From Agromyces cerinus (lineage in GTDB: Bacteria > Actinomycetota > Actinomycetes > Actinomycetales > Microbacteriaceae), in assembly GCF_016907835.1 (NCBI RefSeq), contig NZ_JAFBCT010000001.1, positions 496,001-560,000 on the forward strand: a DNA stretch of 64,000 bases, in the 5' to 3' direction. The notes beneath the pieces were generated by a model, which saw only the letters and a program-made list of their open reading frames with translations, was not told where the DNA came from and ran no database searches. Positions 1 to 64,000 of the stretch are shown piece after piece; position 1 is the stretch's first letter; every line of letters starts with the position of its first letter. Both the position numbers and the translations under genes were made by a program.

Positions 1-693
1 GCGCACGACCACGGGGATCATGAGGAGCGAGAGCGCGACGGCGCCGGCGATGCCGGTGCGGGTGCCGGGGCCCAGGAAGATCGCGAACAGCGAGTAGGCG
101 AAGAGGCCGGCGACGATCGACGGGATGCCCGTCATGACGTCGACGAGGAAGGTGACGCCGCGGGCGAGCCTGCCACGTCCGTACTCGACGAGGTAGATCG
201 AGGTCATGAGGCCGATCGGGATCGAGATCACCGCGGCCGCGCCCGTCATGAGCAGGGTGCCGACGATCGCGTGCACGATGCCGCCGCCCTCGCCCGTGAC
301 GTTGCGCATCGACATCGAGAAGAAGTCGGCGTCGAAGCGGGCGGCACCGAGGCTCACGACCGTGATGCCGAGCGAGACGAGCGGGATCATCGCGAGCAGG
401 AAGGCGCCCGTCACGAGCGCGGTGACGAGTCGGTCCATCGCCCGGCGGCGACCCTCGACGAGCGTCGAGAACAGCCAGATGGCCGGGATGTAGAGGAGTG
501 CGCCGATGAAGAGCGCCCCGCCCCAGTTGTAGCCGGAGCCGGAACCGAAGGAGACGACGCCGAACACCGCGGCGGAGACGGCGACGGCGGCGACGAGGAT
601 CGTCCACGGCGCCGACTTCGGGAGTCGTCCGGCGGTCAGCGAGTTGGCGATGGCGACGCCGGTCTCGGGAGCCTGAGTGGTCTGGATGGTCAT
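1..693 (-). CDS. pstA: Phosphate ABC transporter permease PstA (3' end cut by window edge)
   Basis: Inner-membrane permease of the high-affinity phosphate importer PstSCAB. The 231 codons visible from the start are open to base 1, so the C-terminus lies outside the window. Hydrophobic segments fall near residues 30-50, 58-80, 90-115 and 138-168. They are followed by the permease coupling-loop region (VDVMTGIPSIVAGLF) expected to contact the ATPase. The ATG overlaps the pstC stop by one base (TGATG), so translation is probably coupled. pstB should follow beyond the edge. Identity rests on family resemblance plus position behind pstS and pstC. Confidence 0.93.
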   Translation of the reverse strand, partial: MTIQTTQAPETGVAIANSLTAGRLPKSAPWTILVAAVAVSAAVFGVVSFGSGSGYNWGGALFIGALLYIPAIWLFSTLVEGRRRAMDRLVTALVTGAFLLAMIPLVSLGITVVSLGAARFDADFFSMSMRNVTGEGGGIVHAIVGTLLMTGAAAVISIPIGLMTSIYLVEYGRGRLARGVTFLVDVMTGIPSIVAGLFAYSLFAIFLGPGTRTGIAGAVALSLLMIPVVVR

Positions 694-1631
694 CAGTTGG
701 CTCCCGAGAATTCCTTGCGGCGGCTGACGATCCAGCGCGCGAAGGCGTTGACCGCGAAGGTCACGACGAAGAGGATGAGGCCGGTGGCGATCAGGACGTT
801 GACGTTCAGTCCGTACGCCTCGGGGAAGCTGAGCGCGATGTTCGCCGCGATCGTGTTCGGGTTGACCGAGGTCAGCAGCTGGAACGTGATCACCGGCGAG
901 GCGGAGAGCACCATCGCGACGGCCATCGTCTCGCCGAGCGCACGGCCGAGGCCGAGCACCGAGGCGGAGATGATGCCGGAGCGGCCGAAGGGCAGCACGG
1001 CCGTGCGGATCATCTCCCAGCGCGTGGCGCCGAGGGCGAGGGCGGCCTCCTCGTGCAGCACGGGCGTCTGCAGGAACACCTCGCGGCAGATCGCGGTCAT
1101 GATCGGCAGCACCATGACGGCGAGCACGAGGGCCGCTGTCAGGATCGTGCGGCCCGTGGCCGAGGGGGTGCCGCTGAAGAGGGGGATCCAGCCGAGGTAC
1201 TCATTCAGCCAGGCGTAGGCGTCGACGAGGGCCGGAGCGAAGACGCCGATGCCCCACAGGCCGAAGACGACCGATGGCACCGCTGCGAGGAGGTCGACGA
1301 CGTAGCCGAGCACCGAGGCGAGCCGGCGCGGAGCGTAGTGCGAGATGAAGAGCGCGATGCCGATGGAGATCGGCAGGGCGACGAGGAGCGCGAGGGCGGC
1401 CGCCCAGACCGTGCCGAAGACGAGCGGACCGACGTAGTCCCAGAAGTTCGTCTTGAGGATGGAGGCGTCTTCGGTCGTGGCCACCACCGCGGGGATGCTC
1501 TGCACGATGAGGAAGATGGCCACCGCTGCCAGGGTGACGAGGATCATCGATCCCGCGAACACCGCCGAGCGGGAGAAGACGAGGTCGCCGATGCGGAGCT
1601 TCGTCTTGATCGGGGCCGGTGCGGACGTCAT
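693..1631 (-). CDS. pstC: Phosphate ABC transporter permease PstC
   Basis: Second permease of the phosphate importer, 312 residues with about six membrane segments; the first is near residues 25-47. The frame is open further upstream. I chose the ATG giving MTSAPAPIKTKLRIGDL because a GAGGA ribosome site lies upstream at normal spacing and the upstream extension is arginine-rich and unlike the family. The coupling-loop motif VDLLAAVPSVVFGLWGI is present. The gene lies between pstS, about 90 bases upstream, and pstA, which it overlaps by one base, in a single minus-strand operon. Confidence 0.94.
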   Translation of the reverse strand: MTSAPAPIKTKLRIGDLVFSRSAVFAGSMILVTLAAVAIFLIVQSIPAVVATTEDASILKTNFWDYVGPLVFGTVWAAALALLVALPISIGIALFISHYAPRRLASVLGYVVDLLAAVPSVVFGLWGIGVFAPALVDAYAWLNEYLGWIPLFSGTPSATGRTILTAALVLAVMVLPIMTAICREVFLQTPVLHEEAALALGATRWEMIRTAVLPFGRSGIISASVLGLGRALGETMAVAMVLSASPVITFQLLTSVNPNTIAANIALSFPEAYGLNVNVLIATGLILFVVTFAVNAFARWIVSRRKEFSGAN

Positions 1632-1722
1632 CTGGTGCGATCCTCGGAGTTCTTGAGTCGGGTTCTGGAGACGCGATCGTGCCCGACCCCGTCGCGGACG
1701 ATCGAGGTCGGGCACGAACCTA

Positions 1723-2814
1723 CTACTGGATCGAGTCGATCGCAGCAGTGATCTTCTCGCGGAGCGAGTCCGAGATCGGAGCCGAACCGGCGTCAGCCGC
1801 TGCGGTGTCCTGGCCCTCGGGGCTCGCGATGTACGAGAGGTAGCCCTTGACGAGGTCGACGTTCGCCGGGTCCTCGTACTGGCCGCACGCGATGAGGTAG
1901 CTCACGAGCACGATCGGGTAGACGCCGGCCTCTTCCGAGGTGCGGTCGATCTCGATGGCGAGGTCGCCCTCGGCACGGCCTTCGGCGAACGGCGAGTGGT
2001 CGACGATCGCGGCAGCAGCCTCGGGGGAGTACGGCACGAACTCGTCGCCGACCTTGATCGAGACGGTGCCGAGGTCGCCGGCGCGCGAGGCGTCGGCGTA
2101 GCCGATGGTGCCGTTGCCGTTGCTCACGGCGTCGACGAGACCGGAGGTGCCCTGTGCGGCTTCGCCGCCTTCGAGCGGCCACACGCCGTCGGCTTCCCAG
2201 GTCCACACGTCAGCCGCTGCTGCGCCGAGGTACTCGGTGAAGTTCTCGGTGGTGCCCGAGTCGTCCGAGCGGTGCACGGGCGTGATGGCGAGGTCGGGCA
2301 GCGTCGCGTCGGGGTTCGTCGCGGCGATCGCCGGGTCGTTCCACTTCGTGATCGTGCCGGCGAAGATGCCGGCGACGGTTGCTGCGTCGAGGTCGAGCGT
2401 GTCGACGCCCTCGACGTTGAAGATGACCGCGATCGGCGAGATGTAGAGCGGCAGCTCGACGATGGTCGAGTCGGCGGCGCACTTCTTGAAGCCGCCCGCG
2501 GCGAGCTCCTCGTCCTTGAACGCACGGTCGGAGCCGGCGAAGTCGCTGGCGCCTTCGAGGAAGGTCTCGCGACCTGCACCCGATCCGGAGGGGTCGTAGT
2601 CGACGGTGACGTCGGGGTTCGCGGTCTGGAAACCGGCGATCCACGACTGCTGGGCCGCATCCTGCGAGGACGCGCCCGCGCCGACGAGGTTGCCCGAGAG
2701 CGTCGATGCCGACTCCGACGGAGCTGCGCCGCCTTCGTTCGTGGCACAGGAGCTGAGCGCGATCGCCGCAGTGACGGCGATGACGGCGGGCACGCCGAGA
2801 CGCTTGAGGTTCAC
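1723..2814 (-). CDS. pstS: Phosphate-binding lipoprotein PstS
   Basis: Extracytoplasmic phosphate receptor that feeds PstCA. It has 363 residues with a lipoprotein signal ending in LSSC (Cys23), so it is lipid-anchored outside the membrane. Phosphate-site motifs are visible: GAGASSQDAAQ, DPSGSGAGRETF and HRSDDSGTTENF. The start is GTG with GGAAGGGA upstream. It is the first gene of pstSCA and follows a PHO box about 90-110 bases upstream, so phosphate-starvation induction through RegX3 is likely. Confidence 0.95.
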   Translation of the reverse strand: MNLKRLGVPAVIAVTAAIALSSCATNEGGAAPSESASTLSGNLVGAGASSQDAAQQSWIAGFQTANPDVTVDYDPSGSGAGRETFLEGASDFAGSDRAFKDEELAAGGFKKCAADSTIVELPLYISPIAVIFNVEGVDTLDLDAATVAGIFAGTITKWNDPAIAATNPDATLPDLAITPVHRSDDSGTTENFTEYLGAAAADVWTWEADGVWPLEGGEAAQGTSGLVDAVSNGNGTIGYADASRAGDLGTVSIKVGDEFVPYSPEAAAAIVDHSPFAEGRAEGDLAIEIDRTSEEAGVYPIVLVSYLIACGQYEDPANVDLVKGYLSYIASPEGQDTAAADAGSAPISDSLREKITAAIDSIQ

Positions 2815-2904
2815 GTGAATTCCCTTCCGGGGTTCGATTGCAGGTTGTGGGCCGGTGCCGACCCGCCTGCGACGCTAATGAGCGCGCCTTACGAGCATCC
2901 GTTA

Positions 2905-2926
2905 CGACGGTAAACAGCAGGTGAAC
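2905..2926 (-). promoter_or_regulatory. PHO box upstream of pstS
   Basis: On the minus strand the site reads GTTCACCTGCT then GTTTACCGTCG: two direct units exactly 11 bases apart matching the actinobacterial PHO-box pattern GTTCACC-N4. It lies about 90 bases before the pstS GTG. Binding by RegX3, encoded at 12.2 kb, is inferred. Confidence 0.75.
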
Positions 2927-3044
2927 GACCGCTGTCGCGCTGGCCTCGCGGACTGCCGGCGACGCCGGTCCATGGGTCGCGGCGGCGCTCCGCGCCCACG
3001 ACTGGGAGCCTGCTGGGAATGCTGTGGAGATCCCCGGAGTCGAC

Positions 3045-3980
3045 TCAGGCGCGGGGTGCGTGCGTCTCGATCGCGATGATGCCTGACCCCGGGCTCGTGG
3101 CCGAGAGGTGCACGACACTGAACGCACCGGTCTCGAGGCCCGCGGCATCCGTCACGTAGGAGCCGAGCGGCGTGCCGGTGGCGAGGGCCACCTCGCGCAT
3201 GATCTCGGGCAGCACCGGGCCGTGGCTGCAGATGATCGCGCTCCTGCCGGCGCGCACCCGCTTGCCGACGACGCGACGGACCTCGTCTTCGCCGGCCTCC
3301 CAGGCGTCTTGGCTGATGCCGGCGTCGCGCTTGATCTCGAGGCCCGCAGCCGCGGCGAGCGGGGTGACCGTCGTCACGCAGCGCACTGCCGGACTCGACA
3401 CGATGCGCTTCGGCGCCCATGCGCCGAGCGTCGCGACGAGGCCCGCAGCCTGCTCGACACCCCGCTCGGTGAGCGGCCGTGTCGCGTCGTCACCGGGCCA
3501 CGACGAGCGGCCGACGGCCTTGCCATGACGCACGACGGCGAGCGCGAAGGTCGAGGTGACCCCTTGGTCGACGAGCGTCGCGAAGGCGTCGAGGATCTCG
3601 ACGTCGGGCTCGTAGCTCAAGTAGGTGCGCGCACGCTTGATGGTGACCCACTCGAGCGCGGCCACCTCGGCGTTGGGTTTGAAGGTCGAGCGCTGCACGG
3701 CCCGATCGCTCACCTCGGCGGCCCAGTAGTGCACGATCTTCTCGCGTCCGCTCGGCAGCGGATAGCGGGAGACGCCGAGCGGCGCGCCGAGCGCGACGGA
3801 CAGCCCGGTCTCCTCCTCGATCTCGCGTACGGCGGTCTGCGGCAGGGATTCGCCCGGGTCGACCTTGCCCTTGGGGATCGTGACGTCGCCGTAGACGGTG
3901 CGGTGGATCACCAGCACGTGCACCTTGCCGTCGATGAGGCGCCAGCAGACGGCCCCCGCGGCGTAGATCGCCGTCGTCAA
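3045..3980 (-). CDS. mutT1: NUDIX hydrolase-histidine phosphatase fusion, MutT1 type
   Basis: Two domains in 311 residues. The N-terminal NUDIX domain carries the full Nudix box at residues 38-60 (GKVDPGES...REIEEETGL). The C-terminal histidine-phosphatase domain begins at about residue 146 with catalytic RHG at 151-153. Mycobacterial MutT1 has this architecture and cleans 8-oxo-dGTP/8-oxo-GTP; that activity is inferred here. The start is TTG and overlaps the ppk stop by four bases (TTGA), so it is co-translated with ppk. Hydrolysis of diadenosine polyphosphates is an alternative role. Confidence 0.85.
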
Positions 3981-6169
3981 CGCCTGGAACCCGATCGTGG
4001 GCGCTGCCCTGAGCGGGTGCGCTGGCCGATCTGCTGCATGAGCCTATTCTGCATGTCGTCGAGCGGATGCCCCGCCTCGTCGGTCGCGTGGCGGATCCAT
4101 TCGCCCGAGCCGTCGAGCCACCATGAGCTCGTGGTCTCGGCCATCGCGAGGTCGAAGAGTGCGTCGATCTCGGTCAGGTGGCTCGGATCGGCGAGGCGCA
4201 CGAGCGCCTCGACCCGACGGTCGAGGTTGCGGTGCATCATGTCGGCCGAGCCGATGTAGACCTGCGGGTCGCCGTCGTTCAAGAACGAGAAGATGCGCGA
4301 GTGCTCGAGGTAGCGGCCCAGGATCGACCGAACCGTGATGTGCTCGCTGAGGCCGGGGATGCCGGGGCGGAGGCTGCAGATGCCGCGCACCCACACCTCG
4401 ACCGGCACGCCCGCGTTGGACGCCCGGTAGAGCGCGTCGATGATCGCCTCGTCGACGATGGAGTTCATCTTGATGCGGATGCCGGCCGGGCGGCCTGCCT
4501 CGGCATTGGCGATCTCGCCCGCGATGAGCTTCAGGAGGCCCTTGCGCAGGTGGAGCGGGGCCACGAGCAGTCGCTTGAACTTCTTCTCGATGGCGTAGCC
4601 CGAGAGCTCGTTGAAGAGCCGGGTCAGGTCTTTGCCGACCTGGTCGTCGGCGGTGAGCAGGCCGAGGTCCTCGTAGATGCGGCTCGTCTTCGGGTTGTAG
4701 TTGCCCGTGCCGATGTGGCTGTAGTGACGCAGGCCTCCCTTCTCCTGACGGATCACGAGGGCGAGCTTGCAGTGCGTCTTCAGCCCGACGAGGCCGTAGA
4801 CGACGTGCACACCGGCCTTCTCGAGCTTGCGCGCCCATGAGATGTTGGCCTGCTCGTCGAAGCGCGCCTTGATCTCGACGAGGGCGAGCACCTGCTTGCC
4901 CGATTCGGCCGCGTCGATGAGCGCCTCGACGATGGGGCTGTCGCCCGAGGTGCGGTAGAGGGTCTGCTTGATCGCGAGCACGTCGGGGTCGGCAGCGGCC
5001 TGCTCGAGGAAGGCCTGCACGCTCGTGGCGAAGGACTCGTAGGGGTGGTGAAGCAGCACGTCTTGACGCGAGATCGCCGTGAACACGTCGGCCCGGAGGT
5101 TCGAGTCGCTCGGCTGCAGTTGCAGCGCGGTCGTCGGCACGTGCGTCGGGTAGTGCAGTTCGGGGCGGTCGAGCCGCGAGAGGTCGAACAGGCCGCCGAG
5201 GTCGAGCGGCGCAGGCAGGCGGAAGACCTCCTGCTCGGTGACGTCGAGCTCGCGCACGAGCAGGCCGAGCGTCACCTCGTCCATGTCGTCGGTGATCTCG
5301 AGGCGGATGGGCGGGCCGAACCTGCGGCGCAGCAGCTCCTTCTCGAGCGCCTTGATCAGGTTCTCGGTCTCGTCCTCCTCGATCTCGACGTCTTCGTTGC
5401 GCGTGACGCGGAACACGTGGTGCTCCACGATCTCCATGCCGGGGAAGAGGTCGCCGAGGTGGTTGGCGATGAGGTCTTCGAGCGTGATGTACCTGGCGTC
5501 CTCGATGGACTCGCCTGGGTCGACGCGCACGAACCGCGGCAGCATCTGCGGCACCTTGACGCGCGCGAACTCCTGTCGGCCGGTGCGGCTGTTTCGCACA
5601 CGCACCGAGAGGTTCAGCGACAGACCCGAGATGTAGGGGAACGGATGGGCGGGGTCGACCGCGAGCGGCATCAGCACGGGGAAGATCTGCTTCGAGAAGT
5701 AGTCGCGCAGGTGCTCGTGCTCGACGTCGCCGAGCTCGCCCCAGGTGATGATGCGGATGCCGGACTCGGCGAGCGTGGGCTTGACGAGCTGCTGGTACGC
5801 GGCTGCGTGCCGCTCCTGCAGTTCGTGCGCCTTCGCCGAGATGTCGCTCAGCACGTCGAGCGGCGAGCGGCCGACGTTCGTGGGCACGGCGAGGCCCGTG
5901 ACGATGCGCCGCTTCAGCCCGGCGACACGCACCATGAAGAACTCGTCGAGGTTCGACGCGAAGATCGCGAGGAAGTTCGCCCGTTCGAGCACGGGCACGC
6001 GAGGGTCTTCGGCCAGCTCGAGTACGCGCTGGTTGAACGCGAGCCAGCTGAGTTCGCGGTCGAGATAGCGTTCGGATTCGAGTTCGGGTGCGCCTTCGAG
6101 GTCGAACGGCTCGAAGTCGTCGTCGAAGTCGCTCGACGTGCGGTCGTCGAGGATGCTGTCGGCGGTCAT
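3977..6169 (-). CDS. ppk: Polyphosphate kinase 1
   Basis: Reversibly polymerises the ATP gamma-phosphate into polyphosphate. At about 730 residues it is full length for PPK1. The N-terminal domain runs from [21 protein letters not shown], followed by the head domain and two phospholipase-D-like catalytic domains. The loop [19 protein letters not shown] matches the region of the phosphorylated histidine. I take ATG 6169 as start; GTG 6175, two codons upstream, is also open. A weak -10 (CATGAT) six bases before ATG 6169 would allow leaderless translation. It lies in a phosphate-related neighbourhood with pst and mutT1. Confidence 0.95.
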
Positions 6170-6214
6170 CTCCACATCATGCCACTGGGGTGTGACCGGC
6201 AGATGAGGTGCGGG

Positions 6215-6901
6215 TCAACGTGCGGTGACGGGGGCGTCCTCGTCGTCTTCATGCACGTTGAAGCGGTAGCCGACGTTGCGCACCGTGCCGATCAGGCTGT
6301 CGAGGTCGCCGAGCTTGGCCCGAAGCCGTCGCACGTGCACGTCGACAGTGCGGGTGCCGCCGAAGTAGTCGTAGCCCCAGACCTCGCTGAGCAGCTGTTC
6401 GCGGGTGAAGACGCGCGAGGGATGGGCGGCGAGGAAGCGGAGCAGCTCGAACTCCTTGTAGGTGAGGTCGAGCGTGCGACCGTGCACCTTCGCGGAGTAG
6501 CTCGCCTCGTCGATCACGACGCCGGATGTCTGGATGCGCTCGCTCGGCTGCGACGACTGCGAGCGCCCGATCGCGAGTCGGATGCGTGCGTCGAGCTCGG
6601 CCGGCCCGGCGTGTTCGAGCACGACATCATCGATGCCCCAGTCGGGCGTGACGGCGGTGAGCCCGCCTTCGGTGACGATGAGCAGGAGCGGCACCGAGAG
6701 GCCGGTCGTGCGGAGAATCTGCGAGAGCGCCTTCGCGCCGGCCAGATTGGTGCGGGCATCGAGGAAGACGAGATCTGATTCCGGCGCTCTGACCAGCTGC
6801 TCAGGCGAAGCGGGAATGACCCGGGTTCGGTGAGTCAGGAGTGACAGAGCCGGAAGAACGTCATCGTTTGCTGCCGGCGACAAGATCAGCAGCTGCGCCA
6901 C
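6215..6901 (-). CDS. glnR: GlnR, orphan OmpR-type nitrogen regulator
   Basis: Transcription factor of 228 residues: an N-terminal receiver-like domain and a C-terminal winged helix ([20 protein letters not shown]). The stretch [18 protein letters not shown] is a near-diagnostic match to Streptomyces GlnR, the global nitrogen regulator (glnA, amt, urease). GlnR is an orphan regulator whose receiver is generally thought to work as a dimer without phosphorylation. No kinase is adjacent here. I chose GTG 6901 because GGAGG lies six bases upstream; the frame extends 21 codons further. Control of the nearby purine-nitrogen genes is possible but unproven. Confidence 0.88.
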
Positions 6902-6979
6902 GCATACCCTCCAGTAGTAAGGTGCGGTCAATACTACGGGACGCGGAGACGCGCACCGCGACACGAATGGGGAGACGAC

Positions 6980-7291
6980 TTGGACCAGACCGAGACGAGC
7001 AGCGGATGGCTCGGGATCGCCGTCGTCTGGGCGATCGCGCTCATCGGGTCGATCGTGATCGTGACGCTGGCCTACTCCGGGACCGCGGCCTGGTTCGGGG
7101 ACGCGTCGCGCCTCGGCGTCTACGGTGCGCTCGGCATCGTGCTCGCGGCATCCGTGATCGGAGCGCTCATCGTGCAGCTCGCGACGCGACGTCCCGAGGG
7201 CTTCGTGCTGCGCGTGAGCTGGAGCATCACCGGAGCCGCCGCGATCGTCGCGATCGCCGCGCTCGTGGTCGCGCCCATCGCGACCGCGTGA
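6980..7291 (+). CDS. Small three-helix membrane protein of unknown function
   Basis: 103 residues with hydrophobic segments near 10-30, 47-66 and 75-100 and no recognisable catalytic motif. The start is TTG with GGGGAGA upstream at suitable spacing. It is divergent from glnR and precedes another very small membrane protein. Similar small membrane proteins occur beside YgfZ/nitrobindin-type genes in related actinobacteria as far as I recall. Function unknown. Confidence 0.7.
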
Positions 7292-7297
7292 GCGGGA

Positions 7298-7303
7298 TAC
7301 ACT
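7298..7303 (+). promoter_or_regulatory. -10 box (TACACT) for leaderless small ORF
   Basis: TACACT sits six bases before ATG 7310, so transcription would begin at or next to the start codon. Confidence 0.45.
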
Positions 7304-7309
7304 CGAAGC

Positions 7310-7426
7310 ATGTCTGAGCTGCTCGCCCTCGAACTCCTCTTCATCGGCCTGCTCGGTCTCGCGAGCCTCGCGATCGCGTGGATCAGCGGAGTGGTCGTCT
7401 ACAAGCTCTTCAAGGGCCAGCGCTAG
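7310..7426 (+). CDS. 38-residue single-span membrane peptide
   Basis: A short ORF encoding [20 protein letters not shown] and ending KLFKGQR. Residues 5-32 form one continuous hydrophobic helix and the tail is basic (K-F-K-G-Q-R), suggesting the C-terminus is inside. A -10 box (TACACT) lies six bases before the ATG, the leaderless arrangement seen repeatedly in this window. The gene fits tightly between the 103-residue membrane protein and the nitrobindin-like gene. Function unknown; coding status rests on helix composition and the promoter. Confidence 0.55.
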
Positions 7427-7446
7427 GTGCTGGTGAAGACGTGGCG

Positions 7447-8055
7447 ATGATCGAGCTGCCCGTCGATCTCCCGGCAGAGCTCGTGCCGCTCTCCTGGCTC
7501 CTCGGCGTCTGGGAGGGATCGGGCGTCATCGACTACAAGGCCGGCGAGGAGTCGGTCACGCACGAGTTCGGTCAGCGCGTCAGCTTCAGCCACGACGGAC
7601 TGCCGCACCTGAACTACACGTCGTACACCTGGCTGTTCCCGGTAGAAGAAGGCGGCGAGCCGACTCCGCTCGTCACCGAGACCGGCTACTGGCGCCTCGC
7701 CCGAGAACTGGGCGAGGGCGACCAGGGTCCGGCGATGCTGCCGGCGCGCGGCGAGCCTCGATTCGCCGACGCCGACTCGGTCGAGTCGCTCCGCAACGCC
7801 GACGGCGGGTTCGACGTCGAGGTGTCGCTCGTGCACCCCGGCGGAGTCAGCGAGCTCTACCTCGGCCAGGTCAAGGGGCCGCGCATCGACCTCGCGACCG
7901 ACGCCGTCATGCGGGGCAGCGGCGCGAAGGACTACTCCGCGGCGACCCGCCTCTACGGTCTCGTCGACGGCCACCTGCTCTGGGCGTGGGACATCGCCGC
8001 GCTCGGCCAAGACCTGCGCACCCACGCGTCGGCCAGACTCGCGAAGGTCGACTGA
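7447..8055 (+). CDS. Nitrobindin-like (FABP-family) heme-binding protein
   Basis: A beta-barrel protein of 202 residues with the nitrobindin signature GVWEGSG near residue 20 and a C-terminal His within RTHASARL, the position of the heme-ligand His in nitrobindins. The family binds ferric heme and has been linked to peroxynitrite or nitric oxide chemistry; substrate here is inferred. I chose ATG 7447 (GTG 7441 is two codons upstream) because the protein then begins where family members begin. Its stop overlaps the ygfZ ATG by one base (TGATG), so the two are coupled. Confidence 0.82.
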
Positions 8056-9221
8056 TGATGGAATCCCCGTTCCTCGCACTCCCCGGAGCCGTCGCGGCTG
8101 CGCCCGGGGGCGTCGACACCGGCGTCGCCGGTCACTACGGCAACCCCATCGTCGAGCAGCGTCACCTCGAGCGCGGCGACGCGATCGTCGACCTCTCGAA
8201 CCGCGGCGTCGTGACCGTCACCGGCCCCGACCGACTGTCGTGGCTGCACTCCATGGCCAGCCAGGCGCTCGCGCGCCTGCAGCCCGGAGAGGGCACCGAA
8301 GCGCTGCTGCTCGACGCGTCGGGCAGGGTCGAGCACGCCGCGCACGTGATCGACGACGGCGAGACGACCTGGCTCATCGTCGAGGGCGACGAGGCCGCGG
8401 GCATCGCCGCATTCCTCGATCGCATGCGCTTCATGCTGCGCGTCGAGGTCGCCGACGCGAGCGGCGACGTCGCCGTGCTCGGCGCCATGTCGACGTCGGC
8501 GCTCGACGCCGCGACTCCGGCTTTCGCCCCTGCAGGCGTCGCACTCGACTGGGTCGACCCGTGGGCGCACCCTCGCCCCGGCGGCCACCAGTACGCCCAC
8601 GACGCCGGCCACCCGGCATCCGACTGGCACTGGATCGAACGCATCGTGCCGCGCACCGCGCTCGCCGAAGCGGCCGCCGCCGTGCGGGCGGGGTCCGTCG
8701 ACGCGGCGGGCTCCCTTGCGGCCGAGGCGCTCCGGGTCGCCGCGTGGCGCCCGCGACTCGCGACCGAGGTCGACGACCGCACCATCCCGCACGAGCTCGA
8801 CTGGCTGCGCAGCGCGGTCGATCTCGGCAAGGGCTGCTACAAGGGCCAGGAGACGGTCGCCAAGGTGCTGAACCTCGGCCGGCCCCCGCGCAGGCTCGTG
8901 CTGCTGCACCTCGACGGCAGCGACACCGTGCTGCCGGCGCCGGGCGACGAGGTCGTCGGCGAGAAGGTGCGCCCCGAACCTGCAGCGGGCGAAGCACCCG
9001 AGCGCAAGGTCGTCGGCCGCATCACCACCGCGGTGATGCACCACGAGCTCGGCCCGGTCTCGCTCGCGGTCGTGAAGCGTGCGGTGCCTGCCGACCTGCC
9101 GCTCATCGTGCTGAGCCACGGCACCGAGATCGCGGCCGCACAGGTCGAGATCGTGCCGGCCGATGCGGGCGCGGCCGTCGAGGTGCCGCGGCTCCCTCGT
9201 CTCGGCGTGCACAAGGGGTAA
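8055..9221 (+). CDS. ygfZ: Folate-binding YgfZ/GcvT-like protein
   Basis: 388 residues with the YgfZ hallmark KGCYKGQE near residues 259-266, including the redox-active Cys. The family is a tetrahydrofolate-dependent factor for maintenance or assembly of certain iron-sulfur proteins. The N-terminal half carries the aminomethyltransferase-like fold (VTVTGPDRLSWLHSM). The ATG overlaps the preceding stop by one base. A second ATG immediately follows, so the exact start is uncertain by one codon. Confidence 0.9.
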   Translation: MMESPFLALPGAVAAAPGGVDTGVAGHYGNPIVEQRHLERGDAIVDLSNRGVVTVTGPDRLSWLHSMASQALARLQPGEGTEALLLDASGRVEHAAHVIDDGETTWLIVEGDEAAGIAAFLDRMRFMLRVEVADASGDVAVLGAMSTSALDAATPAFAPAGVALDWVDPWAHPRPGGHQYAHDAGHPASDWHWIERIVPRTALAEAAAAVRAGSVDAAGSLAAEALRVAAWRPRLATEVDDRTIPHELDWLRSAVDLGKGCYKGQETVAKVLNLGRPPRRLVLLHLDGSDTVLPAPGDEVVGEKVRPEPAAGEAPERKVVGRITTAVMHHELGPVSLAVVKRAVPADLPLIVLSHGTEIAAAQVEIVPADAGAAVEVPRLPRLGVHKG

Positions 9222-9250
9222 CCTCGCGCCGGCGACGGATGCCGCGCCGG

Positions 9251-9256
9251 TAGGCT
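9251..9256 (+). promoter_or_regulatory. -10 box (TAGGCT) for leaderless gpmA
   Basis: TAGGCT is six bases before ATG 9263. No Shine-Dalgarno is evident, which agrees with leaderless initiation. Confidence 0.5.
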
Positions 9257-9262
9257 GATCGC

Positions 9263-10009
9263 ATGCCTCACACCCTCGTGCTGCTTCGCCACGGCAACAG
9301 CGAATGGAACCAGAAGAACCTGTTCACCGGTTGGGTCGACGTGCGGCTCAGCGAACTCGGCACCGCCGAGGCGGCCCGCGCCGGCGAGCTGCTCGCCGAA
9401 TCGGGCCTCCTTCCCGATGTGCTGCACACCTCGGTGCTCACGCGCGCGATCCAGACGGCGAACATCGCCCTCGACGTCGCCGACCGTGCGTGGATCGACG
9501 TGCGCCGTTCCTGGCGTCTCAACGAGCGCCACTACGGTGCGCTGCAGGGCCTCGACAAGGCCGAGACGCTCGAGAAGTACGGGCCCGAGCAGTTCCAGCT
9601 CTGGCGTCGCTCGTTCGACGTGCCGCCGCCCGTGCTGGCCGACGACGCCGAGTACTCGCAGGTCGGCGACCCGCGCTACGCGAACCTGGCCGACGACGAA
9701 CTGCCGCGCACCGAGTGCCTGAAAGACGTCATCGCGCGCATGCTTCCGTACTGGCAGTCCGACATCGTGCCCGACCTCGCGGCAGGCAAGACGGTGCTCG
9801 TGACCGCCCACGGCAACTCGCTGCGCGCCCTCGTGAAGCACCTCGACGGCATCAGCGACGACGAGATCGCCGAGCTCAACATCCCGACCGGCATCCCGCT
9901 CGTGTATCGCCTCGGCGATGACTTCATGCCGCTCGGCCCGGGCGAGTACCTCGACCCCGAGGCTGCTGCGGCCGGCGCGGCCGCCGTGGCCGCGCAGGGC
10001 AAGAAGTAG
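9263..10009 (+). CDS. gpmA: 2,3-bisphosphoglycerate-dependent phosphoglycerate mutase
   Basis: Interconverts 3- and 2-phosphoglycerate in glycolysis. 248 residues, the usual length. The phosphohistidine motif [10 protein letters not shown] is at residues 7-16 (catalytic His10), followed by the [15 protein letters not shown] segment and a second catalytic region [17 protein letters not shown]. The family-specific RRSF and [11 protein letters not shown] segments are present. A short Ala-rich tail ends in GKK. It is followed by a strong bidirectional hairpin shared with convergent phoU. Confidence 0.97.
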
Positions 10010-10028
10010 CCCCGCACAGACGAACGAC

Positions 10029-10063
10029 GAAGGCCCGGCGGATGTCGCATCCGCCGGGCCTTC
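10029..10063. terminator. Bidirectional terminator between gpmA and phoU
   Basis: A perfect 16-base stem (GAAGGCCCGGCGGATG) with a three-base loop between convergent genes. The arms contain the GGATG/CATCC core of the dispersed octamer. Confidence 0.8.
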
Positions 10064-10094
10064 TCGCACACTCGGCCGAGACCGAGCGCCCACG

Positions 10095-10754
10095 TCAGAG
10101 CGCGGACTTCTCGGGGTCCCAGTCGCCGGTGGCGAGGTACTGCACCTTCTTGGCGATCGAGACCGCGTGGTCGGCGAAGCGCTCGTGGTACCGGCTCGCG
10201 AGGGTGGCGTCGACCGTGTCGACGGCCTCGCCCTTCCACGTCTCGCCGAGCACCTTGTCGAACACCTGCAGGTGCAGGGCGTCGACCTTGTCGTCCTCGT
10301 TGCGGATCTCCTCCGCGAGGTGCACGTCTTCGGTGCGCAGGAGCTCGACGAGTCGGCGGGCGATCTCGACGTCGAGGCGGCCCATCTCGGCGAACGTCGG
10401 GCGCAGCGACTTCGGCACGACCTTGTCGGGGAAGCGGTAGCGGGCGAGCTGGGCGATGTGCGTCGACATGTCGCCCATGCGCTCGAGCGACGCGCTGATC
10501 CGCAGTGCGCTCACGACGATGCGGAGGTCGCGCGCGACCGGTTGCTGCCTGGCGAGGATCGTGATCGCGAGCTCGTCGAGCGCGACCGTCTCCTGATCGA
10601 TGCGGTCATCGTCGGCGATCACCTCTTCTGCGAGGCTCACGTCGGACTCGTTGAACGCACGCGTCGCCTTCTCGATCGAATCGGCCACGAGACCGGCGAG
10701 CTCGACGAGCCCTTCCTGCACCTCGCGCAGTTCCTGCTGGAACACCTCACGCAT
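10095..10754 (-). CDS. phoU: Phosphate signalling protein PhoU
   Basis: Cytoplasmic two-repeat helical-bundle protein of 219 residues that links the Pst transporter to the sensor kinase and represses the Pho response when phosphate is plentiful. Metal-binding ExxxD-type repeats appear in both halves (DDRIDQETVALDE and NEDDKVDALHLQV). I chose the ATG giving MREVFQQELREVQEG because GAAGGA precedes it; the open frame upstream is low-complexity. It is divergent from senX3-regX3, the usual actinobacterial arrangement. Confidence 0.95.
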   Translation of the reverse strand: MREVFQQELREVQEGLVELAGLVADSIEKATRAFNESDVSLAEEVIADDDRIDQETVALDELAITILARQQPVARDLRIVVSALRISASLERMGDMSTHIAQLARYRFPDKVVPKSLRPTFAEMGRLDVEIARRLVELLRTEDVHLAEEIRNEDDKVDALHLQVFDKVLGETWKGEAVDTVDATLASRYHERFADHAVSIAKKVQYLATGDWDPEKSAL

Positions 10755-10840
10755 GTTGTCGAATCCTTCTCTGTTCTGGCCCGTGCCGGGCGCGGACGTG
10801 CCCGGGCATTCCGACCCTCGGAGCATCCTCTCTGCGCAAG

Positions 10841-10868
10841 ATGAACAACAGGTGCCGAGAGGCTGAAT
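10841..10868. promoter_or_regulatory. Candidate PHO box between phoU and senX3
   Basis: ATGAAC at 10841 and CTGAAT at 10863 are 22 bases apart, two 11-base turns, with a weaker GTGCCG unit between. The segment AACAACAGGTG resembles AACAGCAGGTG in the pstS PHO box. Weaker than the pst site. Confidence 0.35.
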
Positions 10869-10926
10869 ACTCGTTAACGTACCGCCGCACAGCGGGACAA
10901 CGGCGGATCGGCCTCGAGCGGCTCGT

Positions 10927-10932
10927 TAGTCT
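10927..10932 (+). promoter_or_regulatory. -10 box (TAGTCT) for leaderless senX3
   Basis: TAGTCT lies six bases before ATG 10939, placing the transcript start at the start codon. Confidence 0.45.
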
Positions 10933-10938
10933 GGTGCC

Positions 10939-12231
10939 ATGGACTCCACCTGGTCGGTGCTCACGGCGCTGGCCTTCGGCATCTTCCTCGGCGCCGCATT
11001 CATGGTCATGCTGCACATGGCCGAGCGCCGCGGCTCGAGCGCGGCGAAGGTCGTCGCACCGACGATCCCCGACGGGGTCGACCAGGTGCTCGAGGTGCTG
11101 GAGTCGGCCGGCGTCGTGCTCGACCCCTCGAACAACGTGCTCCGCGCCTCGCCCGGTGCGCTCGCCATGGGGCTCGTGCGCCAGCAGGCGCTCGTGCATC
11201 CCGAACTGCTCGAGCTCGCGGCATCCGTTCGACGCGGCGGCGAGCCGCTCGTCGACGAGGTGACTCTGGCTCGCGGACCGTTCGGAGAGTCGACGATGCG
11301 ACTCCACGTGCGCGTCGCCCGGCTCGGCACCCGCTTCGTGCTGCTGCTCGCCGAGGATCGCACCGAGGCGCACCGCCTCGACGAGGTGCGGCGCGACTTC
11401 GTCGCGAACATCAGCCACGAGCTCAAGACGCCGATCGCCTCGGTGAGCCTGCTCGCCGAGGCGCTCGACCAGGCGGCCGACGAGCCCGATCAGGTGCGCC
11501 GCTTCGCCGGCCGGCTCTCGGTCGAGGCCGCCCGGCTCGCGCACATCACGAGCGAGGTCATCGAGCTCTCGCGACTGCAGGCCCGCGACGCACTGCGGCC
11601 CGACCGCCTCGTGCGGGTCGACCAGGTCATCGCCGCCGCCGTCGACCAGAACCGCATCGTGGCCGGTGCCAAGCAGGTCGAGGTGGCCGTGCGAGCCTCG
11701 ACGAAGAAGGCCGAGGTCTACGGCGACCGGGCACTCCTCGTCGTCGCCGTGCACAACCTCATCGCCAACGCGATCGCCTACTCGAACCCCGGCGGCCGTG
11801 TCGGTGTGGGGGCGAAGGTCGACGGCGACGTCGTCGAGATCGCGGTCACCGACCAGGGCATCGGCATCGAGGCCGACGAGCTCGAGCGGGTGTTCGAGCG
11901 GTTCTACCGCGTCGATCAGGCGCGCTCGCGCAACACGGGCGGCTCGGGCCTCGGACTCAGCATCGTCAAGCACACCGTGCAGAACCACGGCGGCGATGTG
12001 CGGGTGTGGTCGCAGCCCGGACGCGGCTCGACCTTCATGATCCGGCTGCCGCTGGCCGAGGCCGCCATCGAACCGGGCGCCGACGACGAACCGAAGGCCA
12101 CGCCCGCCGAGTCCGGCGGACGCAACGGCGACGGGCGAGTGGATGCCGCGGACCCGCGCTCCACGAAGCGCCGCACGTCAGTACCACCGGCTGCGAAACC
12201 CGCAGCCTCCGATCGAGGAGACCGTACGTGA
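10939..12231 (+). CDS. senX3: Sensor histidine kinase SenX3 (phosphate)
   Basis: 430 residues. An N-terminal membrane helix near residues 5-25 is followed by a PAS-like region, a HisKA domain with NISHELKTPIASVS (phosphorylated His160), and a HATPase domain with IANAIAYSNPGG, DQGIGI and SGLGLSIVKH. The tail after about residue 375 is low-complexity and charged. It senses phosphate through PstSCAB/PhoU and phosphorylates RegX3 (family knowledge). Its stop overlaps the regX3 GTG by four bases. Confidence 0.94.
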   Translation: MDSTWSVLTALAFGIFLGAAFMVMLHMAERRGSSAAKVVAPTIPDGVDQVLEVLESAGVVLDPSNNVLRASPGALAMGLVRQQALVHPELLELAASVRRGGEPLVDEVTLARGPFGESTMRLHVRVARLGTRFVLLLAEDRTEAHRLDEVRRDFVANISHELKTPIASVSLLAEALDQAADEPDQVRRFAGRLSVEAARLAHITSEVIELSRLQARDALRPDRLVRVDQVIAAAVDQNRIVAGAKQVEVAVRASTKKAEVYGDRALLVVAVHNLIANAIAYSNPGGRVGVGAKVDGDVVEIAVTDQGIGIEADELERVFERFYRVDQARSRNTGGSGLGLSIVKHTVQNHGGDVRVWSQPGRGSTFMIRLPLAEAAIEPGADDEPKATPAESGGRNGDGRVDAADPRSTKRRTSVPPAAKPAASDRGDRT

Positions 12232-12908
12232 CCCGCATCCTGCTCGTCGAAGACGAGATCGCGCTGAGCGACCCGCTGAGCTTCCTGCTCGAACGAGAGG
12301 GCTACGAGGTGGAGGTCGCGGCCGACGGCCCGTCGGCCGTCGAGGCCTTCGACCGGGCGGGCGCCGACCTGGTTCTCCTCGACCTCATGCTGCCGGGACT
12401 GCCGGGCACCGAGGTCTGCCGCGAGATCCGCAGCCGCTCGACGGTGCCGATCATCATGCTGACGGCGAAGGACTCCGAGATCGACATCGTCGTCGGGCTT
12501 GAGCTCGGCGCCGACGACTACGTCACGAAGCCCTACTCGACCCGTGAGCTGCTCGCGCGCATCCGCGCGGTGCTGCGCCGGCGCATCGAGATCGAGGACT
12601 TCGACGAAGCCGTGATCGAGGGCGGCCGGGTGCGCATGGACGTCGACCGGCACACGGTCGAGGTCGACGGCGAGCCCGTGCCCATGCCGCTGAAGGAATT
12701 CGAGCTGCTCGAGCTGCTCATGCGCAACCCGGGCCGTGTGCTCACCCGAGGCCAGCTCATCGACCGGGTCTGGGGCTCCGACTACTTCGGCGACACGAAG
12801 ACGCTCGACGTGCACATCAAGCGCATCCGCTCGAAGATCGAGCAGCAGCCGTCGGAACCCGTGCAGCTCGTCACCGTGCGCGGGCTCGGGTACCGCTTCG
12901 AGGCCTGA
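12228..12908 (+). CDS. regX3: Response regulator RegX3 (phosphate)
   Basis: OmpR-family regulator of 226 residues. The receiver domain has the acidic pair at E8-D9, phosphoacceptor D52 (LLDLMLPG) and the DDYVTKPYS lysine. The winged-helix domain carries RVWGSDYFGDTKTLDVHIKR. The GTG start overlaps the senX3 stop (GTGA) with GAGGAG upstream. It is expected to bind PHO boxes such as the one before pstS. A hairpin follows the gene. Confidence 0.95.
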   Translation: MTRILLVEDEIALSDPLSFLLEREGYEVEVAADGPSAVEAFDRAGADLVLLDLMLPGLPGTEVCREIRSRSTVPIIMLTAKDSEIDIVVGLELGADDYVTKPYSTRELLARIRAVLRRRIEIEDFDEAVIEGGRVRMDVDRHTVEVDGEPVPMPLKEFELLELLMRNPGRVLTRGQLIDRVWGSDYFGDTKTLDVHIKRIRSKIEQQPSEPVQLVTVRGLGYRFEA

Positions 12909-12966
12909 TCGGCGGCATGTCCGGCGGCTTGTCCGGCGCGCGGCCTCGCGTCGCCGGGCACGCGAA

Positions 12967-12995
12967 ACGGGTGGGTGCCGGAGCATCCCACCCGT
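12967..12995. terminator. Hairpin between regX3 and convergent lipoprotein gene
   Basis: ACGGGTGGG and CCCACCCGT pair across a short loop between convergent genes. There is no T-run, as is common at high GC. Confidence 0.6.
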
Positions 12996-13020
12996 TCGTC
13001 GTCTGCTGGCCGCGCCGAGG

Positions 13021-13503
13021 CTACGGGACGAGGTTCTCGTATTCGGGGAGTCGGCCGTCGAGCACCGGGACGAGCTTCTCGACGCCCTCGGCGCCCGAGT
13101 ACTCGAAGAACATGGGCAGGAAGGCCCCGGGAAGCGTGTCGATGTCCTCGAGGACGATGGGCTCGACCTCGTCGGTGCCCTCCACCGCGTCGACGCCGAA
13201 CGCCACTTCGGAGCCGGCCTCGACCTCGATGGTGTGGTCGCCGCCGCCACCGGTGCCGAACTGCACATGGAGGGAGACGTCTTCGGTGCCGTTGTTGACG
13301 ACCGTCATGACGAGCGTGCCCTCGACGCCGTCGTCGGAGACGACGAGGACGTTGCGGAGGTCGAGCTCGCCGACGTCGACGGAGACGCCGTCGCTCGCGT
13401 CGTAGTGCTCGGTCGTCGCCTGGTAGGTGACCATCGAGCAGCCGCTCGCGCCGAGCGCGATGCCGAGGGCCAGAGCAGCGGATGCCGCGAGACGCGCCTT
13501 CAC
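13021..13503 (-). CDS. Lipoprotein of unknown function
   Basis: 160 residues with a lipoprotein signal ending in GASGC (Cys22). The mature part is acidic and beta-rich with no catalytic motif; it resembles small copper-chaperone-like or adhesin-like exported domains only in a general way. I chose GTG 13503 because GGAGGT lies at correct spacing and the signal peptide starts there; the longer open frame is not signal-like. It is convergent with regX3 and divergent from carD. A link to phosphate or redox stress is speculative. Confidence 0.72.
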   Translation of the reverse strand: MKARLAASAALALGIALGASGCSMVTYQATTEHYDASDGVSVDVGELDLRNVLVVSDDGVEGTLVMTVVNNGTEDVSLHVQFGTGGGGDHTIEVEAGSEVAFGVDAVEGTDEVEPIVLEDIDTLPGAFLPMFFEYSGAEGVEKLVPVLDGRLPEYENLVP

Positions 13504-13660
13504 AGAACCTCCAAGTGCGTGGTCGCGCACGAGCAGAGGCCCGGGCGCGAAGGGAACGAACCGAGCATATCCTACGAGCAGCGCCCGCCTCGAGAGGGGG
13601 CGGAACCTTAGCATGATCCCGAATGTGATATCCTGATAGTTGCCGAAAGGACATCTATTC

Positions 13661-14143
13661 ATGCTTTTTGAGGTTGGCGAAACCGTCGTTTACCCCCACC
13701 ACGGTGCCGCAACGATCACCGAGGTCAAGAAACGCATCATCAAGGGTGAAGAGAAGCTCTACCTCAAGCTGAACGTCACGCAGGGAGACCTCGTCATCGA
13801 GGTGCCCGCTGAGAACGTCGACCTGGTCGGCGTTCGCGACGTCATCGGCAAAGAGGGCCTCGACAAGGTCTTCGAGGTGCTGCGTGCCCCCTTCACCGAG
13901 GAGCCGACCAACTGGTCGCGTCGCTACAAGGCGAATCTCGAGAAGCTCGCATCGGGTGACGTGATCAAGGTCTCAGAGGTCGTTCGCGACCTCTGGCGCC
14001 GCGATCAGGACCGCGGGCTCTCTGCAGGCGAGAAGCGAATGCTCGCCAAGGCGCGCCAGATTCTCATCTCCGAGCTCGCGCTCGCGGAGAAGACCGACGA
14101 AGAGGCGGCCTCGACCGTGCTCGACGAGGTCCTCGCCTCTTAG
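13661..14143 (+). CDS. carD: CarD-family RNA polymerase-binding regulator
   Basis: 160 residues. The N-terminal RNAP-interaction (RID/Tudor-like) domain starts [17 protein letters not shown]. The C-terminal helical DNA-binding domain carries the conserved Trp of [13 protein letters not shown], which wedges into the promoter. CarD stabilises open complexes at rRNA and housekeeping promoters in actinobacteria. The start is ATG with GAAAGGA upstream. A plausible -10 (TATCCT) at about 13629 precedes it. It is followed by ispDF, as in many relatives. Confidence 0.96.
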
Positions 14144-14155
14144 CGGGAGTTCCAC

Positions 14156-14189
14156 ACGAACGGCGGGTGCCCATGCACCCGCCGTTCGT
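14156..14189 (+). terminator. Terminator after carD
   Basis: A perfect 15-base stem (ACGAACGGCGGGTGC) with a four-base loop, 12 bases after the carD stop. No T-run follows. Confidence 0.75.
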
Positions 14190-14265
14190 CGTATCCGGGC
14201 CGGTCCGGGGGAGCCGTGCGCCGCGCAGACGTCCGTTCCCCGCCTCCGCCCGGCCACGGCGCGAC

Positions 14266-14271
14266 TACGCT
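14266..14271 (+). promoter_or_regulatory. -10 box (TACGCT) for leaderless ispDF
   Basis: TACGCT lies six bases before GTG 14278; no Shine-Dalgarno is visible. Confidence 0.5.
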
Positions 14272-14277
14272 CGAACC

Positions 14278-15468
14278 GTGAGTTCAGCGATCGCCGTCAT
14301 CGTCGTCGCCGCGGGCAGCGGCACCCGGCTCGGCCATGCCGAGCCCAAGGCCTTCGTGCCGCTCGGCTCGGGCACGGTGCTCTCGGTCGCCGTCGATTCC
14401 GTGCTCGGCATGCGTGAGACCCCGCACCTCGTGCTCGTGGTGCCGGCCGACCGCGTCGAGTCGACCCGATCGCACTTCGCCCCGGTCGCCGAGGCCGCTG
14501 CCGCGGAGATCGTCGTCGTCGCCGGCGGCGCGACCCGGCAGGAGTCGGTCGCCGGCGGGCTCGCCGTGCTCCCCGCCTCGGTCGACACCGTGCTCGTGCA
14601 CGACGCCGCGCGCGCGCTCGCCCCTGCCCTGCTCTTCGACGAGGTCGTGGGCGCCGTGCGCGCGCGTCGACGCGGCATCGTGCCGGCGCTCGACGTCGTC
14701 GACACGGTCAAGCGCGTCTCCGACGACGGCCGCGTGCTCGAGACGGTCGACCGCTCCGCGCTCCGGGCGGTGCAGACGCCGCAGGGCTTCCCGCGGGCCT
14801 CGCTCGACCACGCCTACGCCACGGCGCACGAGGAGTTCACGGATGACGCGGCGCTCGTGGCATCCGCCGGGCTCGTCGTCGACGCGGTGCCGGGCGACGT
14901 GCGCGCGTTCAAGATCACCGTGCCGGCCGACCTGCATCGTGCCGAACAGTTCGTCGCCGAGCGCGCCGCGCAGGCGTCGCGCGGCGCCGCGGCACCCAGG
15001 GTCGGCACCGGCACCGACGTGCACGCCTTCGCCGAGGACGCGGCGACGCCGCTCTGGCTGGCCGGCCTCGAGTGGCCGGGCGAACGCGGCCTCTCGGGGC
15101 ACTCCGACGGCGATGCCGCGGCGCACGCGATCTGCGATTCCCTGCTCGCCGCAGCGGGCCTCGGCGACGTCGGCCAGGTGTTCGGCACGGCAGACGCGCG
15201 CTTCGCGGGCGCCCACGGCGAGATCTTCCTCGCCGAGACCCGGCGACTCGTCGAGGCTGCGGGCTGGCGAGTCGGCAACGTGACCGTGCAGATCGTCGGC
15301 AATCGTCCGAAGCTCGCGCCGCGTCGCGCCGAAGCCGAGGCGCTGCTGTCCCGAATCCTCGACGCGCCCGTGAGCGTCGCCGCGACCACGAGCGACGCGC
15401 TCGGGTTCACCGGCCGCGGCGAGGGCGTCGCCGCGATCGCCACCGCGATGCTCCTTCCGCGCAGCTGA
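14278..15468 (+). CDS. ispDF: Bifunctional IspD-IspF, MEP isoprenoid pathway
   Basis: Fusion of 2-C-methylerythritol 4-phosphate cytidylyltransferase (about residues 1-230; [28 protein letters not shown]) and 2-C-methylerythritol 2,4-cyclodiphosphate synthase (from about residue 240; [27 protein letters not shown] with metal-binding Asp/His). It catalyses two non-consecutive steps of isopentenyl diphosphate synthesis. At 396 residues it is normal for the fusion. The start is GTG with a -10 box six bases upstream. Confidence 0.96.
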
Positions 15469-15501
15469 GTCATCGCGCGGGGGGCTGACACGCCCGGCCG
15501 G

Positions 15502-15507
15502 TAGGCT
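15502..15507 (+). promoter_or_regulatory. -10 box (TAGGCT) for leaderless cysS
   Basis: TAGGCT lies six bases before GTG 15514, the same arrangement as at gpmA. Confidence 0.5.
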
Positions 15508-15513
15508 TGGCGG

Positions 15514-16938
15514 GTGACCGTGCGACTCTACGACTCGAAGGCCCAGGCCCTGCGCGACTTCGCGCCCCTGCGCGATGGGCGCGTCGGCATGTACGTCTGC
15601 GGTCCGACCGTGCAGTCGAGTCCCCACATCGGGCACCTGCGCAGCGCCCTCGTCTACGACATCATGCGTCGTTGGTTCGCCCAGCAGGGCAACGACGTCG
15701 TGTTCGTGCGCAACGTCACCGACATCGACGACAAGATCCTGAACGCGGCGACCGACAACGGCACCGACGAGCCCTGGTGGGCCCTGGCCTACCGCGTCGA
15801 GCTCGAGTTCACCGCCGCCTATACCTCGCTCGGCATCTTGGCTCCCACGTACGAGCCGCGGGCGACTGCGAGCGTGCAGCAGATGGTCGAGCTCATCGCG
15901 CGGCTGATCGAGCGTGGTCACGCATACGCCGCTCCGGATGCCTCGGGCGACGTCTACTTCGACACCGCGAGCTGGCCGGCATATGGCGAACTCACCCGGC
16001 AGCAGCGCGACAACATGGAGGCCGCGGCCGACGCCGATCCGCGCGGCAAGCGCGACCCGCGCGACTTCGCACTCTGGAAGGGGCGAAAGCCCGAGGAGCC
16101 CGAGTCCGCGTCATGGAAGTCGCCCTGGGGCGACGGACGGCCCGGCTGGCACATCGAGTGCTCGGCGATGGTGACCCGCTACCTCGGCTCCGAGTTCGAC
16201 ATCCACGGCGGCGGACTCGACCTGCGGTTCCCGCACCACGAGAACGAACTCGCCCAGTCCGCGGCCGCGGGCGACGCGTTCGCGCGGTACTGGGTGCACA
16301 ACGGCCTCGTGAACATCGGCGGGCAGAAGATGTCGAAGTCGCTCGGCAACTCCGTCTACGCCGTCGAGCTGTTCGAACTCGCCTCGCCGCTCGCCGTGCG
16401 CTACCTCCTGGGTGCGGCGCACTACCGCTCGACGCTCGACTACGCGCCCGGCTCGCTCGCTGAGGCCGAGGCGGCGGTCGATCGCATCCGCGGCTTCCTC
16501 TCCAGGGTCGAACGGCGCCTCGCCGGTACCAGGTTCGCTGGTGTCGGCGCCCCGGTCCTCCCCGACGCGTTCGCCGCGGCGATGGACGACGACCTCGGCG
16601 TGCCCCAGGCGCTCGCAGTGCTGCACGACACCGTGCGCGCCGGCAACCAGGCGCTCGACGCCGAAGAGCTGCACGATGCCGCCGTCGCGCACGGCCAGGT
16701 CTCGGCCATGGTCGAAGTGCTCGGCATCGACCCGCGCGACCCGCACTGGGCGACGGCCGACTCCGGCCCCGCGGCATCCGCACTCGAGGCGCTCGTCACG
16801 CGCCTCATCGAAGACCGACAGGCTGCGCGCGAGTCGAGGGACTACGCTGCCGCAGACCGGATCCGTGCCGAACTCTCGGCAGCGGGCATCACCATCGAAG
16901 ACAGTTCTACCGGAACGCATTGGAGCTTGGGACTATGA
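15514..16938 (+). CDS. cysS: Cysteinyl-tRNA synthetase
   Basis: Class I aminoacyl-tRNA synthetase, 474 residues. The zinc Cys and HIGH box lie in [17 protein letters not shown] and the KMSKS loop in [11 protein letters not shown] (about residue 274). Also present are [17 protein letters not shown] and the C-terminal helical bundle. The start is GTG with a leaderless -10 signature. Its TGA overlaps the rlmB ATG (ATGA), so translation is coupled; cysS-rlmB is a widely conserved pair. Confidence 0.97.
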
Positions 16939-17957
16939 AGGGCAGCAGCGGCAAGTCGCGCGCCGGAGCCGTGCGGAAGGCGAAGAACAAGCAGGTCGGC
17001 TCGGGCGGCCAGGGCCGACAGGCCCTCGAAGGCAAGGGGCCGACGCCGAAGGCCGAAGACCGTGCCTGGCACCCCGCAGGCAAGAAGAAGGCGGCGCAGG
17101 AGCGCTACGCAGCGACCGGCGGCAAGCGCGTCGCCGGACAGGGTTCGGGCCAGCGCCCCGGTGCCCCGCGCGGTGCCTCCGGCGCAGCCCGACGGGCGAA
17201 GACGGGCGACGAGTCCGAGATCGTGACCGGCCGCAACTCGGTCGTCGAGGCGCTTCGGGCGCGCATCCCCGCCACGACCCTCTACGTCGCCGCGCGCGTC
17301 GAGATGGACGACCGGGTGCGCGAGGCCATGAAGGTCGCGACCAATCGCGGCATCCCGATCCTCGAGGTCATGCGCCCCGAACTCGACCGGCTCGCCGGCG
17401 AGGGCGGCGTGCACCAGGGCCTCGCGCTCAAGGTGCCGCCGTACGAGTACGCGCACCCCATCGAACTGCTCGACGAGGTGCTCGCCCGCGACGAGACGCC
17501 GCTCTTCGTGGCGCTCGACGGCATCACCGACCCGCGCAACCTCGGCGCGATCCTGCGCTCGACCGGCGCGTTCGGCGGCCAGGGCGTCATCGTGCCGCAG
17601 CGCCGCTCGGTCGGCGTGAACGCGGCCGCATGGAAGACCTCTGCCGGTGCCGCGGCTCGCGTGCCCGTCGCGATGGCGCCGAACCTCACGCAGACCCTCA
17701 AGGCGCTCAAGGAGCGCGGCGTCTTCGTGCTCGGCCTCGACGGCGGCGGCGACGTGTCGCTCCCCGGACTCAGCTGGGCCGACCGCCCGATCGTGATCGT
17801 GGTCGGCAGTGAGGGCAAGGGACTCTCGCGCCTCGTCGCCGAGACGTGCGATGCGATCGTGTCGATCCCGATCTCGGCCTCGACCGAGTCGCTGAACGCC
17901 GGCATCGCGGCATCCGTCACGCTCTACGAGATCTCGAAGCTCCGCGCCGACGGCTGA
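16935..17957 (+). CDS. rlmB: 23S rRNA 2'-O-methyltransferase RlmB (SpoU/TrmH family)
   Basis: 340 residues. A long basic, low-complexity N-terminal tail (about residues 1-90) precedes the substrate-binding domain ([14 protein letters not shown]) and the SPOUT catalytic domain with [33 protein letters not shown] and [16 protein letters not shown]. It methylates a guanosine ribose in 23S rRNA by homology. The start ATG overlaps the cysS stop; TTG 16920 is in frame but less likely. Confidence 0.94.
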
Positions 17958-18051
17958 GGCTTCTCGGTGACGCCGGCGGGCAGCAGTCCGTCGGCGTTCC
18001 CCGGGATCGCGCGTGCAGCTCTGGCGTGGCGGCGGCGGGCGGATGCCGCGA

Positions 18052-19374
18052 TCAGACGTTCGCGCGCCAGTCGCCGTCGTCGTCGGGGTCGAGTGCGGCG
18101 AACGCCGCGGTGTCGGTCGACGGAATCGTCTCGATCGGCGACGTGAACGCGCCGGTCGGCGGGCCGATCACGGTCGCCTCGTCGCGCCGATGGCGCAGCA
18201 CCGTGTTGATGTACGAGCTCACCGCCTCGGCGAGCGGGATGTCGTGGCCCACCTGCTGCGCGAGGAACCAGCGGTGGTCGAGCAGCTGGTGGAAGACCTC
18301 GGCCGGTTCGAGCTTTCCGCGGAGCTCCCGCGGAATCGCCCGCACGACGGGTTCGAACACCCGCATGAGCCATTCGTGGGCGACCATCTCCTCGTCGAGG
18401 TCGGACTTGTCGTACGCCGCCCGATAGGAGTCGAGGTCGTTCAGCAGTCGTCGCGCCTGGTTCTCGCCGGCGTCGAGACCGGTCAACCGCAGCAGGCGGC
18501 GCTGGTGGTGGCCGGCGTCGACGACCTTCGGCTGGATGCGCACGGTCGTGCCCGAGTCATCCGTCTTGATCGCGAGCTCTTCGATGTCGAAGCCGAGTTC
18601 GTTCAGCCGGTTCACGCGTTCGTTGATGCGCCAGCGCTCGGCGCTCGAGAACGACTCGGAGCCGGTGAGCTCGAGCCAGAGGCTGCGGTAGGCCTCGACG
18701 ATGCCGTTCGAGATGTTGACCGGGTCGAGTTCGTCGGCGACCTTGCCGCCCGCCTCGAGGTCGAGGAGCTCGCCGGCGATGTTGACCCGGGCGATCTCGA
18801 GGTCGTTCTCGCGCTGCCCGTTCGAGAGGCCGCCCTCGTAGAGCTTGCCCGTCTCGGCATCGACGAGGTATGCGGCGAAGGCGCCGGCGTCGCGGCGGAA
18901 GAGGGTGTTCGACAGCGACACGTCGCCCCAGAAGAAGCCCACGATGTGCAAGCGCACGAGCAGCACCGCGAGGGCGTCGACGAGTCGTGTCGCGGTATCG
19001 GGACGCAACGTCTGCGAGAACAGCGCCCGATAGGGGAGCGAGAACCGCAGGTGCCGGGTGACGAGCACGGGCTTCAGCGCATCGCCCTCGTCGTCGGTGC
19101 GATTGGTGATGACGGCGACCGGGTCGACGCAGGGGATGTCGAGCCGCTGCAGGGTGCGCAGCATCTCGTACTCGCCCTTGGCCATCTCGGCCGTCGTCTC
19201 CTTGATCGCCACGATGTGCGCGCCGAGGTGCGCGAAGCGCACGAGGTGGCGCGAGATGCCCTTCGGCAGCGCCGCGATCGTGTCGTTCGGCCAGGCCTCG
19301 AGCGGCAGTTCCCACGGAAGGTCGAGGAGTGCCGGATCGGCCATGGCCGACGTGATGGAGAGTGATCCGCTCAT
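18052..19374 (-). CDS. DUF4032 protein, kinase-like fold
   Basis: 440 residues. The first half resembles lipopolysaccharide-kinase-like or Ser/Thr-kinase-like folds (IVAIKETTAEMAKGEYEML as a VAIK-type lysine region; LHIVGFFWGDVSLSNTLF as an HxD-loop-like segment; YLVDAETGKL as a metal-binding Asp segment). Actinobacterial relatives are annotated DUF4032 with unknown substrate. The start region (RBS, ATG and first nine codons) is contained in a 64-base tandem duplication that creates an upstream ORF. A regulatory consequence is inferred. Confidence 0.82.
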   Translation of the reverse strand: MSGSLSITSAMADPALLDLPWELPLEAWPNDTIAALPKGISRHLVRFAHLGAHIVAIKETTAEMAKGEYEMLRTLQRLDIPCVDPVAVITNRTDDEGDALKPVLVTRHLRFSLPYRALFSQTLRPDTATRLVDALAVLLVRLHIVGFFWGDVSLSNTLFRRDAGAFAAYLVDAETGKLYEGGLSNGQRENDLEIARVNIAGELLDLEAGGKVADELDPVNISNGIVEAYRSLWLELTGSESFSSAERWRINERVNRLNELGFDIEELAIKTDDSGTTVRIQPKVVDAGHHQRRLLRLTGLDAGENQARRLLNDLDSYRAAYDKSDLDEEMVAHEWLMRVFEPVVRAIPRELRGKLEPAEVFHQLLDHRWFLAQQVGHDIPLAEAVSSYINTVLRHRRDEATVIGPPTGAFTSPIETIPSTDTAAFAALDPDDDGDWRANV

Positions 19375-19491
19375 GTGTGCCTCAGCGTAGTCGGGTCGGG
19401 CTGCATCGAAACGACGTGATGGAGAGTGATCCGCTCATGTGTGCCTCAGCGTAGTCGGGTCGGGCTGCATCGAAACGACGTGATGGAGAGT
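19348..19491. repeat. 64-bp tandem repeat, 2.25 copies, over the DUF4032 gene start
   Basis: Unit copies begin at 19348 and 19412, with a 16-base third partial at 19476. The two full copies look identical by eye. Each holds GAGG, a seven-base spacer, ATG and the first codons of the minus-strand gene. As 64 is not divisible by three, the upstream copy is in another frame. Confidence 0.92.
19382..19438 (-). CDS. 18-codon upstream ORF created by the tandem duplication
   Basis: The upstream copy of the duplicated start (ATG at 19438 with the same GAGG site) encodes MSGSLSITSFRCSPTRLR and stops seven bases before the real DUF4032 ATG at 19374. Its first nine residues equal those of the DUF4032 protein because they come from the same duplicated DNA. 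Ribosomes finishing here could re-initiate on the main gene, so it may act as a leader peptide or may simply be an accident of duplication. Confidence 0.45.
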   Translation of the reverse strand: MSGSLSITSFRCSPTRLR

Positions 19492-19523
19492 CGTCGTGAT
19501 CGGATGCCTCCCGCGGATACGGC

Positions 19524-19555
19524 GATGCCGGCCGGGCAGGAGCCCGGCCGGCATC
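19524..19555. terminator. Terminator after the MsiK-like gene
   Basis: A perfect 14-base stem (GATGCCGGCCGGGC) with a four-base loop, about 20 bases beyond the msiK stop on the minus strand. Confidence 0.75.
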
Positions 19556-19573
19556 ACCGATCGACAGGGTTGG

Positions 19574-20674
19574 TCAGGCGACCACGGCCTTGTTGCCGAG
19601 GCGCTCGCCGGACTCGACGTCGAAGAGGTGCACGTGGTGCGGCGTCGCGGTCAGGTAGACCTTGTCACCGGCGCTCGGGTGCATGCGACCGTCGACGCGG
19701 GCGACGATGTCGGTGCGCTTGCCCTCGACCATGGAGTGGCCGTAGAGGTAGCCGTCGGCACCGAGCTCCTCGACGAGGTCGACCTCGACCGCGAGGCCTT
19801 CGCCCTGGACGGGGGAGACGGTGATGTCTTCGGGGCGCACGCCGATGGTGGCGACCTTGCCGCTCGACTGGGCGAGCGTCTCGCGGTCGACCGGAACGGT
19901 GGCGGTGCCGAACAGCACGCCGTCGTCGACGAGGTCGGCGTGGAAGAGGTTCATCGCGGGCGAGCCGATGAAGCCGGCGACGAACACGTTGTTGGGCTTC
20001 TCGTAGAGGTCGCGCGGGGTGCCGACCTGCTGCAGCAGGCCGTCCTTCAGCACAGCGATGCGGTCACCCATGGTGAGGGCCTCGGTCTGGTCGTGCGTGA
20101 CGTATACGGTCGTGACCCCGAGGCGGCGCTGGAGCGACGCGATCTGGGTGCGGGTCTGCACGCGGAGCTTGGCGTCGAGGTTCGACAGCGGCTCGTCCAT
20201 GAGGAAGACCTGGGGCTGACGGACGATGGCGCGGCCCATGGCGACGCGCTGACGCTGGCCGCCCGAGAGCGCCTTCGGCTTGCGGGCCAGGTAGGGCTCG
20301 AGGTCGAGGAGCTTCGCGGCTTCGAGCACGCGAGCTGCGCGCTCCTCCTTGCCGACGCCGGCGATCTTCAGGGCGAAGCCCATGTTCTCGGCGACGGTCA
20401 TGTGCGGGTAGAGCGCGTAGTTCTGGAAGACCATGGCGATGTCGCGGTCTTTCGGCGGCACGTCGGTGACGTTGCGGTCGCCGATGAAGATGTTGCCGTC
20501 GTTGACCTCTTCGAGGCCCGCGAGCATGCGGAGCGAGGTCGACTTGCCGCAACCGGAGGGGCCGACGAGGACGAGGAACTCGCCGTCTGCGACCTCGAGG
20601 TCGAGCTGGTCGACGGCGGGGCGGGTGCCGCCGGGGTAGAGGCGGGTTGCCTTGTCGAACGTGACTGACGCCAT
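19574..20674 (-). CDS. msiK: MsiK/UgpC-type ABC transporter ATPase (sugar import)
   Basis: 366 residues. Walker A GPSGCGKST (about 39-47), Q-loop VFQNYALYPHMTV, signature LSGGQRQRVAMGRA, Walker B VFLMDEPLSNLDAK and H-loop VTHDQTEAL. The C-terminal MOI/TOBE domain reads VGVRPEDITV-like (IGVRPEDITVSP). No permease or binding protein is adjacent. In actinobacteria MsiK is a shared ATPase energising several sugar importers, which fits a solitary gene. The start is ATG with GGAGA upstream. Confidence 0.9.
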   Translation of the reverse strand: MASVTFDKATRLYPGGTRPAVDQLDLEVADGEFLVLVGPSGCGKSTSLRMLAGLEEVNDGNIFIGDRNVTDVPPKDRDIAMVFQNYALYPHMTVAENMGFALKIAGVGKEERAARVLEAAKLLDLEPYLARKPKALSGGQRQRVAMGRAIVRQPQVFLMDEPLSNLDAKLRVQTRTQIASLQRRLGVTTVYVTHDQTEALTMGDRIAVLKDGLLQQVGTPRDLYEKPNNVFVAGFIGSPAMNLFHADLVDDGVLFGTATVPVDRETLAQSSGKVATIGVRPEDITVSPVQGEGLAVEVDLVEELGADGYLYGHSMVEGKRTDIVARVDGRMHPSAGDKVYLTATPHHVHLFDVESGERLGNKAVVA

Positions 20675-20922
20675 TTTCGTGTTTCTCCTTCACCGGCAGG
20701 TACGTGCCGGACGATCCGTAGTGATGGACTGCGTCGACGCTGACGCCCCCTCAGTATCGCACGCGCGACCGGGTGCTCCGCACGCGGGCGGACAGCGGCA
20801 CTCAGCTCGGATCCGGCCGGCTCGCGGAATCCGTTTGGGTGTTTCACAGCCATCGTCCCTACTATCGTGTGTGCGTCCGCATGCATACATGCGCGCCCAC
20901 ACAGCGACCGGAGTGACCATCG

Positions 20923-21849
20923 ATGAGCAACGGCGGATCGAATCAGCCACGCCCCACCCGTAACGAGCAGCGCGAAGCCGCGCGCGAGAAGGCCCGGGTG
21001 CTCCGCGAGGAGCAGAAGAAGCGAGAGCGACGAAACAAGTGGCTGATCCAGGGCGGCGTCATCGTCGCCGTGGTCGCGATCGCAGCGCTCATCGGCGGCC
21101 TGATCTTCAACAACATCAAGCCCGACGGCCCCGGCCCGGCCAACATGGCGAGTGACGGCATCCTGCTCACCGGCGTCGACGGCGTGATCACCCCGACCGA
21201 GACCCCGGCGCTGGCCGCCGGTGCGACGCCCACCCCCACGGTGCCCGACGACAGCGGCACCGTGGCGAACATCGTCACGTACATCGACTACCTGTGCCCG
21301 TTCTGCGGCCAGTTCGAGACGACGAACGCCGACTCCATCCGAACGATGGTCGAGTCCGGAGCGGCGACGCTCGAGGTCCACCCCATCGCCCTGCTGACCA
21401 ACAAGTCCGCCGGAACGCAGTACTCGCTGCGCGCGGCGAACGCGGCGGCCTGCGTGGCGAACACCTCGCCCGAGTCGTTCTTCGACTTCAACGCGCTGCT
21501 GTTCGAGAACCAGCCCGAGGAGACCTCCGTCGGCCTCAACAACGCCGAGATCAAGTCGCTCGCCAAGAAGGCGGGTGTGAGCTCGCTGTCGACGATCGAG
21601 CAGTGCATCGATGACACCACCTTCAAGAAGTGGGTGCAGGATGCCACGACGCGCGCGCTGACCGAGCCGGTGCCGAACTCCGACCTCGAGGCGATCAAGG
21701 GCACCCCGACCGTGCTCGTGAACGGCAAGCAGTACGAGGGCTCGCTGACCGACCCCGCAGAGTTCCAGTCGTTCGTGCTGCAGGCGACCGGCGAGACCTT
21801 CTCGGAGTCGACCTCGACCCCCTCGCCGACGCCCACTCCGGCGCCGTAG
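20923..21849 (+). CDS. Membrane-anchored DsbA-like thiol-disulfide protein
   Basis: 308 residues. A charged cytoplasmic N-terminus (residues 1-40, with EREEQKK-like repeats) precedes a membrane helix near 41-64 and an extracytoplasmic thioredoxin-fold domain with active site C125-P-F-C128 and cis-Pro segment KGTPTVLVNG. A Ser/Thr/Pro tail follows. Likely a thiol oxidoreductase acting on exported proteins. It is divergent from msiK, with 248 bases between. A terminator follows. Confidence 0.86.
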   Translation: MSNGGSNQPRPTRNEQREAAREKARVLREEQKKRERRNKWLIQGGVIVAVVAIAALIGGLIFNNIKPDGPGPANMASDGILLTGVDGVITPTETPALAAGATPTPTVPDDSGTVANIVTYIDYLCPFCGQFETTNADSIRTMVESGAATLEVHPIALLTNKSAGTQYSLRAANAAACVANTSPESFFDFNALLFENQPEETSVGLNNAEIKSLAKKAGVSSLSTIEQCIDDTTFKKWVQDATTRALTEPVPNSDLEAIKGTPTVLVNGKQYEGSLTDPAEFQSFVLQATGETFSESTSTPSPTPTPAP

Positions 21850-21864
21850 CGCGCGAGATCGCTG

Positions 21865-21893
21865 CGAAGGCCCGGCCGAGTGCCGGGCCTTCG
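21865..21893 (+). terminator. Terminator after the DsbA-like gene
   Basis: A perfect 12-base stem (CGAAGGCCCGGC) with a five-base loop, 15 bases after the stop codon. Confidence 0.75.
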
Positions 21894-21941
21894 TGCGTTC
21901 GGCGACCGCGACGGCATGCCGGACCGCCGCTCGGTGATCGG

Positions 21942-21947
21942 TAGGAT
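21942..21947 (+). promoter_or_regulatory. Possible -10 box (TAGGAT) for tRNA-Thr
   Basis: TAGGAT lies 19 bases before the tRNA 5' end. No convincing -35 is seen. Confidence 0.35.
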
Positions 21948-21966
21948 GTGGTCGAGGCATCCCCTC

Positions 21967-22039
21967 GCCGGCTTGGCGCAATTGGTAGCGCACCGCTCTT
22001 GTAAAGCGGTGGTTGCGGGTTCGAGTCCCGCAGCCGGCT
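21967..22039 (+). tRNA. tRNA-Thr (anticodon TGT)
   Basis: A 73-base cloverleaf. Acceptor GCCGGCT pairs with AGCCGGC; the D arm is GCGC/GCGC; the anticodon arm CCGCT/AGCGG presents loop CTTGTAA with anticodon TGT (reads ACA); the T arm is GCGGG/CCCGC with TTCGAGT. The discriminator is T and the CCA is not encoded. A candidate TTG start of the next gene lies two bases after its 3' end. Confidence 0.97.
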
Positions 22040-22040
22040 C

Positions 22041-23081
22041 TTGACTCAGCACGCAGCCCAGCAACCGCCCTCGGCGGGCACCGGAACCCATCACCACCAG
22101 CACGTCGAGCAATCGCGAATCCCGATCTGGATCGCGCTCGTGCTCGCACTGCTGTTCGGCGCGGGCACCGCGTTGCAGTCGCGCGTCAACGGGCAGCTCG
22201 CGGTGGCGCTCGACGACCCGTACGTCGCCGCCGCGATCTCCTTCGGGAGCGGGCTCGTGATCCTGCTCGTCGTGCTCACCATGTGGAAACCGGGACGAAT
22301 CGGGCTCGCGAAGGTCGGCGAGGCGCTGCGCGCCCGGGCGCTTCCGTGGTGGATGGTGCTCGGCGGGCTCGCGGGCGCCTGGTTCGTGACGACGCAGGGC
22401 CTCTCGGCCGGCATCATCGGCGTCGCCCTGTTCACGATCGCGATCGTCGCGGGCCAGACGGTGGGCGGCATCGTGTTCGACGTCATCGGGCTCGGCCCGG
22501 GCGGGCGCCGACCGCTCAGCACGACACGCGTGGTCGGCGCCGTGCTCGCCCTCGCGGCGATCGGCTGGGCCGTGTCGGCGCAGCTCACCGGCGATGCCCC
22601 GATCCTGCTCATGGTGCTGCCGTTCATCGCGGGCGTCGGCGCGTCGTGGCAGCAGGCGGTGAACGGGCGGGTCAAGGCGGTCGCCGACAGCGCGCTCACC
22701 GCGACGGTGGTCAACTTCGCGGTCGGAACGACGGCGCTCGTCGTGGTGATGCTCGTGCACGCGGCATCCGCAGGCTGGCCGACCGCGCTGCCCGCCGAAC
22801 CCTGGCTCTACACGGGTGGGGCGCTCGGCTGCATCTTCATCGCCGGGCAGGCGATGCTCGTGCGGCGACTCGGCGTGCTGCTGCTCGCCCTCTGCGGCGT
22901 CGCAGGGCAACTCGTCGCGGCCCTCGCGCTCGACCTGATGCTGCCCACGGCCGATGAGCCGGTCGGCATCGCGACCATCGGCGGCACCGTGCTCGCCCTC
23001 GTCGCCGTGGTGGTCGCTTCGATCCGATGGGGTCGGCGCAAGCATGCGCTGGCGCCGGCAGAGGTCACTGCAGCGAGCTGA
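22041..23081 (+). CDS. YdcZ/DUF606-type DMT membrane transporter
   Basis: 346 residues with about ten hydrophobic segments in two similar halves (first half FGAGTALQSRVNGQLAVAL, second half AGVGASWQQAVNGRVKAV). This internal duplication is typical of fused YdcZ (PF04657) proteins. Substrate unknown. The first usable start is TTG at 22041, two bases after tRNA-Thr; no Shine-Dalgarno is possible outside the tRNA. The first helix begins near residue 28, so a slightly later start cannot be excluded. Its 3' end overlaps the convergent nitroreductase gene by 17 bases. Confidence 0.78.
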   Translation: MTQHAAQQPPSAGTGTHHHQHVEQSRIPIWIALVLALLFGAGTALQSRVNGQLAVALDDPYVAAAISFGSGLVILLVVLTMWKPGRIGLAKVGEALRARALPWWMVLGGLAGAWFVTTQGLSAGIIGVALFTIAIVAGQTVGGIVFDVIGLGPGGRRPLSTTRVVGAVLALAAIGWAVSAQLTGDAPILLMVLPFIAGVGASWQQAVNGRVKAVADSALTATVVNFAVGTTALVVVMLVHAASAGWPTALPAEPWLYTGGALGCIFIAGQAMLVRRLGVLLLALCGVAGQLVAALALDLMLPTADEPVGIATIGGTVLALVAVVVASIRWGRRKHALAPAEVTAAS

Positions 23082-23619
23082 ACCTCGAGGCCGCGTCGAC
23101 CTCAGGGCCCCGATCCGGTCGCGTGCCGTCGGGCACGCCGCCGACGTAGAGCCAGCCGAGCAGCTGCTCGCCGTCGGCGAGGCGGTGCATCTCGGCGACG
23201 AGCGGATGCCTCGTGTGCGGCCCACTGCGCCACATGACGCCCCACCCGGCGTCGTCGAGGAGCAGGCTCAACTGGTGGGCGACGCCTGCGGCGACCGCCT
23301 CCTGCTCCCACGCGGGGACCTTGAAGTGCCGTGTCGTGGTCGCGACGATCGCGAGCAGCAGCGATGCGCGCAGCGGCTTGGCCGCGAGGCGGGCGCTCTG
23401 CTCACCGCCGAGGCCCGAGGCCGCGGCGAGCGCGTCACCGAGGCGGTTCCGTGCTTCGCCGCGCAACGCGATCACCCGCCACGGCCGCAGCGCGGCGTGG
23501 TCGGCGACCCGGGCGGCCACCTCGAGCAGGTCGAGGATCTCAGCGTCGTCGGGTGCGGCATCCGTGACCTTGGGGGTCGAACGCCTCGCGAGCATCGCCT
23601 CCCGAACAGGCCGCGCCAC
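23065..23619 (-). CDS. Nitroreductase-family flavoprotein (small, YdjA-like)
   Basis: 184 residues with an FMN-binding pattern typical of small nitroreductases: N-terminal MLARRSTPKV, HAALRPWRVIALRGEAR, and the late segment DDAGWGVMWRSG. An FMN- and NAD(P)H-dependent reductase by homology; substrate unknown. The start is GTG immediately after the msrB stop (TGA then GTG), so it is probably translated after msrB. Convergent with and overlapping the YdcZ-type gene by 17 bases. Confidence 0.84.
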   Translation of the reverse strand: MARPVREAMLARRSTPKVTDAAPDDAEILDLLEVAARVADHAALRPWRVIALRGEARNRLGDALAAASGLGGEQSARLAAKPLRASLLLAIVATTTRHFKVPAWEQEAVAAGVAHQLSLLLDDAGWGVMWRSGPHTRHPLVAEMHRLADGEQLLGWLYVGGVPDGTRPDRGPEVDAASRFSSLQ

Positions 23620-24021
23620 TCAGGACTCGGCGGAGAAGTCGAGGGCGATCGAGTTCATGCAGTACCGGTCGCCGGTGGGCGTGCCGAAGCCGTCGGGGAA
23701 GACGTGGCCCAGGTGCGAGCCGCAGTTCGCGCAGCGCACCTCGGTGCGCACCATGCCGAGCGAGGAGTCCTCGATGAGCTGGACGGCCTCGGGGCGCACC
23801 GACTCGTAGAAGCTCGGCCAGCCGCAGCCCGAGTCGAACTTCGTGCCGCTCTGGAACAGTTCGGCGCCGCAGGCGGCGCAGGAGTAGACGCCGGCACGCT
23901 CCTCGTCGAGCAGCTCGCCCGTCCACGGGCGCTCGGTCGCGGCCTCGCGGAGCACCGCGTACTGCTCGTCGCCGAGTTCGGCGCGCCACTCGTCGTCGGT
24001 CTTGTCCACGTTGTACGCCAT
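23620..24021 (-). CDS. msrB: Peptide-methionine (R)-S-oxide reductase MsrB
   Basis: 133 residues. Repairs methionine-R-sulfoxide in oxidised proteins. Two CxxC zinc pairs (CAACG and CANCG), the [10 protein letters not shown] motif, HLGHVFPDG and catalytic Cys in [10 protein letters not shown] chose the ATG giving [12 protein letters not shown] because GGAGG lies at correct spacing; the upstream open frame is Cys/Arg-rich noise. Operon with the nitroreductase. Confidence 0.95.
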
Positions 24022-24252
24022 GAAGCGTCCTCCCTGTGCTCGCGTCGGTGCCCTCCATGGTCGCAGGTTCGCCTGTGGGTTCCGACATGGGGTGCAACGC
24101 GGTGCCCTGCTCCGGTGTTCCGCGGCATCGACGCGAGATCCCGGGCCGCATACGGACCGGCACACGCCGCCGGCACTCGGCTCCCGCAGAGGCACCGGTG
24201 TCTAGGATGACGTGCAGGCGGTGCATCCGGCTCGCCTCGAACGGGAGGTCCG

Positions 24253-24549
24253 ATGAGCGCCGAGCGCCTGCCGCACCGTTCCGTCGAATCGGAGCTCGAC
24301 GAGCGCGACGCCCGGGTGCTCGCCTTCGAGTCGCGCGCGTGGCAGCATCCCGGCGCGAAGGCGGAGGCGATCCGCGACGAGTTCGGCATCTCCGCCGCCC
24401 GCTACTATCGGATCCTCGGCGAGCTCATCGATTCACCGGCAGCGCTGAGGCACGACCCGATGCTGGTCAAACGCCTGCAGCGGATGCGTGCGGCTCGTGC
24501 AGCGGCGCGGACGCGTCGTTCGCTCTCGATCGGCCGACCGCTCGACTGA
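24253..24549 (+). CDS. DUF3263 helix-turn-helix protein
   Basis: 98 residues with the DUF3263 core DARVLAFESRAWQHPGAKAE followed by a helix-turn-helix-like stretch FGISAARYYRILGELI and a basic C-terminus. Conserved in actinobacteria as a probable small DNA-binding protein. The start is ATG with GGGAGG. The LytR_C gene follows after 27 bases, a pairing common in relatives. Confidence 0.85.
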   Translation: MSAERLPHRSVESELDERDARVLAFESRAWQHPGAKAEAIRDEFGISAARYYRILGELIDSPAALRHDPMLVKRLQRMRAARAAARTRRSLSIGRPLD

Positions 24550-24576
24550 GCCCGGCCCCGACAGACGACTGGACCC

Positions 24577-25122
24577 ATGGCGCAGAAGTTCCCCCGCGAT
24601 CGCTTCGACTCGATCCCGCACGGCATCGACCGGGTCGGTGCGCATCGCGCCCCGGCGCGCCGTGGAGCCGGATGGATCACCTTCGGCTGGGCGGCACTGG
24701 CGACGGTGGTGCTCGCCGCGGTCGGCATCGGCGGCGTCATGGTCTTCAACGACCGGCTGAACTTCGGCGAGGCACCGGTCTCGACCCCGAGCGCGACGCC
24801 GGTCGTCACCGCCGAACCCGTGATCGCCCCCGACATCCCCGTGCTCGTGCTGAACGGCACCGCGACGGCCGGACTGGCGGCGAAGGCGTCGGAGACGCTC
24901 ACGGCCAACGGGGTTCCCGTGGGGTCGGCGGCGAACGCGAGCGATGAGACGCTCACCGAGACCGTCGTCTACTACGCGACCCCCGAACTCGAGGGCGCTG
25001 CTCGCGGTGTCGCGCAGTTCCTGCCCGAGGCCGATGTGCGGATGTCCGAGCAGTTCGCCGCCACCGGCAACCAGCTCGTCGTCGTGCTCGGCTCCGACTA
25101 TGCCGAGGCCACGGCGGGCTGA
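24577..25122 (+). CDS. LytR C-terminal domain membrane protein
   Basis: 181 residues. A cytoplasmic N-terminus, a membrane helix near 36-57, a Pro/Thr-rich linker, then an extracytoplasmic LytR_C domain with the typical VLVLNGTATAGLAAKAS start and a closing VVVLGSDY strand. The domain occurs beside cell-wall LCP transferases, but this protein has no LCP domain. Probably cell-envelope associated; precise role unknown. Confidence 0.84.
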   Translation: MAQKFPRDRFDSIPHGIDRVGAHRAPARRGAGWITFGWAALATVVLAAVGIGGVMVFNDRLNFGEAPVSTPSATPVVTAEPVIAPDIPVLVLNGTATAGLAAKASETLTANGVPVGSAANASDETLTETVVYYATPELEGAARGVAQFLPEADVRMSEQFAATGNQLVVVLGSDYAEATAG

Positions 25123-25344
25123 TCGACCCGCGCCGCCCCTCGGGCGCGACCCGAATCGTTGCCATTCCGATATCCGCACCGCTCCGCAGGCCCTTGTGCA
25201 CGAACGCCCTGTCGTGAGTATCTGGTTTCGGCCGCTCTCAAGCGCGAGCGCACGGTTCCGTCCCTGGCACCCTGTTCGCGAGAGGGCGGTCCGGCACGGG
25301 CCACGGGCGGGTGCTGATCGGACACGGCAACATGGGAGCAACGC

Positions 25345-25548
25345 ATGGCGAACGGAACCGTCAAGTGGTTCAACGCTGAAAAGGGCTACGGATTCATCAC
25401 CGTCGATGAGGGGGGCCAGGACGTCTTCGTCCACTACTCCGCCATCGACATGTCGGGGTACAAGGTCCTCGAGGAGGGGCAGCAGGTCGTCTTCGAGGTC
25501 GGCACCGGTTCCAAGGGGCCGCAGGCCGAAGGCGTCCGCCCGGCCTGA
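25345..25548 (+). CDS. csp: Cold-shock protein (CspA family)
   Basis: 67 residues, single OB-fold with RNP1 KGYGFITV and RNP2 [11 protein letters not shown] chaperone. The 222-base gap upstream has room for the long 5' leader typical of csp genes, but I cannot identify a specific element. The start is ATG with GGGAG upstream. A perfect GC-rich hairpin follows. Confidence 0.96.
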
Positions 25549-25561
25549 CGTCGATTCGCGG

Positions 25562-25586
25562 GCGCGCCGCCGCTCCGGCGGCGCGC
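25562..25586 (+). terminator. Terminator after csp
   Basis: An 11-base perfect stem (GCGCGCCGCCG) with a three-base loop, 13 bases beyond the csp stop. Confidence 0.75.
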
Positions 25587-25613
25587 TCTCGCATCTCCGG
25601 CGGTGCGCGGGTC

Positions 25614-25619
25614 TACGCT
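25614..25619 (+). promoter_or_regulatory. -10 box (TACGCT) for leaderless DUF3048 gene
   Basis: TACGCT lies six bases before ATG 25626. Confidence 0.5.
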
Positions 25620-25625
25620 GACCGC

Positions 25626-26672
25626 ATGGCAGCGCAGGCCGAGCCGGCTCCGCTCCGGCGGGGAGCGCGCATCGCCGTGCTCGTCACGGCGACGCTGCTG
25701 CTGGCCGCCTGCCAATCGCCGCGCCCCGCTCCGGCACCGACCGAGGCCGAGGCACGACCCTCCTCCGATTCGGCGGCCGCCGCGGTCTCGTTCGCCCCGC
25801 TGCGCGGAACGCCCGCAGAGGAGGCCGCGCTCGCGCACCCCTCGCTCGCGGTGAAGGTCGACAACCACGAAGAGGCGCGCCCGCAGATCGCCCTGAATCG
25901 CACCGACATCGTCTTCGAGGAGCTCGTCGAGGGCGGTCTCACCCGCTACGTCGCGATCTGGCATTCGGACGTCCCCGACGAGGTCGGCCCTGTGCGATCG
26001 ATCCGCCCCATGGATCCGGACATCGCCTCGCCCTTCGGTGGCATCATCGCCTACTCGGGCGGCCAGGACCAGTTCGTCGCGATGATGATGGCGACGCCCC
26101 TCGTGAACCTCGTCTTCGACTACGACGAGACGGGACTCTTCTTCCGGGCCGATGAACGGCCCGGGCCGCACGACGTGATCCTCGAGTCGGCAGAGGCGGT
26201 CTCCCGCAACGCCGCGCTCGCGCCGCCGCCCGTGCAGTTCGCCTACGGCACAGCCGATCCGCTCGCGGCCCCGGCGCTCGCCGCGGTGCCGACGTCGCGC
26301 GTCGACCTCGTCTTCTCCGAGGGCCGGTTCCCCAGTTGGGAGTGGGATGCCGCGGCATCCGTCTGGTTGCGTTCGCAGGAGGGCTCGCCCGACACGGAGG
26401 CGTCCGGCGAGCGGGTGCGGGCGACGAACGTCGTGACCGTGCGCGTCGCGATCGACTGGCGCTACGGCGAGGTGCCGAAGACCGTGATGATCGGGTCGGG
26501 CGAGGCCTGGGTCTCCGCCGGAGGGCGAACGGCTCATGGCACTTGGACGAAGGATGCGTCGGAGTCGCCGATCATCCTCACGGCCGACGACGGTTCTCCG
26601 CTGCGGCTGGCTCCCGGCAACACGTGGGTCGAGCTCGTGCCGGGCGAGGGTTCTGCGACCTTCACGCCCTGA
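25626..26672 (+). CDS. DUF3048 lipoprotein (YerB-like)
   Basis: 348 residues with a signal ending in LLLAAC (about Cys30). The first DUF3048 domain starts LAVKVDNHEEARPQIALNR and contains VGPVRSIRPMDPDIA; the C-terminal domain includes an RATNVVTVRVAIDWRYGE segment and a TWTKDASESPIILTADDG strand region. Exported and lipid-anchored, function unknown. It contains the perfect palindrome GGATGCCGCGGCATCC at 26345-26360. Upstream -10 box six bases from the ATG. Confidence 0.86.
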   Translation: MAAQAEPAPLRRGARIAVLVTATLLLAACQSPRPAPAPTEAEARPSSDSAAAAVSFAPLRGTPAEEAALAHPSLAVKVDNHEEARPQIALNRTDIVFEELVEGGLTRYVAIWHSDVPDEVGPVRSIRPMDPDIASPFGGIIAYSGGQDQFVAMMMATPLVNLVFDYDETGLFFRADERPGPHDVILESAEAVSRNAALAPPPVQFAYGTADPLAAPALAAVPTSRVDLVFSEGRFPSWEWDAAASVWLRSQEGSPDTEASGERVRATNVVTVRVAIDWRYGEVPKTVMIGSGEAWVSAGGRTAHGTWTKDASESPIILTADDGSPLRLAPGNTWVELVPGEGSATFTP

Positions 26673-26725
26673 GCGGACAGCCTCGGGCTCGCTTGCACTC
26701 GTGGCGGTCGAGTGCCAGAATCGAT

Positions 26726-26752
26726 TTAGCACTCACTCGTTTTGAGTGCTAA
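26726..26752 (+). promoter_or_regulatory. CIRCE operator upstream of groEL
   Basis: TTAGCACTC-N9-GAGTGCTAA, an exact match to the HrcA-binding CIRCE inverted repeat, 45 bases before the groEL ATG. Heat-shock control by HrcA is expected. Confidence 0.97.
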
Positions 26753-28415
<1,663 letters not shown>

Positions 28416-28417
<2 letters not shown>

Positions 28418-28453
28418 CCCTGAACGGAGCGTAGCTCCGTGATGGTCAGGGTC
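28416..28453 (+). terminator. First hairpin after groEL
   Basis: GACCCTGA-ACGGAGC pairs with GCTCCGT...TCAGGGTC with an internal bulge. The stem begins at the groEL stop codon. Confidence 0.65.
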
Positions 28454-28457
28454 GAGT

Positions 28458-28478
28458 GACCGGCCCTTCCGGCCGGTC
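28458..28478 (+). terminator. Second hairpin after groEL
   Basis: GACCGGCC/GGCCGGTC, an eight-base perfect stem with a five-base loop. Confidence 0.6.
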
Positions 28479-28511
28479 GTATCGAGACCCCGTCCAACCT
28501 CGCGCAAGCAC

Positions 28512-28547
28512 ACGAAGGGCGTCTCCCTCACGGGAGGCGCCCTTCGT
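28512..28547 (+). terminator. Third hairpin after groEL
   Basis: A 16-base stem starting ACGAAGGGCG with one T-G wobble and a four-base loop. It is the strongest of the three stacked hairpins. Confidence 0.7.
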
Positions 28548-28600
28548 CGTGTCGGGAGCCGTCGCCTCGCTCTTCCCCTCGTGTGTCGCAGGTGTTAGCG

Positions 28601-28631
28601 TTCAACCGAACAACCGGACAACGATGTCCGG
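28601..28631 (+). promoter_or_regulatory. Two inverted repeats just before the KstD-like gene
   Basis: GTTC-AACC-GAAC is followed at 28614-28631 by the perfect CCGGACA-ACGA-TGTCCGG. The latter ends 14 bases before ATG 28646. A repressor site is likely by position; the regulator is unknown. Confidence 0.5.
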
Positions 28632-28645
28632 TAGAAGGAGGAGCA

Positions 28646-30352
28646 ATGACGCAATCCTGGGACCGCGAGGTCGACGTCCTCGTCGCCGGCACCGGTGCGG
28701 CGGGCATGACCGCGGCCATCACCGCGGCAGATCGAGGGCTCTCCGTGCTCGTGGTCGAGAGCACCGACCGGTGGGGCGGCACGACGATGCGCAGCGGCGG
28801 CGGACTGTGGATGCCGAACAATCCGATCATGCGTCGCACGGGCATCGCCGACTCCCGCGAGGAGGCGCTGACCTACCTGGAATCCGCGATCGGCCCGAGC
28901 GACTCGATCGGCCCGGCCAGTTCGCCCGAGCGACGCGCGGCGTTCGTCGACACGATTCCCGAGCTCGTCACGCGTCTCGAGCAGCTCGGGGTGCGGTGGG
29001 CGGTCGCGAAGGACTATCCCGACTACTACCCCGACCGGCCGGGCGGCAAGATCGGGCGCGGCATCGAGTCCAAGCCCTTCGATGCGCGCAGGCTCGGCGA
29101 CTGGCGTGAGACCTCGCGCACGGGCGACTCCATCCCCGCCCCGATGCAGACCGACGACGTGTGGCTGCTCATGCGCGCGTGGTCCTCGTTCTCGGGCTTC
29201 GTGCGCGGCGCGCGTTTCGTGTTCCGCACCCTCGGAGGACTGGTCACCGGCAAGAAGCTGTACGGCTTCGGCGGCGGCCTCATGCTGCAGCTCGGCGCCA
29301 TCGCGAAGCAGCAGGGCGTGCAGATGCTGCTGAGCAGCCCGCTCACCGAACTCCTGAAGGACGAGCGCGGGCGAGTGGTCGGGGCCGTCGTCGCGACTCC
29401 CGACGGCCTGCAGCGCATCCGTGCGAGGCGCGGCGTGATCCTCGGCGCGGGCGGCTTCGCCGCGAACTCGGCCTGGCGGCAGAAGTACCACGGCATCGCG
29501 GGGTACACGTCGGCGGCCGAGGGCGACCTCGGCACGGCCATCGAGGCGGGCGTCGCGGCCGGCGCGGACGTCGCGCTCATGGACGACGCCTGGTGGGGTG
29601 CATCCGTGCCGATCCCCGGCAAGCAGGCGCAGTTCGTGCTGAACGAGCGATCCGACCCGTTCAGCATCGTCGTCGACCAGTCGGGCCGCCGCTATCTCAA
29701 CGAGTCCGAGAGCTACATCGACTTCGGCCATCACCTGCTCGAGCGCGATCCGATCTCGCCCGCGAACCCGTCGTGGCTCGTCGTCGAGCGGCGGCACCGG
29801 CAGCGGTACATGTTCGGCGCGCTGCTCATGGGCGGCACGGCGCTCGTCGAGCAGGGAGTGGTCGTCAAGGCTGGCACGCTCGGTGAGCTCGCCGAGAAGA
29901 TGGGAGTCGACCGTGCGACCTTCCTCGCGACGGTCGAGCGGTTCAACGGGTTCGCCCGCACCGGCGTCGACGTGGACTTCGGTCGAGGCGGCACCGCATA
30001 CGACCGCTACTACAGCGACCCGTGGGTGAAGCCGAACCCGAACCTCGGCGCGCTCGAGAAGGGCCCCTTCACCGCGGTGCAGCTCGTGCCCGGCGACCTG
30101 GGCACCAAGGGCGGCCTGCTGACCGATGAGCATGCCCGCGTGGTCGACGTCGACGGCCGTGTCATCGACGGGCTCTACGCCGCGGGCAACACGACGGCCT
30201 CGGTCATGGGGCGCACGTACCCCGGCCCCGGGTCGACCATCGGGCCGGCCGCCGTCTTCGGATACCTCGCCGCGGTGCACGCCGCGTCGTCGCCCGAGGG
30301 AAGTGCGACCCCGGCCCGTGGGGGCTCCGCCGACGAGGCGCGCACCGTGTAG
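28646..30352 (+). CDS. KstD-like FAD-dependent 3-ketosteroid dehydrogenase family protein
   Basis: 568 residues. N-terminal FAD-binding G15-x-G17-x-x-G20 with RWGGTTMRSGGGLWMPNN, a typical 3-ketosteroid delta1-dehydrogenase segment. The C-terminal RTYPGPGSTIGPAAVFGYL carries the Tyr...Gly catalytic pair described for KstD. No other steroid genes are nearby, so the substrate is uncertain (fumarate reductase-like or other 3-keto compounds possible). The ATG follows AGAAGGAGGAGCA, an unusually strong ribosome site for this window. An inverted repeat pair sits just upstream. Confidence 0.8.
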   Translation: MTQSWDREVDVLVAGTGAAGMTAAITAADRGLSVLVVESTDRWGGTTMRSGGGLWMPNNPIMRRTGIADSREEALTYLESAIGPSDSIGPASSPERRAAFVDTIPELVTRLEQLGVRWAVAKDYPDYYPDRPGGKIGRGIESKPFDARRLGDWRETSRTGDSIPAPMQTDDVWLLMRAWSSFSGFVRGARFVFRTLGGLVTGKKLYGFGGGLMLQLGAIAKQQGVQMLLSSPLTELLKDERGRVVGAVVATPDGLQRIRARRGVILGAGGFAANSAWRQKYHGIAGYTSAAEGDLGTAIEAGVAAGADVALMDDAWWGASVPIPGKQAQFVLNERSDPFSIVVDQSGRRYLNESESYIDFGHHLLERDPISPANPSWLVVERRHRQRYMFGALLMGGTALVEQGVVVKAGTLGELAEKMGVDRATFLATVERFNGFARTGVDVDFGRGGTAYDRYYSDPWVKPNPNLGALEKGPFTAVQLVPGDLGTKGGLLTDEHARVVDVDGRVIDGLYAAGNTTASVMGRTYPGPGSTIGPAAVFGYLAAVHAASSPEGSATPARGGSADEARTV

Positions 30353-30396
30353 CGCTCGTCCCGATCGGGACTTGCTTCGGGGCGGGTGCCCTCGAC

Positions 30397-30402
30397 TACA
30401 CT
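30397..30402 (+). promoter_or_regulatory. -10 box (TACACT) for the Bcr/CflA gene
   Basis: TACACT precedes a palindrome at +1 and a leader of about 125 bases before ATG 30534. Confidence 0.4.
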
Positions 30403-30410
30403 CGAAGGTG

Positions 30411-30424
30411 TCGAATCGATTCGA
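30411..30424 (+). promoter_or_regulatory. Palindromic operator candidate TCGAATCGATTCGA
   Basis: A perfect 14-base palindrome immediately downstream of the -10 box, the position where a repressor would block transcription of the efflux gene. Confidence 0.45.
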
Positions 30425-30447
30425 GCCGCGCGACGGCCGAATCGCAC

Positions 30448-30474
30448 AGGCGGCGTCCCATCGGGGCGCCGCCT
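30448..30474 (+). terminator. Leader hairpin: terminator or attenuator
   Basis: AGGCGGCG-TCCC pairs with GGGG-CGCCGCCT around ATC. It lies in the leader between the KstD-like gene and the efflux gene, so it may end the former or attenuate the latter. Confidence 0.5.
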
Positions 30475-30533
30475 CCCCATCTCCCGGCGTCCGAGGGCGT
30501 GCGCCGCCGCATCCGAGCACGCCTGGAAACACG

Positions 30534-31808
30534 ATGTCCTCCACCTCCTCCATCCCCGTCATCCGTCCCGACGACTACGTCCAGCCGTCGCACCCGGGCG
30601 ACCGGCTGAGCAGCCGGCAGCGACTCGTCTACGTGCTCGTGCTCGGCGCACTCACGGCGCTCGGCCCGTTCACCGTCGACCTCTACCTGCCCGCCTTCCC
30701 GGTGCTGCAGGACGAGCTCGGCGTCTCCGCCTCGGCCGTGCAGCTGACCCTGACGGGCACCATGGTCGGGTTCGGCCTCGGCCAGCTCATCGTCGGCCCG
30801 TGGAGCGACAAGGTGGGTCGTCGCCTGCCGCTCATCCTCGCGACGGCCCTGCACATCGCGGCATCCCTCGCTGCGGCCTTCGCCCCCGACATCGTCTGGC
30901 TCTCGGTCTTCCGACTGCTGCAGGGCTTCGGCGCCGCAGCCGGTGGCGTGGTCGCCATGGCGATGGTGCGCGACCTCTTCGGCGGCAAGCCGCTCGTGCG
31001 CATGCTCTCGCGACTCGCGCTCGTGAACGGCCTCGCGCCCGTGCTCGCCCCCGTCATCGGGTCGCAGCTGCTGCAGGTCATGGACTGGCGCGGCATCTTC
31101 GTCGTGCTCGCGATCTACGGCGCGGTCGTCGTCGTGGCCGTCGCCTTCTTCATCGTCGAGACCCTGCCCGCCTCGCGTCGGCAGGTCTCCGGCCACTCGA
31201 CGCTGCGCGATCGCTACGCGGCGCTCTTCCGCGACCGCGTCTACCTCGGCGCCGCGCTCATCGGCGGCATGACCTTCACGGGGTTGTTCGGCTACCTCTC
31301 GACCTCGTCGTTCCTCTTCCAGGACCTCTACGCCTTCAACGCCCAGGAGTACGGCCTGCTCTTCGCCGTGAACTCCGTCGGCGTCATCATCGGCGTGCAG
31401 ACGAGCTCGCGGCTCATGCGCGGCTCGGTGGCGCCGCAATGGATCCTCGCCGGCACGACGGTCGTGCACCTTGCGATGGCCGTGGCGATCATGGCGCTCG
31501 ACGCGTCGGGAAGCGGGTTCTGGGGCACGGCGATCCCGCTCTGGTTCTACATCCTCGCCTGCGGCTTCGCGTTCCCCGCCGTGCAGGTGCTCGCCCTCGC
31601 GCACCACGGCGCGGAGGCCGGCACGGCGGCGTCGCTGCTCGGCGCCCTGAACTTCGGCCTCGCCGGCGTCATCTCACCGCTGATCGGCCTCATGGGCGTC
31701 GCCAGCGCCGTGCCCATGGCGTTCGTGATGCTGCTCGCGGGCATCGTGGCGATCGCGGCGCTGTGGCTGCTCGTGCGCCCGAGGACCGTGCCGCCGCTGA
31801 GCGAGTGA
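30534..31808 (+). CDS. Bcr/CflA-type MFS drug exporter
   Basis: 424 residues with twelve hydrophobic segments. Conserved DHA1/Bcr features: PFTVDLYLPAFPVLQDELG in helix 1, motif A GPWSDKVGRRLPL, and a helix-5 GLAPVLAPVIGSQLL. Likely proton-coupled export of small drugs or metabolites; substrate unknown. The ATG has no strong Shine-Dalgarno. A leader of about 125 bases contains a palindrome and a hairpin, suggesting regulated expression. Confidence 0.88.
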   Translation: MSSTSSIPVIRPDDYVQPSHPGDRLSSRQRLVYVLVLGALTALGPFTVDLYLPAFPVLQDELGVSASAVQLTLTGTMVGFGLGQLIVGPWSDKVGRRLPLILATALHIAASLAAAFAPDIVWLSVFRLLQGFGAAAGGVVAMAMVRDLFGGKPLVRMLSRLALVNGLAPVLAPVIGSQLLQVMDWRGIFVVLAIYGAVVVVAVAFFIVETLPASRRQVSGHSTLRDRYAALFRDRVYLGAALIGGMTFTGLFGYLSTSSFLFQDLYAFNAQEYGLLFAVNSVGVIIGVQTSSRLMRGSVAPQWILAGTTVVHLAMAVAIMALDASGSGFWGTAIPLWFYILACGFAFPAVQVLALAHHGAEAGTAASLLGALNFGLAGVISPLIGLMGVASAVPMAFVMLLAGIVAIAALWLLVRPRTVPPLSE

Positions 31809-31816
31809 AGGCGCGA

Positions 31817-31858
31817 GGCATCCGCCCGCGAAATCGGCGGTGACCTCACGCGGATGCC
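31817..31858. repeat. Inverted pair of the dispersed octamer between MFS and PAP2 genes
   Basis: GGCATCCGC (31817-31825) and GCGGATGCC (31850-31858) form a nine-base perfect stem over a 24-base loop. It may serve as a terminator for the exporter gene. Confidence 0.55.
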
Positions 31859-31871
31859 GCGAACCCGACGA

Positions 31872-31877
31872 TAGCGT
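31872..31877 (+). promoter_or_regulatory. -10 box (TAGCGT) for leaderless PAP2 gene
   Basis: TAGCGT lies six bases before ATG 31884. Confidence 0.45.
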
Positions 31878-31883
31878 GAGTGC

Positions 31884-32573
31884 ATGAGCCTCGAATCGGT
31901 GGAGTCGTCCGATACCCGGCCGCGGGTCTCCCGCCGCGTTCCGATCATCGCGGGGGCGACGGCGCTCCTGCTCGCGAGCCTGCTCGGCGTGCTCGCCTTG
32001 ACGTCGTCGGGCGAGAACCGCTTCGCCGTCGACGAGGCGTGGGCGGAGTTCGTGGTGAGCACGCGAACCCCCTTCGGGGAGTGGTTCGCCTATGCCATGA
32101 ACACGCTGGGCGGCGGGTTCGTCGGGGTGTTCGTGGTGCCGATCGGAGCCGCGATCGTGCTGCTCATCGTTCGGCGACCGTGGGGGGCCTTGTACTTCAT
32201 CGTGGCGTCGGCCGCGAGTGCCGGCATGGTGCAGGTGCTGAAGCACCTGTTCGGGCGGGCTCGGCCCGAGGACATGATCGTCGTCTCAGATTTCGGGTCG
32301 TTCCCGTCGGGCCACGTCGCGAATGCAGCGACGATCGCGGTCGTCATGGGCATGATCGTGCCGCGCACCTGGGTGTGGGTGCTCGGCGCCGTCTACACCG
32401 CGCTGATGGCGTACAGCCGCACCTATCTCGGTGCGCACTGGCTGACCGACACCCTCGGTGGGGCGCTCGCCGGGGCGGGTGTGGCGCTGCTCCTCTGGGC
32501 GGCGCTCGCCGGTCCGCTCGAGCGCGAACGCATGGCGTGGGGTGAGCGACGGCGTCGCGCGTCTGCGGACTGA
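31884..32573 (+). CDS. PAP2-family membrane phosphatase
   Basis: 229 residues with about six membrane segments and the complete phosphatase signature: KHLFGRARP, FPSGHVAN and SRTYLGAHWLTD. It probably dephosphorylates an isoprenyl pyrophosphate or phosphatidate at the outer membrane face. The basic C-terminus is encoded by DNA partly repeated 60 bases downstream. A -10 box lies six bases before the ATG. Confidence 0.9.
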   Translation: MSLESVESSDTRPRVSRRVPIIAGATALLLASLLGVLALTSSGENRFAVDEAWAEFVVSTRTPFGEWFAYAMNTLGGGFVGVFVVPIGAAIVLLIVRRPWGALYFIVASAASAGMVQVLKHLFGRARPEDMIVVSDFGSFPSGHVANAATIAVVMGMIVPRTWVWVLGAVYTALMAYSRTYLGAHWLTDTLGGALAGAGVALLLWAALAGPLERERMAWGERRRRASAD

Positions 32574-32603
32574 GCACCCGAGCGCGAACGCATCGCGTGG
32601 GGT
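32519..32603. repeat. 25-bp direct repeat, 60-bp spacing, at the PAP2 3' end
   Basis: Copies at 32519-32543 and 32579-32603, starting CGAGCGCGAACGCAT, differ at one base. One lies inside the PAP2 coding end, the other beyond the stop. It suggests a local duplication. Confidence 0.75.
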
Positions 32604-32667
32604 CGTCCGGGGTCGACCGTCGAGCGACGGGATCGAGTGCTGGGCCTCGCCCGGATGCGCCTCTTCG

Positions 32668-33253
32668 TCAGCTGCCGGCCGGCGGCACCGTTCTGCGCAT
32701 CACCGTCTTGCTCTTGCCGATGTTTCGCTCGAACGTGAATCCCGCCTGCTCGAACATCGCCCTCGTGCCGTTGTGGAGGAACGACGACGAGGTCTTCTTG
32801 CCGGGGGTGAGCTCGTTGGGGAACGAGACCACCTCGCCCCCGCCGGCCTGCGCGATCAGCTCCAGCGCGCCGTCCAAGCGCCTCCCGTGCCACTCCCGAA
32901 CGCCGGTGGTCGCGGTCGACGAAGAAGCACGTGATGCGCCACGGCGCCGGGTTGGTCTCGCCCGCGTCGTACTGCTTGCGGTGGTAGATGTTCGGCAGTT
33001 CGACCGGGCTGCCGTACTCGCACCACGCGATCGCGTCGTCGCCGTCGAAGACGAGCGCGGCGTGAGCGATGCCTTCGGCCACGAGTCGCTGCTTGAACGT
33101 CGGCCGGTCGTACTCCTCCTTGACGGTGTGCTCCGTGTCGTCGTGGAAATACGAGCAGTAGCACCCGCCCCAGACCCCGTTGTGCTTCTGCGCGAGCGCG
33201 AGCCACGCCGGAAAGGTCTCCGGCGTGAGCGGTTTGATCAGGTGCGTGGTCAT
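32668..33253 (-). pseudogene. GNAT acetyltransferase gene broken by a +1 frameshift
   Basis: The reading frame begins MTTHLIKPLTPETFPAWLAL and carries the family segment NGVWGGCYCSYFHDD and acetyl-CoA-site region CFFVDRDHRRSGVAREAL. After AREAL near 32879 the frame shifts: the natural continuation DGALELIAQAGGGEVVSFPN to the end at 32668 is in the next frame. One extra G in the minus-strand run CTTGGAC restores it if removed. Both halves match one uncharacterised actinobacterial GNAT family, so this is a recent frameshift or a sequencing error. Confidence 0.8.
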
Positions 33254-33410
33254 GCCCGCCCCACCGACCTTCTGGCCGGTCTCGCTGAACGACGACCGGG
33301 GACCACTCGCAACGCGCGCGCCATGCCGTCATCTTGTCAGCATCACCGAGTGTTGTCACGGCCCGCGTCGACGGCCCGAGGGCCGATGGATCCGCAGCAG
33401 GGAACCGTCG

Positions 33411-33626
33411 CTAGACGCTGGACTCGACCCAACTCACCGGAAGGAACGGGCTGTAGACGTAGACGACCTTGTCTCGCTTGCGATCGATCTCGATGGTCCC
33501 CTTGCCCGCATTCATCGCATCCATGATCTGGGACCGGACACCTTCCCACGTTGGGCCGTCAGTGAAGCGGAACTTCGCATAGTTGGGTGCGACGCTGCCG
33601 ATATAGAGAGTGACGTCCGTTGTCAT
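33411..33626 (-). CDS. Hypothetical 71-residue protein
   Basis: Starts MTTDVTLYIGSVAPNYAKFR and ends WVESSV. It looks like a small soluble alpha/beta domain and I do not recognise a family. The ATG at 33626 has only a weak ribosome site. Local base composition is somewhat less GC-rich than flanking genes, hinting at acquisition. It stands alone between the broken GNAT gene and the molybdenum cofactor genes. Confidence 0.55.
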   Translation of the reverse strand: MTTDVTLYIGSVAPNYAKFRFTDGPTWEGVRSQIMDAMNAGKGTIEIDRKRDKVVYVYSPFLPVSWVESSV

Positions 33627-33719
33627 GTGACGCACTCTACCGATGGCGACCGGTCATCAGAATCCCCACGACAACTCCGTCGTGGCGACGACGCGCATGC
33701 GAGAGGGTCCGTGACGAGA

Positions 33720-34223
33720 TCACCCCGCCGCTGGGTGGTCGCCCCCGGCGAGTTGATCGAGGGTGTGCTCGAGCACCTCGCCGAGCAGCCCGAGCCCGTC
33801 GCGCACCCCGCCGGCGGAACCCGGGAGGTTCACGACGAGCGTCGACCCCGACACGCCCGCGAGTCCTCGTGAGAGCAGGGCGGTGGGTGTCGTCGCCGCG
33901 CCGCGACGGCGCAGTTCCTCCATGAACCCCGGCAGCTCGCGATCGAGCAGCGGCGCCGTCGCCTCGGGGGTGCCGTCGGTCGGGGAGACCCCGGTGCCGC
34001 CGGTCGTGATGATGACCGACGGGTGGCCGGCGAGGGCCCGCTGCAGGGCGTCGGCCGTGGGCACGCCGTCGGCGACCACCACGGGGCCGACGGGGTCGAA
34101 GCCGCGCTCGACGAGCCAGGCCGCGATCACCGGCCCGGTGCGGTCGTCGGCGACGCCCGCCGCGGCACGCGTCGACGCGACGATGACGACGGCGGTGCGC
34201 GGCATCCGCTCGGTCGGGGTCAT
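33720..34223 (-). CDS. mog: MoaB/Mog-type molybdopterin adenylyltransferase
   Basis: 167 residues with the MoCF-binding signature IITTGGTGVSPTDGTPEA. Adenylylates molybdopterin before molybdate insertion. The ATG giving MTPTERMPRTAVVIVAST overlaps the moaC stop by four bases (ATGA). Last gene of the minus-strand series moaD-moeA-moaC-mog. MoaB and Mog are hard to separate by eye; the activity is the same class. Confidence 0.88.
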   Translation of the reverse strand: MTPTERMPRTAVVIVASTRAAAGVADDRTGPVIAAWLVERGFDPVGPVVVADGVPTADALQRALAGHPSVIITTGGTGVSPTDGTPEATAPLLDRELPGFMEELRRRGAATTPTALLSRGLAGVSGSTLVVNLPGSAGGVRDGLGLLGEVLEHTLDQLAGGDHPAAG

Positions 34224-34696
34224 TCGCGCGACCAGTCGCCGCTCTTGCCGCCCGCCTTCGCGAGCACCATCACGTCGGTGACGACCGCGCGGTTGTCGAC
34301 GGCCTTGATCATGTCGTAGAGCGTGAGCGCCGACACGGTCGCGGCGGTCAGCGCCTCCATCTCGACGCCGGTGACGCCCTTCGTGGTGACGGTCGCGACG
34401 ATGCGCACGCGATCGCCCTCCGGCGTGATGTCGACGTCGAGCTTCGTGAGCGGCAGCGGGTGGCACAGGGGGATGAGCGTCGACGTCTGCTTGGCCGCCA
34501 TGATGCCGGCGATGCGCGCGGTGCCGATCGCCTCGCCCTTCGGCAGGCTGCCGTCGGCGATGGCGTCGACCACGTCGATGCGCGTGATGAGCACGGCCTG
34601 CGCGCTCGCCGTGCGCCGGGTCACCGCCTTGTCGGTGACGTCGACCATGTGCGCGGAGCCGTCGCCGCGCAGATGGGTCAGGCGTGGTTCAGTCAT
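34220..34696 (-). CDS. moaC: Cyclic pyranopterin monophosphate synthase MoaC
   Basis: 158 residues. Second half of the first step of molybdenum cofactor synthesis. Motifs MVDVTDKAVTRRTASA, LIPLCHPLPLTKLDVDI and GVEMEALTAATVSALTLYDM are all intact. It overlaps moeA upstream by eight bases and mog downstream by four, so it is tightly co-translated. Confidence 0.96.
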   Translation of the reverse strand: MTEPRLTHLRGDGSAHMVDVTDKAVTRRTASAQAVLITRIDVVDAIADGSLPKGEAIGTARIAGIMAAKQTSTLIPLCHPLPLTKLDVDITPEGDRVRIVATVTTKGVTGVEMEALTAATVSALTLYDMIKAVDNRAVVTDVMVLAKAGGKSGDWSRE

Positions 34697-36011
34697 CGAT
34701 CCTCCAGACGTCGACGTGGGCTCCGGCCGGCAGGTCGCCGACTCCCACGGGCAGGTGCACGAGCACGGTGGCGTTCGCGTAGGCGTGCAGCAGGTGCGAG
34801 CTCGGCGCCCCGACCTCGACGTCGCCGTCGCCGTCGAGCACGCCGCGGCGCACCTGATGCTTGTCGAGCGGCGAGGTCACGTCGTGCGCGAGCCGCAGTC
34901 GCGCGCGCGGTCGGTCGGGGGTGAGGCCGGCGAACGCCCGCAGCACCGGGCGCAGGAACAGCTCGAACGAGACGAGTGCGCTCACAGGATTGCCGGGGAA
35001 CGCGACGACCGGCACCTCGACGCCGGCACCGCTGCCGTCGCCGGTCGCCGGGAATCGGGCGAGCCCGAGGCCCTGCGGTCCGCCGGGCTGCAGCGCGACC
35101 TTCGTGAACGCCACGCCGAGCGGTGCGAGGGCTTCGCGCACGACCTCGAATGCGCCGGCGCTGACACCGCCGGTGGTCACCACCAGATCGACGTGACGGG
35201 CGGACTCCGTGAGCACCGCGACGAGCGCGGCCGCGTCGTCGGGGGCGACCGTCTCGCGCACCCGCGCACCGCTCTCGCGGAGGGCTGCCGCGAGCATCGT
35301 CGTGTTCGCATCGTGGATCTGGCCCGAGTCGAGCGATGCGCCCGGTGTGCGCAACTCGTGCCCCGTCGAGACGAGCAGCACCGAGACCGGCCGGCGCACC
35401 GACACCGTCGTGACCCCGGCGGCGGCCAGGGCGCCGAGCTGGGCAGGGCCGAGTCGGATGCCGGCGGGCAGGAGCCGCTCGCCACGGGCGACGTCGGTGC
35501 CGACGCCGCGCACGAAGGCGCCGGGCGGGGCGGGCCGGTCGAAGGCGACGAGGGTGCCCGCGGCGACGGCGCGCCGGTCGGCGCCGAGCCGGGGGAACCG
35601 GGGCGGGTCGGCGGCCTCGATCGGAACGACGGCGTCGGCGCCGACGGGGATCGGAGCTCCGGTCATGACCGGGGCGGCCGTGCCGGGAGCGTGGTCGGCC
35701 ACCCGGTCGCCCGCAGCGCTCACGGCACCGACCGGGAGCACGACGGGAGCGCCGGGGGCGGCGCCGACGAGATCGGCCGCGAGCACGGCGTATCCGTCCA
35801 TCTGGGAGTTCGCGAAGGCGGGCAGGTCGATCGGAGCGACGACCTCGAGCCCGAGCACGCGCCCGAGCGCCGAGGGACCGGGGCCGGGCCGGGCGTCGTC
35901 GGCGTCGGACACCGCCACCCGCTCGAACCCTGCAGGCTCGTCGAGTGCGGCCCGGATCGGCGCGAGGAGCTCACGCACCGCGTGCTGGTGTTCGGCGAAG
36001 GTCCGCATCAT
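34689..36011 (-). CDS. moeA: Molybdopterin molybdenumtransferase MoeA
   Basis: 440 residues. Inserts molybdate into adenylylated molybdopterin. Domain order is normal: MoeA N-terminal (LPAFANSQMDGYAVLAADL), MoCF-binding (VVTTGGVSAGAFEVVREAL, FPGNPVSALVSFELF) and C-terminal domain. Two adjacent ATGs at 36011/36008; GGAGG lies upstream. 12 bases separate it from moaD. Confidence 0.95.
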   Translation of the reverse strand: MMRTFAEHQHAVRELLAPIRAALDEPAGFERVAVSDADDARPGPGPSALGRVLGLEVVAPIDLPAFANSQMDGYAVLAADLVGAAPGAPVVLPVGAVSAAGDRVADHAPGTAAPVMTGAPIPVGADAVVPIEAADPPRFPRLGADRRAVAAGTLVAFDRPAPPGAFVRGVGTDVARGERLLPAGIRLGPAQLGALAAAGVTTVSVRRPVSVLLVSTGHELRTPGASLDSGQIHDANTTMLAAALRESGARVRETVAPDDAAALVAVLTESARHVDLVVTTGGVSAGAFEVVREALAPLGVAFTKVALQPGGPQGLGLARFPATGDGSGAGVEVPVVAFPGNPVSALVSFELFLRPVLRAFAGLTPDRPRARLRLAHDVTSPLDKHQVRRGVLDGDGDVEVGAPSSHLLHAYANATVLVHLPVGVGDLPAGAHVDVWRIDD

Positions 36012-36023
36012 CCGTGCCTCCGG

Positions 36024-36272
36024 TCAGCCGCCGGCGAAGGGCGGCAGGATGTCGACCTGCGCGGCGACCGGGTGGTCGGCGTCGCGACGCACCGTGCCGT
36101 CGACGAGGAAGGAACCCGACGCGAGCACCTTGGCCATCGCCTGACCGTGGCGTTCGACGAGCAGTGCGCCGAGGGAGCCGAGCGTGGCGGGGGCGCTCAG
36201 CTCGAGCCGTTCCTCATCGCGACCGGCCGCCTCGGCGGCGGCGGCGAAGTACCGCACGGTCACGATCGTCAT
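36024..36272 (-). CDS. moaD: Molybdopterin synthase small subunit MoaD
   Basis: 82 residues, ubiquitin-like, ending in the essential Gly-Gly (ILPPFAGG) that is thiocarboxylated by MoeZ and donates sulfur in molybdopterin synthase with MoaE. The open frame runs much farther upstream, but only MTIVTVRYFAAAAEAAG onward resembles MoaD. Start of the moaD-moeA-moaC-mog operon, divergent from moeZ. Confidence 0.92.
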   Translation of the reverse strand: MTIVTVRYFAAAAEAAGRDEERLELSAPATLGSLGALLVERHGQAMAKVLASGSFLVDGTVRRDADHPVAAQVDILPPFAGG

Positions 36273-36409
36273 GCCCACGATGCTACCGGCAGGGCGGCCG
36301 ACGTGACCGGGCCGCGCGGCGGGCTGCGGCCCGGCCGTACACCGGCCGGGGCGGCCTCGGGCGGCCCTCGCGCGGGCCAGGAGCGCCGGAAGCGCGCCGA
36401 TGCGCTGCG

Positions 36410-36415
36410 TACAAT
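36410..36415 (+). promoter_or_regulatory. -10 box (TACAAT) for leaderless moeZ
   Basis: TACAAT ends seven bases before ATG 36423. It overlaps the alternative ATG 36414, which argues that 36423 is the real start. Confidence 0.5.
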
Positions 36416-36422
36416 GGCGGGC

Positions 36423-37589
36423 ATGCACCCGCTCGTCGAGCCCGGCCCGCCGCTCGCGGCCGAGCGCATCGCGCGATTCAGTCGGCAGCTCATGCTGCCG
36501 GGCTTCGGCGAGCTCGCCCAGCGCCGCCTCGCGGCGGCTCGCGTGCTCGTCGTAGGGGCCGGGGGACTCGGCAGCGTCGTGGTGCCCTCGCTCGCCGGCG
36601 CGGGGGTCGGCACGATCGGCGTCGTCGACGACGACGTCGTCGAACTCTCGAACCTGCACCGGCAGACGAGCCACGGCGTCGCCGACCTCGGCCGGCCGAA
36701 GGTCGATTCGCTCGCCGAGACGGTCGCCGCGATCGACCCCGACTGCCGCGTGGTCCGCCACCGCACCCGCCTGTCCGCCGCCGACATCCGCGAGGTGCTC
36801 GCCGGGTACGACCTCGTCGTCGACGGCAGCGACAACTTCCCGACGCGCTACCTCGTCAACGACGCCGCGTCGCTCGCCCGGGTTCCGCTGGTCTGGGGTG
36901 CGATCCTGCGCTTCCACGGCCAGGTCGGCACCGCATGGCACGCGCACGGGCCGGGGTACCGCGACCTGTTCCCGGTGCCGCCCTCGCCCGACGAGGTGCT
37001 CTCGTGCCAGGCCGGCGGCGTGCTGCCGAGTCTCTGCACCACGGTCGGCGGGCTCATGGCCACCGAGGTCGTGAAGCTCATCACCGGCGTCGGCGAGCCG
37101 CTCATCGGCCGGGTGACGACCGTCGACGCCCTCTCGGGGCGGTCGCGCGAGATCGCCTACACGGCGATCGCCGATGCCCCCGAGATCACGAGCCTCATCG
37201 ACTACGAGGTGTTCTGCGGCCTGCGAACGGCCGAGCAGGCGACGGATGACGCGGCGCACGCGCCCGCACCGGCACCGCCCGCCGTGACGGCTGCGGGCCT
37301 GCTCGAACGCCTTCGCGGCGGCGCCCCGCTCACCCTGCTCGACGTTCGCGAACCCGAGGAGGCCGAGCTCGCCCGCATCCGCGACAGCGTGCTCGTGCCG
37401 CTCGCCGCGCTCGCCGAGGGCGCGGGGCCGACTCCCGGGTCCGGCCCGGTCGTCGTCTACTGCGAGCACGACCTGCGATCGCGGCGGGCGGCTCGACTGC
37501 TCCGCGAACGCGGCCTCACCGAGGTCGAGTACCTCACGGGCGGCATCGTGAGCTTCGCCGCCGTCGCCGGCGAGCTCGTGCAGCGATGA
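36423..37589 (+). CDS. moeZ: MoeZ: adenylyltransferase-rhodanese for MoaD sulfuration
   Basis: 388 residues. The E1-like ThiF/MoeB domain (VLVVGAGGLGSVVVPSLAGA, VDGSDNFPTRYLVNDA, active Cys region SCQAGGVLPSLC) is fused to a C-terminal rhodanese domain (LLDVREPEEAELARI, catalytic Cys in VVYCEHDLRSRRAARLL). It adenylates and thiocarboxylates MoaD. I prefer ATG 36423; in-frame ATG 36414 overlaps the -10 box. Paired zinc CxxC motifs of classical MoeB are not seen. Confidence 0.9.
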   Translation: MHPLVEPGPPLAAERIARFSRQLMLPGFGELAQRRLAAARVLVVGAGGLGSVVVPSLAGAGVGTIGVVDDDVVELSNLHRQTSHGVADLGRPKVDSLAETVAAIDPDCRVVRHRTRLSAADIREVLAGYDLVVDGSDNFPTRYLVNDAASLARVPLVWGAILRFHGQVGTAWHAHGPGYRDLFPVPPSPDEVLSCQAGGVLPSLCTTVGGLMATEVVKLITGVGEPLIGRVTTVDALSGRSREIAYTAIADAPEITSLIDYEVFCGLRTAEQATDDAAHAPAPAPPAVTAAGLLERLRGGAPLTLLDVREPEEAELARIRDSVLVPLAALAEGAGPTPGSGPVVVYCEHDLRSRRAARLLRERGLTEVEYLTGGIVSFAAVAGELVQR

Positions 37590-37641
37590 GCCCGGTGCCC
37601 GAGGCATCCGTCGACACGAACACGACTCGTGAGGAACCCGC

Positions 37642-38055
37642 ATGACCGAACCCCTCGCCCTCGTCACCGACGGGCCGATCGACGAGACCGCCGTTCGCTC
37701 GGCGGTGGAGGCCGACGCGAGCGGCGCCGTCGTCGTGTTCCTCGGCATCGTGCGCGACCACGACGCCGGGCGGGGAGTGCTGGCCCTCGACTACCGTGCG
37801 CACCCCGAGGCCGAGCGGTTCCTCGCCGAGTGCGTGCGACAGGTCGCAGCCGAGACCGGCATCGCCGTGGCGGCCGTGCACCGGGTGGGGGAGCTGCGCA
37901 TCGGCGATGTCGCACTCTGCGCCGCGGCATCCGCTGCGCACCGCGCCGAGGCGTTCGACGCGTGCGAGCGCCTCGTCGAACTCGTCAAGCAGCAGGTGCC
38001 GATCTGGAAGCGCCAGCACTTCGTCGACGGCGTCTCGGAGTGGGTCGGGCTCTGA
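37642..38055 (+). CDS. moaE: Molybdopterin synthase catalytic subunit MoaE
   Basis: 137 residues. Combines with MoaD to convert cyclic pyranopterin to molybdopterin. Conserved GAVVVFLGIVRDHDAG, VAAVHRVGELRIGD and the lysine segment VKQQVPIWKRQHFVDG. The start is ATG with GAGGAA. Downstream of moeZ on the plus strand and convergent with moaA. Confidence 0.95.
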   Translation: MTEPLALVTDGPIDETAVRSAVEADASGAVVVFLGIVRDHDAGRGVLALDYRAHPEAERFLAECVRQVAAETGIAVAAVHRVGELRIGDVALCAAASAAHRAEAFDACERLVELVKQQVPIWKRQHFVDGVSEWVGL

Positions 38056-38080
38056 AACCCGGGAGCCGCGCCACGAGCGG

Positions 38081-39193
38081 TCACCCGCCGATGTACGACA
38101 TCTCGATCTTCGGTCGCGCCCCGCGCAGCTCGGGTGTGAGGCCCGCCCGCACCTCGGAGTAGCGGTCGTCGCGCGCACCCCAGATCGCGCCCATCGCCGC
38201 GGCGAGCCCCTCGTCGTCGATGCCGCCGCGCAGGAGAGCCCGCAGGTCGTGGCCCTCCGAGGCGAAGAGGCAGGTGAAGAGGCGGCCGTCGGTCGAGATG
38301 CGGGCGCGGTTGCAGGTGCCGCAGAAGGCCTGCGTGACGCTCGAGATCACGCCGATCTCACCGCCGCCGTCGCGGTAGCGCCACCGGGCCGCCGTCTCGC
38401 CGGGCACGAGTTCGCCCACGGGCTCGAGCGGGAGCTCGCGGCCGATGCGCTCGACGATCTCGGCGGAGGGCACCACCTCGTCGAGGCTCCAGCCGTTGGA
38501 GGTGCCGACGTCCATGTACTCGATGAACCGCAGGCTGAACGGAGTGCCGTGGAAGTGGCGGGCCATGGGCAGCACCTCGTGATCGTTCACGCCGCGCTTG
38601 ACGACCATGTTGACCTTGATCGGGCCGAGGCCCGCGGCGCGGGCGGCCTCCATGCCGTCGAGCACCCTGGCGATCGGGAAGCCGACGTCGTTCATCGCCC
38701 GGAACACGTCGTCGTCGAGGGAGTCGAGTGAGACCGTCACCCGGGTGAGGCCTGCTGCCTTCAGCGCATCGGCCTTCACCGCGAGCGCGGCGCCGTTCGT
38801 GGTGAGGGCGATCTCGAGGGGGCGGCCGTCGGGTGTACGGAGTTCCGCGAGACGCGAGATCAGGTCTTCGATGCCGCGCCGGAGCAACGGCTCGCCGCCC
38901 GTGAGCCGGAGCTTCTCGACTCCGTGCGCCGCGGCGACGCGAGCGATGCGGGTGATCTCGTCGAAGTCGAGCAGCTCCTCGCGCTCGAGGAAGGCGTAGT
39001 CGCGCCCGAACACGGCCTTGGGCATGCAGTACACGCAGCGGAAGTTGCACCGATCGGTGACCGAGATGCGCAGGTCGCGGAGCGGCCGGTCGAGGCGGTC
39101 GGAGAGCCGGCCCGTCGCGGGCAGGCGGCGTGCGCCGAGACCCGCACCGCCATGGGAACGGGGCGATTCGGCCGGTGGTCTCGACGACGTCAC
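38081..39193 (-). CDS. moaA: GTP 3',8-cyclase MoaA (radical SAM)
   Basis: 370 residues. First step of molybdenum cofactor synthesis. The radical-SAM cluster is [10 protein letters not shown]; the C-terminal second cluster lies in [21 protein letters not shown]; the protein ends in Gly-Gly, as required for activity. GTP-binding region [11 protein letters not shown]. The start is GTG with a GGGGG tract upstream; the N-terminal about 35 residues are low-complexity. Only 24 bases separate it from the modC stop, so it may belong to the mod transcript. Confidence 0.96.
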
Positions 39194-39216
39194 GGGTGCA
39201 CCCCCTGTTGTGGCGT

Positions 39217-40458
39217 CTACCGTAACACCGCGGCCGGCAGCGCCCGCACCGAGACCTCCGCCGCCGCGATCGTGAACTCGAGCCGCGCACCCGTCGCGAG
39301 GTCGAGCGAGACCGCCGCGGCCGAGGGTACGTCGACCGCGAGGTCGGGGAACTCGGTGATGCCGATGCGCACGCCGCCGGGCACGGGGCGCAGTTGGGCG
39401 ACCGTGCCCGTCCAGGCATTGACAGCGGATGCCGCGGGCGAGCGATCGCCTGCGGGTGCCGCGTGCACCGCGCCGGGGCTGAAGACCGCGGATGCCGCGG
39501 CTCCGAGCTGCACGCGAGCGTCGCCGTCACCGGTGCTCCGCAGGCGCAGGAACGGCGCGTTCGGCCGTGACGAGCCGTCGGGACGCCCGGCGGCACCGCC
39601 GGCACCGCCCGCCACGGGAGCTTCGACGACCACGACGCAGCCCTCGGAATCGACGGTGCCGATGACGAGGTTCACCCCAGCGAGCGCGGCCGCGAACGGC
39701 GTCGTCGGATGCCCGAGCACCTCCGCGGTCGACCCCGCTGCGGCGATGCGCCCCGACTGCAGCACCACGGAGCGCCGGGCGAGCACGATCGCGTCGAGCG
39801 GGTCGTGGGTGACGAGCACGATCGGAATGCCGGAGGCCGCAGGAATCCGGGCGACCAGCTCTCGCATCTCGGCGGCGGCCTGCACGTCGAGCGCGGCGAA
39901 CGGCTCGTCGAGCAGCAGCACCTCGGGTTCCGCGGCGAGCGTGCGCGCGAGCGCCACCCGCTGCTGCTGCCCGCCCGAGAGCTGCCGGGGCCGGCGCTGG
40001 GCGAGGTCGGCGAGTCCGAACTGCTCGAGCCTCGCGTGCGCTGATTCCCGCGCGCCGTGCGCGCGTTCGCCGCGTGCTCGTGCCGCGAACGCGACGTTCT
40101 CGAGCACGCTCAGGTGCGGGAACAGCAGCGGCTCCTGCCCGAGCAGCCCGATGCGGCGCAGCTCGGGCGGCACATCGTGCTGCGGCGCACGCGAGCCGGG
40201 CATGCGCCCGGTGAGTTCGCGGTCGCCGACGCGCACCGTGCCCGAATCGGGCAGCAGCGTGCCGGCGATCGCCTGCAGGAGGGTCGACTTGCCCGCCCCG
40301 TTCGGTCCGAGCACCGCGAGGATCTCGCCCGGTGCCACCTCGATGCGGGCACGCAGCTCGAACGCGCCGATCGACGCCGCGACCTCGGCGACGAGGCCGG
40401 CGGATGCCGCAGAGTCGGCGCCGCCCGCGTCGCGCCGACTGCTTGCACCACCGCTCAT
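39217..40458 (-). CDS. modC: Molybdate ABC transporter ATPase ModC
   Basis: 413 residues. Walker [11 protein letters not shown]-loop [13 protein letters not shown], signature [15 protein letters not shown], Walker [13 protein letters not shown] and H-loop [10 protein letters not shown]-terminal TOBE/Mop-like segment is present ([19 protein letters not shown]), with a longer linker than usual. The ATG overlaps the modB stop (ATGA). Confidence 0.92.
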
Positions 40459-41336
40459 CGCGCGGTGTCCTCGCGCCAGCCGCGCATGACGAGCAGCACC
40501 GCGACCGCCACGACGATGAGCATGAGCGAGAGGGCGATCGCCGTGTCCTCGCTGACGCCCGCGCCGTTGAACGCCGTGTAGATCGCGAGCGGCATCGTGC
40601 GCGTCGTACCGGCCGCGTTGCCGGCGAAGAGCGCGGTCGCCCCGAACTCGCCGAGCGCTCGGGCGAAGCAGAGCACGGTGCCCGCGAGGAGCCCCGGGCC
40701 GATCAGGGGCAGCGTGATGCGGCGGAAGACGGTGAAGCGTCGGGCTCCGAGTCCCGCGGCGACGGACTCGAAGCCCGTGCCGGCGGTGCGCAGCGCGCCT
40801 TCGACCGAGATGACGAGGAACGGCAGGGCCACGAACGTCTGCGCGATCACGACCGCGGTCGTGGTGAAGGGCACCCGGAGTCCGAATGCCTCGAGCGCGC
40901 CGCCGAACAGTCCGGTCCGGCCGAGCAGGGCGAGCAGGGCGATGCCGCCTACGAGCGGTGGCAGCACGAGCGGCAGCGTCGAGAGGGTGCGCAGTACCGC
41001 CGCGACCGGTCGGGAGCTGCGGGCGATGACGAACGCCAGCGGCACGCCGAGCACGACGCAGACCGTCGTCGCGATCGTCGCGGTGACGAGTGACAGCCCG
41101 AGGGCGTCGAGTGCGGCCGGCGAGGTCACCGCGGCGGGCACGCTCGCCCAGTCGAGCCGGACGAGCAGTGCGGCGAGCGGCAGCACGAGCACCGCGACCG
41201 CGACGCCGGCCGGCACGAGGATCCACGGCGGCAGGGACGAGCGACGCGCGACAGGGCCGGGCGCGCGATCGACATCGGCGCCCGGGCCGGCGACGGTGGC
41301 ACGCCCGACCGGCTCCCCGCGGGCGAGGTCGGTCAC
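40455..41336 (-). CDS. modB: Molybdate ABC transporter permease ModB
   Basis: 293 residues with six predicted membrane helices and the permease coupling loop ESVAAGLGARRFTVFRRITL. The cytoplasmic N-terminus is longer than usual (about 30 residues). The GTG start overlaps the modA stop by four bases (GTGA). Confidence 0.93.
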   Translation of the reverse strand: MTDLARGEPVGRATVAGPGADVDRAPGPVARRSSLPPWILVPAGVAVAVLVLPLAALLVRLDWASVPAAVTSPAALDALGLSLVTATIATTVCVVLGVPLAFVIARSSRPVAAVLRTLSTLPLVLPPLVGGIALLALLGRTGLFGGALEAFGLRVPFTTTAVVIAQTFVALPFLVISVEGALRTAGTGFESVAAGLGARRFTVFRRITLPLIGPGLLAGTVLCFARALGEFGATALFAGNAAGTTRTMPLAIYTAFNGAGVSEDTAIALSLMLIVVAVAVLLVMRGWREDTAR

Positions 41337-42154
41337 GGTGGACCGAATCCGAAGGAGGCCAGCACCTCGGCCCCCTCCGCGGAGCGAACGAACCGGACGA
41401 ACTCGCGCGCCGCCTCCGGATTCGCGGCGTCGGCGAGGGCGGCGACCGGGTAGGTGTTGGTCGCGGCATCCGCACCGTCGATCTCGATGCCCTCGACCGC
41501 GCCGTCGGCGGCCTGCACGTCGGTCACGTACACGAGGCCGGCGTCGGCCTCACCCGAGCGGACCTTCGTGAGCACGGCGCTGACGTTCTGCTCCTCGCTG
41601 ACGGGGGTCACGTCGACACCGGCGCGATCGAACAGCGTCTGCGCGGCATGGCCGCACGGCACCTCGGGCGCGCAGAGCACGACGAGCGGCTGGGCGGATG
41701 CCGCTGCACCGAGGTCGTCGAGCGCGTCGATGCCGAGCGGGTTGCCCGGTTGCACCGCGATCTCGAGCACGTTCGAGGCGAAGGTCGCGGGGTCTCCGTC
41801 GACGAGGCCGGCCTCGGCGACCGTCGCCATGGTGCGGTCGTCGGCCGAGGCGAAGACGTCGGCGGCGGCGCCCTCGCTGAGCTGGGTCGCGAGGGTCGAC
41901 GAGCCGTCGTAGGTGATCGGGGCGACGTCGAGGCCCGGATGACGTGCTTCGAAGCGGGTGGCGAGTTCGTCGAACGCCCCGCTGAGGGAGGCAGCGGCGA
42001 AGATCGTGAGTCCGCCCCGAAGCTCCGAGGTCGTCGCGTTCGGCGACCCGCTCGGATCGGCGGAGGGTGCGGTGCCCACGCCGGCGCAACCGCCGAACGC
42101 GACGGCGAGGATCGCGGCCGAGGTCGCGACGAGCAGACGGCGGGTCCGGGTCAT
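41333..42154 (-). CDS. modA: Molybdate-binding lipoprotein ModA
   Basis: 273 residues. Lipoprotein signal ending AFGGC. Substrate-site segments LTIFAAASLSGAFDELA, YDGSSTLATQLSEGAAADVF, and VSEEQNVSAVLTKVRSGEADAGLVY. The ATG giving MTRTRRLLVATS overlaps the regulator stop by four bases. The long upstream open frame is antisense noise. Confidence 0.94.
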   Translation of the reverse strand: MTRTRRLLVATSAAILAVAFGGCAGVGTAPSADPSGSPNATTSELRGGLTIFAAASLSGAFDELATRFEARHPGLDVAPITYDGSSTLATQLSEGAAADVFASADDRTMATVAEAGLVDGDPATFASNVLEIAVQPGNPLGIDALDDLGAAASAQPLVVLCAPEVPCGHAAQTLFDRAGVDVTPVSEEQNVSAVLTKVRSGEADAGLVYVTDVQAADGAVEGIEIDGADAATNTYPVAALADAANPEAAREFVRFVRSAEGAEVLASFGFGPP

Positions 42155-42558
42155 CCGCGGGGGCCCGTCTCGGTCTCGACGATGACCATCGTCGCCTTGA
42201 CGACCGCGACGCCTCGCGAGCCGACCTCGAGACGCAGTTCCCGCGCGGCCTCGGCCGACATGAGGGAGACGACCCGGTGCGGCCCGCACTGCAGTTCCAC
42301 CTGGGCCATGAGGCCGTCGATCTCGACGCGGGTGACGAGGCCGACGAACCGGTTGCGCGCGCTGCGGCGAACGCCGCTGCGATCCTCGGAGCCCGCAGCG
42401 ATCTCGGCAGCCCGAGCCGCGAGCTCGGCGCCGGGCACGACCTGGCGGCCCGCGGCGTCCTTCTCGGCAGGCAACAGGCCTTCGTGCACCCATCGGCGGA
42501 TGGTGTCGTCACTCACGCCGACGAGCGAGGCCGCTTCGCTGATCCGATACTGCGTCAT
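42151..42558 (-). CDS. ModE-like regulator: MerR-type HTH plus molybdate-binding TOBE
   Basis: 135 residues. An excisionase/MerR-type helix-turn-helix (YRISEAASLVGVSDDTIRRW) is followed by a single TOBE/Mop domain (ARNRFVGLVTRVEIDGLMAQ). This architecture pairs DNA binding with molybdate sensing and likely controls the modABC genes it starts. It overlaps modA by four bases. A 16-base perfect palindrome lies 15 bases before its ATG, a likely own operator. Confidence 0.85.
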   Translation of the reverse strand: MTQYRISEAASLVGVSDDTIRRWVHEGLLPAEKDAAGRQVVPGAELAARAAEIAAGSEDRSGVRRSARNRFVGLVTRVEIDGLMAQVELQCGPHRVVSLMSAEAARELRLEVGSRGVAVVKATMVIVETETGPRG

Positions 42559-42572
42559 GAAATGGACATTAC

Positions 42573-42588
42573 TTCCGCAGATGCGGAA
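42573..42588 (-). promoter_or_regulatory. Palindromic operator candidate TTCCGCAGATGCGGAA
   Basis: A perfect 16-base palindrome directly upstream of the ModE-like/mod operon and downstream of nothing else. Autorepression by the ModE-like protein is inferred. Confidence 0.6.
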
Positions 42589-42702
42589 TGACAACCGGAA
42601 TCGCGCCGTCCCGTCGCTCGCCTGGCGAACTCGCGCGTGGATCACGGACACCCCGGCTGTTAGCCTCGAACCGCTCACGCGAGACAGCGAGGACCCAGCG
42701 CC

Positions 42703-43230
42703 ATGGACCAGTTCGATACGCCGCCCCCGGGGCAGCCCACGGCCGGCACGGAGCAGATCGTGGCCGACCACCTCGAGCGAGCCGTCGAGCTCGCCACCGA
42801 GAACGTGCGCAGGAGCGGCGGGCCGTTCGGGGCCATCGTGGTGTCGGCCGACGGACGGCTCTTCGAGGGCGTCAACCGGGTCACCGCGAACCTCGACCCC
42901 ACCGCGCACGCCGAGGTCACGGCGATCCGGGCGGCGTGTCAGGCACTCGGCACCTTCGACCTCAGCGGCGCCACCCTCTACTCGAGCTGCGAGCCGTGCC
43001 CCATGTGCCTCGCCTCCTCGCTGTGGGCCCGCATCGATCGCGTCTACTTCGCCGCCGATCGCCATGACGCTGCGGCGGCCGGCTTCGACGATGCGGTCTT
43101 CTACCGCTACTTCGAAGAGGGTGCCGAGGCGCGAGCCGTGATGCCGGTCGCCAGCATCGATCTCGGCGAGGCTCGGCGCACCGCCCCGTTCACCGAGTGG
43201 AGTCGCACCGCCTCGCGGATCGACTACTGA
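42703..43230 (+). CDS. Guanine deaminase-type nucleoside deaminase
   Basis: 175 residues of the cytidine deaminase fold. The zinc site is HAEVTAIRAAC (HxE) with SSCEPCPMCLASS (PCxxC). The C-terminal part FYRYFEEGAEARAVMPV fits GuaD-like guanine deaminases. Guanine to xanthine would feed the adjacent xanthine dehydrogenase. A -10-like TAGCCT lies about 40 bases upstream. Its last seven bases overlap convergent xdhC. Confidence 0.85.
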   Translation: MDQFDTPPPGQPTAGTEQIVADHLERAVELATENVRRSGGPFGAIVVSADGRLFEGVNRVTANLDPTAHAEVTAIRAACQALGTFDLSGATLYSSCEPCPMCLASSLWARIDRVYFAADRHDAAAAGFDDAVFYRYFEEGAEARAVMPVASIDLGEARRTAPFTEWSRTASRIDY

Positions 43231-44096
43231 GCGCTGCGCGTGGCGCGGCGTTGCCGCGAGGCATCCGTCGCGGCGGCAGCATCCGATCGCTCGATGAGCT
43301 GCAGGATGCGGGCTGCGACGCTCACCGCGATCGTCGCGGGCGCCTTTCCGGTGACCTCCGGAATGCCGATGGGGGTCTCCACGCGGGCGAGGGTCGCCTC
43401 GTCGTGGTCGAGTTCGAGGAGCTGCTTGCGGAACCGAGCCCACTTCGAATGCGACCCGATGAGCCCGATCGAGCCGAGCTCGGGGTGACGCAGCGCCGCG
43501 TCGGTGATCGCGAGGTCCTCGACGTGGTCGTGCGTCATGATCAGCACGTGCGAACCCGGCGGCAGCAGCGCCAACGCGGCCTCGGGCACGGGCTCGTGAT
43601 GCAGGTGCACGGTGGCGACGGCATCGGCGAGGAGTCCGGTGGCACTCGGCGACCCGAGGCGCTCGGGCGCGAGCATCTCGGCGCGGGAGTCGACGAGATG
43701 CAGCTCGAGCTCCTGACGGCCGAGGATACGGGCGAGTTCGAGCCCGACGTGGCCGACCCCGAACACGGCGACCGACGGCACGACCCGCACGGGTTCCAGC
43801 AGCATGGTGACCTCTCCTCCGCAGCATTGCACGCCGTAGTCGGTCGTCGCCCGGTCGCTGAGCGTCAGGGTGAGCAGCTCCGGCTCCGCGGCGGCGGAGG
43901 CGAGCATCGCACGCGCACGCTCGATCGCGGTCTGCTCGAGGTTGCCCCCGCCGACCGTGCCGAACACCGACTCGGTCGAGACGACCATCTTCGCCCCACC
44001 GTTGCGCGGCGCATGACCGCGCACCATGGCCAAGGTGACGAGCACGGCGGGCGTCCGCGCGTCGCGGAGCCGCTGCAGGGCCTCGAGCCAGTCCAC
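43224..44096 (-). CDS. xdhC: Xanthine dehydrogenase accessory protein XdhC
   Basis: 290 residues. N-terminal CoxI/XdhC domain (HAPRNGGAKMVVS, FGTVGGGNLEQTAIERA, Cys pair VQCCGGEV) and C-terminal Rossmann domain (VAVFGVGHVGLELARIL). Binds molybdenum cofactor, supports its sulfuration and inserts it into XdhB. The start is GTG. Third gene of xdhA-xdhB-xdhC, 14 bases after xdhB, and overlapping the guanine deaminase end. Confidence 0.92.
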   Translation of the reverse strand: MDWLEALQRLRDARTPAVLVTLAMVRGHAPRNGGAKMVVSTESVFGTVGGGNLEQTAIERARAMLASAAAEPELLTLTLSDRATTDYGVQCCGGEVTMLLEPVRVVPSVAVFGVGHVGLELARILGRQELELHLVDSRAEMLAPERLGSPSATGLLADAVATVHLHHEPVPEAALALLPPGSHVLIMTHDHVEDLAITDAALRHPELGSIGLIGSHSKWARFRKQLLELDHDEATLARVETPIGIPEVTGKAPATIAVSVAARILQLIERSDAAAATDASRQRRATRSAQ

Positions 44097-44110
44097 GTCA
44101 CCCGCCTCGG

Positions 44111-46513
44111 CTAGGTCTCGGTCGCCGCAGCGGGAACGAGCCTCGGGGCGCGCTCGTCGTCGACCGTGTCGGCGGACGCGGCGGTCGTGGTCTCACGTGC
44201 GGACTCGACGGCCCAGAAGACCGCCTCGGGCGTCGCCGGCGAGCCGAGCTCCACGCTCCGGCCGGCCGGGCCGAACGCGCCGACCGCCGCGCGGATCGCC
44301 TCACGTGCACTGAAGGCGAGCATCAGCGGCGGTTCGCCCACCGCCTTCGAGCCGTAGACCGCTCCGTCTTCGCGGGCGTTCGCGAAGAGGCGCACATGGA
44401 ACTCCTCGGGCATCTCCGAGAAGCTCGGCAGCTTGTACGTACTCGCCGACTGGGTCAGCAGCCGGCCGCGATGCGGGCCGTCTGATTCATCCCATCGGAG
44501 CTCTTCGAGCGTGAGCCAGCCGACCCCCTGCACGTAGCCGCCCTCGATCTGGCCGAGATCGAGCATGGGCGAGAGCGAGTCGCCGACGTCGTGCACGATG
44601 TCGACGCGGCGCACCCGCGTGGCCCCGGTGAAGCCGTCCACCTCGACCTCGGTGACGGCGGCGCCGTAGGCGAAGTACTTGAACGGCGAGCCCTGCATCC
44701 GGTCGGGGTTCCAGTGCAACCCCTCGGTGCGGTAGAAGCCCGCCGCCCAGAGCTGCACGCGCTGCAGGTACGCGGCCTCCGCGACCTCCGCGAAGGTCAG
44801 GGGCTCGGCCTCGCTGCCGAGTGCGGTGACGGATCCGCCCGCGAACCGCACGTCCCGTTCGTCGACGCCGAGGAGCCGGCCCGCGACGGCCGCCATGCGG
44901 TCGCGGATCTGCTCGCAGGCGTGCTTCACGGCGCCGCCGTTGAGATCGGCACTCGAGGAGGCGGCGGTCGCCGAGGTGTTCGGCACTTTGTCGGTGCGGG
45001 TGGGGGCGAGCCGCACCTGCTCGAGACGCAGGCCCAGCGCCGTCGCGGCGACCTGCAGCATCTTCGTGTGCAGGCCCTGTCCCATCTCGGTGCCGCCGTG
45101 GTTGATGAGCACCGAGCCGTCCTTGTAGACGTGCACGAGCGCCCCGGCCTGGTTGAACGCCGAGAAGTTGAACGAGATGCCGAACTTCACCGGGGTGATC
45201 GCGATCCCTCGCTTCGCGTCCGCGTGCGCCGCGTTGAACCCGGCGACCTCGCTTCGGCGTCGCTCGAAGCGACTCTCGTCGAGGAGCTGCGCCCAGATCG
45301 ACGGGAGTCGCTCGGCGTCCTTCACGAGCTGTCCGTACGGAGTGCGCTGACCAGGCCGGTAGAAGTTCCTGCGGCGGAGTTCGGCCGGGTCGATGCCGAG
45401 CACCGGGGCGACCCGGCCGAGGACGTCCTCGATGAGGAACATGCCCTGCGGCCCGCCGAAGCCGCGGAACGCGGTCTGCGAGGTCTTGTTCGTCTTCGCG
45501 ATGCGGCCGTGCACGCGCACGTTCGGGATCCAGTAGGCGTTGTCGACGTGGCAGAGCGCTCGGCCGAGCACGGGCTCGGAGAGGTCGAGGCTCCAGCCGC
45601 CGTCGGCGGTGAGCGTGGCCTCGAGCGCCTGGATCAGCCCGTCGTCGGAGAACCCCGCCCTCCACGTGATGTGGAACGGGTGGCGCTTGCCGGTCATGGT
45701 GATGTCCTGCGTGCGATTCAGTCGCAGGCGCACCGGCCGACCGGTGAGCTTCGCGCCGAGTGCGGCGACGGCGGCGAGCCCGTGGGGCTGCATCTCCTTC
45801 CCACCGAAGGCGCCGCCCATGCGGAGGGACTGCACCGTGACCCGGCTCGACGGCACGCCGAGCACGTGGGCGACGATCTCCTGCGTCTCGGAGGGGTGCT
45901 GCGTCGAGCTCTGCACGAAGTACTGGCCCTCGGAGTCGAGAAGCGCGAGCGATGCCTGGGTCTCGAGGTAGAAGTGCTCCTGGCCGCCGACCTCGCAGAC
46001 GCCCTCGAAGACGTGCGCCGACTCCGTCATCGCGGTGGACGCGTCGCCACGGGCGACGGTGCGGGCGATGCCCTGATACGACCCGGCGGCGATCGCCTCG
46101 ACCACGGTGATGCACGACGGAAGGGGTTCGTACGAGACGCGCACGGCCTCGGCGCCGAGGCGGGCCGCCTCGGCCGTCTCGCCGAGCACCCAGACGAGCG
46201 CGTGGCCGGTGTACATCGCCTCGTCGGGGAAGAGCGGCTCGTCGTGCTTGATGCCGGCGTCGTTGAGGCCGGGCACGTCGGCGGCCGTGAGCACGCGGAC
46301 GACGCCCGCCACCTCGTAGGCGGGGGAGACGTCGATTTTCACCCGGGCATGCGCCTCGGCCGACTGCACGGGCCACGCGGTGAGCACACCGGCCGTCTGC
46401 GCGGCGAGGTCGTCGGTGTACATCGCGGCGCCGGTGACATGCAGCGCCGCGCTCTCATGAGCGGGGCTGAGGCCCACGACGGGATCGGCCGGGCGGTCGG
46501 CGAGTGCGCTCAT
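44111..46513 (-). CDS. xdhB: Xanthine dehydrogenase molybdopterin subunit XdhB
   Basis: 800 residues. Oxidises hypoxanthine/xanthine to urate at the molybdenum centre. Visible cofactor/substrate motifs: GGAFGGKEMQPHG, AFRGFGGPQG, GGTEMGQGLHTKM and the late catalytic Glu in AVGEPPLMLAFS. I chose the ATG giving MSALADRPADPVVGLSP, overlapping the xdhA stop by four bases; the longer frame is not family-like. Confidence 0.95.
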   Translation of the reverse strand: MSALADRPADPVVGLSPAHESAALHVTGAAMYTDDLAAQTAGVLTAWPVQSAEAHARVKIDVSPAYEVAGVVRVLTAADVPGLNDAGIKHDEPLFPDEAMYTGHALVWVLGETAEAARLGAEAVRVSYEPLPSCITVVEAIAAGSYQGIARTVARGDASTAMTESAHVFEGVCEVGGQEHFYLETQASLALLDSEGQYFVQSSTQHPSETQEIVAHVLGVPSSRVTVQSLRMGGAFGGKEMQPHGLAAVAALGAKLTGRPVRLRLNRTQDITMTGKRHPFHITWRAGFSDDGLIQALEATLTADGGWSLDLSEPVLGRALCHVDNAYWIPNVRVHGRIAKTNKTSQTAFRGFGGPQGMFLIEDVLGRVAPVLGIDPAELRRRNFYRPGQRTPYGQLVKDAERLPSIWAQLLDESRFERRRSEVAGFNAAHADAKRGIAITPVKFGISFNFSAFNQAGALVHVYKDGSVLINHGGTEMGQGLHTKMLQVAATALGLRLEQVRLAPTRTDKVPNTSATAASSSADLNGGAVKHACEQIRDRMAAVAGRLLGVDERDVRFAGGSVTALGSEAEPLTFAEVAEAAYLQRVQLWAAGFYRTEGLHWNPDRMQGSPFKYFAYGAAVTEVEVDGFTGATRVRRVDIVHDVGDSLSPMLDLGQIEGGYVQGVGWLTLEELRWDESDGPHRGRLLTQSASTYKLPSFSEMPEEFHVRLFANAREDGAVYGSKAVGEPPLMLAFSAREAIRAAVGAFGPAGRSVELGSPATPEAVFWAVESARETTTAASADTVDDERAPRLVPAAATET

Positions 46514-47958
46514 GCCGGCACCTGCTTCGCAGCGATGAGCGTGGCGCTGTACAACTTCAGCAGGGCGTTGCCGAGCATGCGCGAGCGGTACTCGCTCGAG
46601 GCCCGGTGGTCGGAGATCGGGGTGCCCTCGGCCGCCAGCACCTGCGACGCGGCGCGCACGGTCGCGATGTTCCACGTCTCGCCGACGAGCGCCGCCTCGG
46701 TGGCGAGCGCACGCAGCGGGGTGGCGGCCACGCCGCCGAGGCCGATGCGCGCCGAGGTGACGACCCCGTCGTCGACGTCGAGCGCGAAGCCGAGGGCGAC
46801 GCTCGAGATGTCGTCGAAACGGCGCTTGGCGATCTTGTGGAACGCGGAGACGCCCGCGAGCGGCAGCGGGATGCGCACCGCGCGGATGATCTCGTCGGGT
46901 CGGCGCACCGTCTGCCGATAGCCCGTGAAGTACTCGGAGAGCTCGACCTCGTGCTCCCCGGCGCTCGAGGCGAGCACGAGACGTGCGCCGAGCGCGAGGA
47001 GCGCCGGAGGGGCGTCGCCGATGGGCGAGCCCGTGCCGAGGTTGCCGCCGAACGTCGCGCGGTTGCGGATCAGGCGGGAGGCGAACTGCGGGAAGAACTG
47101 CGCGAGGAGCGGAACGCGCCCGCCGAGCCTGCGCTCGACCTCGGACAGGGTCAGCGCCGCGCCGACCTCGATCATGTCATCGTCGAAGGAGAGCGTTCGC
47201 AGCTCGTCGAGCTGGTCGATCGCGACGACGAGCGGCGGGCGCAGGCCCCGCAGGTTCACCTCGACGCCGACATCGGTCGATCCCGCCACGAGGAGCGCGT
47301 CGGGGGCATCGCCGAGCACGCCGAGTGCCTCGACGAGCGTCGCCGGGCGGATGAATCGGCCATCGTGCGATCGGAGGTCGGTCGGTGCGGCCCGAGGTGC
47401 GGGCCGTGCGCGCCTCGCGGCGAGTTCGTCATCGGCTGTCGGCGAACCGAGCGAGTACGCGGCGTCGCGGATGGGACGGTAGCCCGTGCACCGGCAGAGG
47501 TTACCGCTGAGCGCGTGCAGCTCGAACCCGTTGGGGCCGCGCTCGGCGTGCTCCTCGCCCGCCGCGACGGGCGCGCGATCGGCGCGGTAGTACTCGTCGG
47601 CCATGCTGCAGACGAATCCCGGCGTGCAGTACCCGCACTGCGAGCCGCCGGCCCCGGCGAGCGTCTCCTGCACCGGGTGCAGCGCTTCGGGAGAGCCGAG
47701 GCCCTCGGAGGTGACGATCTCCTGCCCGTTCAGAGCAGCGACGGGCACGAGGCAGGCGTTCACCGCCGTCCACGCGGTGCCGCCTCGATCGTCGGGAGTG
47801 GCGAGCAGCATCGCGCAGGCACCGCACTCGCCCTCGGCGCATCCCTCCTTGACGCCCGACAGGCCGGTCTCGCGCAGCCAGTCGAGTGCGCTCGTGTGCG
47901 CGGCGACAGTGGGCAGGGGGCGTCGCCGACCGTTGACCGTCACGGCGAAGTCATCCAT
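46510..47958 (-). CDS. xdhA: Xanthine dehydrogenase Fe-S/FAD subunit XdhA
   Basis: 482 residues. Two [2Fe-2S] clusters (CAEGECGACAML; CGYCTPGF with CRCTGYRPI) are followed by the FAD domain (LLVAGSTDVGVEVNLRG, RNRATFGGNLGTGSPIGD). Passes electrons from molybdenum to NAD. I chose ATG 47958 (MDDFAVTVNGRRRPL) with GGAGG upstream. It is divergent from the urate-degradation operon, with 154 bases between. Confidence 0.95.
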   Translation of the reverse strand: MDDFAVTVNGRRRPLPTVAAHTSALDWLRETGLSGVKEGCAEGECGACAMLLATPDDRGGTAWTAVNACLVPVAALNGQEIVTSEGLGSPEALHPVQETLAGAGGSQCGYCTPGFVCSMADEYYRADRAPVAAGEEHAERGPNGFELHALSGNLCRCTGYRPIRDAAYSLGSPTADDELAARRARPAPRAAPTDLRSHDGRFIRPATLVEALGVLGDAPDALLVAGSTDVGVEVNLRGLRPPLVVAIDQLDELRTLSFDDDMIEVGAALTLSEVERRLGGRVPLLAQFFPQFASRLIRNRATFGGNLGTGSPIGDAPPALLALGARLVLASSAGEHEVELSEYFTGYRQTVRRPDEIIRAVRIPLPLAGVSAFHKIAKRRFDDISSVALGFALDVDDGVVTSARIGLGGVAATPLRALATEAALVGETWNIATVRAASQVLAAEGTPISDHRASSEYRSRMLGNALLKLYSATLIAAKQVPA

Positions 47959-48112
47959 GGTCGACCACCTCCACGGCGCTGCGCTGCGCCGAACACCGGG
48001 TCGCACCCAGCGGCTCGGTGGTCCGAGTCTACGCGCCGACCCTCGGTGCATCCGGAGGTCGGAGCGGCAGTTGATCGTTGCGCCCGAGACATCGACCCGG
48101 CGAAGATGAGCC

Positions 48113-49435
48113 ATGGCCCACGTTCGCAGCGCCCGCGCTGCACCGGCACCGCGCACCGCGCTCACCGCGGCCGACCTGGTGGCGGTCGACCGCCGCCTCG
48201 CCGCGAGCGACGCGCTGCTCGCGAGCGCCTATCCGGGCGACGACGGATCGCGTCAACCGGTGCACACGGTCTACGTCCCGGCCGACCGCTACGACGCGGG
48301 CCTGCCTGCCGAGTGGGGCGTCGCCGCGCTCGCCGCAGCAGAGTCGGCGGGAGGTCTCGAGGCGCTCGCCGTTCGCGTCGGCCTCGATCCGGCGCTCGTC
48401 GACCAGGTCGTGCCCGCCGTGCGCGACAAGCTCGAGCGGGAGCCCATCGAAGACCTCCGCCTCGACTTCGAGGACGGCTACGGCGACCACGGCGACGAGG
48501 TCGAGGACTCCGACGCCCGGCGACTGGCCGAGCGCGTCGCCGCGGCGGTCGCCGCGGGGCTCGCGCCGCCCTTCATCGGCGTGCGCATCAAGAGCTTCGA
48601 GGCGTCGACGCGGGCGCGCGGCATCCGTACCCTCGATCTCTTCGTGAGCACCCTCGTCGCGCGCGGCGACCTGCCGACCGGCCTCGCGATCACGATGCCG
48701 AAGGTGTCGACGGTGGCACAGGTCGAGGCGATGGCCGACGTCATGGCGGCCCTCGAGCGCGCGCACGGACTGCCCGACGGCCGGCTCCGCTTCGAGGTGC
48801 AGGTCGAGACGCCGCAACTGGTGCTCGGCCCCGACGGCGTGTCACCGCTCGCGCAGCTGCCCGCCGCCGTGCCGGGTCGCATCAGCGGGCTGCACTACGG
48901 CACCTACGACTACAGCGCGGCGCTGCAGATCTCGGCGGCGAACCAGTCGATGGAGCACCCGGTCGCCGACCATGCGAAGGAGATCATGCAGCTCGCGGTC
49001 GCGGGCACCGGCATCCGGCTCTCCGACGGGTCGACGAACCTCCTCCCGCTCGGCGACCGCGCCGATGAGGCATGGCGGCTCCATGCCAGGCTCGTGCGCC
49101 GATCGCTCGACCGCGGGTTCCCGCAGGGCTGGGACCTGCACGCGAACCAGCTGCCGACCCGGTTCATCGCGACCTACGCGTTCTACCGCGAAGGGTACGC
49201 CGCGGCCTCCGCACGCCTCCGCGACTACCTCGCGCACGAGTCCGGCGCCGTGCTCGACGAACCGGCGACGGCACGCGCCCTCGCCGGGTTCGTGCTGCGC
49301 GGCGTCGACTGCGGCGCGCTCGCCGAGACCGAGGTCGCCGCCGATGTGGGCATCGACCGGCATGCACTCAGGGTGCTCGCCCACCCCGGGCCCGCCCGCC
49401 CCGCACCCGCTCCGCCGAAGCTCGCGAACGGCTGA
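48113..49435 (+). CDS. CitE-like (HpcH/HpaI-fold) protein of the purine operon, DUF6986-type
   Basis: 440 residues. A TIM-barrel CitE-like core is recognisable: DLRLDFEDGYG (metal Asp/Glu loop), GVRIKSF, AITMPKVS, RFEVQVETPQLVLG (metal Glu) and GLHYGTYDYSAALQIS. Known relatives act on glyoxylate or acyl-CoA (malyl-CoA lyase, CLYBL). I recall the family as DUF6986 but that number is unverified. First gene of the urate-to-ureidoglycolate operon, where streptomycetes carry malate synthase; a glyoxylate-consuming role is therefore plausible but unproven. Confidence 0.75.
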   Translation: MAHVRSARAAPAPRTALTAADLVAVDRRLAASDALLASAYPGDDGSRQPVHTVYVPADRYDAGLPAEWGVAALAAAESAGGLEALAVRVGLDPALVDQVVPAVRDKLEREPIEDLRLDFEDGYGDHGDEVEDSDARRLAERVAAAVAAGLAPPFIGVRIKSFEASTRARGIRTLDLFVSTLVARGDLPTGLAITMPKVSTVAQVEAMADVMAALERAHGLPDGRLRFEVQVETPQLVLGPDGVSPLAQLPAAVPGRISGLHYGTYDYSAALQISAANQSMEHPVADHAKEIMQLAVAGTGIRLSDGSTNLLPLGDRADEAWRLHARLVRRSLDRGFPQGWDLHANQLPTRFIATYAFYREGYAAASARLRDYLAHESGAVLDEPATARALAGFVLRGVDCGALAETEVAADVGIDRHALRVLAHPGPARPAPAPPKLANG

Positions 49436-49474
49436 GCGGATGCCTCGGCGCAGCTCGACGACGAAGGAGGCCGC

Positions 49475-50287
49475 ATGAACTACTTCACCCCGCAGGGCGG
49501 ACTGCCCGCCCAGACCGAACTGCTCACCGACCGGGCGATCGTGAAGGAGGCGTACACGGTCATTCCGAAGGGCGTGCTGCGCGACATCGTGACGAGCCGG
49601 CTGCCGGGGTTCAGGGCCACGCGATCGTGGATCCTCGCCCGGCCGATCGCGGGCTTCGCGACGACCTTCTCGCAGCTGATCGTCGAGATCGGGCCGGGCG
49701 GCGGGGCGGAACGGCCCGAGCAGGAGGCCGCCGTGGAAGGCGTCGTGTTCGTCACGAGCGGCGAGCTCACCCTCGTGCTCGAGGGCGAGCCGCACACGCT
49801 GCGAGCCGGCGGCTACGCCTACCTCGCCGCGGGCGCCACCTGGTCGCTGGCGAACGACGGTGTCGACACGACGAGCTTCCAGTGGATCCGGAAGGCGTAC
49901 GAGCCGGTCGACGGCATCCCCGCGCCGGACTCGTTCGTCACCCGCGACCAGGACGTCGAGCCGCGCGAGATGCCGGGCACGAACGGGGCGTGGGCAACGA
50001 CCCGCTTCGTCGACCCCGACGACCTCGCGCACGACATGCACGTCAACATCGTGACGTTCCAGCCGGGCGGCACGCTGCCGTTCGCGGAGACCCACGTGAT
50101 GGAGCACGGGATCTTCGTGCTCGAGGGCAAGGGGGTCTACCGGCTCAACGACGACTGGGTCGAGGTCGAGGCCGGGGACTTCATGTGGCTGCGGGCGTTC
50201 TGCCCGCAGGCGTGCTACGCGGGCGGTCCGGGGCCGTTCCGCTACCTGCTCTACAAAGACGTGAACCGGCAGATCCGGCTCTCATGA
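49475..50287 (+). CDS. allE: (S)-ureidoglycine aminohydrolase
   Basis: 270 residues, double cupin (first cupin GVVFVTSGELTLVLEGEPHT; second THVMEHGIFVLEGKGVYRLN with metal-binding His/Glu). Converts ureidoglycine to ureidoglycolate and ammonia after allantoate hydrolysis. Opening sequence YFTPQGGLPAQTELLTDRA is typical of the family. GAAGGAGG precedes the ATG. Its stop overlaps the allB ATG (ATGA). Confidence 0.92.
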   Translation: MNYFTPQGGLPAQTELLTDRAIVKEAYTVIPKGVLRDIVTSRLPGFRATRSWILARPIAGFATTFSQLIVEIGPGGGAERPEQEAAVEGVVFVTSGELTLVLEGEPHTLRAGGYAYLAAGATWSLANDGVDTTSFQWIRKAYEPVDGIPAPDSFVTRDQDVEPREMPGTNGAWATTRFVDPDDLAHDMHVNIVTFQPGGTLPFAETHVMEHGIFVLEGKGVYRLNDDWVEVEAGDFMWLRAFCPQACYAGGPGPFRYLLYKDVNRQIRLS

Positions 50288-51654
50288 GTCGAGCATCGGC
50301 ACCGACCGGGTCGGGCGAGACCTTCGACCTCGTGATCCGGGGCGATCGCATGCTCCTCGGCGGCGCGTTCGCGCCGGCCGAGGTCGCCGTGCGTGACGGC
50401 GTCATCGCCCGCATCGCACCGCTGGGCACCGCCCTCGCCGGGTCGCGCGTCATGCAGCTCGCCGACGACGAGGTGCTGATCCCCGGCCTCGTCGACACGC
50501 ACGTGCACGTCGACGAGCCGGGCCGCACCGAGTGGGAGGGCTTCGCCTCGGCGACCCGCGCGGCGGCGGCGGGCGGCGTGACGACCATCGTCGACATGCC
50601 GCTGAACAGCATTCCGCCGACCACGTCGGTCGCCGCCCTCGAGACGAAGCGCCGCGCGGCCGACGGGCGGGTGTTCGTCGACGTCGGCTTCTGGGGCGGT
50701 GTCGTGCCGGGCAATCTCGCCGAACTCGGGCCGCTCGTGCGCGGCGGGGTCTTCGGCTTCAAGTGCTTCCTGCTGGACTCGGGCGTCGAGGAGTTCGCCG
50801 CGGTCACCGCCGCCGAGATGGAGGCCGCGATGGCCGTGCTCGCGGCGACCGACTCGCTGCTCCTCGTGCACGCCGAGGACGCGCAGCTGATCGACGCGGC
50901 GCCGCACCCGCACAGCGTCGACTACGCCGACTTCCTCGCGTCGCGGCCACGTGAGGCTGAGGACTCCGCGATCGCCGCCGTCATCGAGGGCGCCGCGCGC
51001 ACCGGCGTGCGCGCGCACGTGGTGCACCTGAGCTCGGCGGATTCGCTCGGCCGCATCGCCGACGCCAGGCGCGCCGGGGTGCGGCTCTCGGTCGAGACCT
51101 GCCCGCACTACCTCACGCTCACGGCGGAGGAGGTGCCTGCGGGCGGCACGGCCTTCAAGTGCTGCCCGCCGATTCGCGAGGCCGCGAATCGCGACGCCCT
51201 CTGGCGCGGACTCGAGTCGGGCGTGATCGACTTCATCGTCTCCGATCACTCGCCGGCGCCGACGCTCGTGAAGGACCCGGGTCACGGGGACTTCGCCGAT
51301 GCGTGGGGCGGCATCGCCTCGCTCCAGCTCGGGTTGCCCCTCGTCTGGAGCGCGGCGCGCGGCCGCGGCATCCGGCTCGAACAGGTCGTCGAGTGGATGT
51401 CGGGGGCACCCGCTCGTGGCGTCGGTCTCACCGACAAGGGCCGCATCGCCGAAGGCGCGGCGGCCGACCTCGCCGTCTTCGCGCCCGACGAGACGTTCAC
51501 GGTCGATGCCGCGGCGCTCCAGCACCGCCACCCCGTGTGCCCGTACGACGGGCGCGAGCTCGTCGGAGTGGTGCGGGCGACGCTGCTCGCGGGGCGTCCG
51601 GTCGACCGCGAGGTCGCGCGCGGTCGGCTGCTGCGCAGGGAGCCGGCGAGATGA
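50284..51654 (+). CDS. allB: Allantoinase
   Basis: 456 residues, cyclic amidohydrolase fold. HxH motif in GLVDTHVHVDEPG, carbamylated Lys in FGFKCFLLDSG, His ligands in LLVHAEDAQ and HVVHLSSADS, and catalytic Asp in IVSDHSPAP. Hydrolyses allantoin to allantoate. Coupled by overlaps to allE upstream and uraD downstream. Confidence 0.95.
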   Translation: MSRASAPTGSGETFDLVIRGDRMLLGGAFAPAEVAVRDGVIARIAPLGTALAGSRVMQLADDEVLIPGLVDTHVHVDEPGRTEWEGFASATRAAAAGGVTTIVDMPLNSIPPTTSVAALETKRRAADGRVFVDVGFWGGVVPGNLAELGPLVRGGVFGFKCFLLDSGVEEFAAVTAAEMEAAMAVLAATDSLLLVHAEDAQLIDAAPHPHSVDYADFLASRPREAEDSAIAAVIEGAARTGVRAHVVHLSSADSLGRIADARRAGVRLSVETCPHYLTLTAEEVPAGGTAFKCCPPIREAANRDALWRGLESGVIDFIVSDHSPAPTLVKDPGHGDFADAWGGIASLQLGLPLVWSAARGRGIRLEQVVEWMSGAPARGVGLTDKGRIAEGAAADLAVFAPDETFTVDAAALQHRHPVCPYDGRELVGVVRATLLAGRPVDREVARGRLLRREPAR

Positions 51655-52151
51655 TGAGGCTCGACGCGTTCAACGGCCTCGACCGCGGGTCCGCGGTCGA
51701 CGTGCTCCGCCCGTGCCTCGACGTCCCGCGCTGGGTCGAGGCACTCGCCGACGGACGTCCGTACGCCTCGGTCGACGCGCTGGTGGCCGCAGCAAGCGCG
51801 GCCGCGTCGCCGTTCACCACCGCCGAGGTCGAGGGCGCGCTCGCGCACCATCCGCCCATCGGCCGGCGGCCCGGCGGCGAGACCGCCGAGGCGCGGATGT
51901 CGCGGGGCGAGCAGGCCGGCGTCGCCGCGACCTCGCGCGCCGTCGGTGCGGCGCTGGCGGCCGGCAACCTCGCATACGAGGAGAAGTTCGGGCGCGTCTT
52001 CCTGATCCGGGCCGCGGGCAGGTCGGCGAGCGAGATACTCGACGTACTCGACGAGCGCCTCGCGCACTCGGCGGCGGAGGAGGACGTGGTCGTCGCCGAG
52101 CAGTTGCGCCAGATCGCCGTGCTCCGACTGAAGGGACTCGTGACGCCATGA
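51651..52151 (+). CDS. uraD: OHCU decarboxylase UraD
   Basis: 166 residues. Decarboxylates 2-oxo-4-hydroxy-4-carboxy-5-ureidoimidazoline to (S)-allantoin. Conserved HHPPIGRRPGG (catalytic His region) and AYEEKFGRVFLIRAAGRS. The ATG overlaps the allB stop; a second ATG follows directly. Coupled to uraH by ATGA. Confidence 0.93.
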   Translation: MMRLDAFNGLDRGSAVDVLRPCLDVPRWVEALADGRPYASVDALVAAASAAASPFTTAEVEGALAHHPPIGRRPGGETAEARMSRGEQAGVAATSRAVGAALAAGNLAYEEKFGRVFLIRAAGRSASEILDVLDERLAHSAAEEDVVVAEQLRQIAVLRLKGLVTP

Positions 52152-52489
52152 CCATCTCCCAGATCACGACGCATGTGCTCGACGCGACCGCCGGTCGCCC
52201 CGCCGAAGGCGTCGCCGTCGAGCTGGCCGTGCGCGAGGCATCCGGTTGGGCGCTCGTCGGTGCCGGCGTCACCGACGCCGACGGCCGTGCGACCGGGCTC
52301 GGCCCGGCCTCGGTGCCGCCGGGCGAATACCGCCTGCGCTTCGACACCGGTGCCTTCTTCGCCGCGCGTGGCACCGAGACGTTCTATCCCGAGGTCGTGC
52401 TGCACTTCGAGGTCGTCGAGGCGGGCCGGCACTATCACGTGCCGCTCCTGCTGAGCCCCTTCGCCTATTCGACCTACCGGGGGAGCTGA
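52148..52489 (+). CDS. uraH: 5-hydroxyisourate hydrolase UraH
   Basis: 113 residues, transthyretin-like. N-terminal ITTHVLDATAGRPAEGV (catalytic His) and C-terminal hallmark YRGS. Hydrolyses 5-hydroxyisourate to OHCU. The order uraD-uraH-uricase is reversed relative to the reaction order. Confidence 0.95.
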   Translation: MTISQITTHVLDATAGRPAEGVAVELAVREASGWALVGAGVTDADGRATGLGPASVPPGEYRLRFDTGAFFAARGTETFYPEVVLHFEVVEAGRHYHVPLLLSPFAYSTYRGS

Positions 52490-52509
52490 GCGACATGGAA
52501 GGAGACCCC

Positions 52510-53409
52510 GTGACCGACCGCAGGATCGTGCTCGGACCGAACCAGTACGGCAAGGCCGAGGTTCGCGTCGTGAAGGTCACCCGCGACGCCGACCGTCACG
52601 AGATCGACGACCTCAGCGTCACCTCGCAGCTTCGCGGCGACTTCACCGGAGCGCACACGTCGGGCGACAACGCGCACGTCATCCCGACCGACACGCAGAA
52701 GAACACGATCTTCGCGTTCGCCCGCGACGGCGTGGGCTCGCCCGAGGCGTTCCTGCTGCGCCTCGCCGACCACTTCACGGCGTCGTTCGACTGGGTGAGC
52801 GGCGGCCGCTGGGAGGCCGAGCGCTTCGCCTGGCGGCGCATCGAGGTCGACGGCGCCCCGCACGATCACTCCTTCGTGCGCTCGGGCGAGGAGACGCGCA
52901 CCGCCGTGGTCGTCGCCGACGGCGACGACCGGCACGTCCTCGGCGGGCTCGAGGGGCTCACCGTGCTGAAGACGACGCAGTCGGGCTTCGAGGGCTTCCC
53001 GAGGGACCGGTACACGACCCTGCAGGAGACGAACGACCGCATCCTGGCCACGGATGTCGCGGCGCGCTGGCGTTACGTCGGCGCCGACGTCGACTACGAC
53101 GCGGCCTACGCGAGCGTGCGCGCGCTCATGCTCGAGGCGTTCGCCGCGAGGTACTCGGCCGCCCTGCAGCAGACGCTCTTCGACATGGGGTCGCGCGTGC
53201 TCGAGGTGCACCCCGAGATCGCGGAGATCCGGTTCTCTATGCCGAACAAGCACCACTTCGTCGTCGACCTCAGCCCCTTCGGCCTCGACAACCCCAACGA
53301 GGTGTTCTATGCCGCCGATCGGCCGTACGGGCTCATCGAGGCCACGGTCATGCGCGAGGGCCTCGTGCCGGCGCCGGTGGCGTGGGAGGGCATCGCCGGG
53401 TTCTGCTGA
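52510..53409 (+). CDS. uao: Urate oxidase (cofactor-free uricase)
   Basis: 299 residues, T-fold uricase. Signature IPTDTQKNT (catalytic Thr/Lys region) and NKHHFVVDLSPFGLDN. Oxidises urate with O2 to 5-hydroxyisourate. I chose GTG 52510 (MTDRRIVLGPNQYGK) because GAAGGA lies seven bases upstream; ATG 52495 would place that site inside the gene. Last gene of the plus-strand operon, 20 bases after uraH. Confidence 0.93.
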   Translation: MTDRRIVLGPNQYGKAEVRVVKVTRDADRHEIDDLSVTSQLRGDFTGAHTSGDNAHVIPTDTQKNTIFAFARDGVGSPEAFLLRLADHFTASFDWVSGGRWEAERFAWRRIEVDGAPHDHSFVRSGEETRTAVVVADGDDRHVLGGLEGLTVLKTTQSGFEGFPRDRYTTLQETNDRILATDVAARWRYVGADVDYDAAYASVRALMLEAFAARYSAALQQTLFDMGSRVLEVHPEIAEIRFSMPNKHHFVVDLSPFGLDNPNEVFYAADRPYGLIEATVMREGLVPAPVAWEGIAGFC

Positions 53410-53460
53410 GGGCGGGCATCGCGGTGTGCGGACGTCTCGACGAGCCCTGCCGGCGGGCGA

Positions 53461-53466
53461 TACCGT
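53461..53466 (+). promoter_or_regulatory. -10 box (TACCGT) for leaderless GNAT gene
   Basis: TACCGT lies six bases before ATG 53473. Confidence 0.4.
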
Positions 53467-53472
53467 CGAGCC

Positions 53473-54324
53473 ATGCGCACCGATCCACGTCAGCCGTCCG
53501 TCGCCGCCGGGTCTGCCGCGGCGATCGCGGCGACGGAGCTCGCGGACGCCGCCGACGCGCACGCGGGCGTCGAGACGCGCCAGGCGACCGGCGGCGAGCT
53601 CGACCGTGCGCTCGCCGGGTTCGAGGCGACGTGGGGCGTCGGTCGCGGGCCCGATCGCTCGATGCTGCAGGCGATCGCGCACGCGGGCAACACGCTGCTC
53701 GTCGCCGTGCAGGGGTTCGAGACGCGCGCGTCGCTCGCTCCTCGGCCCGCGGGCGGCGATGTCGTCGGTGCCACGCTCGGCTTCCTCGGCTGGGAGGGCG
53801 GGCTGCACCTGCACTCGCACATGAACGCCGTCGACCCCGCAGCGCGAGGCCGTGGCATCGGCCTCGCCCTCAAGCTCCGCCAGCGCGCGCTCTGCCTCGA
53901 GCACGGCGTCGACGAGATCCGCTGGACCTATGATCCGCTCATCCGCCGCAACGCGCGCATGAACCTCGTGCGGCTCGGCGCCGAGGTCGCCGCCTTCCAC
54001 CCCGACTTCTACGGTCGCCTCGACGACGCCATCACGGGCGCCGACCGCAGCGACCGCTTCGAGGTGCGGTGGCGCCTGGCATCCGCTCGCACGGCGCGTG
54101 CGCTCGCCCTGGGACCGCAGCCTGCGTGGTCGGCTCGCGCCGGTTTCGCGCTCGTCCCCGATTTCGAGGCGCTGCGAGCGGATGCCCCGGCCGACGCCGC
54201 CCGGCTGCGCGAGCACTCGCACGAGGCCTTCGCCGCGCTCGCCGCACCGGGGCTGCGACCCGAGCTCGACGCGGCGGGCGACTACGTCTTCACGAGTGAC
54301 GACCCCGACCGGGAGGCCGAATGA
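53473..54324 (+). CDS. GNAT acyltransferase paired with an enolase-superfamily racemase
   Basis: 283 residues. The acetyl-CoA-site motif is AVDPAARGRGIGLALKLRQR followed by DEIRWTYDPLIRRNARMNLV, typical of the GNAT found next to menC-like/NSAR genes. In the known two-gene system this GNAT N-succinylates D-amino acids for the racemase. Its stop overlaps the next gene by four bases, so the two are co-translated. Actual acyl group unknown. Confidence 0.72.
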   Translation: MRTDPRQPSVAAGSAAAIAATELADAADAHAGVETRQATGGELDRALAGFEATWGVGRGPDRSMLQAIAHAGNTLLVAVQGFETRASLAPRPAGGDVVGATLGFLGWEGGLHLHSHMNAVDPAARGRGIGLALKLRQRALCLEHGVDEIRWTYDPLIRRNARMNLVRLGAEVAAFHPDFYGRLDDAITGADRSDRFEVRWRLASARTARALALGPQPAWSARAGFALVPDFEALRADAPADAARLREHSHEAFAALAAPGLRPELDAAGDYVFTSDDPDREAE

Positions 54325-55529
54325 CCAGCACCGCACCCGCCACCGCACCGCGCATCGAGGCGATCGAGCTGCACCGCATCGAGGTGCCGCTCGTGCGCCC
54401 GTTCGAGACGAGCTTCGGCCGCGAGACCGTGCGCGAGGCGCTGCTCGTGCACGTGCGCACCGACCTGGGCGACGGATGGGGCGAGTGCGTCGCCGGCCGC
54501 GACCCGTTCTACTCCGCCGAATACGTCGGGGGAGCGGCATCCGTCATCGAACGCTACCTCGCGCCGGCACTGCTGGGTGCGACGGCCGACGGCGCGACCC
54601 GTGCCGTACGGGGCGCCGAGTCGGCCGACGCCAGGTCGGCGGGCGTGCCGCTCGCGGCATCCGTCGCGCCGGCGCTCGCCTTCGTCGCCGGCCACCGCAT
54701 GGCGAAGGGGGCCATCGAGGCCGCGGTGCTCGACGCCGAACTGCGCGCGCAGGGCCGCTCGATGGGCGAGGCGTTCGGCGCCGTGCGCGACTGGGTGGAC
54801 TGCGGCGTCTCGGTCGGCATCGCCCCGACGCTCGAGGAGCTGCTCGACGAGGTCACGGGGTACGTCGAGGAGGGCTACCGCCGCATCAAGCTGAAGATCA
54901 AGCCCGGGTGGGACGTCGTGCCGGTCGGCGCGGTGCGTGAGCTGCTCGGTCGCGACGGGCTGCTGCAGGTCGACGCGAACACGGCGTACACCGCCGACGA
55001 CATCCCGTTGCTCGCGAGCCTCGACGCGTTCGGGCTGCTGCTCATCGAGCAGCCGTTCGCCGAGGAGGACCTCGCCACCCACGCGCTGCTCGCGAGCGCG
55101 TGCGAGACGCCCGTGTGCCTCGACGAGTCGATCCTCGATGCCGCGACCGCGGTCGACGCGATCGAACGGGGTGCGACCTCGGTGGTCAACATCAAGCCCG
55201 GTCGCATGGGCGGCTACCTCGAAGCGCTGCGGGTGCACGACGCCTGCCGTGCCCTCGACGTGCCCGTGTGGTGCGGCGGCATGCTCGAGACCGGCATCGG
55301 CCGGGCCGCGAACGTCGCCCTCGCCGCACTGCCCGGCTTCGTGCTGCCGGGCGACACCTCGGCGTCGTCGCGCTACTACGCCGACGACGTCACCGATCCG
55401 TTCGTGCTCGGCACGGGCGAGCACCGCGGGCAGCTCCGGGTTCCGGATGCCCCGGGCACGGGCGTCGCCGTGCGCGACGACCTCGTGCGCGAGTGGGCGA
55501 GCGCGCCGCCGATCACGCTCACGCGCTGA
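54321..55529 (+). CDS. Enolase-superfamily MenC/N-acylamino-acid racemase
   Basis: 402 residues. MLE-subgroup active site intact: KxK in RIKLKIKPGWD, metal ligands in VDANTAY, IEQPF and LDESI, second base in NIKPGRMGGY. The family includes o-succinylbenzoate synthase (menaquinone) and N-succinylamino-acid racemase. No other men genes are nearby, and translational coupling to a GNAT favours racemase; dual activity is possible. Confidence 0.8.
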   Translation: MTSTAPATAPRIEAIELHRIEVPLVRPFETSFGRETVREALLVHVRTDLGDGWGECVAGRDPFYSAEYVGGAASVIERYLAPALLGATADGATRAVRGAESADARSAGVPLAASVAPALAFVAGHRMAKGAIEAAVLDAELRAQGRSMGEAFGAVRDWVDCGVSVGIAPTLEELLDEVTGYVEEGYRRIKLKIKPGWDVVPVGAVRELLGRDGLLQVDANTAYTADDIPLLASLDAFGLLLIEQPFAEEDLATHALLASACETPVCLDESILDAATAVDAIERGATSVVNIKPGRMGGYLEALRVHDACRALDVPVWCGGMLETGIGRAANVALAALPGFVLPGDTSASSRYYADDVTDPFVLGTGEHRGQLRVPDAPGTGVAVRDDLVREWASAPPITLTR

Positions 55530-56373
55530 GGAGCGAGGCCGCGCGTTCTCCGATCGCCGCGGCGGACGCCGCGCGCCGCGGGTCGTCGTCGATCGCGAAC
55601 CAGGTCGACGAGAGCGCGCACCAGGCGACGAGCCACCGCGCGAGCCTCGCCTGCTCGATGCCGCTCGCCTCGACGACCACGTCGAACTGCCGTTCGAGTC
55701 GGCCGGGGCGCAGCGCCCGCTCGGGCGAGGGGTTGCAGAGCAGGTTGCAGTAGTCGAAGCCGGCTTCGCCGACGAGCCCCTTCGGATCGATCGCGAGCCA
55801 GCCGCGCTCACCGAAGTCGAGCACGTTGCCGTGGTGCAGGTCGCCGTGCAGCACGACCGGGTCGCGGGGGGCGTCGAGCAGCGCCTGTGCGATGTCGGCG
55901 CCGCGCCGGTGCAGTGCTCCGAGCCCGTCGGCCGCCGCGAAGAGCTCGCGGAACCACGTCGGCAGGTCGATCAGCTCGGGCGGCTCGGCGCGTTCGAGCA
56001 CGAGAGCGGATGCCGCGTGGATGCGGCCGGCCGCCGCGCAGATCGTGCGCGTTGCCTGGTCGTCGCCGCCGTCGGCGACCATGCGCACGAGGTCGCGGCT
56101 GCCGGTCGCACGCTCGAGGAGCAGGGCCTCGTCGCTGTGGGCGAGCACTCGCGCGGCGCCGTGGCCGGCGAGGGCGACGAGCAGTCCGGCGCCGCGCTCC
56201 TCCTCGTCGGTGTGCGCGAGCTTCAGCATCGCCGGCACGCCGTCGCTCGTCTGCACGGGGATGAGCCGGCTCGACGCCGTCGTCACGGGTTCGCCGTCGG
56301 GGCGCAGGCGCCAGTGCCGCAGCCAGGCGGCATCGCCGGCGAATCCGGGGTTCACCGGTCCGAGGTCGCTCAC
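55519..56373 (-). CDS. APH-like small-molecule kinase (streptomycin 6-kinase family)
   Basis: 284 residues. Kinase-fold HGDLHHGNVLDFG (catalytic Asp/Asn) and AIDPKGLVGE (metal Asp) as in APH(6)/hydroxyurea phosphotransferases. Start GTG 56373 overlaps the upstream LigD-type gene by four bases. Its 3' end overlaps the convergent menC-like gene by 11 bases. A drug substrate is only a guess; such genes are often housekeeping-like in actinobacteria. Confidence 0.8.
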   Translation of the reverse strand: MSDLGPVNPGFAGDAAWLRHWRLRPDGEPVTTASSRLIPVQTSDGVPAMLKLAHTDEEERGAGLLVALAGHGAARVLAHSDEALLLERATGSRDLVRMVADGGDDQATRTICAAAGRIHAASALVLERAEPPELIDLPTWFRELFAAADGLGALHRRGADIAQALLDAPRDPVVLHGDLHHGNVLDFGERGWLAIDPKGLVGEAGFDYCNLLCNPSPERALRPGRLERQFDVVVEASGIEQARLARWLVAWCALSSTWFAIDDDPRRAASAAAIGERAASLLSA

Positions 56374-57605
56374 TGGCGATTCCACTCCTTGTCGGCCCAG
56401 GGGTCGTAGTCGATCTCGAGCGGCTCCTGCTCGGGTCGCTGCGGCTCGGGCACGTGCTGCAGGTTCACCCGGATTCGGTACCAGAGCGACGAGCTGCCGC
56501 GCATGCCGTCGACGAGCACGTCGGCGGGGTGGAGGAGGGCCACGACTCCGGAGTGCCGGGCCTTCCAGCGTTCGAGCCCCTCGAGGGCCTCGGCCTTGGT
56601 CTCGGCGCGCGCGATCTCGATGAGCGGCATGGTCGATGCGCGGCGCCCCGAGCCGTCGGAGGACTTCGGTGGCTTCTCGGCCGGGCCGAGCTCCTCCGCG
56701 AGGGCGAGCAGCCCCTCGAGGCCGCCGACGGCGTCGTCGATGCCGGCCGCAGGGTCGCCGCGCTCGGCGAACCGCTCGAGCACGGTCGGCACGGTGAATC
56801 GCTCGGGGTGGCTGCCGCGCACCTCGTCCCAGTCGAGCGGCGTCGAGACGCGCGCATCGGGCAGGGGCCGGATCGAATAGGCCGAGGCAACGGTGCGGTC
56901 CTTCGCGTTCTGGTTGAAGTCGACGAAGACGCTCTCGCCCCGCTCCTCCTTCCACCACCTCGCCGAGGCCATGCCGGGCGCCCGGTTCTCGACCTCGCGA
57001 GCGAGCGTCTCTGCGGCGAGCCGCACCTCGCGGTAGTCCCATCTCGGTTCGATGCGCACGTTGATGTGCAGCCCGCGGGAGCCGGAGGTCTTCGGCCAGC
57101 CGACGAGTCCGTGGTCGGCGAGCACCTCGCGCGCGACCATCGCGACGTCGATGATCTGCGCCCATTCGACGCCCGGCATGGGGTCGAGGTCGACGCGCAG
57201 CTCGTCGGGGTGATCGAGGTCGGAGGCACGCACCGGGTGCGGGTTGAGGTCGAGGCATCCGAGGTTCACGACCCAGGCGAGCGCAGCGGCGTCGCGGATC
57301 ACGACCTCTTCGGCCGAGTTGCCCGAGGCGTAGTGCAGCGTCGCGGTCTCGATCCAGTCGGGCCGCTTCTCGGGGGCGCGCTTCTGGAAGAAGGCCTCCT
57401 GGTCGATGCCCTTCACGAAGCGCTTCAACACCATCGGCCGCCCGCCGGCGCCGCGCAGGGCGCCTTCGGCGACGGCGAGGTAGTACCGCACGACGTCGAG
57501 TTTCGTGAGGCCCGGCTCGGGGAACACGACCTTGTCGGGGCTGCTGATGCGCACCTCTCGGTCGCCGATCTGCAGCACCTCGGCCGTCGACGCCTTCGGG
57601 CTCAC
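56370..57605 (-). CDS. Stand-alone LigD primase-polymerase domain protein
   Basis: 411 residues. Archaeo-eukaryotic primase-type polymerase of bacterial NHEJ: DEYRVDLDP-like metal site (RVDLDPMPG), SGSRGLHINVRI and FVDFNQNAKDRTVASAYS. No ligase or nuclease domain is present, so it is the PolDom type as in separate actinobacterial proteins. No ku gene is nearby. Start GTG 57605 with GGGGAG; TAGTGT seven bases before the GTG is a leaderless -10 candidate. Co-translated with the APH-like kinase. Confidence 0.87.
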   Translation of the reverse strand: MSPKASTAEVLQIGDREVRISSPDKVVFPEPGLTKLDVVRYYLAVAEGALRGAGGRPMVLKRFVKGIDQEAFFQKRAPEKRPDWIETATLHYASGNSAEEVVIRDAAALAWVVNLGCLDLNPHPVRASDLDHPDELRVDLDPMPGVEWAQIIDVAMVAREVLADHGLVGWPKTSGSRGLHINVRIEPRWDYREVRLAAETLAREVENRAPGMASARWWKEERGESVFVDFNQNAKDRTVASAYSIRPLPDARVSTPLDWDEVRGSHPERFTVPTVLERFAERGDPAAGIDDAVGGLEGLLALAEELGPAEKPPKSSDGSGRRASTMPLIEIARAETKAEALEGLERWKARHSGVVALLHPADVLVDGMRGSSSLWYRIRVNLQHVPEPQRPEQEPLEIDYDPWADKEWNRQ

Positions 57606-57651
57606 GCTCCCCACACTAGGCCGCGGCGGCGTCGAAGGGGAGGGCGGCCCC

Positions 57652-58584
57652 TCAGGCGGATGCCGCCGGCGACTCGGCGGGGGCCGCGGCGGCCGCGGCC
57701 GCGGCCGCACGAGCGTACCGCCGCGGCGTCTCGCCGATCACGGCGCGGAACTGGCGGGTGAAGTGCGCCTGGTCGGAGAAGCCGAGATCAGCGGCGAGTT
57801 CGGCGAGCGACGGCGGCTCGGCGGCCACGAGCGCCTGCGAGGCCTCCTGCATGCGGTAGCGCCCGATGAGCCACTTCGGCGTGAGGCCGAGGCGGCCGCG
57901 GACCAGCCGCTCGAGCGCGCGAAGACCCAGCCCCGACGCTGCCGCGAGCTCGTCGGCCCGAACGATCGACCGGTCGGTCTCGGCGAGCTCCACGACTCGC
58001 CGCAGGAGCGCGGCATCGTCATCGAGCTCGATGCGCTGGGCCCGTAGCCACGATTCGAACACGGCGACGGCGGATGCATCGTCGCCGGCCTCGACCGCAG
58101 CGCGCACCTGCTCGGCGAAGCCGGCGGCATCCGTCACCCGCAGGGCATCGAGCCAGACCGACGAGCCGACGATCTCGCGCACGGGGCCGGGCGCGAGGCG
58201 GTGCGCGACGCCGGGCTGCAGCAGCACGCCGAACGCCCACCCCTCGCCCTCGAGGCGCTGGTGACTGCGCCCGAGCTCCGGTCCGTAGAGCGCCGCCGCG
58301 TGCCGTTCGACGACGAGGTTCGCCGACGGGTAGTCGAGCACGCCCTGCTCGACGACGATGCCGGGCGGCAGCCGCCAGCGGGGGATCCAGATGTGGCGCA
58401 CGAGCCCCTCGAGGTCGGTGCTCACGGCGTGACGGGCGAGTCGCACGGGTGCGTCGTCGGCGGCAGCCTGTGCTGCGGCCGCCGACGCGAGCGGGGCGAT
58501 GCCGGGTTCGCCGTGCCGACCGGCGAGCACGCCCTTCGTGGCTGCGCCGGCGCGCGAACGCCAGTAGTTCTCACCCGTCTGCAT
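57652..58584 (-). CDS. AraC-family transcriptional regulator
   Basis: 310 residues. N-terminal cupin-like sensing part and a C-terminal AraC double helix-turn-helix (LAELAADLGFSDQAHFTRQFRA region; GETPRRYAR close). An Ala/Pro tail ends the protein. Divergent from the AHSA1 gene with 142 bases between, a likely target. Confidence 0.88.
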   Translation of the reverse strand: MQTGENYWRSRAGAATKGVLAGRHGEPGIAPLASAAAAQAAADDAPVRLARHAVSTDLEGLVRHIWIPRWRLPPGIVVEQGVLDYPSANLVVERHAAALYGPELGRSHQRLEGEGWAFGVLLQPGVAHRLAPGPVREIVGSSVWLDALRVTDAAGFAEQVRAAVEAGDDASAVAVFESWLRAQRIELDDDAALLRRVVELAETDRSIVRADELAAASGLGLRALERLVRGRLGLTPKWLIGRYRMQEASQALVAAEPPSLAELAADLGFSDQAHFTRQFRAVIGETPRRYARAAAAAAAAAPAESPAASA

Positions 58585-58726
58585 GCACCCAGTATCGCGA
58601 GTGCCACCGACGCGCCGCGCTCCGCCGGGCGGTGGCTCGGGGAGGCGTCGCGTTTGTGCAAGACGCGGGTGCCGGGGCCTCCGTAGCGTCGATGCCGACC
58701 ACCGAATCCATCACAGGAGGACACCC

Positions 58727-59182
58727 ATGACCGACTTCGAGATGACCCTGTTCGTCGCCGCCGACACCGACCGCGTGTGGGAGGCGATCACCGGCGAGGA
58801 GGGCAGCCGCGCCGTGATGTGGGGCTCGGCGCTGCAGGGCGAGCTCGTGCCCGGCGCCCGCTACGAGTACGTCGGGCCGGGCCAGGACGGGGACGAGACC
58901 GTGCACGTCTACGGCGAGGTGCTGCAGGCGGAGCCGGGCGCGATCCTGCAGCTCACCGAGCACCCCGGGCCCACCTATCGCGAGAACCACGCCGAGCTCC
59001 GCAGCCGCATGACCTGGCGCCTCGAACCGGCGGGGGAGGCGCTCACGAAGCTCACGTTCACGAACGACGAGTGGAGCGAGGGGCACCCGGCCGAGGCCGA
59101 GACTTCCGACACGTGGCCGCTCGTGCTGTCGAGCTTCAAGTCGTGGGTCGAGACCGGCAGGGCGTTGCCGTTCCCCTCCTGA
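58727..59182 (+). CDS. AHSA1/SRPBCC-family protein
   Basis: 151 residues. START-like fold with DTDRVWEAITGEEG at the start and TWRLEPAGEALTKLTFTNDE before the C-terminal helix. Small-ligand-binding fold, function unknown. Strong GGAGGAC site. The open frame upstream is not protein-like. Probably controlled by the divergent AraC regulator. Confidence 0.85.
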   Translation: MTDFEMTLFVAADTDRVWEAITGEEGSRAVMWGSALQGELVPGARYEYVGPGQDGDETVHVYGEVLQAEPGAILQLTEHPGPTYRENHAELRSRMTWRLEPAGEALTKLTFTNDEWSEGHPAEAETSDTWPLVLSSFKSWVETGRALPFPS

Positions 59183-59231
59183 CCGCGCGCGGAGTAGGTT
59201 GATCCCACCACCGGCCGGCGAAGGAGACACC

Positions 59232-59717
59232 ATGGGCAGAGCACCTGCGTTCAGGATCGTTCGCTGGGAGCTCAAGGTGCTCTACATCGTCGTCGCGTGG
59301 ATCGTCGCGTACGCGTTCACCGACCTGCTCCGTGAGCTCGGCACGCCCGCTGTGGCGCTCGAGGTCGTGAACACGCTCGTGAATCTCGCGGCGTTCGCCT
59401 TCGCGGTGCGGATCTTCCGAGGACAGGGTGAACCGATCGACCCGCCGCGGGCCTGGTGGCGCATGACGGCGTGGCCGACGCTCAGCCGCCGGCTCGGCAT
59501 CCTGTTCGTCGCGTTCGCGGTGCTGATGGCACTGAGCACGGTGTTGAGCGCGTTCGGCGTCGGCGAGCTGCCTGCCGGCGGCTCCGTCGGTCTCGGCGTC
59601 GGCGTGACGCTGCAATTCGCACTGGTCGGGTTCCTCTACCTGAACTCGGCGGTGCGCTTGGCTCGCCTCGGCATCGCGAAGCCCGAGCGCCTCCGGCCGA
59701 CGATCCGCCTGACGTGA
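59232..59717 (+). CDS. Four-helix membrane protein of unknown function
   Basis: 161 residues with about four hydrophobic segments (near 15-35, 40-60, 88-110, 122-145). No motif recognised. The ATG has GAAGGAG. A TAGGTT box is about 40 bases upstream. It ends 21 bases before the convergent nuclease-membrane fusion gene. Confidence 0.75.
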   Translation: MGRAPAFRIVRWELKVLYIVVAWIVAYAFTDLLRELGTPAVALEVVNTLVNLAAFAFAVRIFRGQGEPIDPPRAWWRMTAWPTLSRRLGILFVAFAVLMALSTVLSAFGVGELPAGGSVGLGVGVTLQFALVGFLYLNSAVRLARLGIAKPERLRPTIRLT

Positions 59718-59738
59718 CCGGCGCGCCCGCGTTCCCAC

Positions 59739-61205
59739 TCAGTCCGAGTGGCCCGCCTCCCCTGAGGGAAGTCGCTCGCTGACGTGCCGGGGACGACCCG
59801 CGAGGAACCGCATCGACAGGCCGGCGACGAGCGACCCGAGACCGCCCTGCAGGAGGTCGCCGAGGGAGTCCGCGTACCCGGTCAGGATCTCCGGGTCGAG
59901 GTAGGTGCGGCCGAACCACTCGAAGAACTCCCAGAGCACGCCGAGTGACAGGCCGAGCGCCGTGACCATGAGCGCGGCCGAGAGCACGGGGCGCGGGAGC
60001 GTTTCGGCGTCGGCGAGCACGTGGAATCGCACGAGCACGACGTAGAGCATCGCCGCGACGATGCCGTTGGTGAAGAAGTGCATGGGGAGGTCCCACCAGC
60101 GCGCCGCGATGAAGAGTCCGAGCACGCTGCTCCAGGTCGAGAGGAGCACCGCCGTGCCGAAGAGGATGTCGAAGGCGGGCCGGACTCGGAGCAGTCGGGG
60201 GACGAGCATCGCGGCCGACGCCGCCACGAAGCTCAACCCCGAGAGCGGGCCCCAGCCGATGCCTGCCACGACGATGCTGAGCACGCGGAGCACGTCGCCG
60301 ACGATCTCGGCCGGTCCTTCGGGGCGCCGCAGCGAGGTGCGGATCATGCCATCAGACGAGATCGTCGGGCGAACCGCGGGGCGGAGCACGGCCTGCACCG
60401 GTTCATGGTCGGATGCCGCCCGGCCGTCGAATCTCGCTGCGTTCACCCCGGCGCGGAGCACGTCGACCCGTCGACCGACGAGGATGCGATCGATGCGGCT
60501 GCCGCCCGGGCGCGGCGCGCGGTAGTTCGAGTAGGTTCCCCACGGCGGCGTCAGCCGCTCGGACGCGGCGTCCCAGGCGTCCCGCAGCGCTCCCTCCGCC
60601 GTCAGGCGGCGCGTGACCGCGGAGCCGGCACCCGCGTTGAAATCTCCGGTCACGACGATCGCCGCATCGGGGTCCGCGGATTCCGCCTGCAGCACGAGGT
60701 TGAGGATCATCGCCGCAGATGCGAGCCTCGAGCGCCCGGAGACGTGATCGAGATGGGTGTTGAAGACGATCAGTGCCGACCCTGTCGCTGTGTCGGTGAA
60801 CTCGGCCGACACCACGATGCGACGTGTGAGGTTGCCGAACGACCGCGAGCCGGGCGCATCCGGAGTTGCGGACAGGGCCCGCTGGCGCCACGCGGTCAGC
60901 TCGAGCCGGTCGGCGTCGTAGAAGATCGCGCAGTGCTCGCCGCCGCCCGTGGCGCTGCGGCCGCGACCGACCCGTCGATACCGCGATCCGTGGGCGCCCG
61001 CGACCGCGTCGACCTGGTCGGCGAGTGCCTCCTGCACGCCGAGAAGCGTCGGCTGCTCGGCCCGCAGCAGACGCCGGACGAGCGGGGCACGCGCATTCCA
61101 GCGGTCGGGACTCCCCGGCAGCGCGGTGGTGCGCCGCCGGACGTTGAACGTCATGACGTGCACGTCGGGCGCGCTCACCGGGCCGATCAGCGCGGCATCG
61201 GTCAT
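59739..61205 (-). CDS. Endonuclease/exonuclease/phosphatase domain fused to a membrane domain
   Basis: 488 residues in one uninterrupted frame. N-terminal EEP domain (about 10-270): metal site N in MTFNVRRRT, GVQEAL, catalytic VTGDFNAG and SDHEPVQAV. C-terminal membrane domain (about 300-470) with several helices and GVLWEFFEWFGRTYLD, similar to YjdF/DUF2238-type proteins. No stop separates the parts, so they form one polypeptide. Combination uncommon; role unknown, perhaps a membrane-tethered nuclease or phospholipase/phosphodiesterase. Confidence 0.8.
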   Translation of the reverse strand: MTDAALIGPVSAPDVHVMTFNVRRRTTALPGSPDRWNARAPLVRRLLRAEQPTLLGVQEALADQVDAVAGAHGSRYRRVGRGRSATGGGEHCAIFYDADRLELTAWRQRALSATPDAPGSRSFGNLTRRIVVSAEFTDTATGSALIVFNTHLDHVSGRSRLASAAMILNLVLQAESADPDAAIVVTGDFNAGAGSAVTRRLTAEGALRDAWDAASERLTPPWGTYSNYRAPRPGGSRIDRILVGRRVDVLRAGVNAARFDGRAASDHEPVQAVLRPAVRPTISSDGMIRTSLRRPEGPAEIVGDVLRVLSIVVAGIGWGPLSGLSFVAASAAMLVPRLLRVRPAFDILFGTAVLLSTWSSVLGLFIAARWWDLPMHFFTNGIVAAMLYVVLVRFHVLADAETLPRPVLSAALMVTALGLSLGVLWEFFEWFGRTYLDPEILTGYADSLGDLLQGGLGSLVAGLSMRFLAGRPRHVSERLPSGEAGHSD

Positions 61206-61283
61206 GCGCCCAGCGTACGCATCCGCAGTGCACGGGCGGGGACCTTCCGTGCGAACGGATGGCCCGCCCGGATGCCGCGTCGC

Positions 61284-61289
61284 TAGGAT
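61284..61289 (+). promoter_or_regulatory. -10 box (TAGGAT) for leaderless HerA-like gene
   Basis: TAGGAT lies six bases before ATG 61296. Confidence 0.45.
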
Positions 61290-61295
61290 CGCCGC

Positions 61296-63203
61296 ATGGC
61301 TGATGACGCGGTGAAGCAGGCTCAGGAGGCCGCTGCGGCAGCGGCAGAGGCGGCGAAGGCGCTGCAGGCGCAGGCCGAGGAGGCGATGCGCAAGGCCGAG
61401 GAGGCCGCCGTGCTCGCGAAGGCCGCCGCCGAGGCCGCGACGACGGCAACCGTGACGGAGGGCGCGACGGCAACCGTGACGGATACCGCGGTCTCCGAAG
61501 CCGTGCCGGCACCGACGGCACCCGCGGCGCCTGCGGCCGCGGCGCCCGCCTCCGACGCATCCGGCCCGCTCGACCAGGCCCAGGTCGATGCGATCCGAGC
61601 CGGTTACGAGCTGGACGGCGCCGCCCTCGAGATCGGCGCACTCGTCAACGGCGAGGCGCTGCCCGACGTGCCGGTGCGCATTCCGCTCGCGATGACGAAC
61701 CGGCACGGGCTCGTCGCCGGTGCGACCGGCACCGGCAAGACCCGCACGCTGCAGGTGCTCGCCGAGCAGCTCTCGGCCCATGGCGTGGCCGTCTTCGCCG
61801 CCGACATCAAGGGCGACCTCTCGGGCGTCGCGACACCGGGCGAGGGCAACGAGAAGCTGCTGGCGCGCACCGAGGGCATCGGCCAGCGGTGGAGCCCCGC
61901 GAGCTTCCCGACCGAGTTCTACTCGCTCGGCGGCGTCGGCCGCGGCGTGCCCATCCGGGCGACGATCTCGGGATTCGGCCCGCTGCTGCTCTCGAAGGCG
62001 CTCGGCCTCAACGAGACGCAGGAGTCGAGCCTCGGCCTCGTCTTCCACTACGCGAACGAGCACGGCCTCGCACTGCTCGACCTCGAAGACCTGCGGGCGG
62101 TGCTCGCCTACCTCGTGAGCGACGAGGGCAAGCCCGAGCTCGAGGGGCTCGGCGGCCTGTCGAAGGCGACCGTCGGCGTGATCCTGCGGGAACTCATCAC
62201 CTTCGCCGACCAGGGCGCCGACGTCTTCTTCGGCGAACCCGAGATCGACACGGCCGAGTTCCTGCGCGTGGCCGCCGACGGCCGCGGCGTCATCAGCCTG
62301 CTCGAGGTGCCGGGCGTCGCCGACAAGCCGGCGCTCTACTCCACGTTCCTCATGTGGCTGCTCGCCGACCTCTTCACCGACCTGCCCGAGGTCGGCGACG
62401 TCGACCAGCCGAAGCTCGTCTTCTTCTTCGACGAGGCGCACCTGCTCTTCGCCGATGCCTCGAAGGACTTCCTCGCCCAGATCACGCAGACGGTGCGACT
62501 CATCCGCTCGAAGGGAGTGGGTGTCTTCTTCGTCACCCAGACCCCGAAGGACGTGCCGGCCGACGTGCTCGCTCAGCTCGGCTCGCGCGTCCAGCACCAG
62601 TTGCGCGCCTTCACGCCCGACGACGCGAAGGCGCTGCGCGCGACGGTCTCGACGTATCCGAGGTCGGGCTACGACCTCGAAGAGACGCTCACGATGCTCG
62701 GCACGGGCGAGGCGATCGTCACGGTCATGAACGAGAAGGGCGCCCCGAGCCCCGTCGCGTGGACGCGGCTGCGAGCGCCGCAGGCGTCGATGTCGCCGTC
62801 GCCCGATGCCGCGATCGATGCGGCCGTCGCTGCATCGCCGCTCACCGCGAAGTACAGCACCGGCATCGACCGCGAGTCGGCGCACGAGATCCTCACGAAG
62901 AAGCTCGCGGATGCCGCGGCGAGGGTCGACGCCGAAGAGGCGGCGGCCGCGAAGGCGAAGGCCGATGTCGAGTTCGAGAAGATGCAGGCGAAGATCCGAG
63001 CGGATGCCGCGAAGGCCGACAAGAAGGCGCAGGCCGAGTTCGACCGGCTCATGAAGCAGACCTCGGGCACCTCGCGGTCGCGCTCGCGCTCGTCGCAGTC
63101 GAAGGAGCGGTCGGCGCTCGAGCAGGTGCTCGGCTCGAAGACCACGCAGAACGTGCTGACGAGCGTCATCACCGGCCTCTTCGGCATGGCCAGGCGCAAG
63201 TAG
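61296..63203 (+). CDS. HerA/DUF853-type (YjgR) ATPase
   Basis: 635 residues. Ala-rich coiled coil at 1-50, Ala/Pro/Thr linker, then a HerA-like ATPase with Walker A GATGTGKT (about 143-150), DIKGDLSG and Walker B FFFDEAHLLF (about 378). A C-terminal coiled coil (about 530-585) is rich in Ala/Lys/Glu, followed by a Ser/Arg stretch. The family is a putative DNA translocase with no established role. Divergent from the EEP fusion; a GNAT follows 29 bases later. Confidence 0.88.
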   Translation: MADDAVKQAQEAAAAAAEAAKALQAQAEEAMRKAEEAAVLAKAAAEAATTATVTEGATATVTDTAVSEAVPAPTAPAAPAAAAPASDASGPLDQAQVDAIRAGYELDGAALEIGALVNGEALPDVPVRIPLAMTNRHGLVAGATGTGKTRTLQVLAEQLSAHGVAVFAADIKGDLSGVATPGEGNEKLLARTEGIGQRWSPASFPTEFYSLGGVGRGVPIRATISGFGPLLLSKALGLNETQESSLGLVFHYANEHGLALLDLEDLRAVLAYLVSDEGKPELEGLGGLSKATVGVILRELITFADQGADVFFGEPEIDTAEFLRVAADGRGVISLLEVPGVADKPALYSTFLMWLLADLFTDLPEVGDVDQPKLVFFFDEAHLLFADASKDFLAQITQTVRLIRSKGVGVFFVTQTPKDVPADVLAQLGSRVQHQLRAFTPDDAKALRATVSTYPRSGYDLEETLTMLGTGEAIVTVMNEKGAPSPVAWTRLRAPQASMSPSPDAAIDAAVAASPLTAKYSTGIDRESAHEILTKKLADAAARVDAEEAAAAKAKADVEFEKMQAKIRADAAKADKKAQAEFDRLMKQTSGTSRSRSRSSQSKERSALEQVLGSKTTQNVLTSVITGLFGMARRK

Positions 63204-63232
63204 CGGTCTCGAGCGTGCGGAAGGATGGACGC

Positions 63233-63847
63233 ATGCCCGAGATCCGCCCGTACCGCCCCGCCGACCGCGAGCAGGTCGCGCGGGTCTGCCTGCTGACGGC
63301 GGCCGGCGGCGGGGACGCCACCGGGGTCTACTCCGACGACACCCTGATGCCCGAGGTGTTCGCGCTGCCCTACGTCGAGTACGCGCCGGAGCTCGCCTTC
63401 GTCGTCGCCGATGGCGATCGCGTGCTCGGCTACGTGATCGGGGTCGCCGACACCGCCGCTTTCGCCCGGTGGTGGAAGCGTGAGTGGGGCCCCGCATTCG
63501 CCGCGCGGCATCCGTCGCCCGGTGCCCCGACCGGCCGTGAGCCGGCCTTCACCGAGGCGCAGCTCATCGAGGCGGGCACCTCGCCCGATCGCATGCTCAT
63601 CGCCGAACTCGCCGAGTACCCGGCGCACCTGCACATCGACCTCCTCCCCGAACTGCAGGGCCGGGGGTTCGGGCGCCGCCTCATCGAGACGCTGCGAGCC
63701 GCCCTCGCCGAACGGGGCGTGCCGGGGGTGCACCTCGGCATGGACGCCGCGAACACCGGCGCGCGTCAGTTCTACGACCGGCTCGGATTCCACGAACTGC
63801 CGTCGAGCCGCGCCGATTCGCCGCTGCTCGGCATCGCGACGCGCTGA
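63233..63847 (+). CDS. GNAT acetyltransferase (OGA C-terminal type)
   Basis: 204 residues. Acetyl-CoA motif LLPELQGRGFGRRLIETL and AANTGARQFYDRLGFHEL. Resembles the GNAT domain found with O-GlcNAcase in eukaryotes and stand-alone copies in actinobacteria. Substrate unknown. The start ATG has AAGGA about 7 bases upstream. Confidence 0.85.
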   Translation: MPEIRPYRPADREQVARVCLLTAAGGGDATGVYSDDTLMPEVFALPYVEYAPELAFVVADGDRVLGYVIGVADTAAFARWWKREWGPAFAARHPSPGAPTGREPAFTEAQLIEAGTSPDRMLIAELAEYPAHLHIDLLPELQGRGFGRRLIETLRAALAERGVPGVHLGMDAANTGARQFYDRLGFHELPSSRADSPLLGIATR

Positions 63848-63969
63848 TCTCAGCCCGAACCTGCCGGGAGCCCGAATAAAACCGGTGGTCGGTGCTGGCG
63901 GCGTCGGGCGACGGCGGGCTACGGTCGGCACAGGATGTCACCGAGCGATGCCGGTCCGAAGGGAGCACC

Positions 63970-64000
63970 ATGCTGGCAGCAACCGCCCCATCGACGAGAA
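63970..64000 (+). CDS. First codons of a gene running off the window
   Basis: ATG at 63970 with GAAGGGA six bases upstream opens a frame of ten codons (MLAATAPSTR) before the edge. Nothing more can be said about the product. Confidence 0.4.
   Translation, partial: MLAATAPSTR

What the first reader, a model, noticed from the sequence alone, without database searches (positions are those of the whole stretch)
1..64000. Octamer CGGATGCC/GGCATCCG is about nine-fold over-represented and overrides codon choice
Reading every line I counted about 50 copies (25 each way), roughly one per 1.3 kb; a zero-order model at 70% GC predicts about 5. The hexamer core GGATGC/GCATCC occurs about 92 times against about 43. 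In genes it produces GCG-GCA-TCC-G and GCG-GAT-GCC, using GCA, TCC and GAT where this DNA otherwise prefers GCC/GCG, TCG/AGC and GAC. At least eight copies are in the small non-coding fraction, and two form a hairpin at 31817-31858. With no strand skew it is unlike KOPS. An uptake-like sequence, a methylase/restriction-linked word, or an architecture motif for a DNA-binding protein are options.
Basis: partly seen in the sequence, partly recalled or inferred. Interest (0 to 1): 0.75.

Follow-up and report, generated by a model that had tools for sequence, protein, structure and literature searches.

The report
Actinobacterial uptake-sequence-like genome word
This bacterium carries thousands of copies of one short DNA word, and some of its relatives carry related "dialects" of that word, a pattern otherwise known from bacteria that use such words to recognise DNA of their own kind during DNA uptake; what the word does here is untested.

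Summary
The window holds 51 copies of CGGATGCC/GGCATCCG; the 3.98-Mb genome holds 1,594 + 1,589. It is the most over-represented octamer under order 2-4 models, 6-fold above a synonymous-codon shuffle, and part of a longer consensus RRCGGATGCCKCG that is 43-fold above it. It shows no strand skew, is denser between genes, and half of its close pairs are head-to-head, some forming strong hairpins. Within the order it is enriched only in this family (Microbacteriaceae, inferred); 111 genomes of 19 other families have at most 77 copies of CGGATGCCNCG, against 2,203 here. Several relatives carry other words sharing a GGAT(G)C core (CGGATGCTG, CGGATGCG, GCGGATCC and weaker ones); in one genus the dialect switches between species, partly at orthologous sites. 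Of the systems I compared, this fits the uptake-sequence dialects of Neisseriaceae best. Best explanation: an independently evolved, uptake-sequence-like self-recognition word. Methylase (HIP-like) and DNA-architecture readings remain possible. No reader protein was found, and function is untested.

The parts
31817..31858 (.). inverted pair of the word (GGCATCCG at 31817-31824, CGGATGCC at 31851-31858) in a gap between genes
   Evidence: weak hairpin
3144..3151 (-). word
4064..4071 (+). word
4476..4483 (+). word
5754..5761 (+). word
7147..7154 (-). word
8615..8622 (-). word
9236..9243 (+). word, intergenic or edge
11220..11227 (-). word
13479..13486 (+). word
14859..14866 (-). word
15935..15942 (+). 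word, inside cysS
16773..16780 (-). word, inside cysS
17909..17916 (-). word
18040..18047 (+). word, intergenic or edge
19501..19508 (+). word, intergenic or edge
22763..22770 (-). word
23203..23210 (+). word
23557..23564 (-). word
26354..26361 (-). word
31817..31824 (-). word, intergenic
31851..31858 (+). word, intergenic
34201..34208 (-). word
35455..35462 (+). word
37603..37610 (-). word, intergenic or edge
37926..37933 (-). word
39426..39433 (+). word
39489..39496 (+). word
39706..39713 (+). word
40401..40408 (+). word
41465..41472 (-). word
41695..41702 (+). word
43260..43267 (-). word
48620..48627 (-). word
49010..49017 (-). word
49437..49444 (+). word, intergenic or edge
51367..51374 (-). 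word
52237..52244 (-). word
54078..54085 (-). word
54179..54186 (+). word
54536..54543 (-). word
54656..54663 (-). word
55444..55451 (+). word
56007..56014 (+). word
57254..57261 (-). word
57657..57664 (+). word
58126..58133 (-). word
60410..60417 (+). word
61269..61276 (+). word, intergenic or edge
62908..62915 (+). word
63001..63008 (+). word
63507..63514 (-). word

Best explanation
The word is the genomic tag of a DNA-uptake-sequence-like self-recognition system in Microbacteriaceae. A DNA receptor on the cell surface, still unidentified, is inferred to prefer DNA carrying RRCGGATGCCKCG when DNA is taken up through the Com/Flp-pilus route. DNA of the same kind enters and recombines more often, so alleles carrying the word replace alleles without it, and the word accumulates over long times wherever protein sequence tolerates it. 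When the receptor's specificity drifts, the genome follows it and a new dialect appears, while the contact core GGAT(G)C stays. Shown here: abundance, sharpness, extended consensus, codon override, intergenic excess, inverted pairs, restriction to one family within the order, dialects with a common core in part of the family, dialect switching within a genus partly at orthologous sites, retention of sites at synonymous positions in the closest relative examined. Inferred: the receptor, preferential uptake, and the drive.
For: Copy number (3,183, about 1 per 1.25 kb) with near-equal strands lies in the range of DUS dialects (943 to 5,918 per genome in the section of PMC3630211 read). Sharp core: of 24 one-mismatch neighbours 2 exceed 2-fold, while the word is 6.65-fold. 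Intergenic 1.39 per kb against coding 0.74. Head-to-head pairs: 24 of the 48 neighbouring pairs under 120 bp; five examples chosen for their look fold with z -4.1 to -8.9. Common core: the top octamer contains GGAT in 18 of 40 sampled genomes, own included. In genus g2, CGGATGCTG v CGGATGCC: G148 1,562 v 537; G085 1,943 v 835; G199 946 v 1,286; G244 1,030 v 1,141; G001 316 v 1,864. Of 10 CGGATGCTG sites of G148 in a 20-kb stretch, the aligned place in G199 reads GGATGCCG at 3, GGATGCTG at 3, GGATGCGC at 1, and has lost the core or is a gap at 3. Codons inside the word are retained in G142: 35 of 40 against 19.0 expected, 0 of 20,000 draws as high. A surface-polysaccharide cluster (L013) has 1 site in 20 kb against a mean of 16.3. 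ComEC is in 245 of 249 family genomes; this genome has a Tad/Flp-type cluster and two more secretion ATPases over the family cut-off. Flp-pilus-dependent transformation is reported for Micrococcus luteus (PMC4322843, title and start of abstract), and two Microbacteriaceae are naturally transformable (PMC11577799, passages).
Against: No uptake assay and no receptor. ComEC and PF00437 ATPases are nearly universal, so they do not separate word-rich from word-poor species, and a full-length PilB-like ATPase does not track the word. In the window, genes with syntenic orthologs in all three congeners have the same density as genes with none (0.72 v 0.72 per kb). Composition-atypical 4-kb blocks are only weakly poorer (rho -0.19, p 0.039). 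Site retention is weaker in G240 (206 of 20,000 draws) and not significant in G079 (1,678 of 20,000); in eight more distant genomes 0-2 of 6-10 aligned sites are intact. In 22 of 40 sampled genomes the top octamer lacks GGAT, and in 8 the best GGAT octamer ranks 33rd or lower. CGGATGCTG is also above its reversed control outside g2, for example G106 161 + 159 v 40 + 40. One small phage, Efeko, carries the word (9 v 1.1 expected). The transformable Microbacteriaceae of PMC11577799 are small-genome freshwater types; of 6 genomes under 2 Mb sampled here, 5 have no GGAT word on top.
Confidence: 0.58

Rival explanations
1. HIP-like word: an orphan DNA methylase and a linked repair process create and keep the word, as proposed for cyanobacterial HIP1 and its alternates.
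For: HIP1 also has alternates in some species (PMC4390886, abstract). A PF01555 methylase match is found in 30 of 30 family genomes examined, at E 1e-40 or better in 28. GGATG and GGATC are typical short methylase targets (recalled, from no call).
Against: The word is not a palindrome. In the five genomes compared the PF01555 methylase has a nearly unchanged central region: word species G000 and G240, CTG-dialect G148, and G178 and G224 whose top octamers lack GGAT; 73-84% identical overall. G100, with a strong GGATGCGC dialect, has only a weaker match (1.7e-28). PF02086 is in 2 of 30 and PF00145 in 14 of 30. One-mismatch neighbours range from 0.58 to 2.82 of expectation, so no single precursor is strongly depleted. 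The target of the conserved methylase is unknown; Type I and other methylase families were not searched.
Confidence: 0.15
2. Binding site of an abundant nucleoid or chromosome-architecture protein (orientation-independent), kept by selection for coverage of the chromosome.
For: Genome-wide distribution without strand skew; intergenic excess; codon retention at sites in G142.
Against: Density varies from near background to over 4,000 copies within one family, and the dialect varies between species of one genus; head-to-head hairpins and a whole-genome dialect switch are not what I expect of a conserved essential protein (inference). A polysaccharide cluster of 20 kb has one site.
Confidence: 0.15
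3. Polar replication, segregation or repair signal (KOPS- or Chi-like).
For: Short, abundant, non-palindromic.
Against: No strand bias in 21 stretches spread over the genome: chi-square 16.6; near-equal strand totals in the family genomes counted.
Confidence: 0.03
4. By-product of codon or dipeptide preference, or of composition.
For: A maximal-order Markov model does not single the word out (51 v 44.1).
Against: 6-fold above a synonymous shuffle, 43-fold for the extended motif; denser between genes than in them; excess of 6.6- to 37-fold in four of the six frame/orientation classes, 1.4- to 1.5-fold in the other two.
Confidence: 0.02

Closest known systems
DNA uptake sequence (DUS) and its dialects, Neisseriaceae (PMC3630211: abstract and section on dialects seen)
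   Same: About 10-13 bp word in thousands of copies on both strands; several dialects within one family sharing a core; genomes with two dialects; some family members without any word; a dialect differing by a one-base insertion has a parallel in GCGGATCC v GCGGATGCC.
   Different: Other phylum and other word; Gram-positive; ComP was not searched for; a full-length PilB-like ATPase does not track the word; uptake function untested.
Uptake signal sequence (USS), Pasteurellaceae
   Same: Two main dialects in the family and phages rich and poor in the word (PMC6776037, passages); core with extended flanks and inverted pairs (recalled).
   Different: Word, phylum and flank composition; uptake untested here.
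HIP1 and alternate HIPs, cyanobacteria (PMC4390886: abstract seen)
   Same: Very abundant short word with alternates in relatives.
   Different: HIPs are palindromes and go with word-specific methylases; here the word is asymmetric and the one methylase compared does not follow it.

Membership tests
DUS/USS-type uptake sequence | hundreds to thousands of copies of a short word, genome-wide, equal on both strands | tested here: met
   1,594 + 1,589; no regional skew in 21 stretches
DUS/USS-type uptake sequence | excess beyond composition and codon use | tested here: met
   305 v 50.6 by synonymous shuffle; extended motif 110 v 2.5
DUS/USS-type uptake sequence | frequent inverted pairs forming terminator-like hairpins | tested here: met
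   24 of 48 close pairs are head-to-head; five chosen ones fold with z -4.1 to -8.9, the window's own pair only -1.4; termination itself not tested
DUS/USS-type uptake sequence | dialects in related species with a common core | tested here: met
   18 of 40 sampled genomes have a GGAT octamer on top, the rest do not
DUS/USS-type uptake sequence | scarcer in recently acquired DNA | tested here: inconclusive
   1 site in a 20-kb polysaccharide cluster and three of four phages without excess, but phage Efeko is rich; weak trend in 4-kb blocks, none in window genes
DUS/USS-type uptake sequence | competence machinery present | tested here: met
   ComEC in 245 of 249; one Tad/Flp-type cluster checked in this genome; not discriminating between word-rich and word-poor species
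DUS/USS-type uptake sequence | the word raises DNA uptake or transformation | not testable with these tools
   needs an assay
Neisserial DUS system proper | works with type IV pili (full-length PilB-like ATPase as proxy) | tested here: not met
   no PF00437 match better than E 1e-46 in word-rich G079, G240, G227, G215, G106, and 6.5e-66 in this genome, against 1e-135 or better in 19 of 45 genomes
Neisserial DUS system proper | read by the minor pilin ComP | not tested
   no search for ComP was made
HIP1-type word | palindromic word | tested here: not met
   CGGATGCC is not a palindrome (sequence)
HIP1-type word | word-specific methylase present where the word is abundant | tested here: inconclusive
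   the PF01555 methylase does not follow word or dialect in five genomes; its target is unknown; other classes not all searched
KOPS/Chi | strand bias along the replichore | tested here: not met

The most novel reading that the evidence does not exclude
The first uptake-sequence system of an actinobacterium, and of any Gram-positive as far as my searches show: an independently evolved word with at least four well-counted dialects (CGGATGCC, CGGATGCTG, CGGATGCG, GCGGATCC) and several weaker ones in one family, read by a surface DNA receptor of the Com/Flp route that has changed its specificity repeatedly, including within one genus, with the whole genome following.
Probability: 0.52. Interest if true: 0.93.

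Novelty: new variant of a known kind. Interest (0 to 1): 0.85.

Why it matters
Uptake sequences are known to me only from Neisseriaceae and Pasteurellaceae (recalled; the abstract starts listed name the same two). A third, independent case in Actinobacteria with a series of dialects, including a genus caught in mid-switch, would let the origin of uptake words, the co-evolution of receptor and genome, and the barrier they set to gene exchange between species be tested by comparison. It would also give a practical rule for transforming Microbacteriaceae.

Tried and rejected
Codon or composition by-product: rejected by the synonymous shuffle and the intergenic density. Polar replication signal: rejected by lack of skew. 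Type IV pilus as marker of word-rich species: a full-length PilB-like match (my name for PF00437 at E 1e-135 or better) occurs in 19 of 45 genomes and does not track the word. ComEC as discriminator: universal. Conserved methylase as dialect writer: its sequence does not follow the dialect in five genomes; PF02086 and PF00145 are sporadic. Core-versus-accessory density in the window: no difference. Phages as simple negatives: three of four lack an excess (Min1 6 v 3.9, Icarian half-genome 0 v 1.2, Buldak half-genome 1 v 2.5), Efeko does not (9 v 1.1). Rfam scan of L013: no match. One-mismatch neighbours as depleted substrates of a repair process: 0.58 to 2.82 of expectation. Paper searches for the word, or for uptake sequences in this family or in Actinobacteria: searches found 0 papers; some searches found 143, 17, 862, 7, 416 and 24 papers at their thresholds and listed 20, 15, 10, 7, 8 and 10 of them; I saw titles and abstract starts of those listed, and none of these describes such a word in this family. 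Left unused: one of ten paper searches, one of twelve genome searches, three of ten region calls, all protein homology searches and all structure jobs.
Full report
What was checked. The window has 51 copies of the word, 25 and 26 by strand. Expectations are 5.4 (order 0), 7.5 (order 2), 7.4 (order 3) and 16.7 (order 4), and the word ranks first among 13,591 octamer pairs for orders 2 to 4. A maximal-order model gives 44.1, because the heptamers inside the word share the excess. The genome in which the window lies (one contig, 3,977,730 bp, window at 496001-560000) has 1,594 + 1,589 copies; the word read backwards has 106 + 114, a low control since it holds TAG.

Anatomy. In 464 kb (window plus 20 evenly spaced stretches) there are 377 copies against 57 by order 3. 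The neighbouring positions are constrained: R (74%) R (73%) before, then G or T 84%, C 85%, G 77% after, giving RRCGGATGCCKCG; CGGATGCCGC occurs 188 times against 10.0 and AGCGGATGCC 78 against 2.6. Of 24 single-base variants only CGGATTCC (2.8) and CGGATGTC (2.4) exceed twice expectation. With 443 genes predicted by a simple gene finder of my own, 305 copies are coding, 69 intergenic and 3 at edges; densities are 0.74 and 1.39 per kb. Synonymous shuffling gives 50.6 (sd 6.2, 30 shuffles) for the word and 2.5 for the 13-mer, observed 305 and 110.

Arrangement. No strand skew in 21 stretches (chi-square 16.6); 30 neighbouring sites lie under 50 bp apart against 14.2 expected; of 48 pairs under 120 bp, 24 are (+,-), 10 (-,+) and 14 in tandem. 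Some are the palindrome GCGGATGCCGCGGCATCCGC, others long stems with small loops; five picked for folding have z -4.1 to -8.9, the window's own pair -1.4. Intergenic density is 1.77 per kb between co-directional genes, 1.58 between convergent and 0.95 between divergent ones. One 20-kb stretch, L013, a surface-polysaccharide cluster, has 1 site; the mean of the 20 stretches is 16.3. Of 116 4-kb blocks 10 have none against 4.5 expected, four of them in L013. Window genes with orthologs in all three congeners' syntenic stretches have the same density as genes with none.

Distribution. Among 249 genomes of the family (own included, 85 genera) CGGATGCC counts run from 17 (G196, 59% complete) to 4,093 (G142, same genus as the window), with near-equal strands. 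For CGGATGCCNCG, 111 genomes of 19 other families of the order have at most 77 (G261), against 2,203 here; even within the family G164 has 59. The family is taken to be Microbacteriaceae from the named loci with the best CysS matches: Herbiconiux, Microbacterium, Gulosibacter and others.

Dialects. I asked for 40 kb from each of 40 other family genomes, chosen to cover poor, intermediate and rich counts, and got 39 (G004 dropped). Top octamers by an order-3 model: CGGATGCC in G000, G006, G190; GGATGCCG in G063, G227, G215, G145, G009, G127; GGATGCCC in G137; GGATGCTG in G148 (47 v 3.2); GGATGCGC in G100 (31 v 4.8); GTGGATGC in G118 (24 v 3.6); GCGGATCC in G164 (31 v 7.7); GCAGGATC in G047 (15 v 3.7); GTGGATCG in G051 (10 v 1.2); TCCGGATC in G096 (9 v 0.2); AGCGGATC in G005 (18 v 2.6). 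That is 18 of 40 with GGAT in the top octamer. In G034 the heptamer CGGATCC leads (66 v 25.1, unevenly spread 48 and 18). In the other genomes another word leads; in 8 (G013, G015, G017, G024, G030, G035, G059, G221) the best GGAT octamer ranks 33rd or lower. Dialects resting on 9 to 18 copies are weak. A separate 20-kb stretch of G164 has GCGGATCC 16 times, seven other genomes' stretches 0 to 3 times. Whole-genome counts of CGGATGCG: Herbiconiux MAG 1,183 + 1,136, Gulosibacter hominis 553 + 555, G118 988 + 969, G100 776 + 757; two Microbacterium 520 + 484 and 324 + 324; this genome 301 + 280; Arthrobacter, Brevibacterium and Nocardioides 147 to 271 per strand. In genus g2 the CTG and CC dialects trade places between species. 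Outside g2 the highest CGGATGCTG count of the 21 other genomes was G106, 161 + 159 (control 40 + 40); several others exceed their control a few-fold, this genome does not (53 + 55 v 65 + 58). G148 and G199 are 82% identical over a 20-kb stretch; of ten CGGATGCTG sites in G148, three face GGATGCCG, three GGATGCTG and one GGATGCGC in G199, and three have no core; of five CGGATGCC sites in G199, one faces the same word, two face CGGATGCTG and two are broken by gaps. So where a site persists, the core stays and the suffix may switch.

Retention. Thirty window genes have a syntenic ortholog in G142 (79% mean amino-acid identity). There 10 of 17 aligned sites are intact, and codons with the third base inside the word are identical in 35 of 40 against 19.0 expected from the same codons elsewhere (GCA 6/7 v 15/72, TCC 6/7 v 26/60); 0 of 20,000 draws reach this. 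G240: 4 of 16 sites, 19 of 33 v 13.2, 206 draws (GCA alone only 1/8 v 3/67). G079: 3 of 16 sites, 14 of 24 v 10.7, 1,678 draws. Eight more distant genomes, some of other dialects and compared over 20 kb only, keep 0-2 of 6-10. Sites are thus held over short times and turn over over long ones.

Machinery. ComEC (PF03772) is in 245 of 249 genomes. PF00437 ATPases are in 45 of 45, a full-length PilB-like one (E 1e-135 or better) in 19; word-rich G079 and G240 have none (best 4.0e-42 and 4.3e-41). This genome has three PF00437 matches over the cut-off; the surroundings of one (L244) are of Tad/Flp type, the other two loci were fetched but not annotated. None of these separates word-rich from word-poor species. 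A PF01555 methylase matches in 30 of 30 genomes examined, at E 1e-40 or better in 28; five were aligned and share a nearly invariant central region across dialects and in two genomes without a GGAT word on top.

Comparison. The abstract and dialect section of Frye et al. 2013 (PMC3630211) report eight DUS dialects with a conserved CTG core, 943 to 5,918 copies per genome, a two-dialect genome, an insertion dialect and five family genomes without an obvious DUS. The parallel is close in the features I could compare. PMC6776037 (passages) reports that temperate phages long associated with Pasteurellaceae gain uptake words and others not, which fits one phage rich and three poor here, though four phages are few. 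PMC11577799 (passages) shows natural transformation in Rhodoluna lacicola and Aurantimicrobium photophilum, small-genome Microbacteriaceae; the passages seen say nothing of sequence preference. A term search in PMC4322843 found no mention of uptake sequences in M. luteus.

Conclusion. I commit to an uptake-sequence-like self-recognition word as most likely (0.58), with a HIP-like methylase system and a nucleoid-protein site as rivals (0.15 each). It works like a DUS/USS by its anatomy; it is not shown to be one, and the type IV pilus part of the neisserial system is not met by the proxy tested.

Noticed in passing
L013 (own genome 810001-830000): Surface-polysaccharide biosynthesis cluster (named by my reading of the proteins) with one copy of the word in 20 kb.
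   Followed up: partly
L241:9797-10684 (-), own genome near 3.068 Mb: A PF01555 DNA methylase with matches at E 1e-40 or better in 28 of 30 family genomes examined and a near-invariant central region in five; perhaps a core orphan methylase of unknown target.
   Followed up: partly
own genome C1:314816-315246: CGGATGCG recurs about every 33 bp, probably a tandem repeat in a gene.
   Followed up: no
own 464-kb sample: Second over-represented word CGGACTC/GAGTCCG, 180 v 45.4 (order 3); also GGGGGAGT 29 v 4.0.
   Followed up: no
L240, phage Efeko: Phage of Microbacterium paraoxydans carries the word: CGGATGCC 9 v 1.1, GGATGCC 19 v 3.5.
   Followed up: partly
L126 (Brevibacterium), L128 (Nocardioides): Loci of other families have their own abundant words: CCTCGGCG 40 v 8.1, CGTACGCC 22 v 3.5 (one 21-kb locus each).
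   Followed up: no
L039-L040 (G035), L053-L054 (G087), L041-L042 (G045), L049-L050 (G010): Unrelated abundant words: CCGCGCCTCC 17 v 0.6, GGCGCAGGA 16 v 1.7, a dispersed repeat with TCTCGATACG, CACCGATG 19 v 3.6.
   Followed up: no
L115 (Microbacteriaceae MAG JR-MC): CGATGGAT 14 v 1.2, perhaps a further dialect with a GGAT core.
   Followed up: no
window 61296-63203 (+): ATPase weakly resembling HerA and the archaeal CedD/CedB DNA-import proteins (below cut-offs).
   Followed up: no
L244 (own genome 2906001-2921000): A pilus cluster of Tad/Flp type with T2SSE, two T2SSF, ParA-like, RcpC-like (just under cut-off) and Tad-domain proteins.
   Followed up: partly
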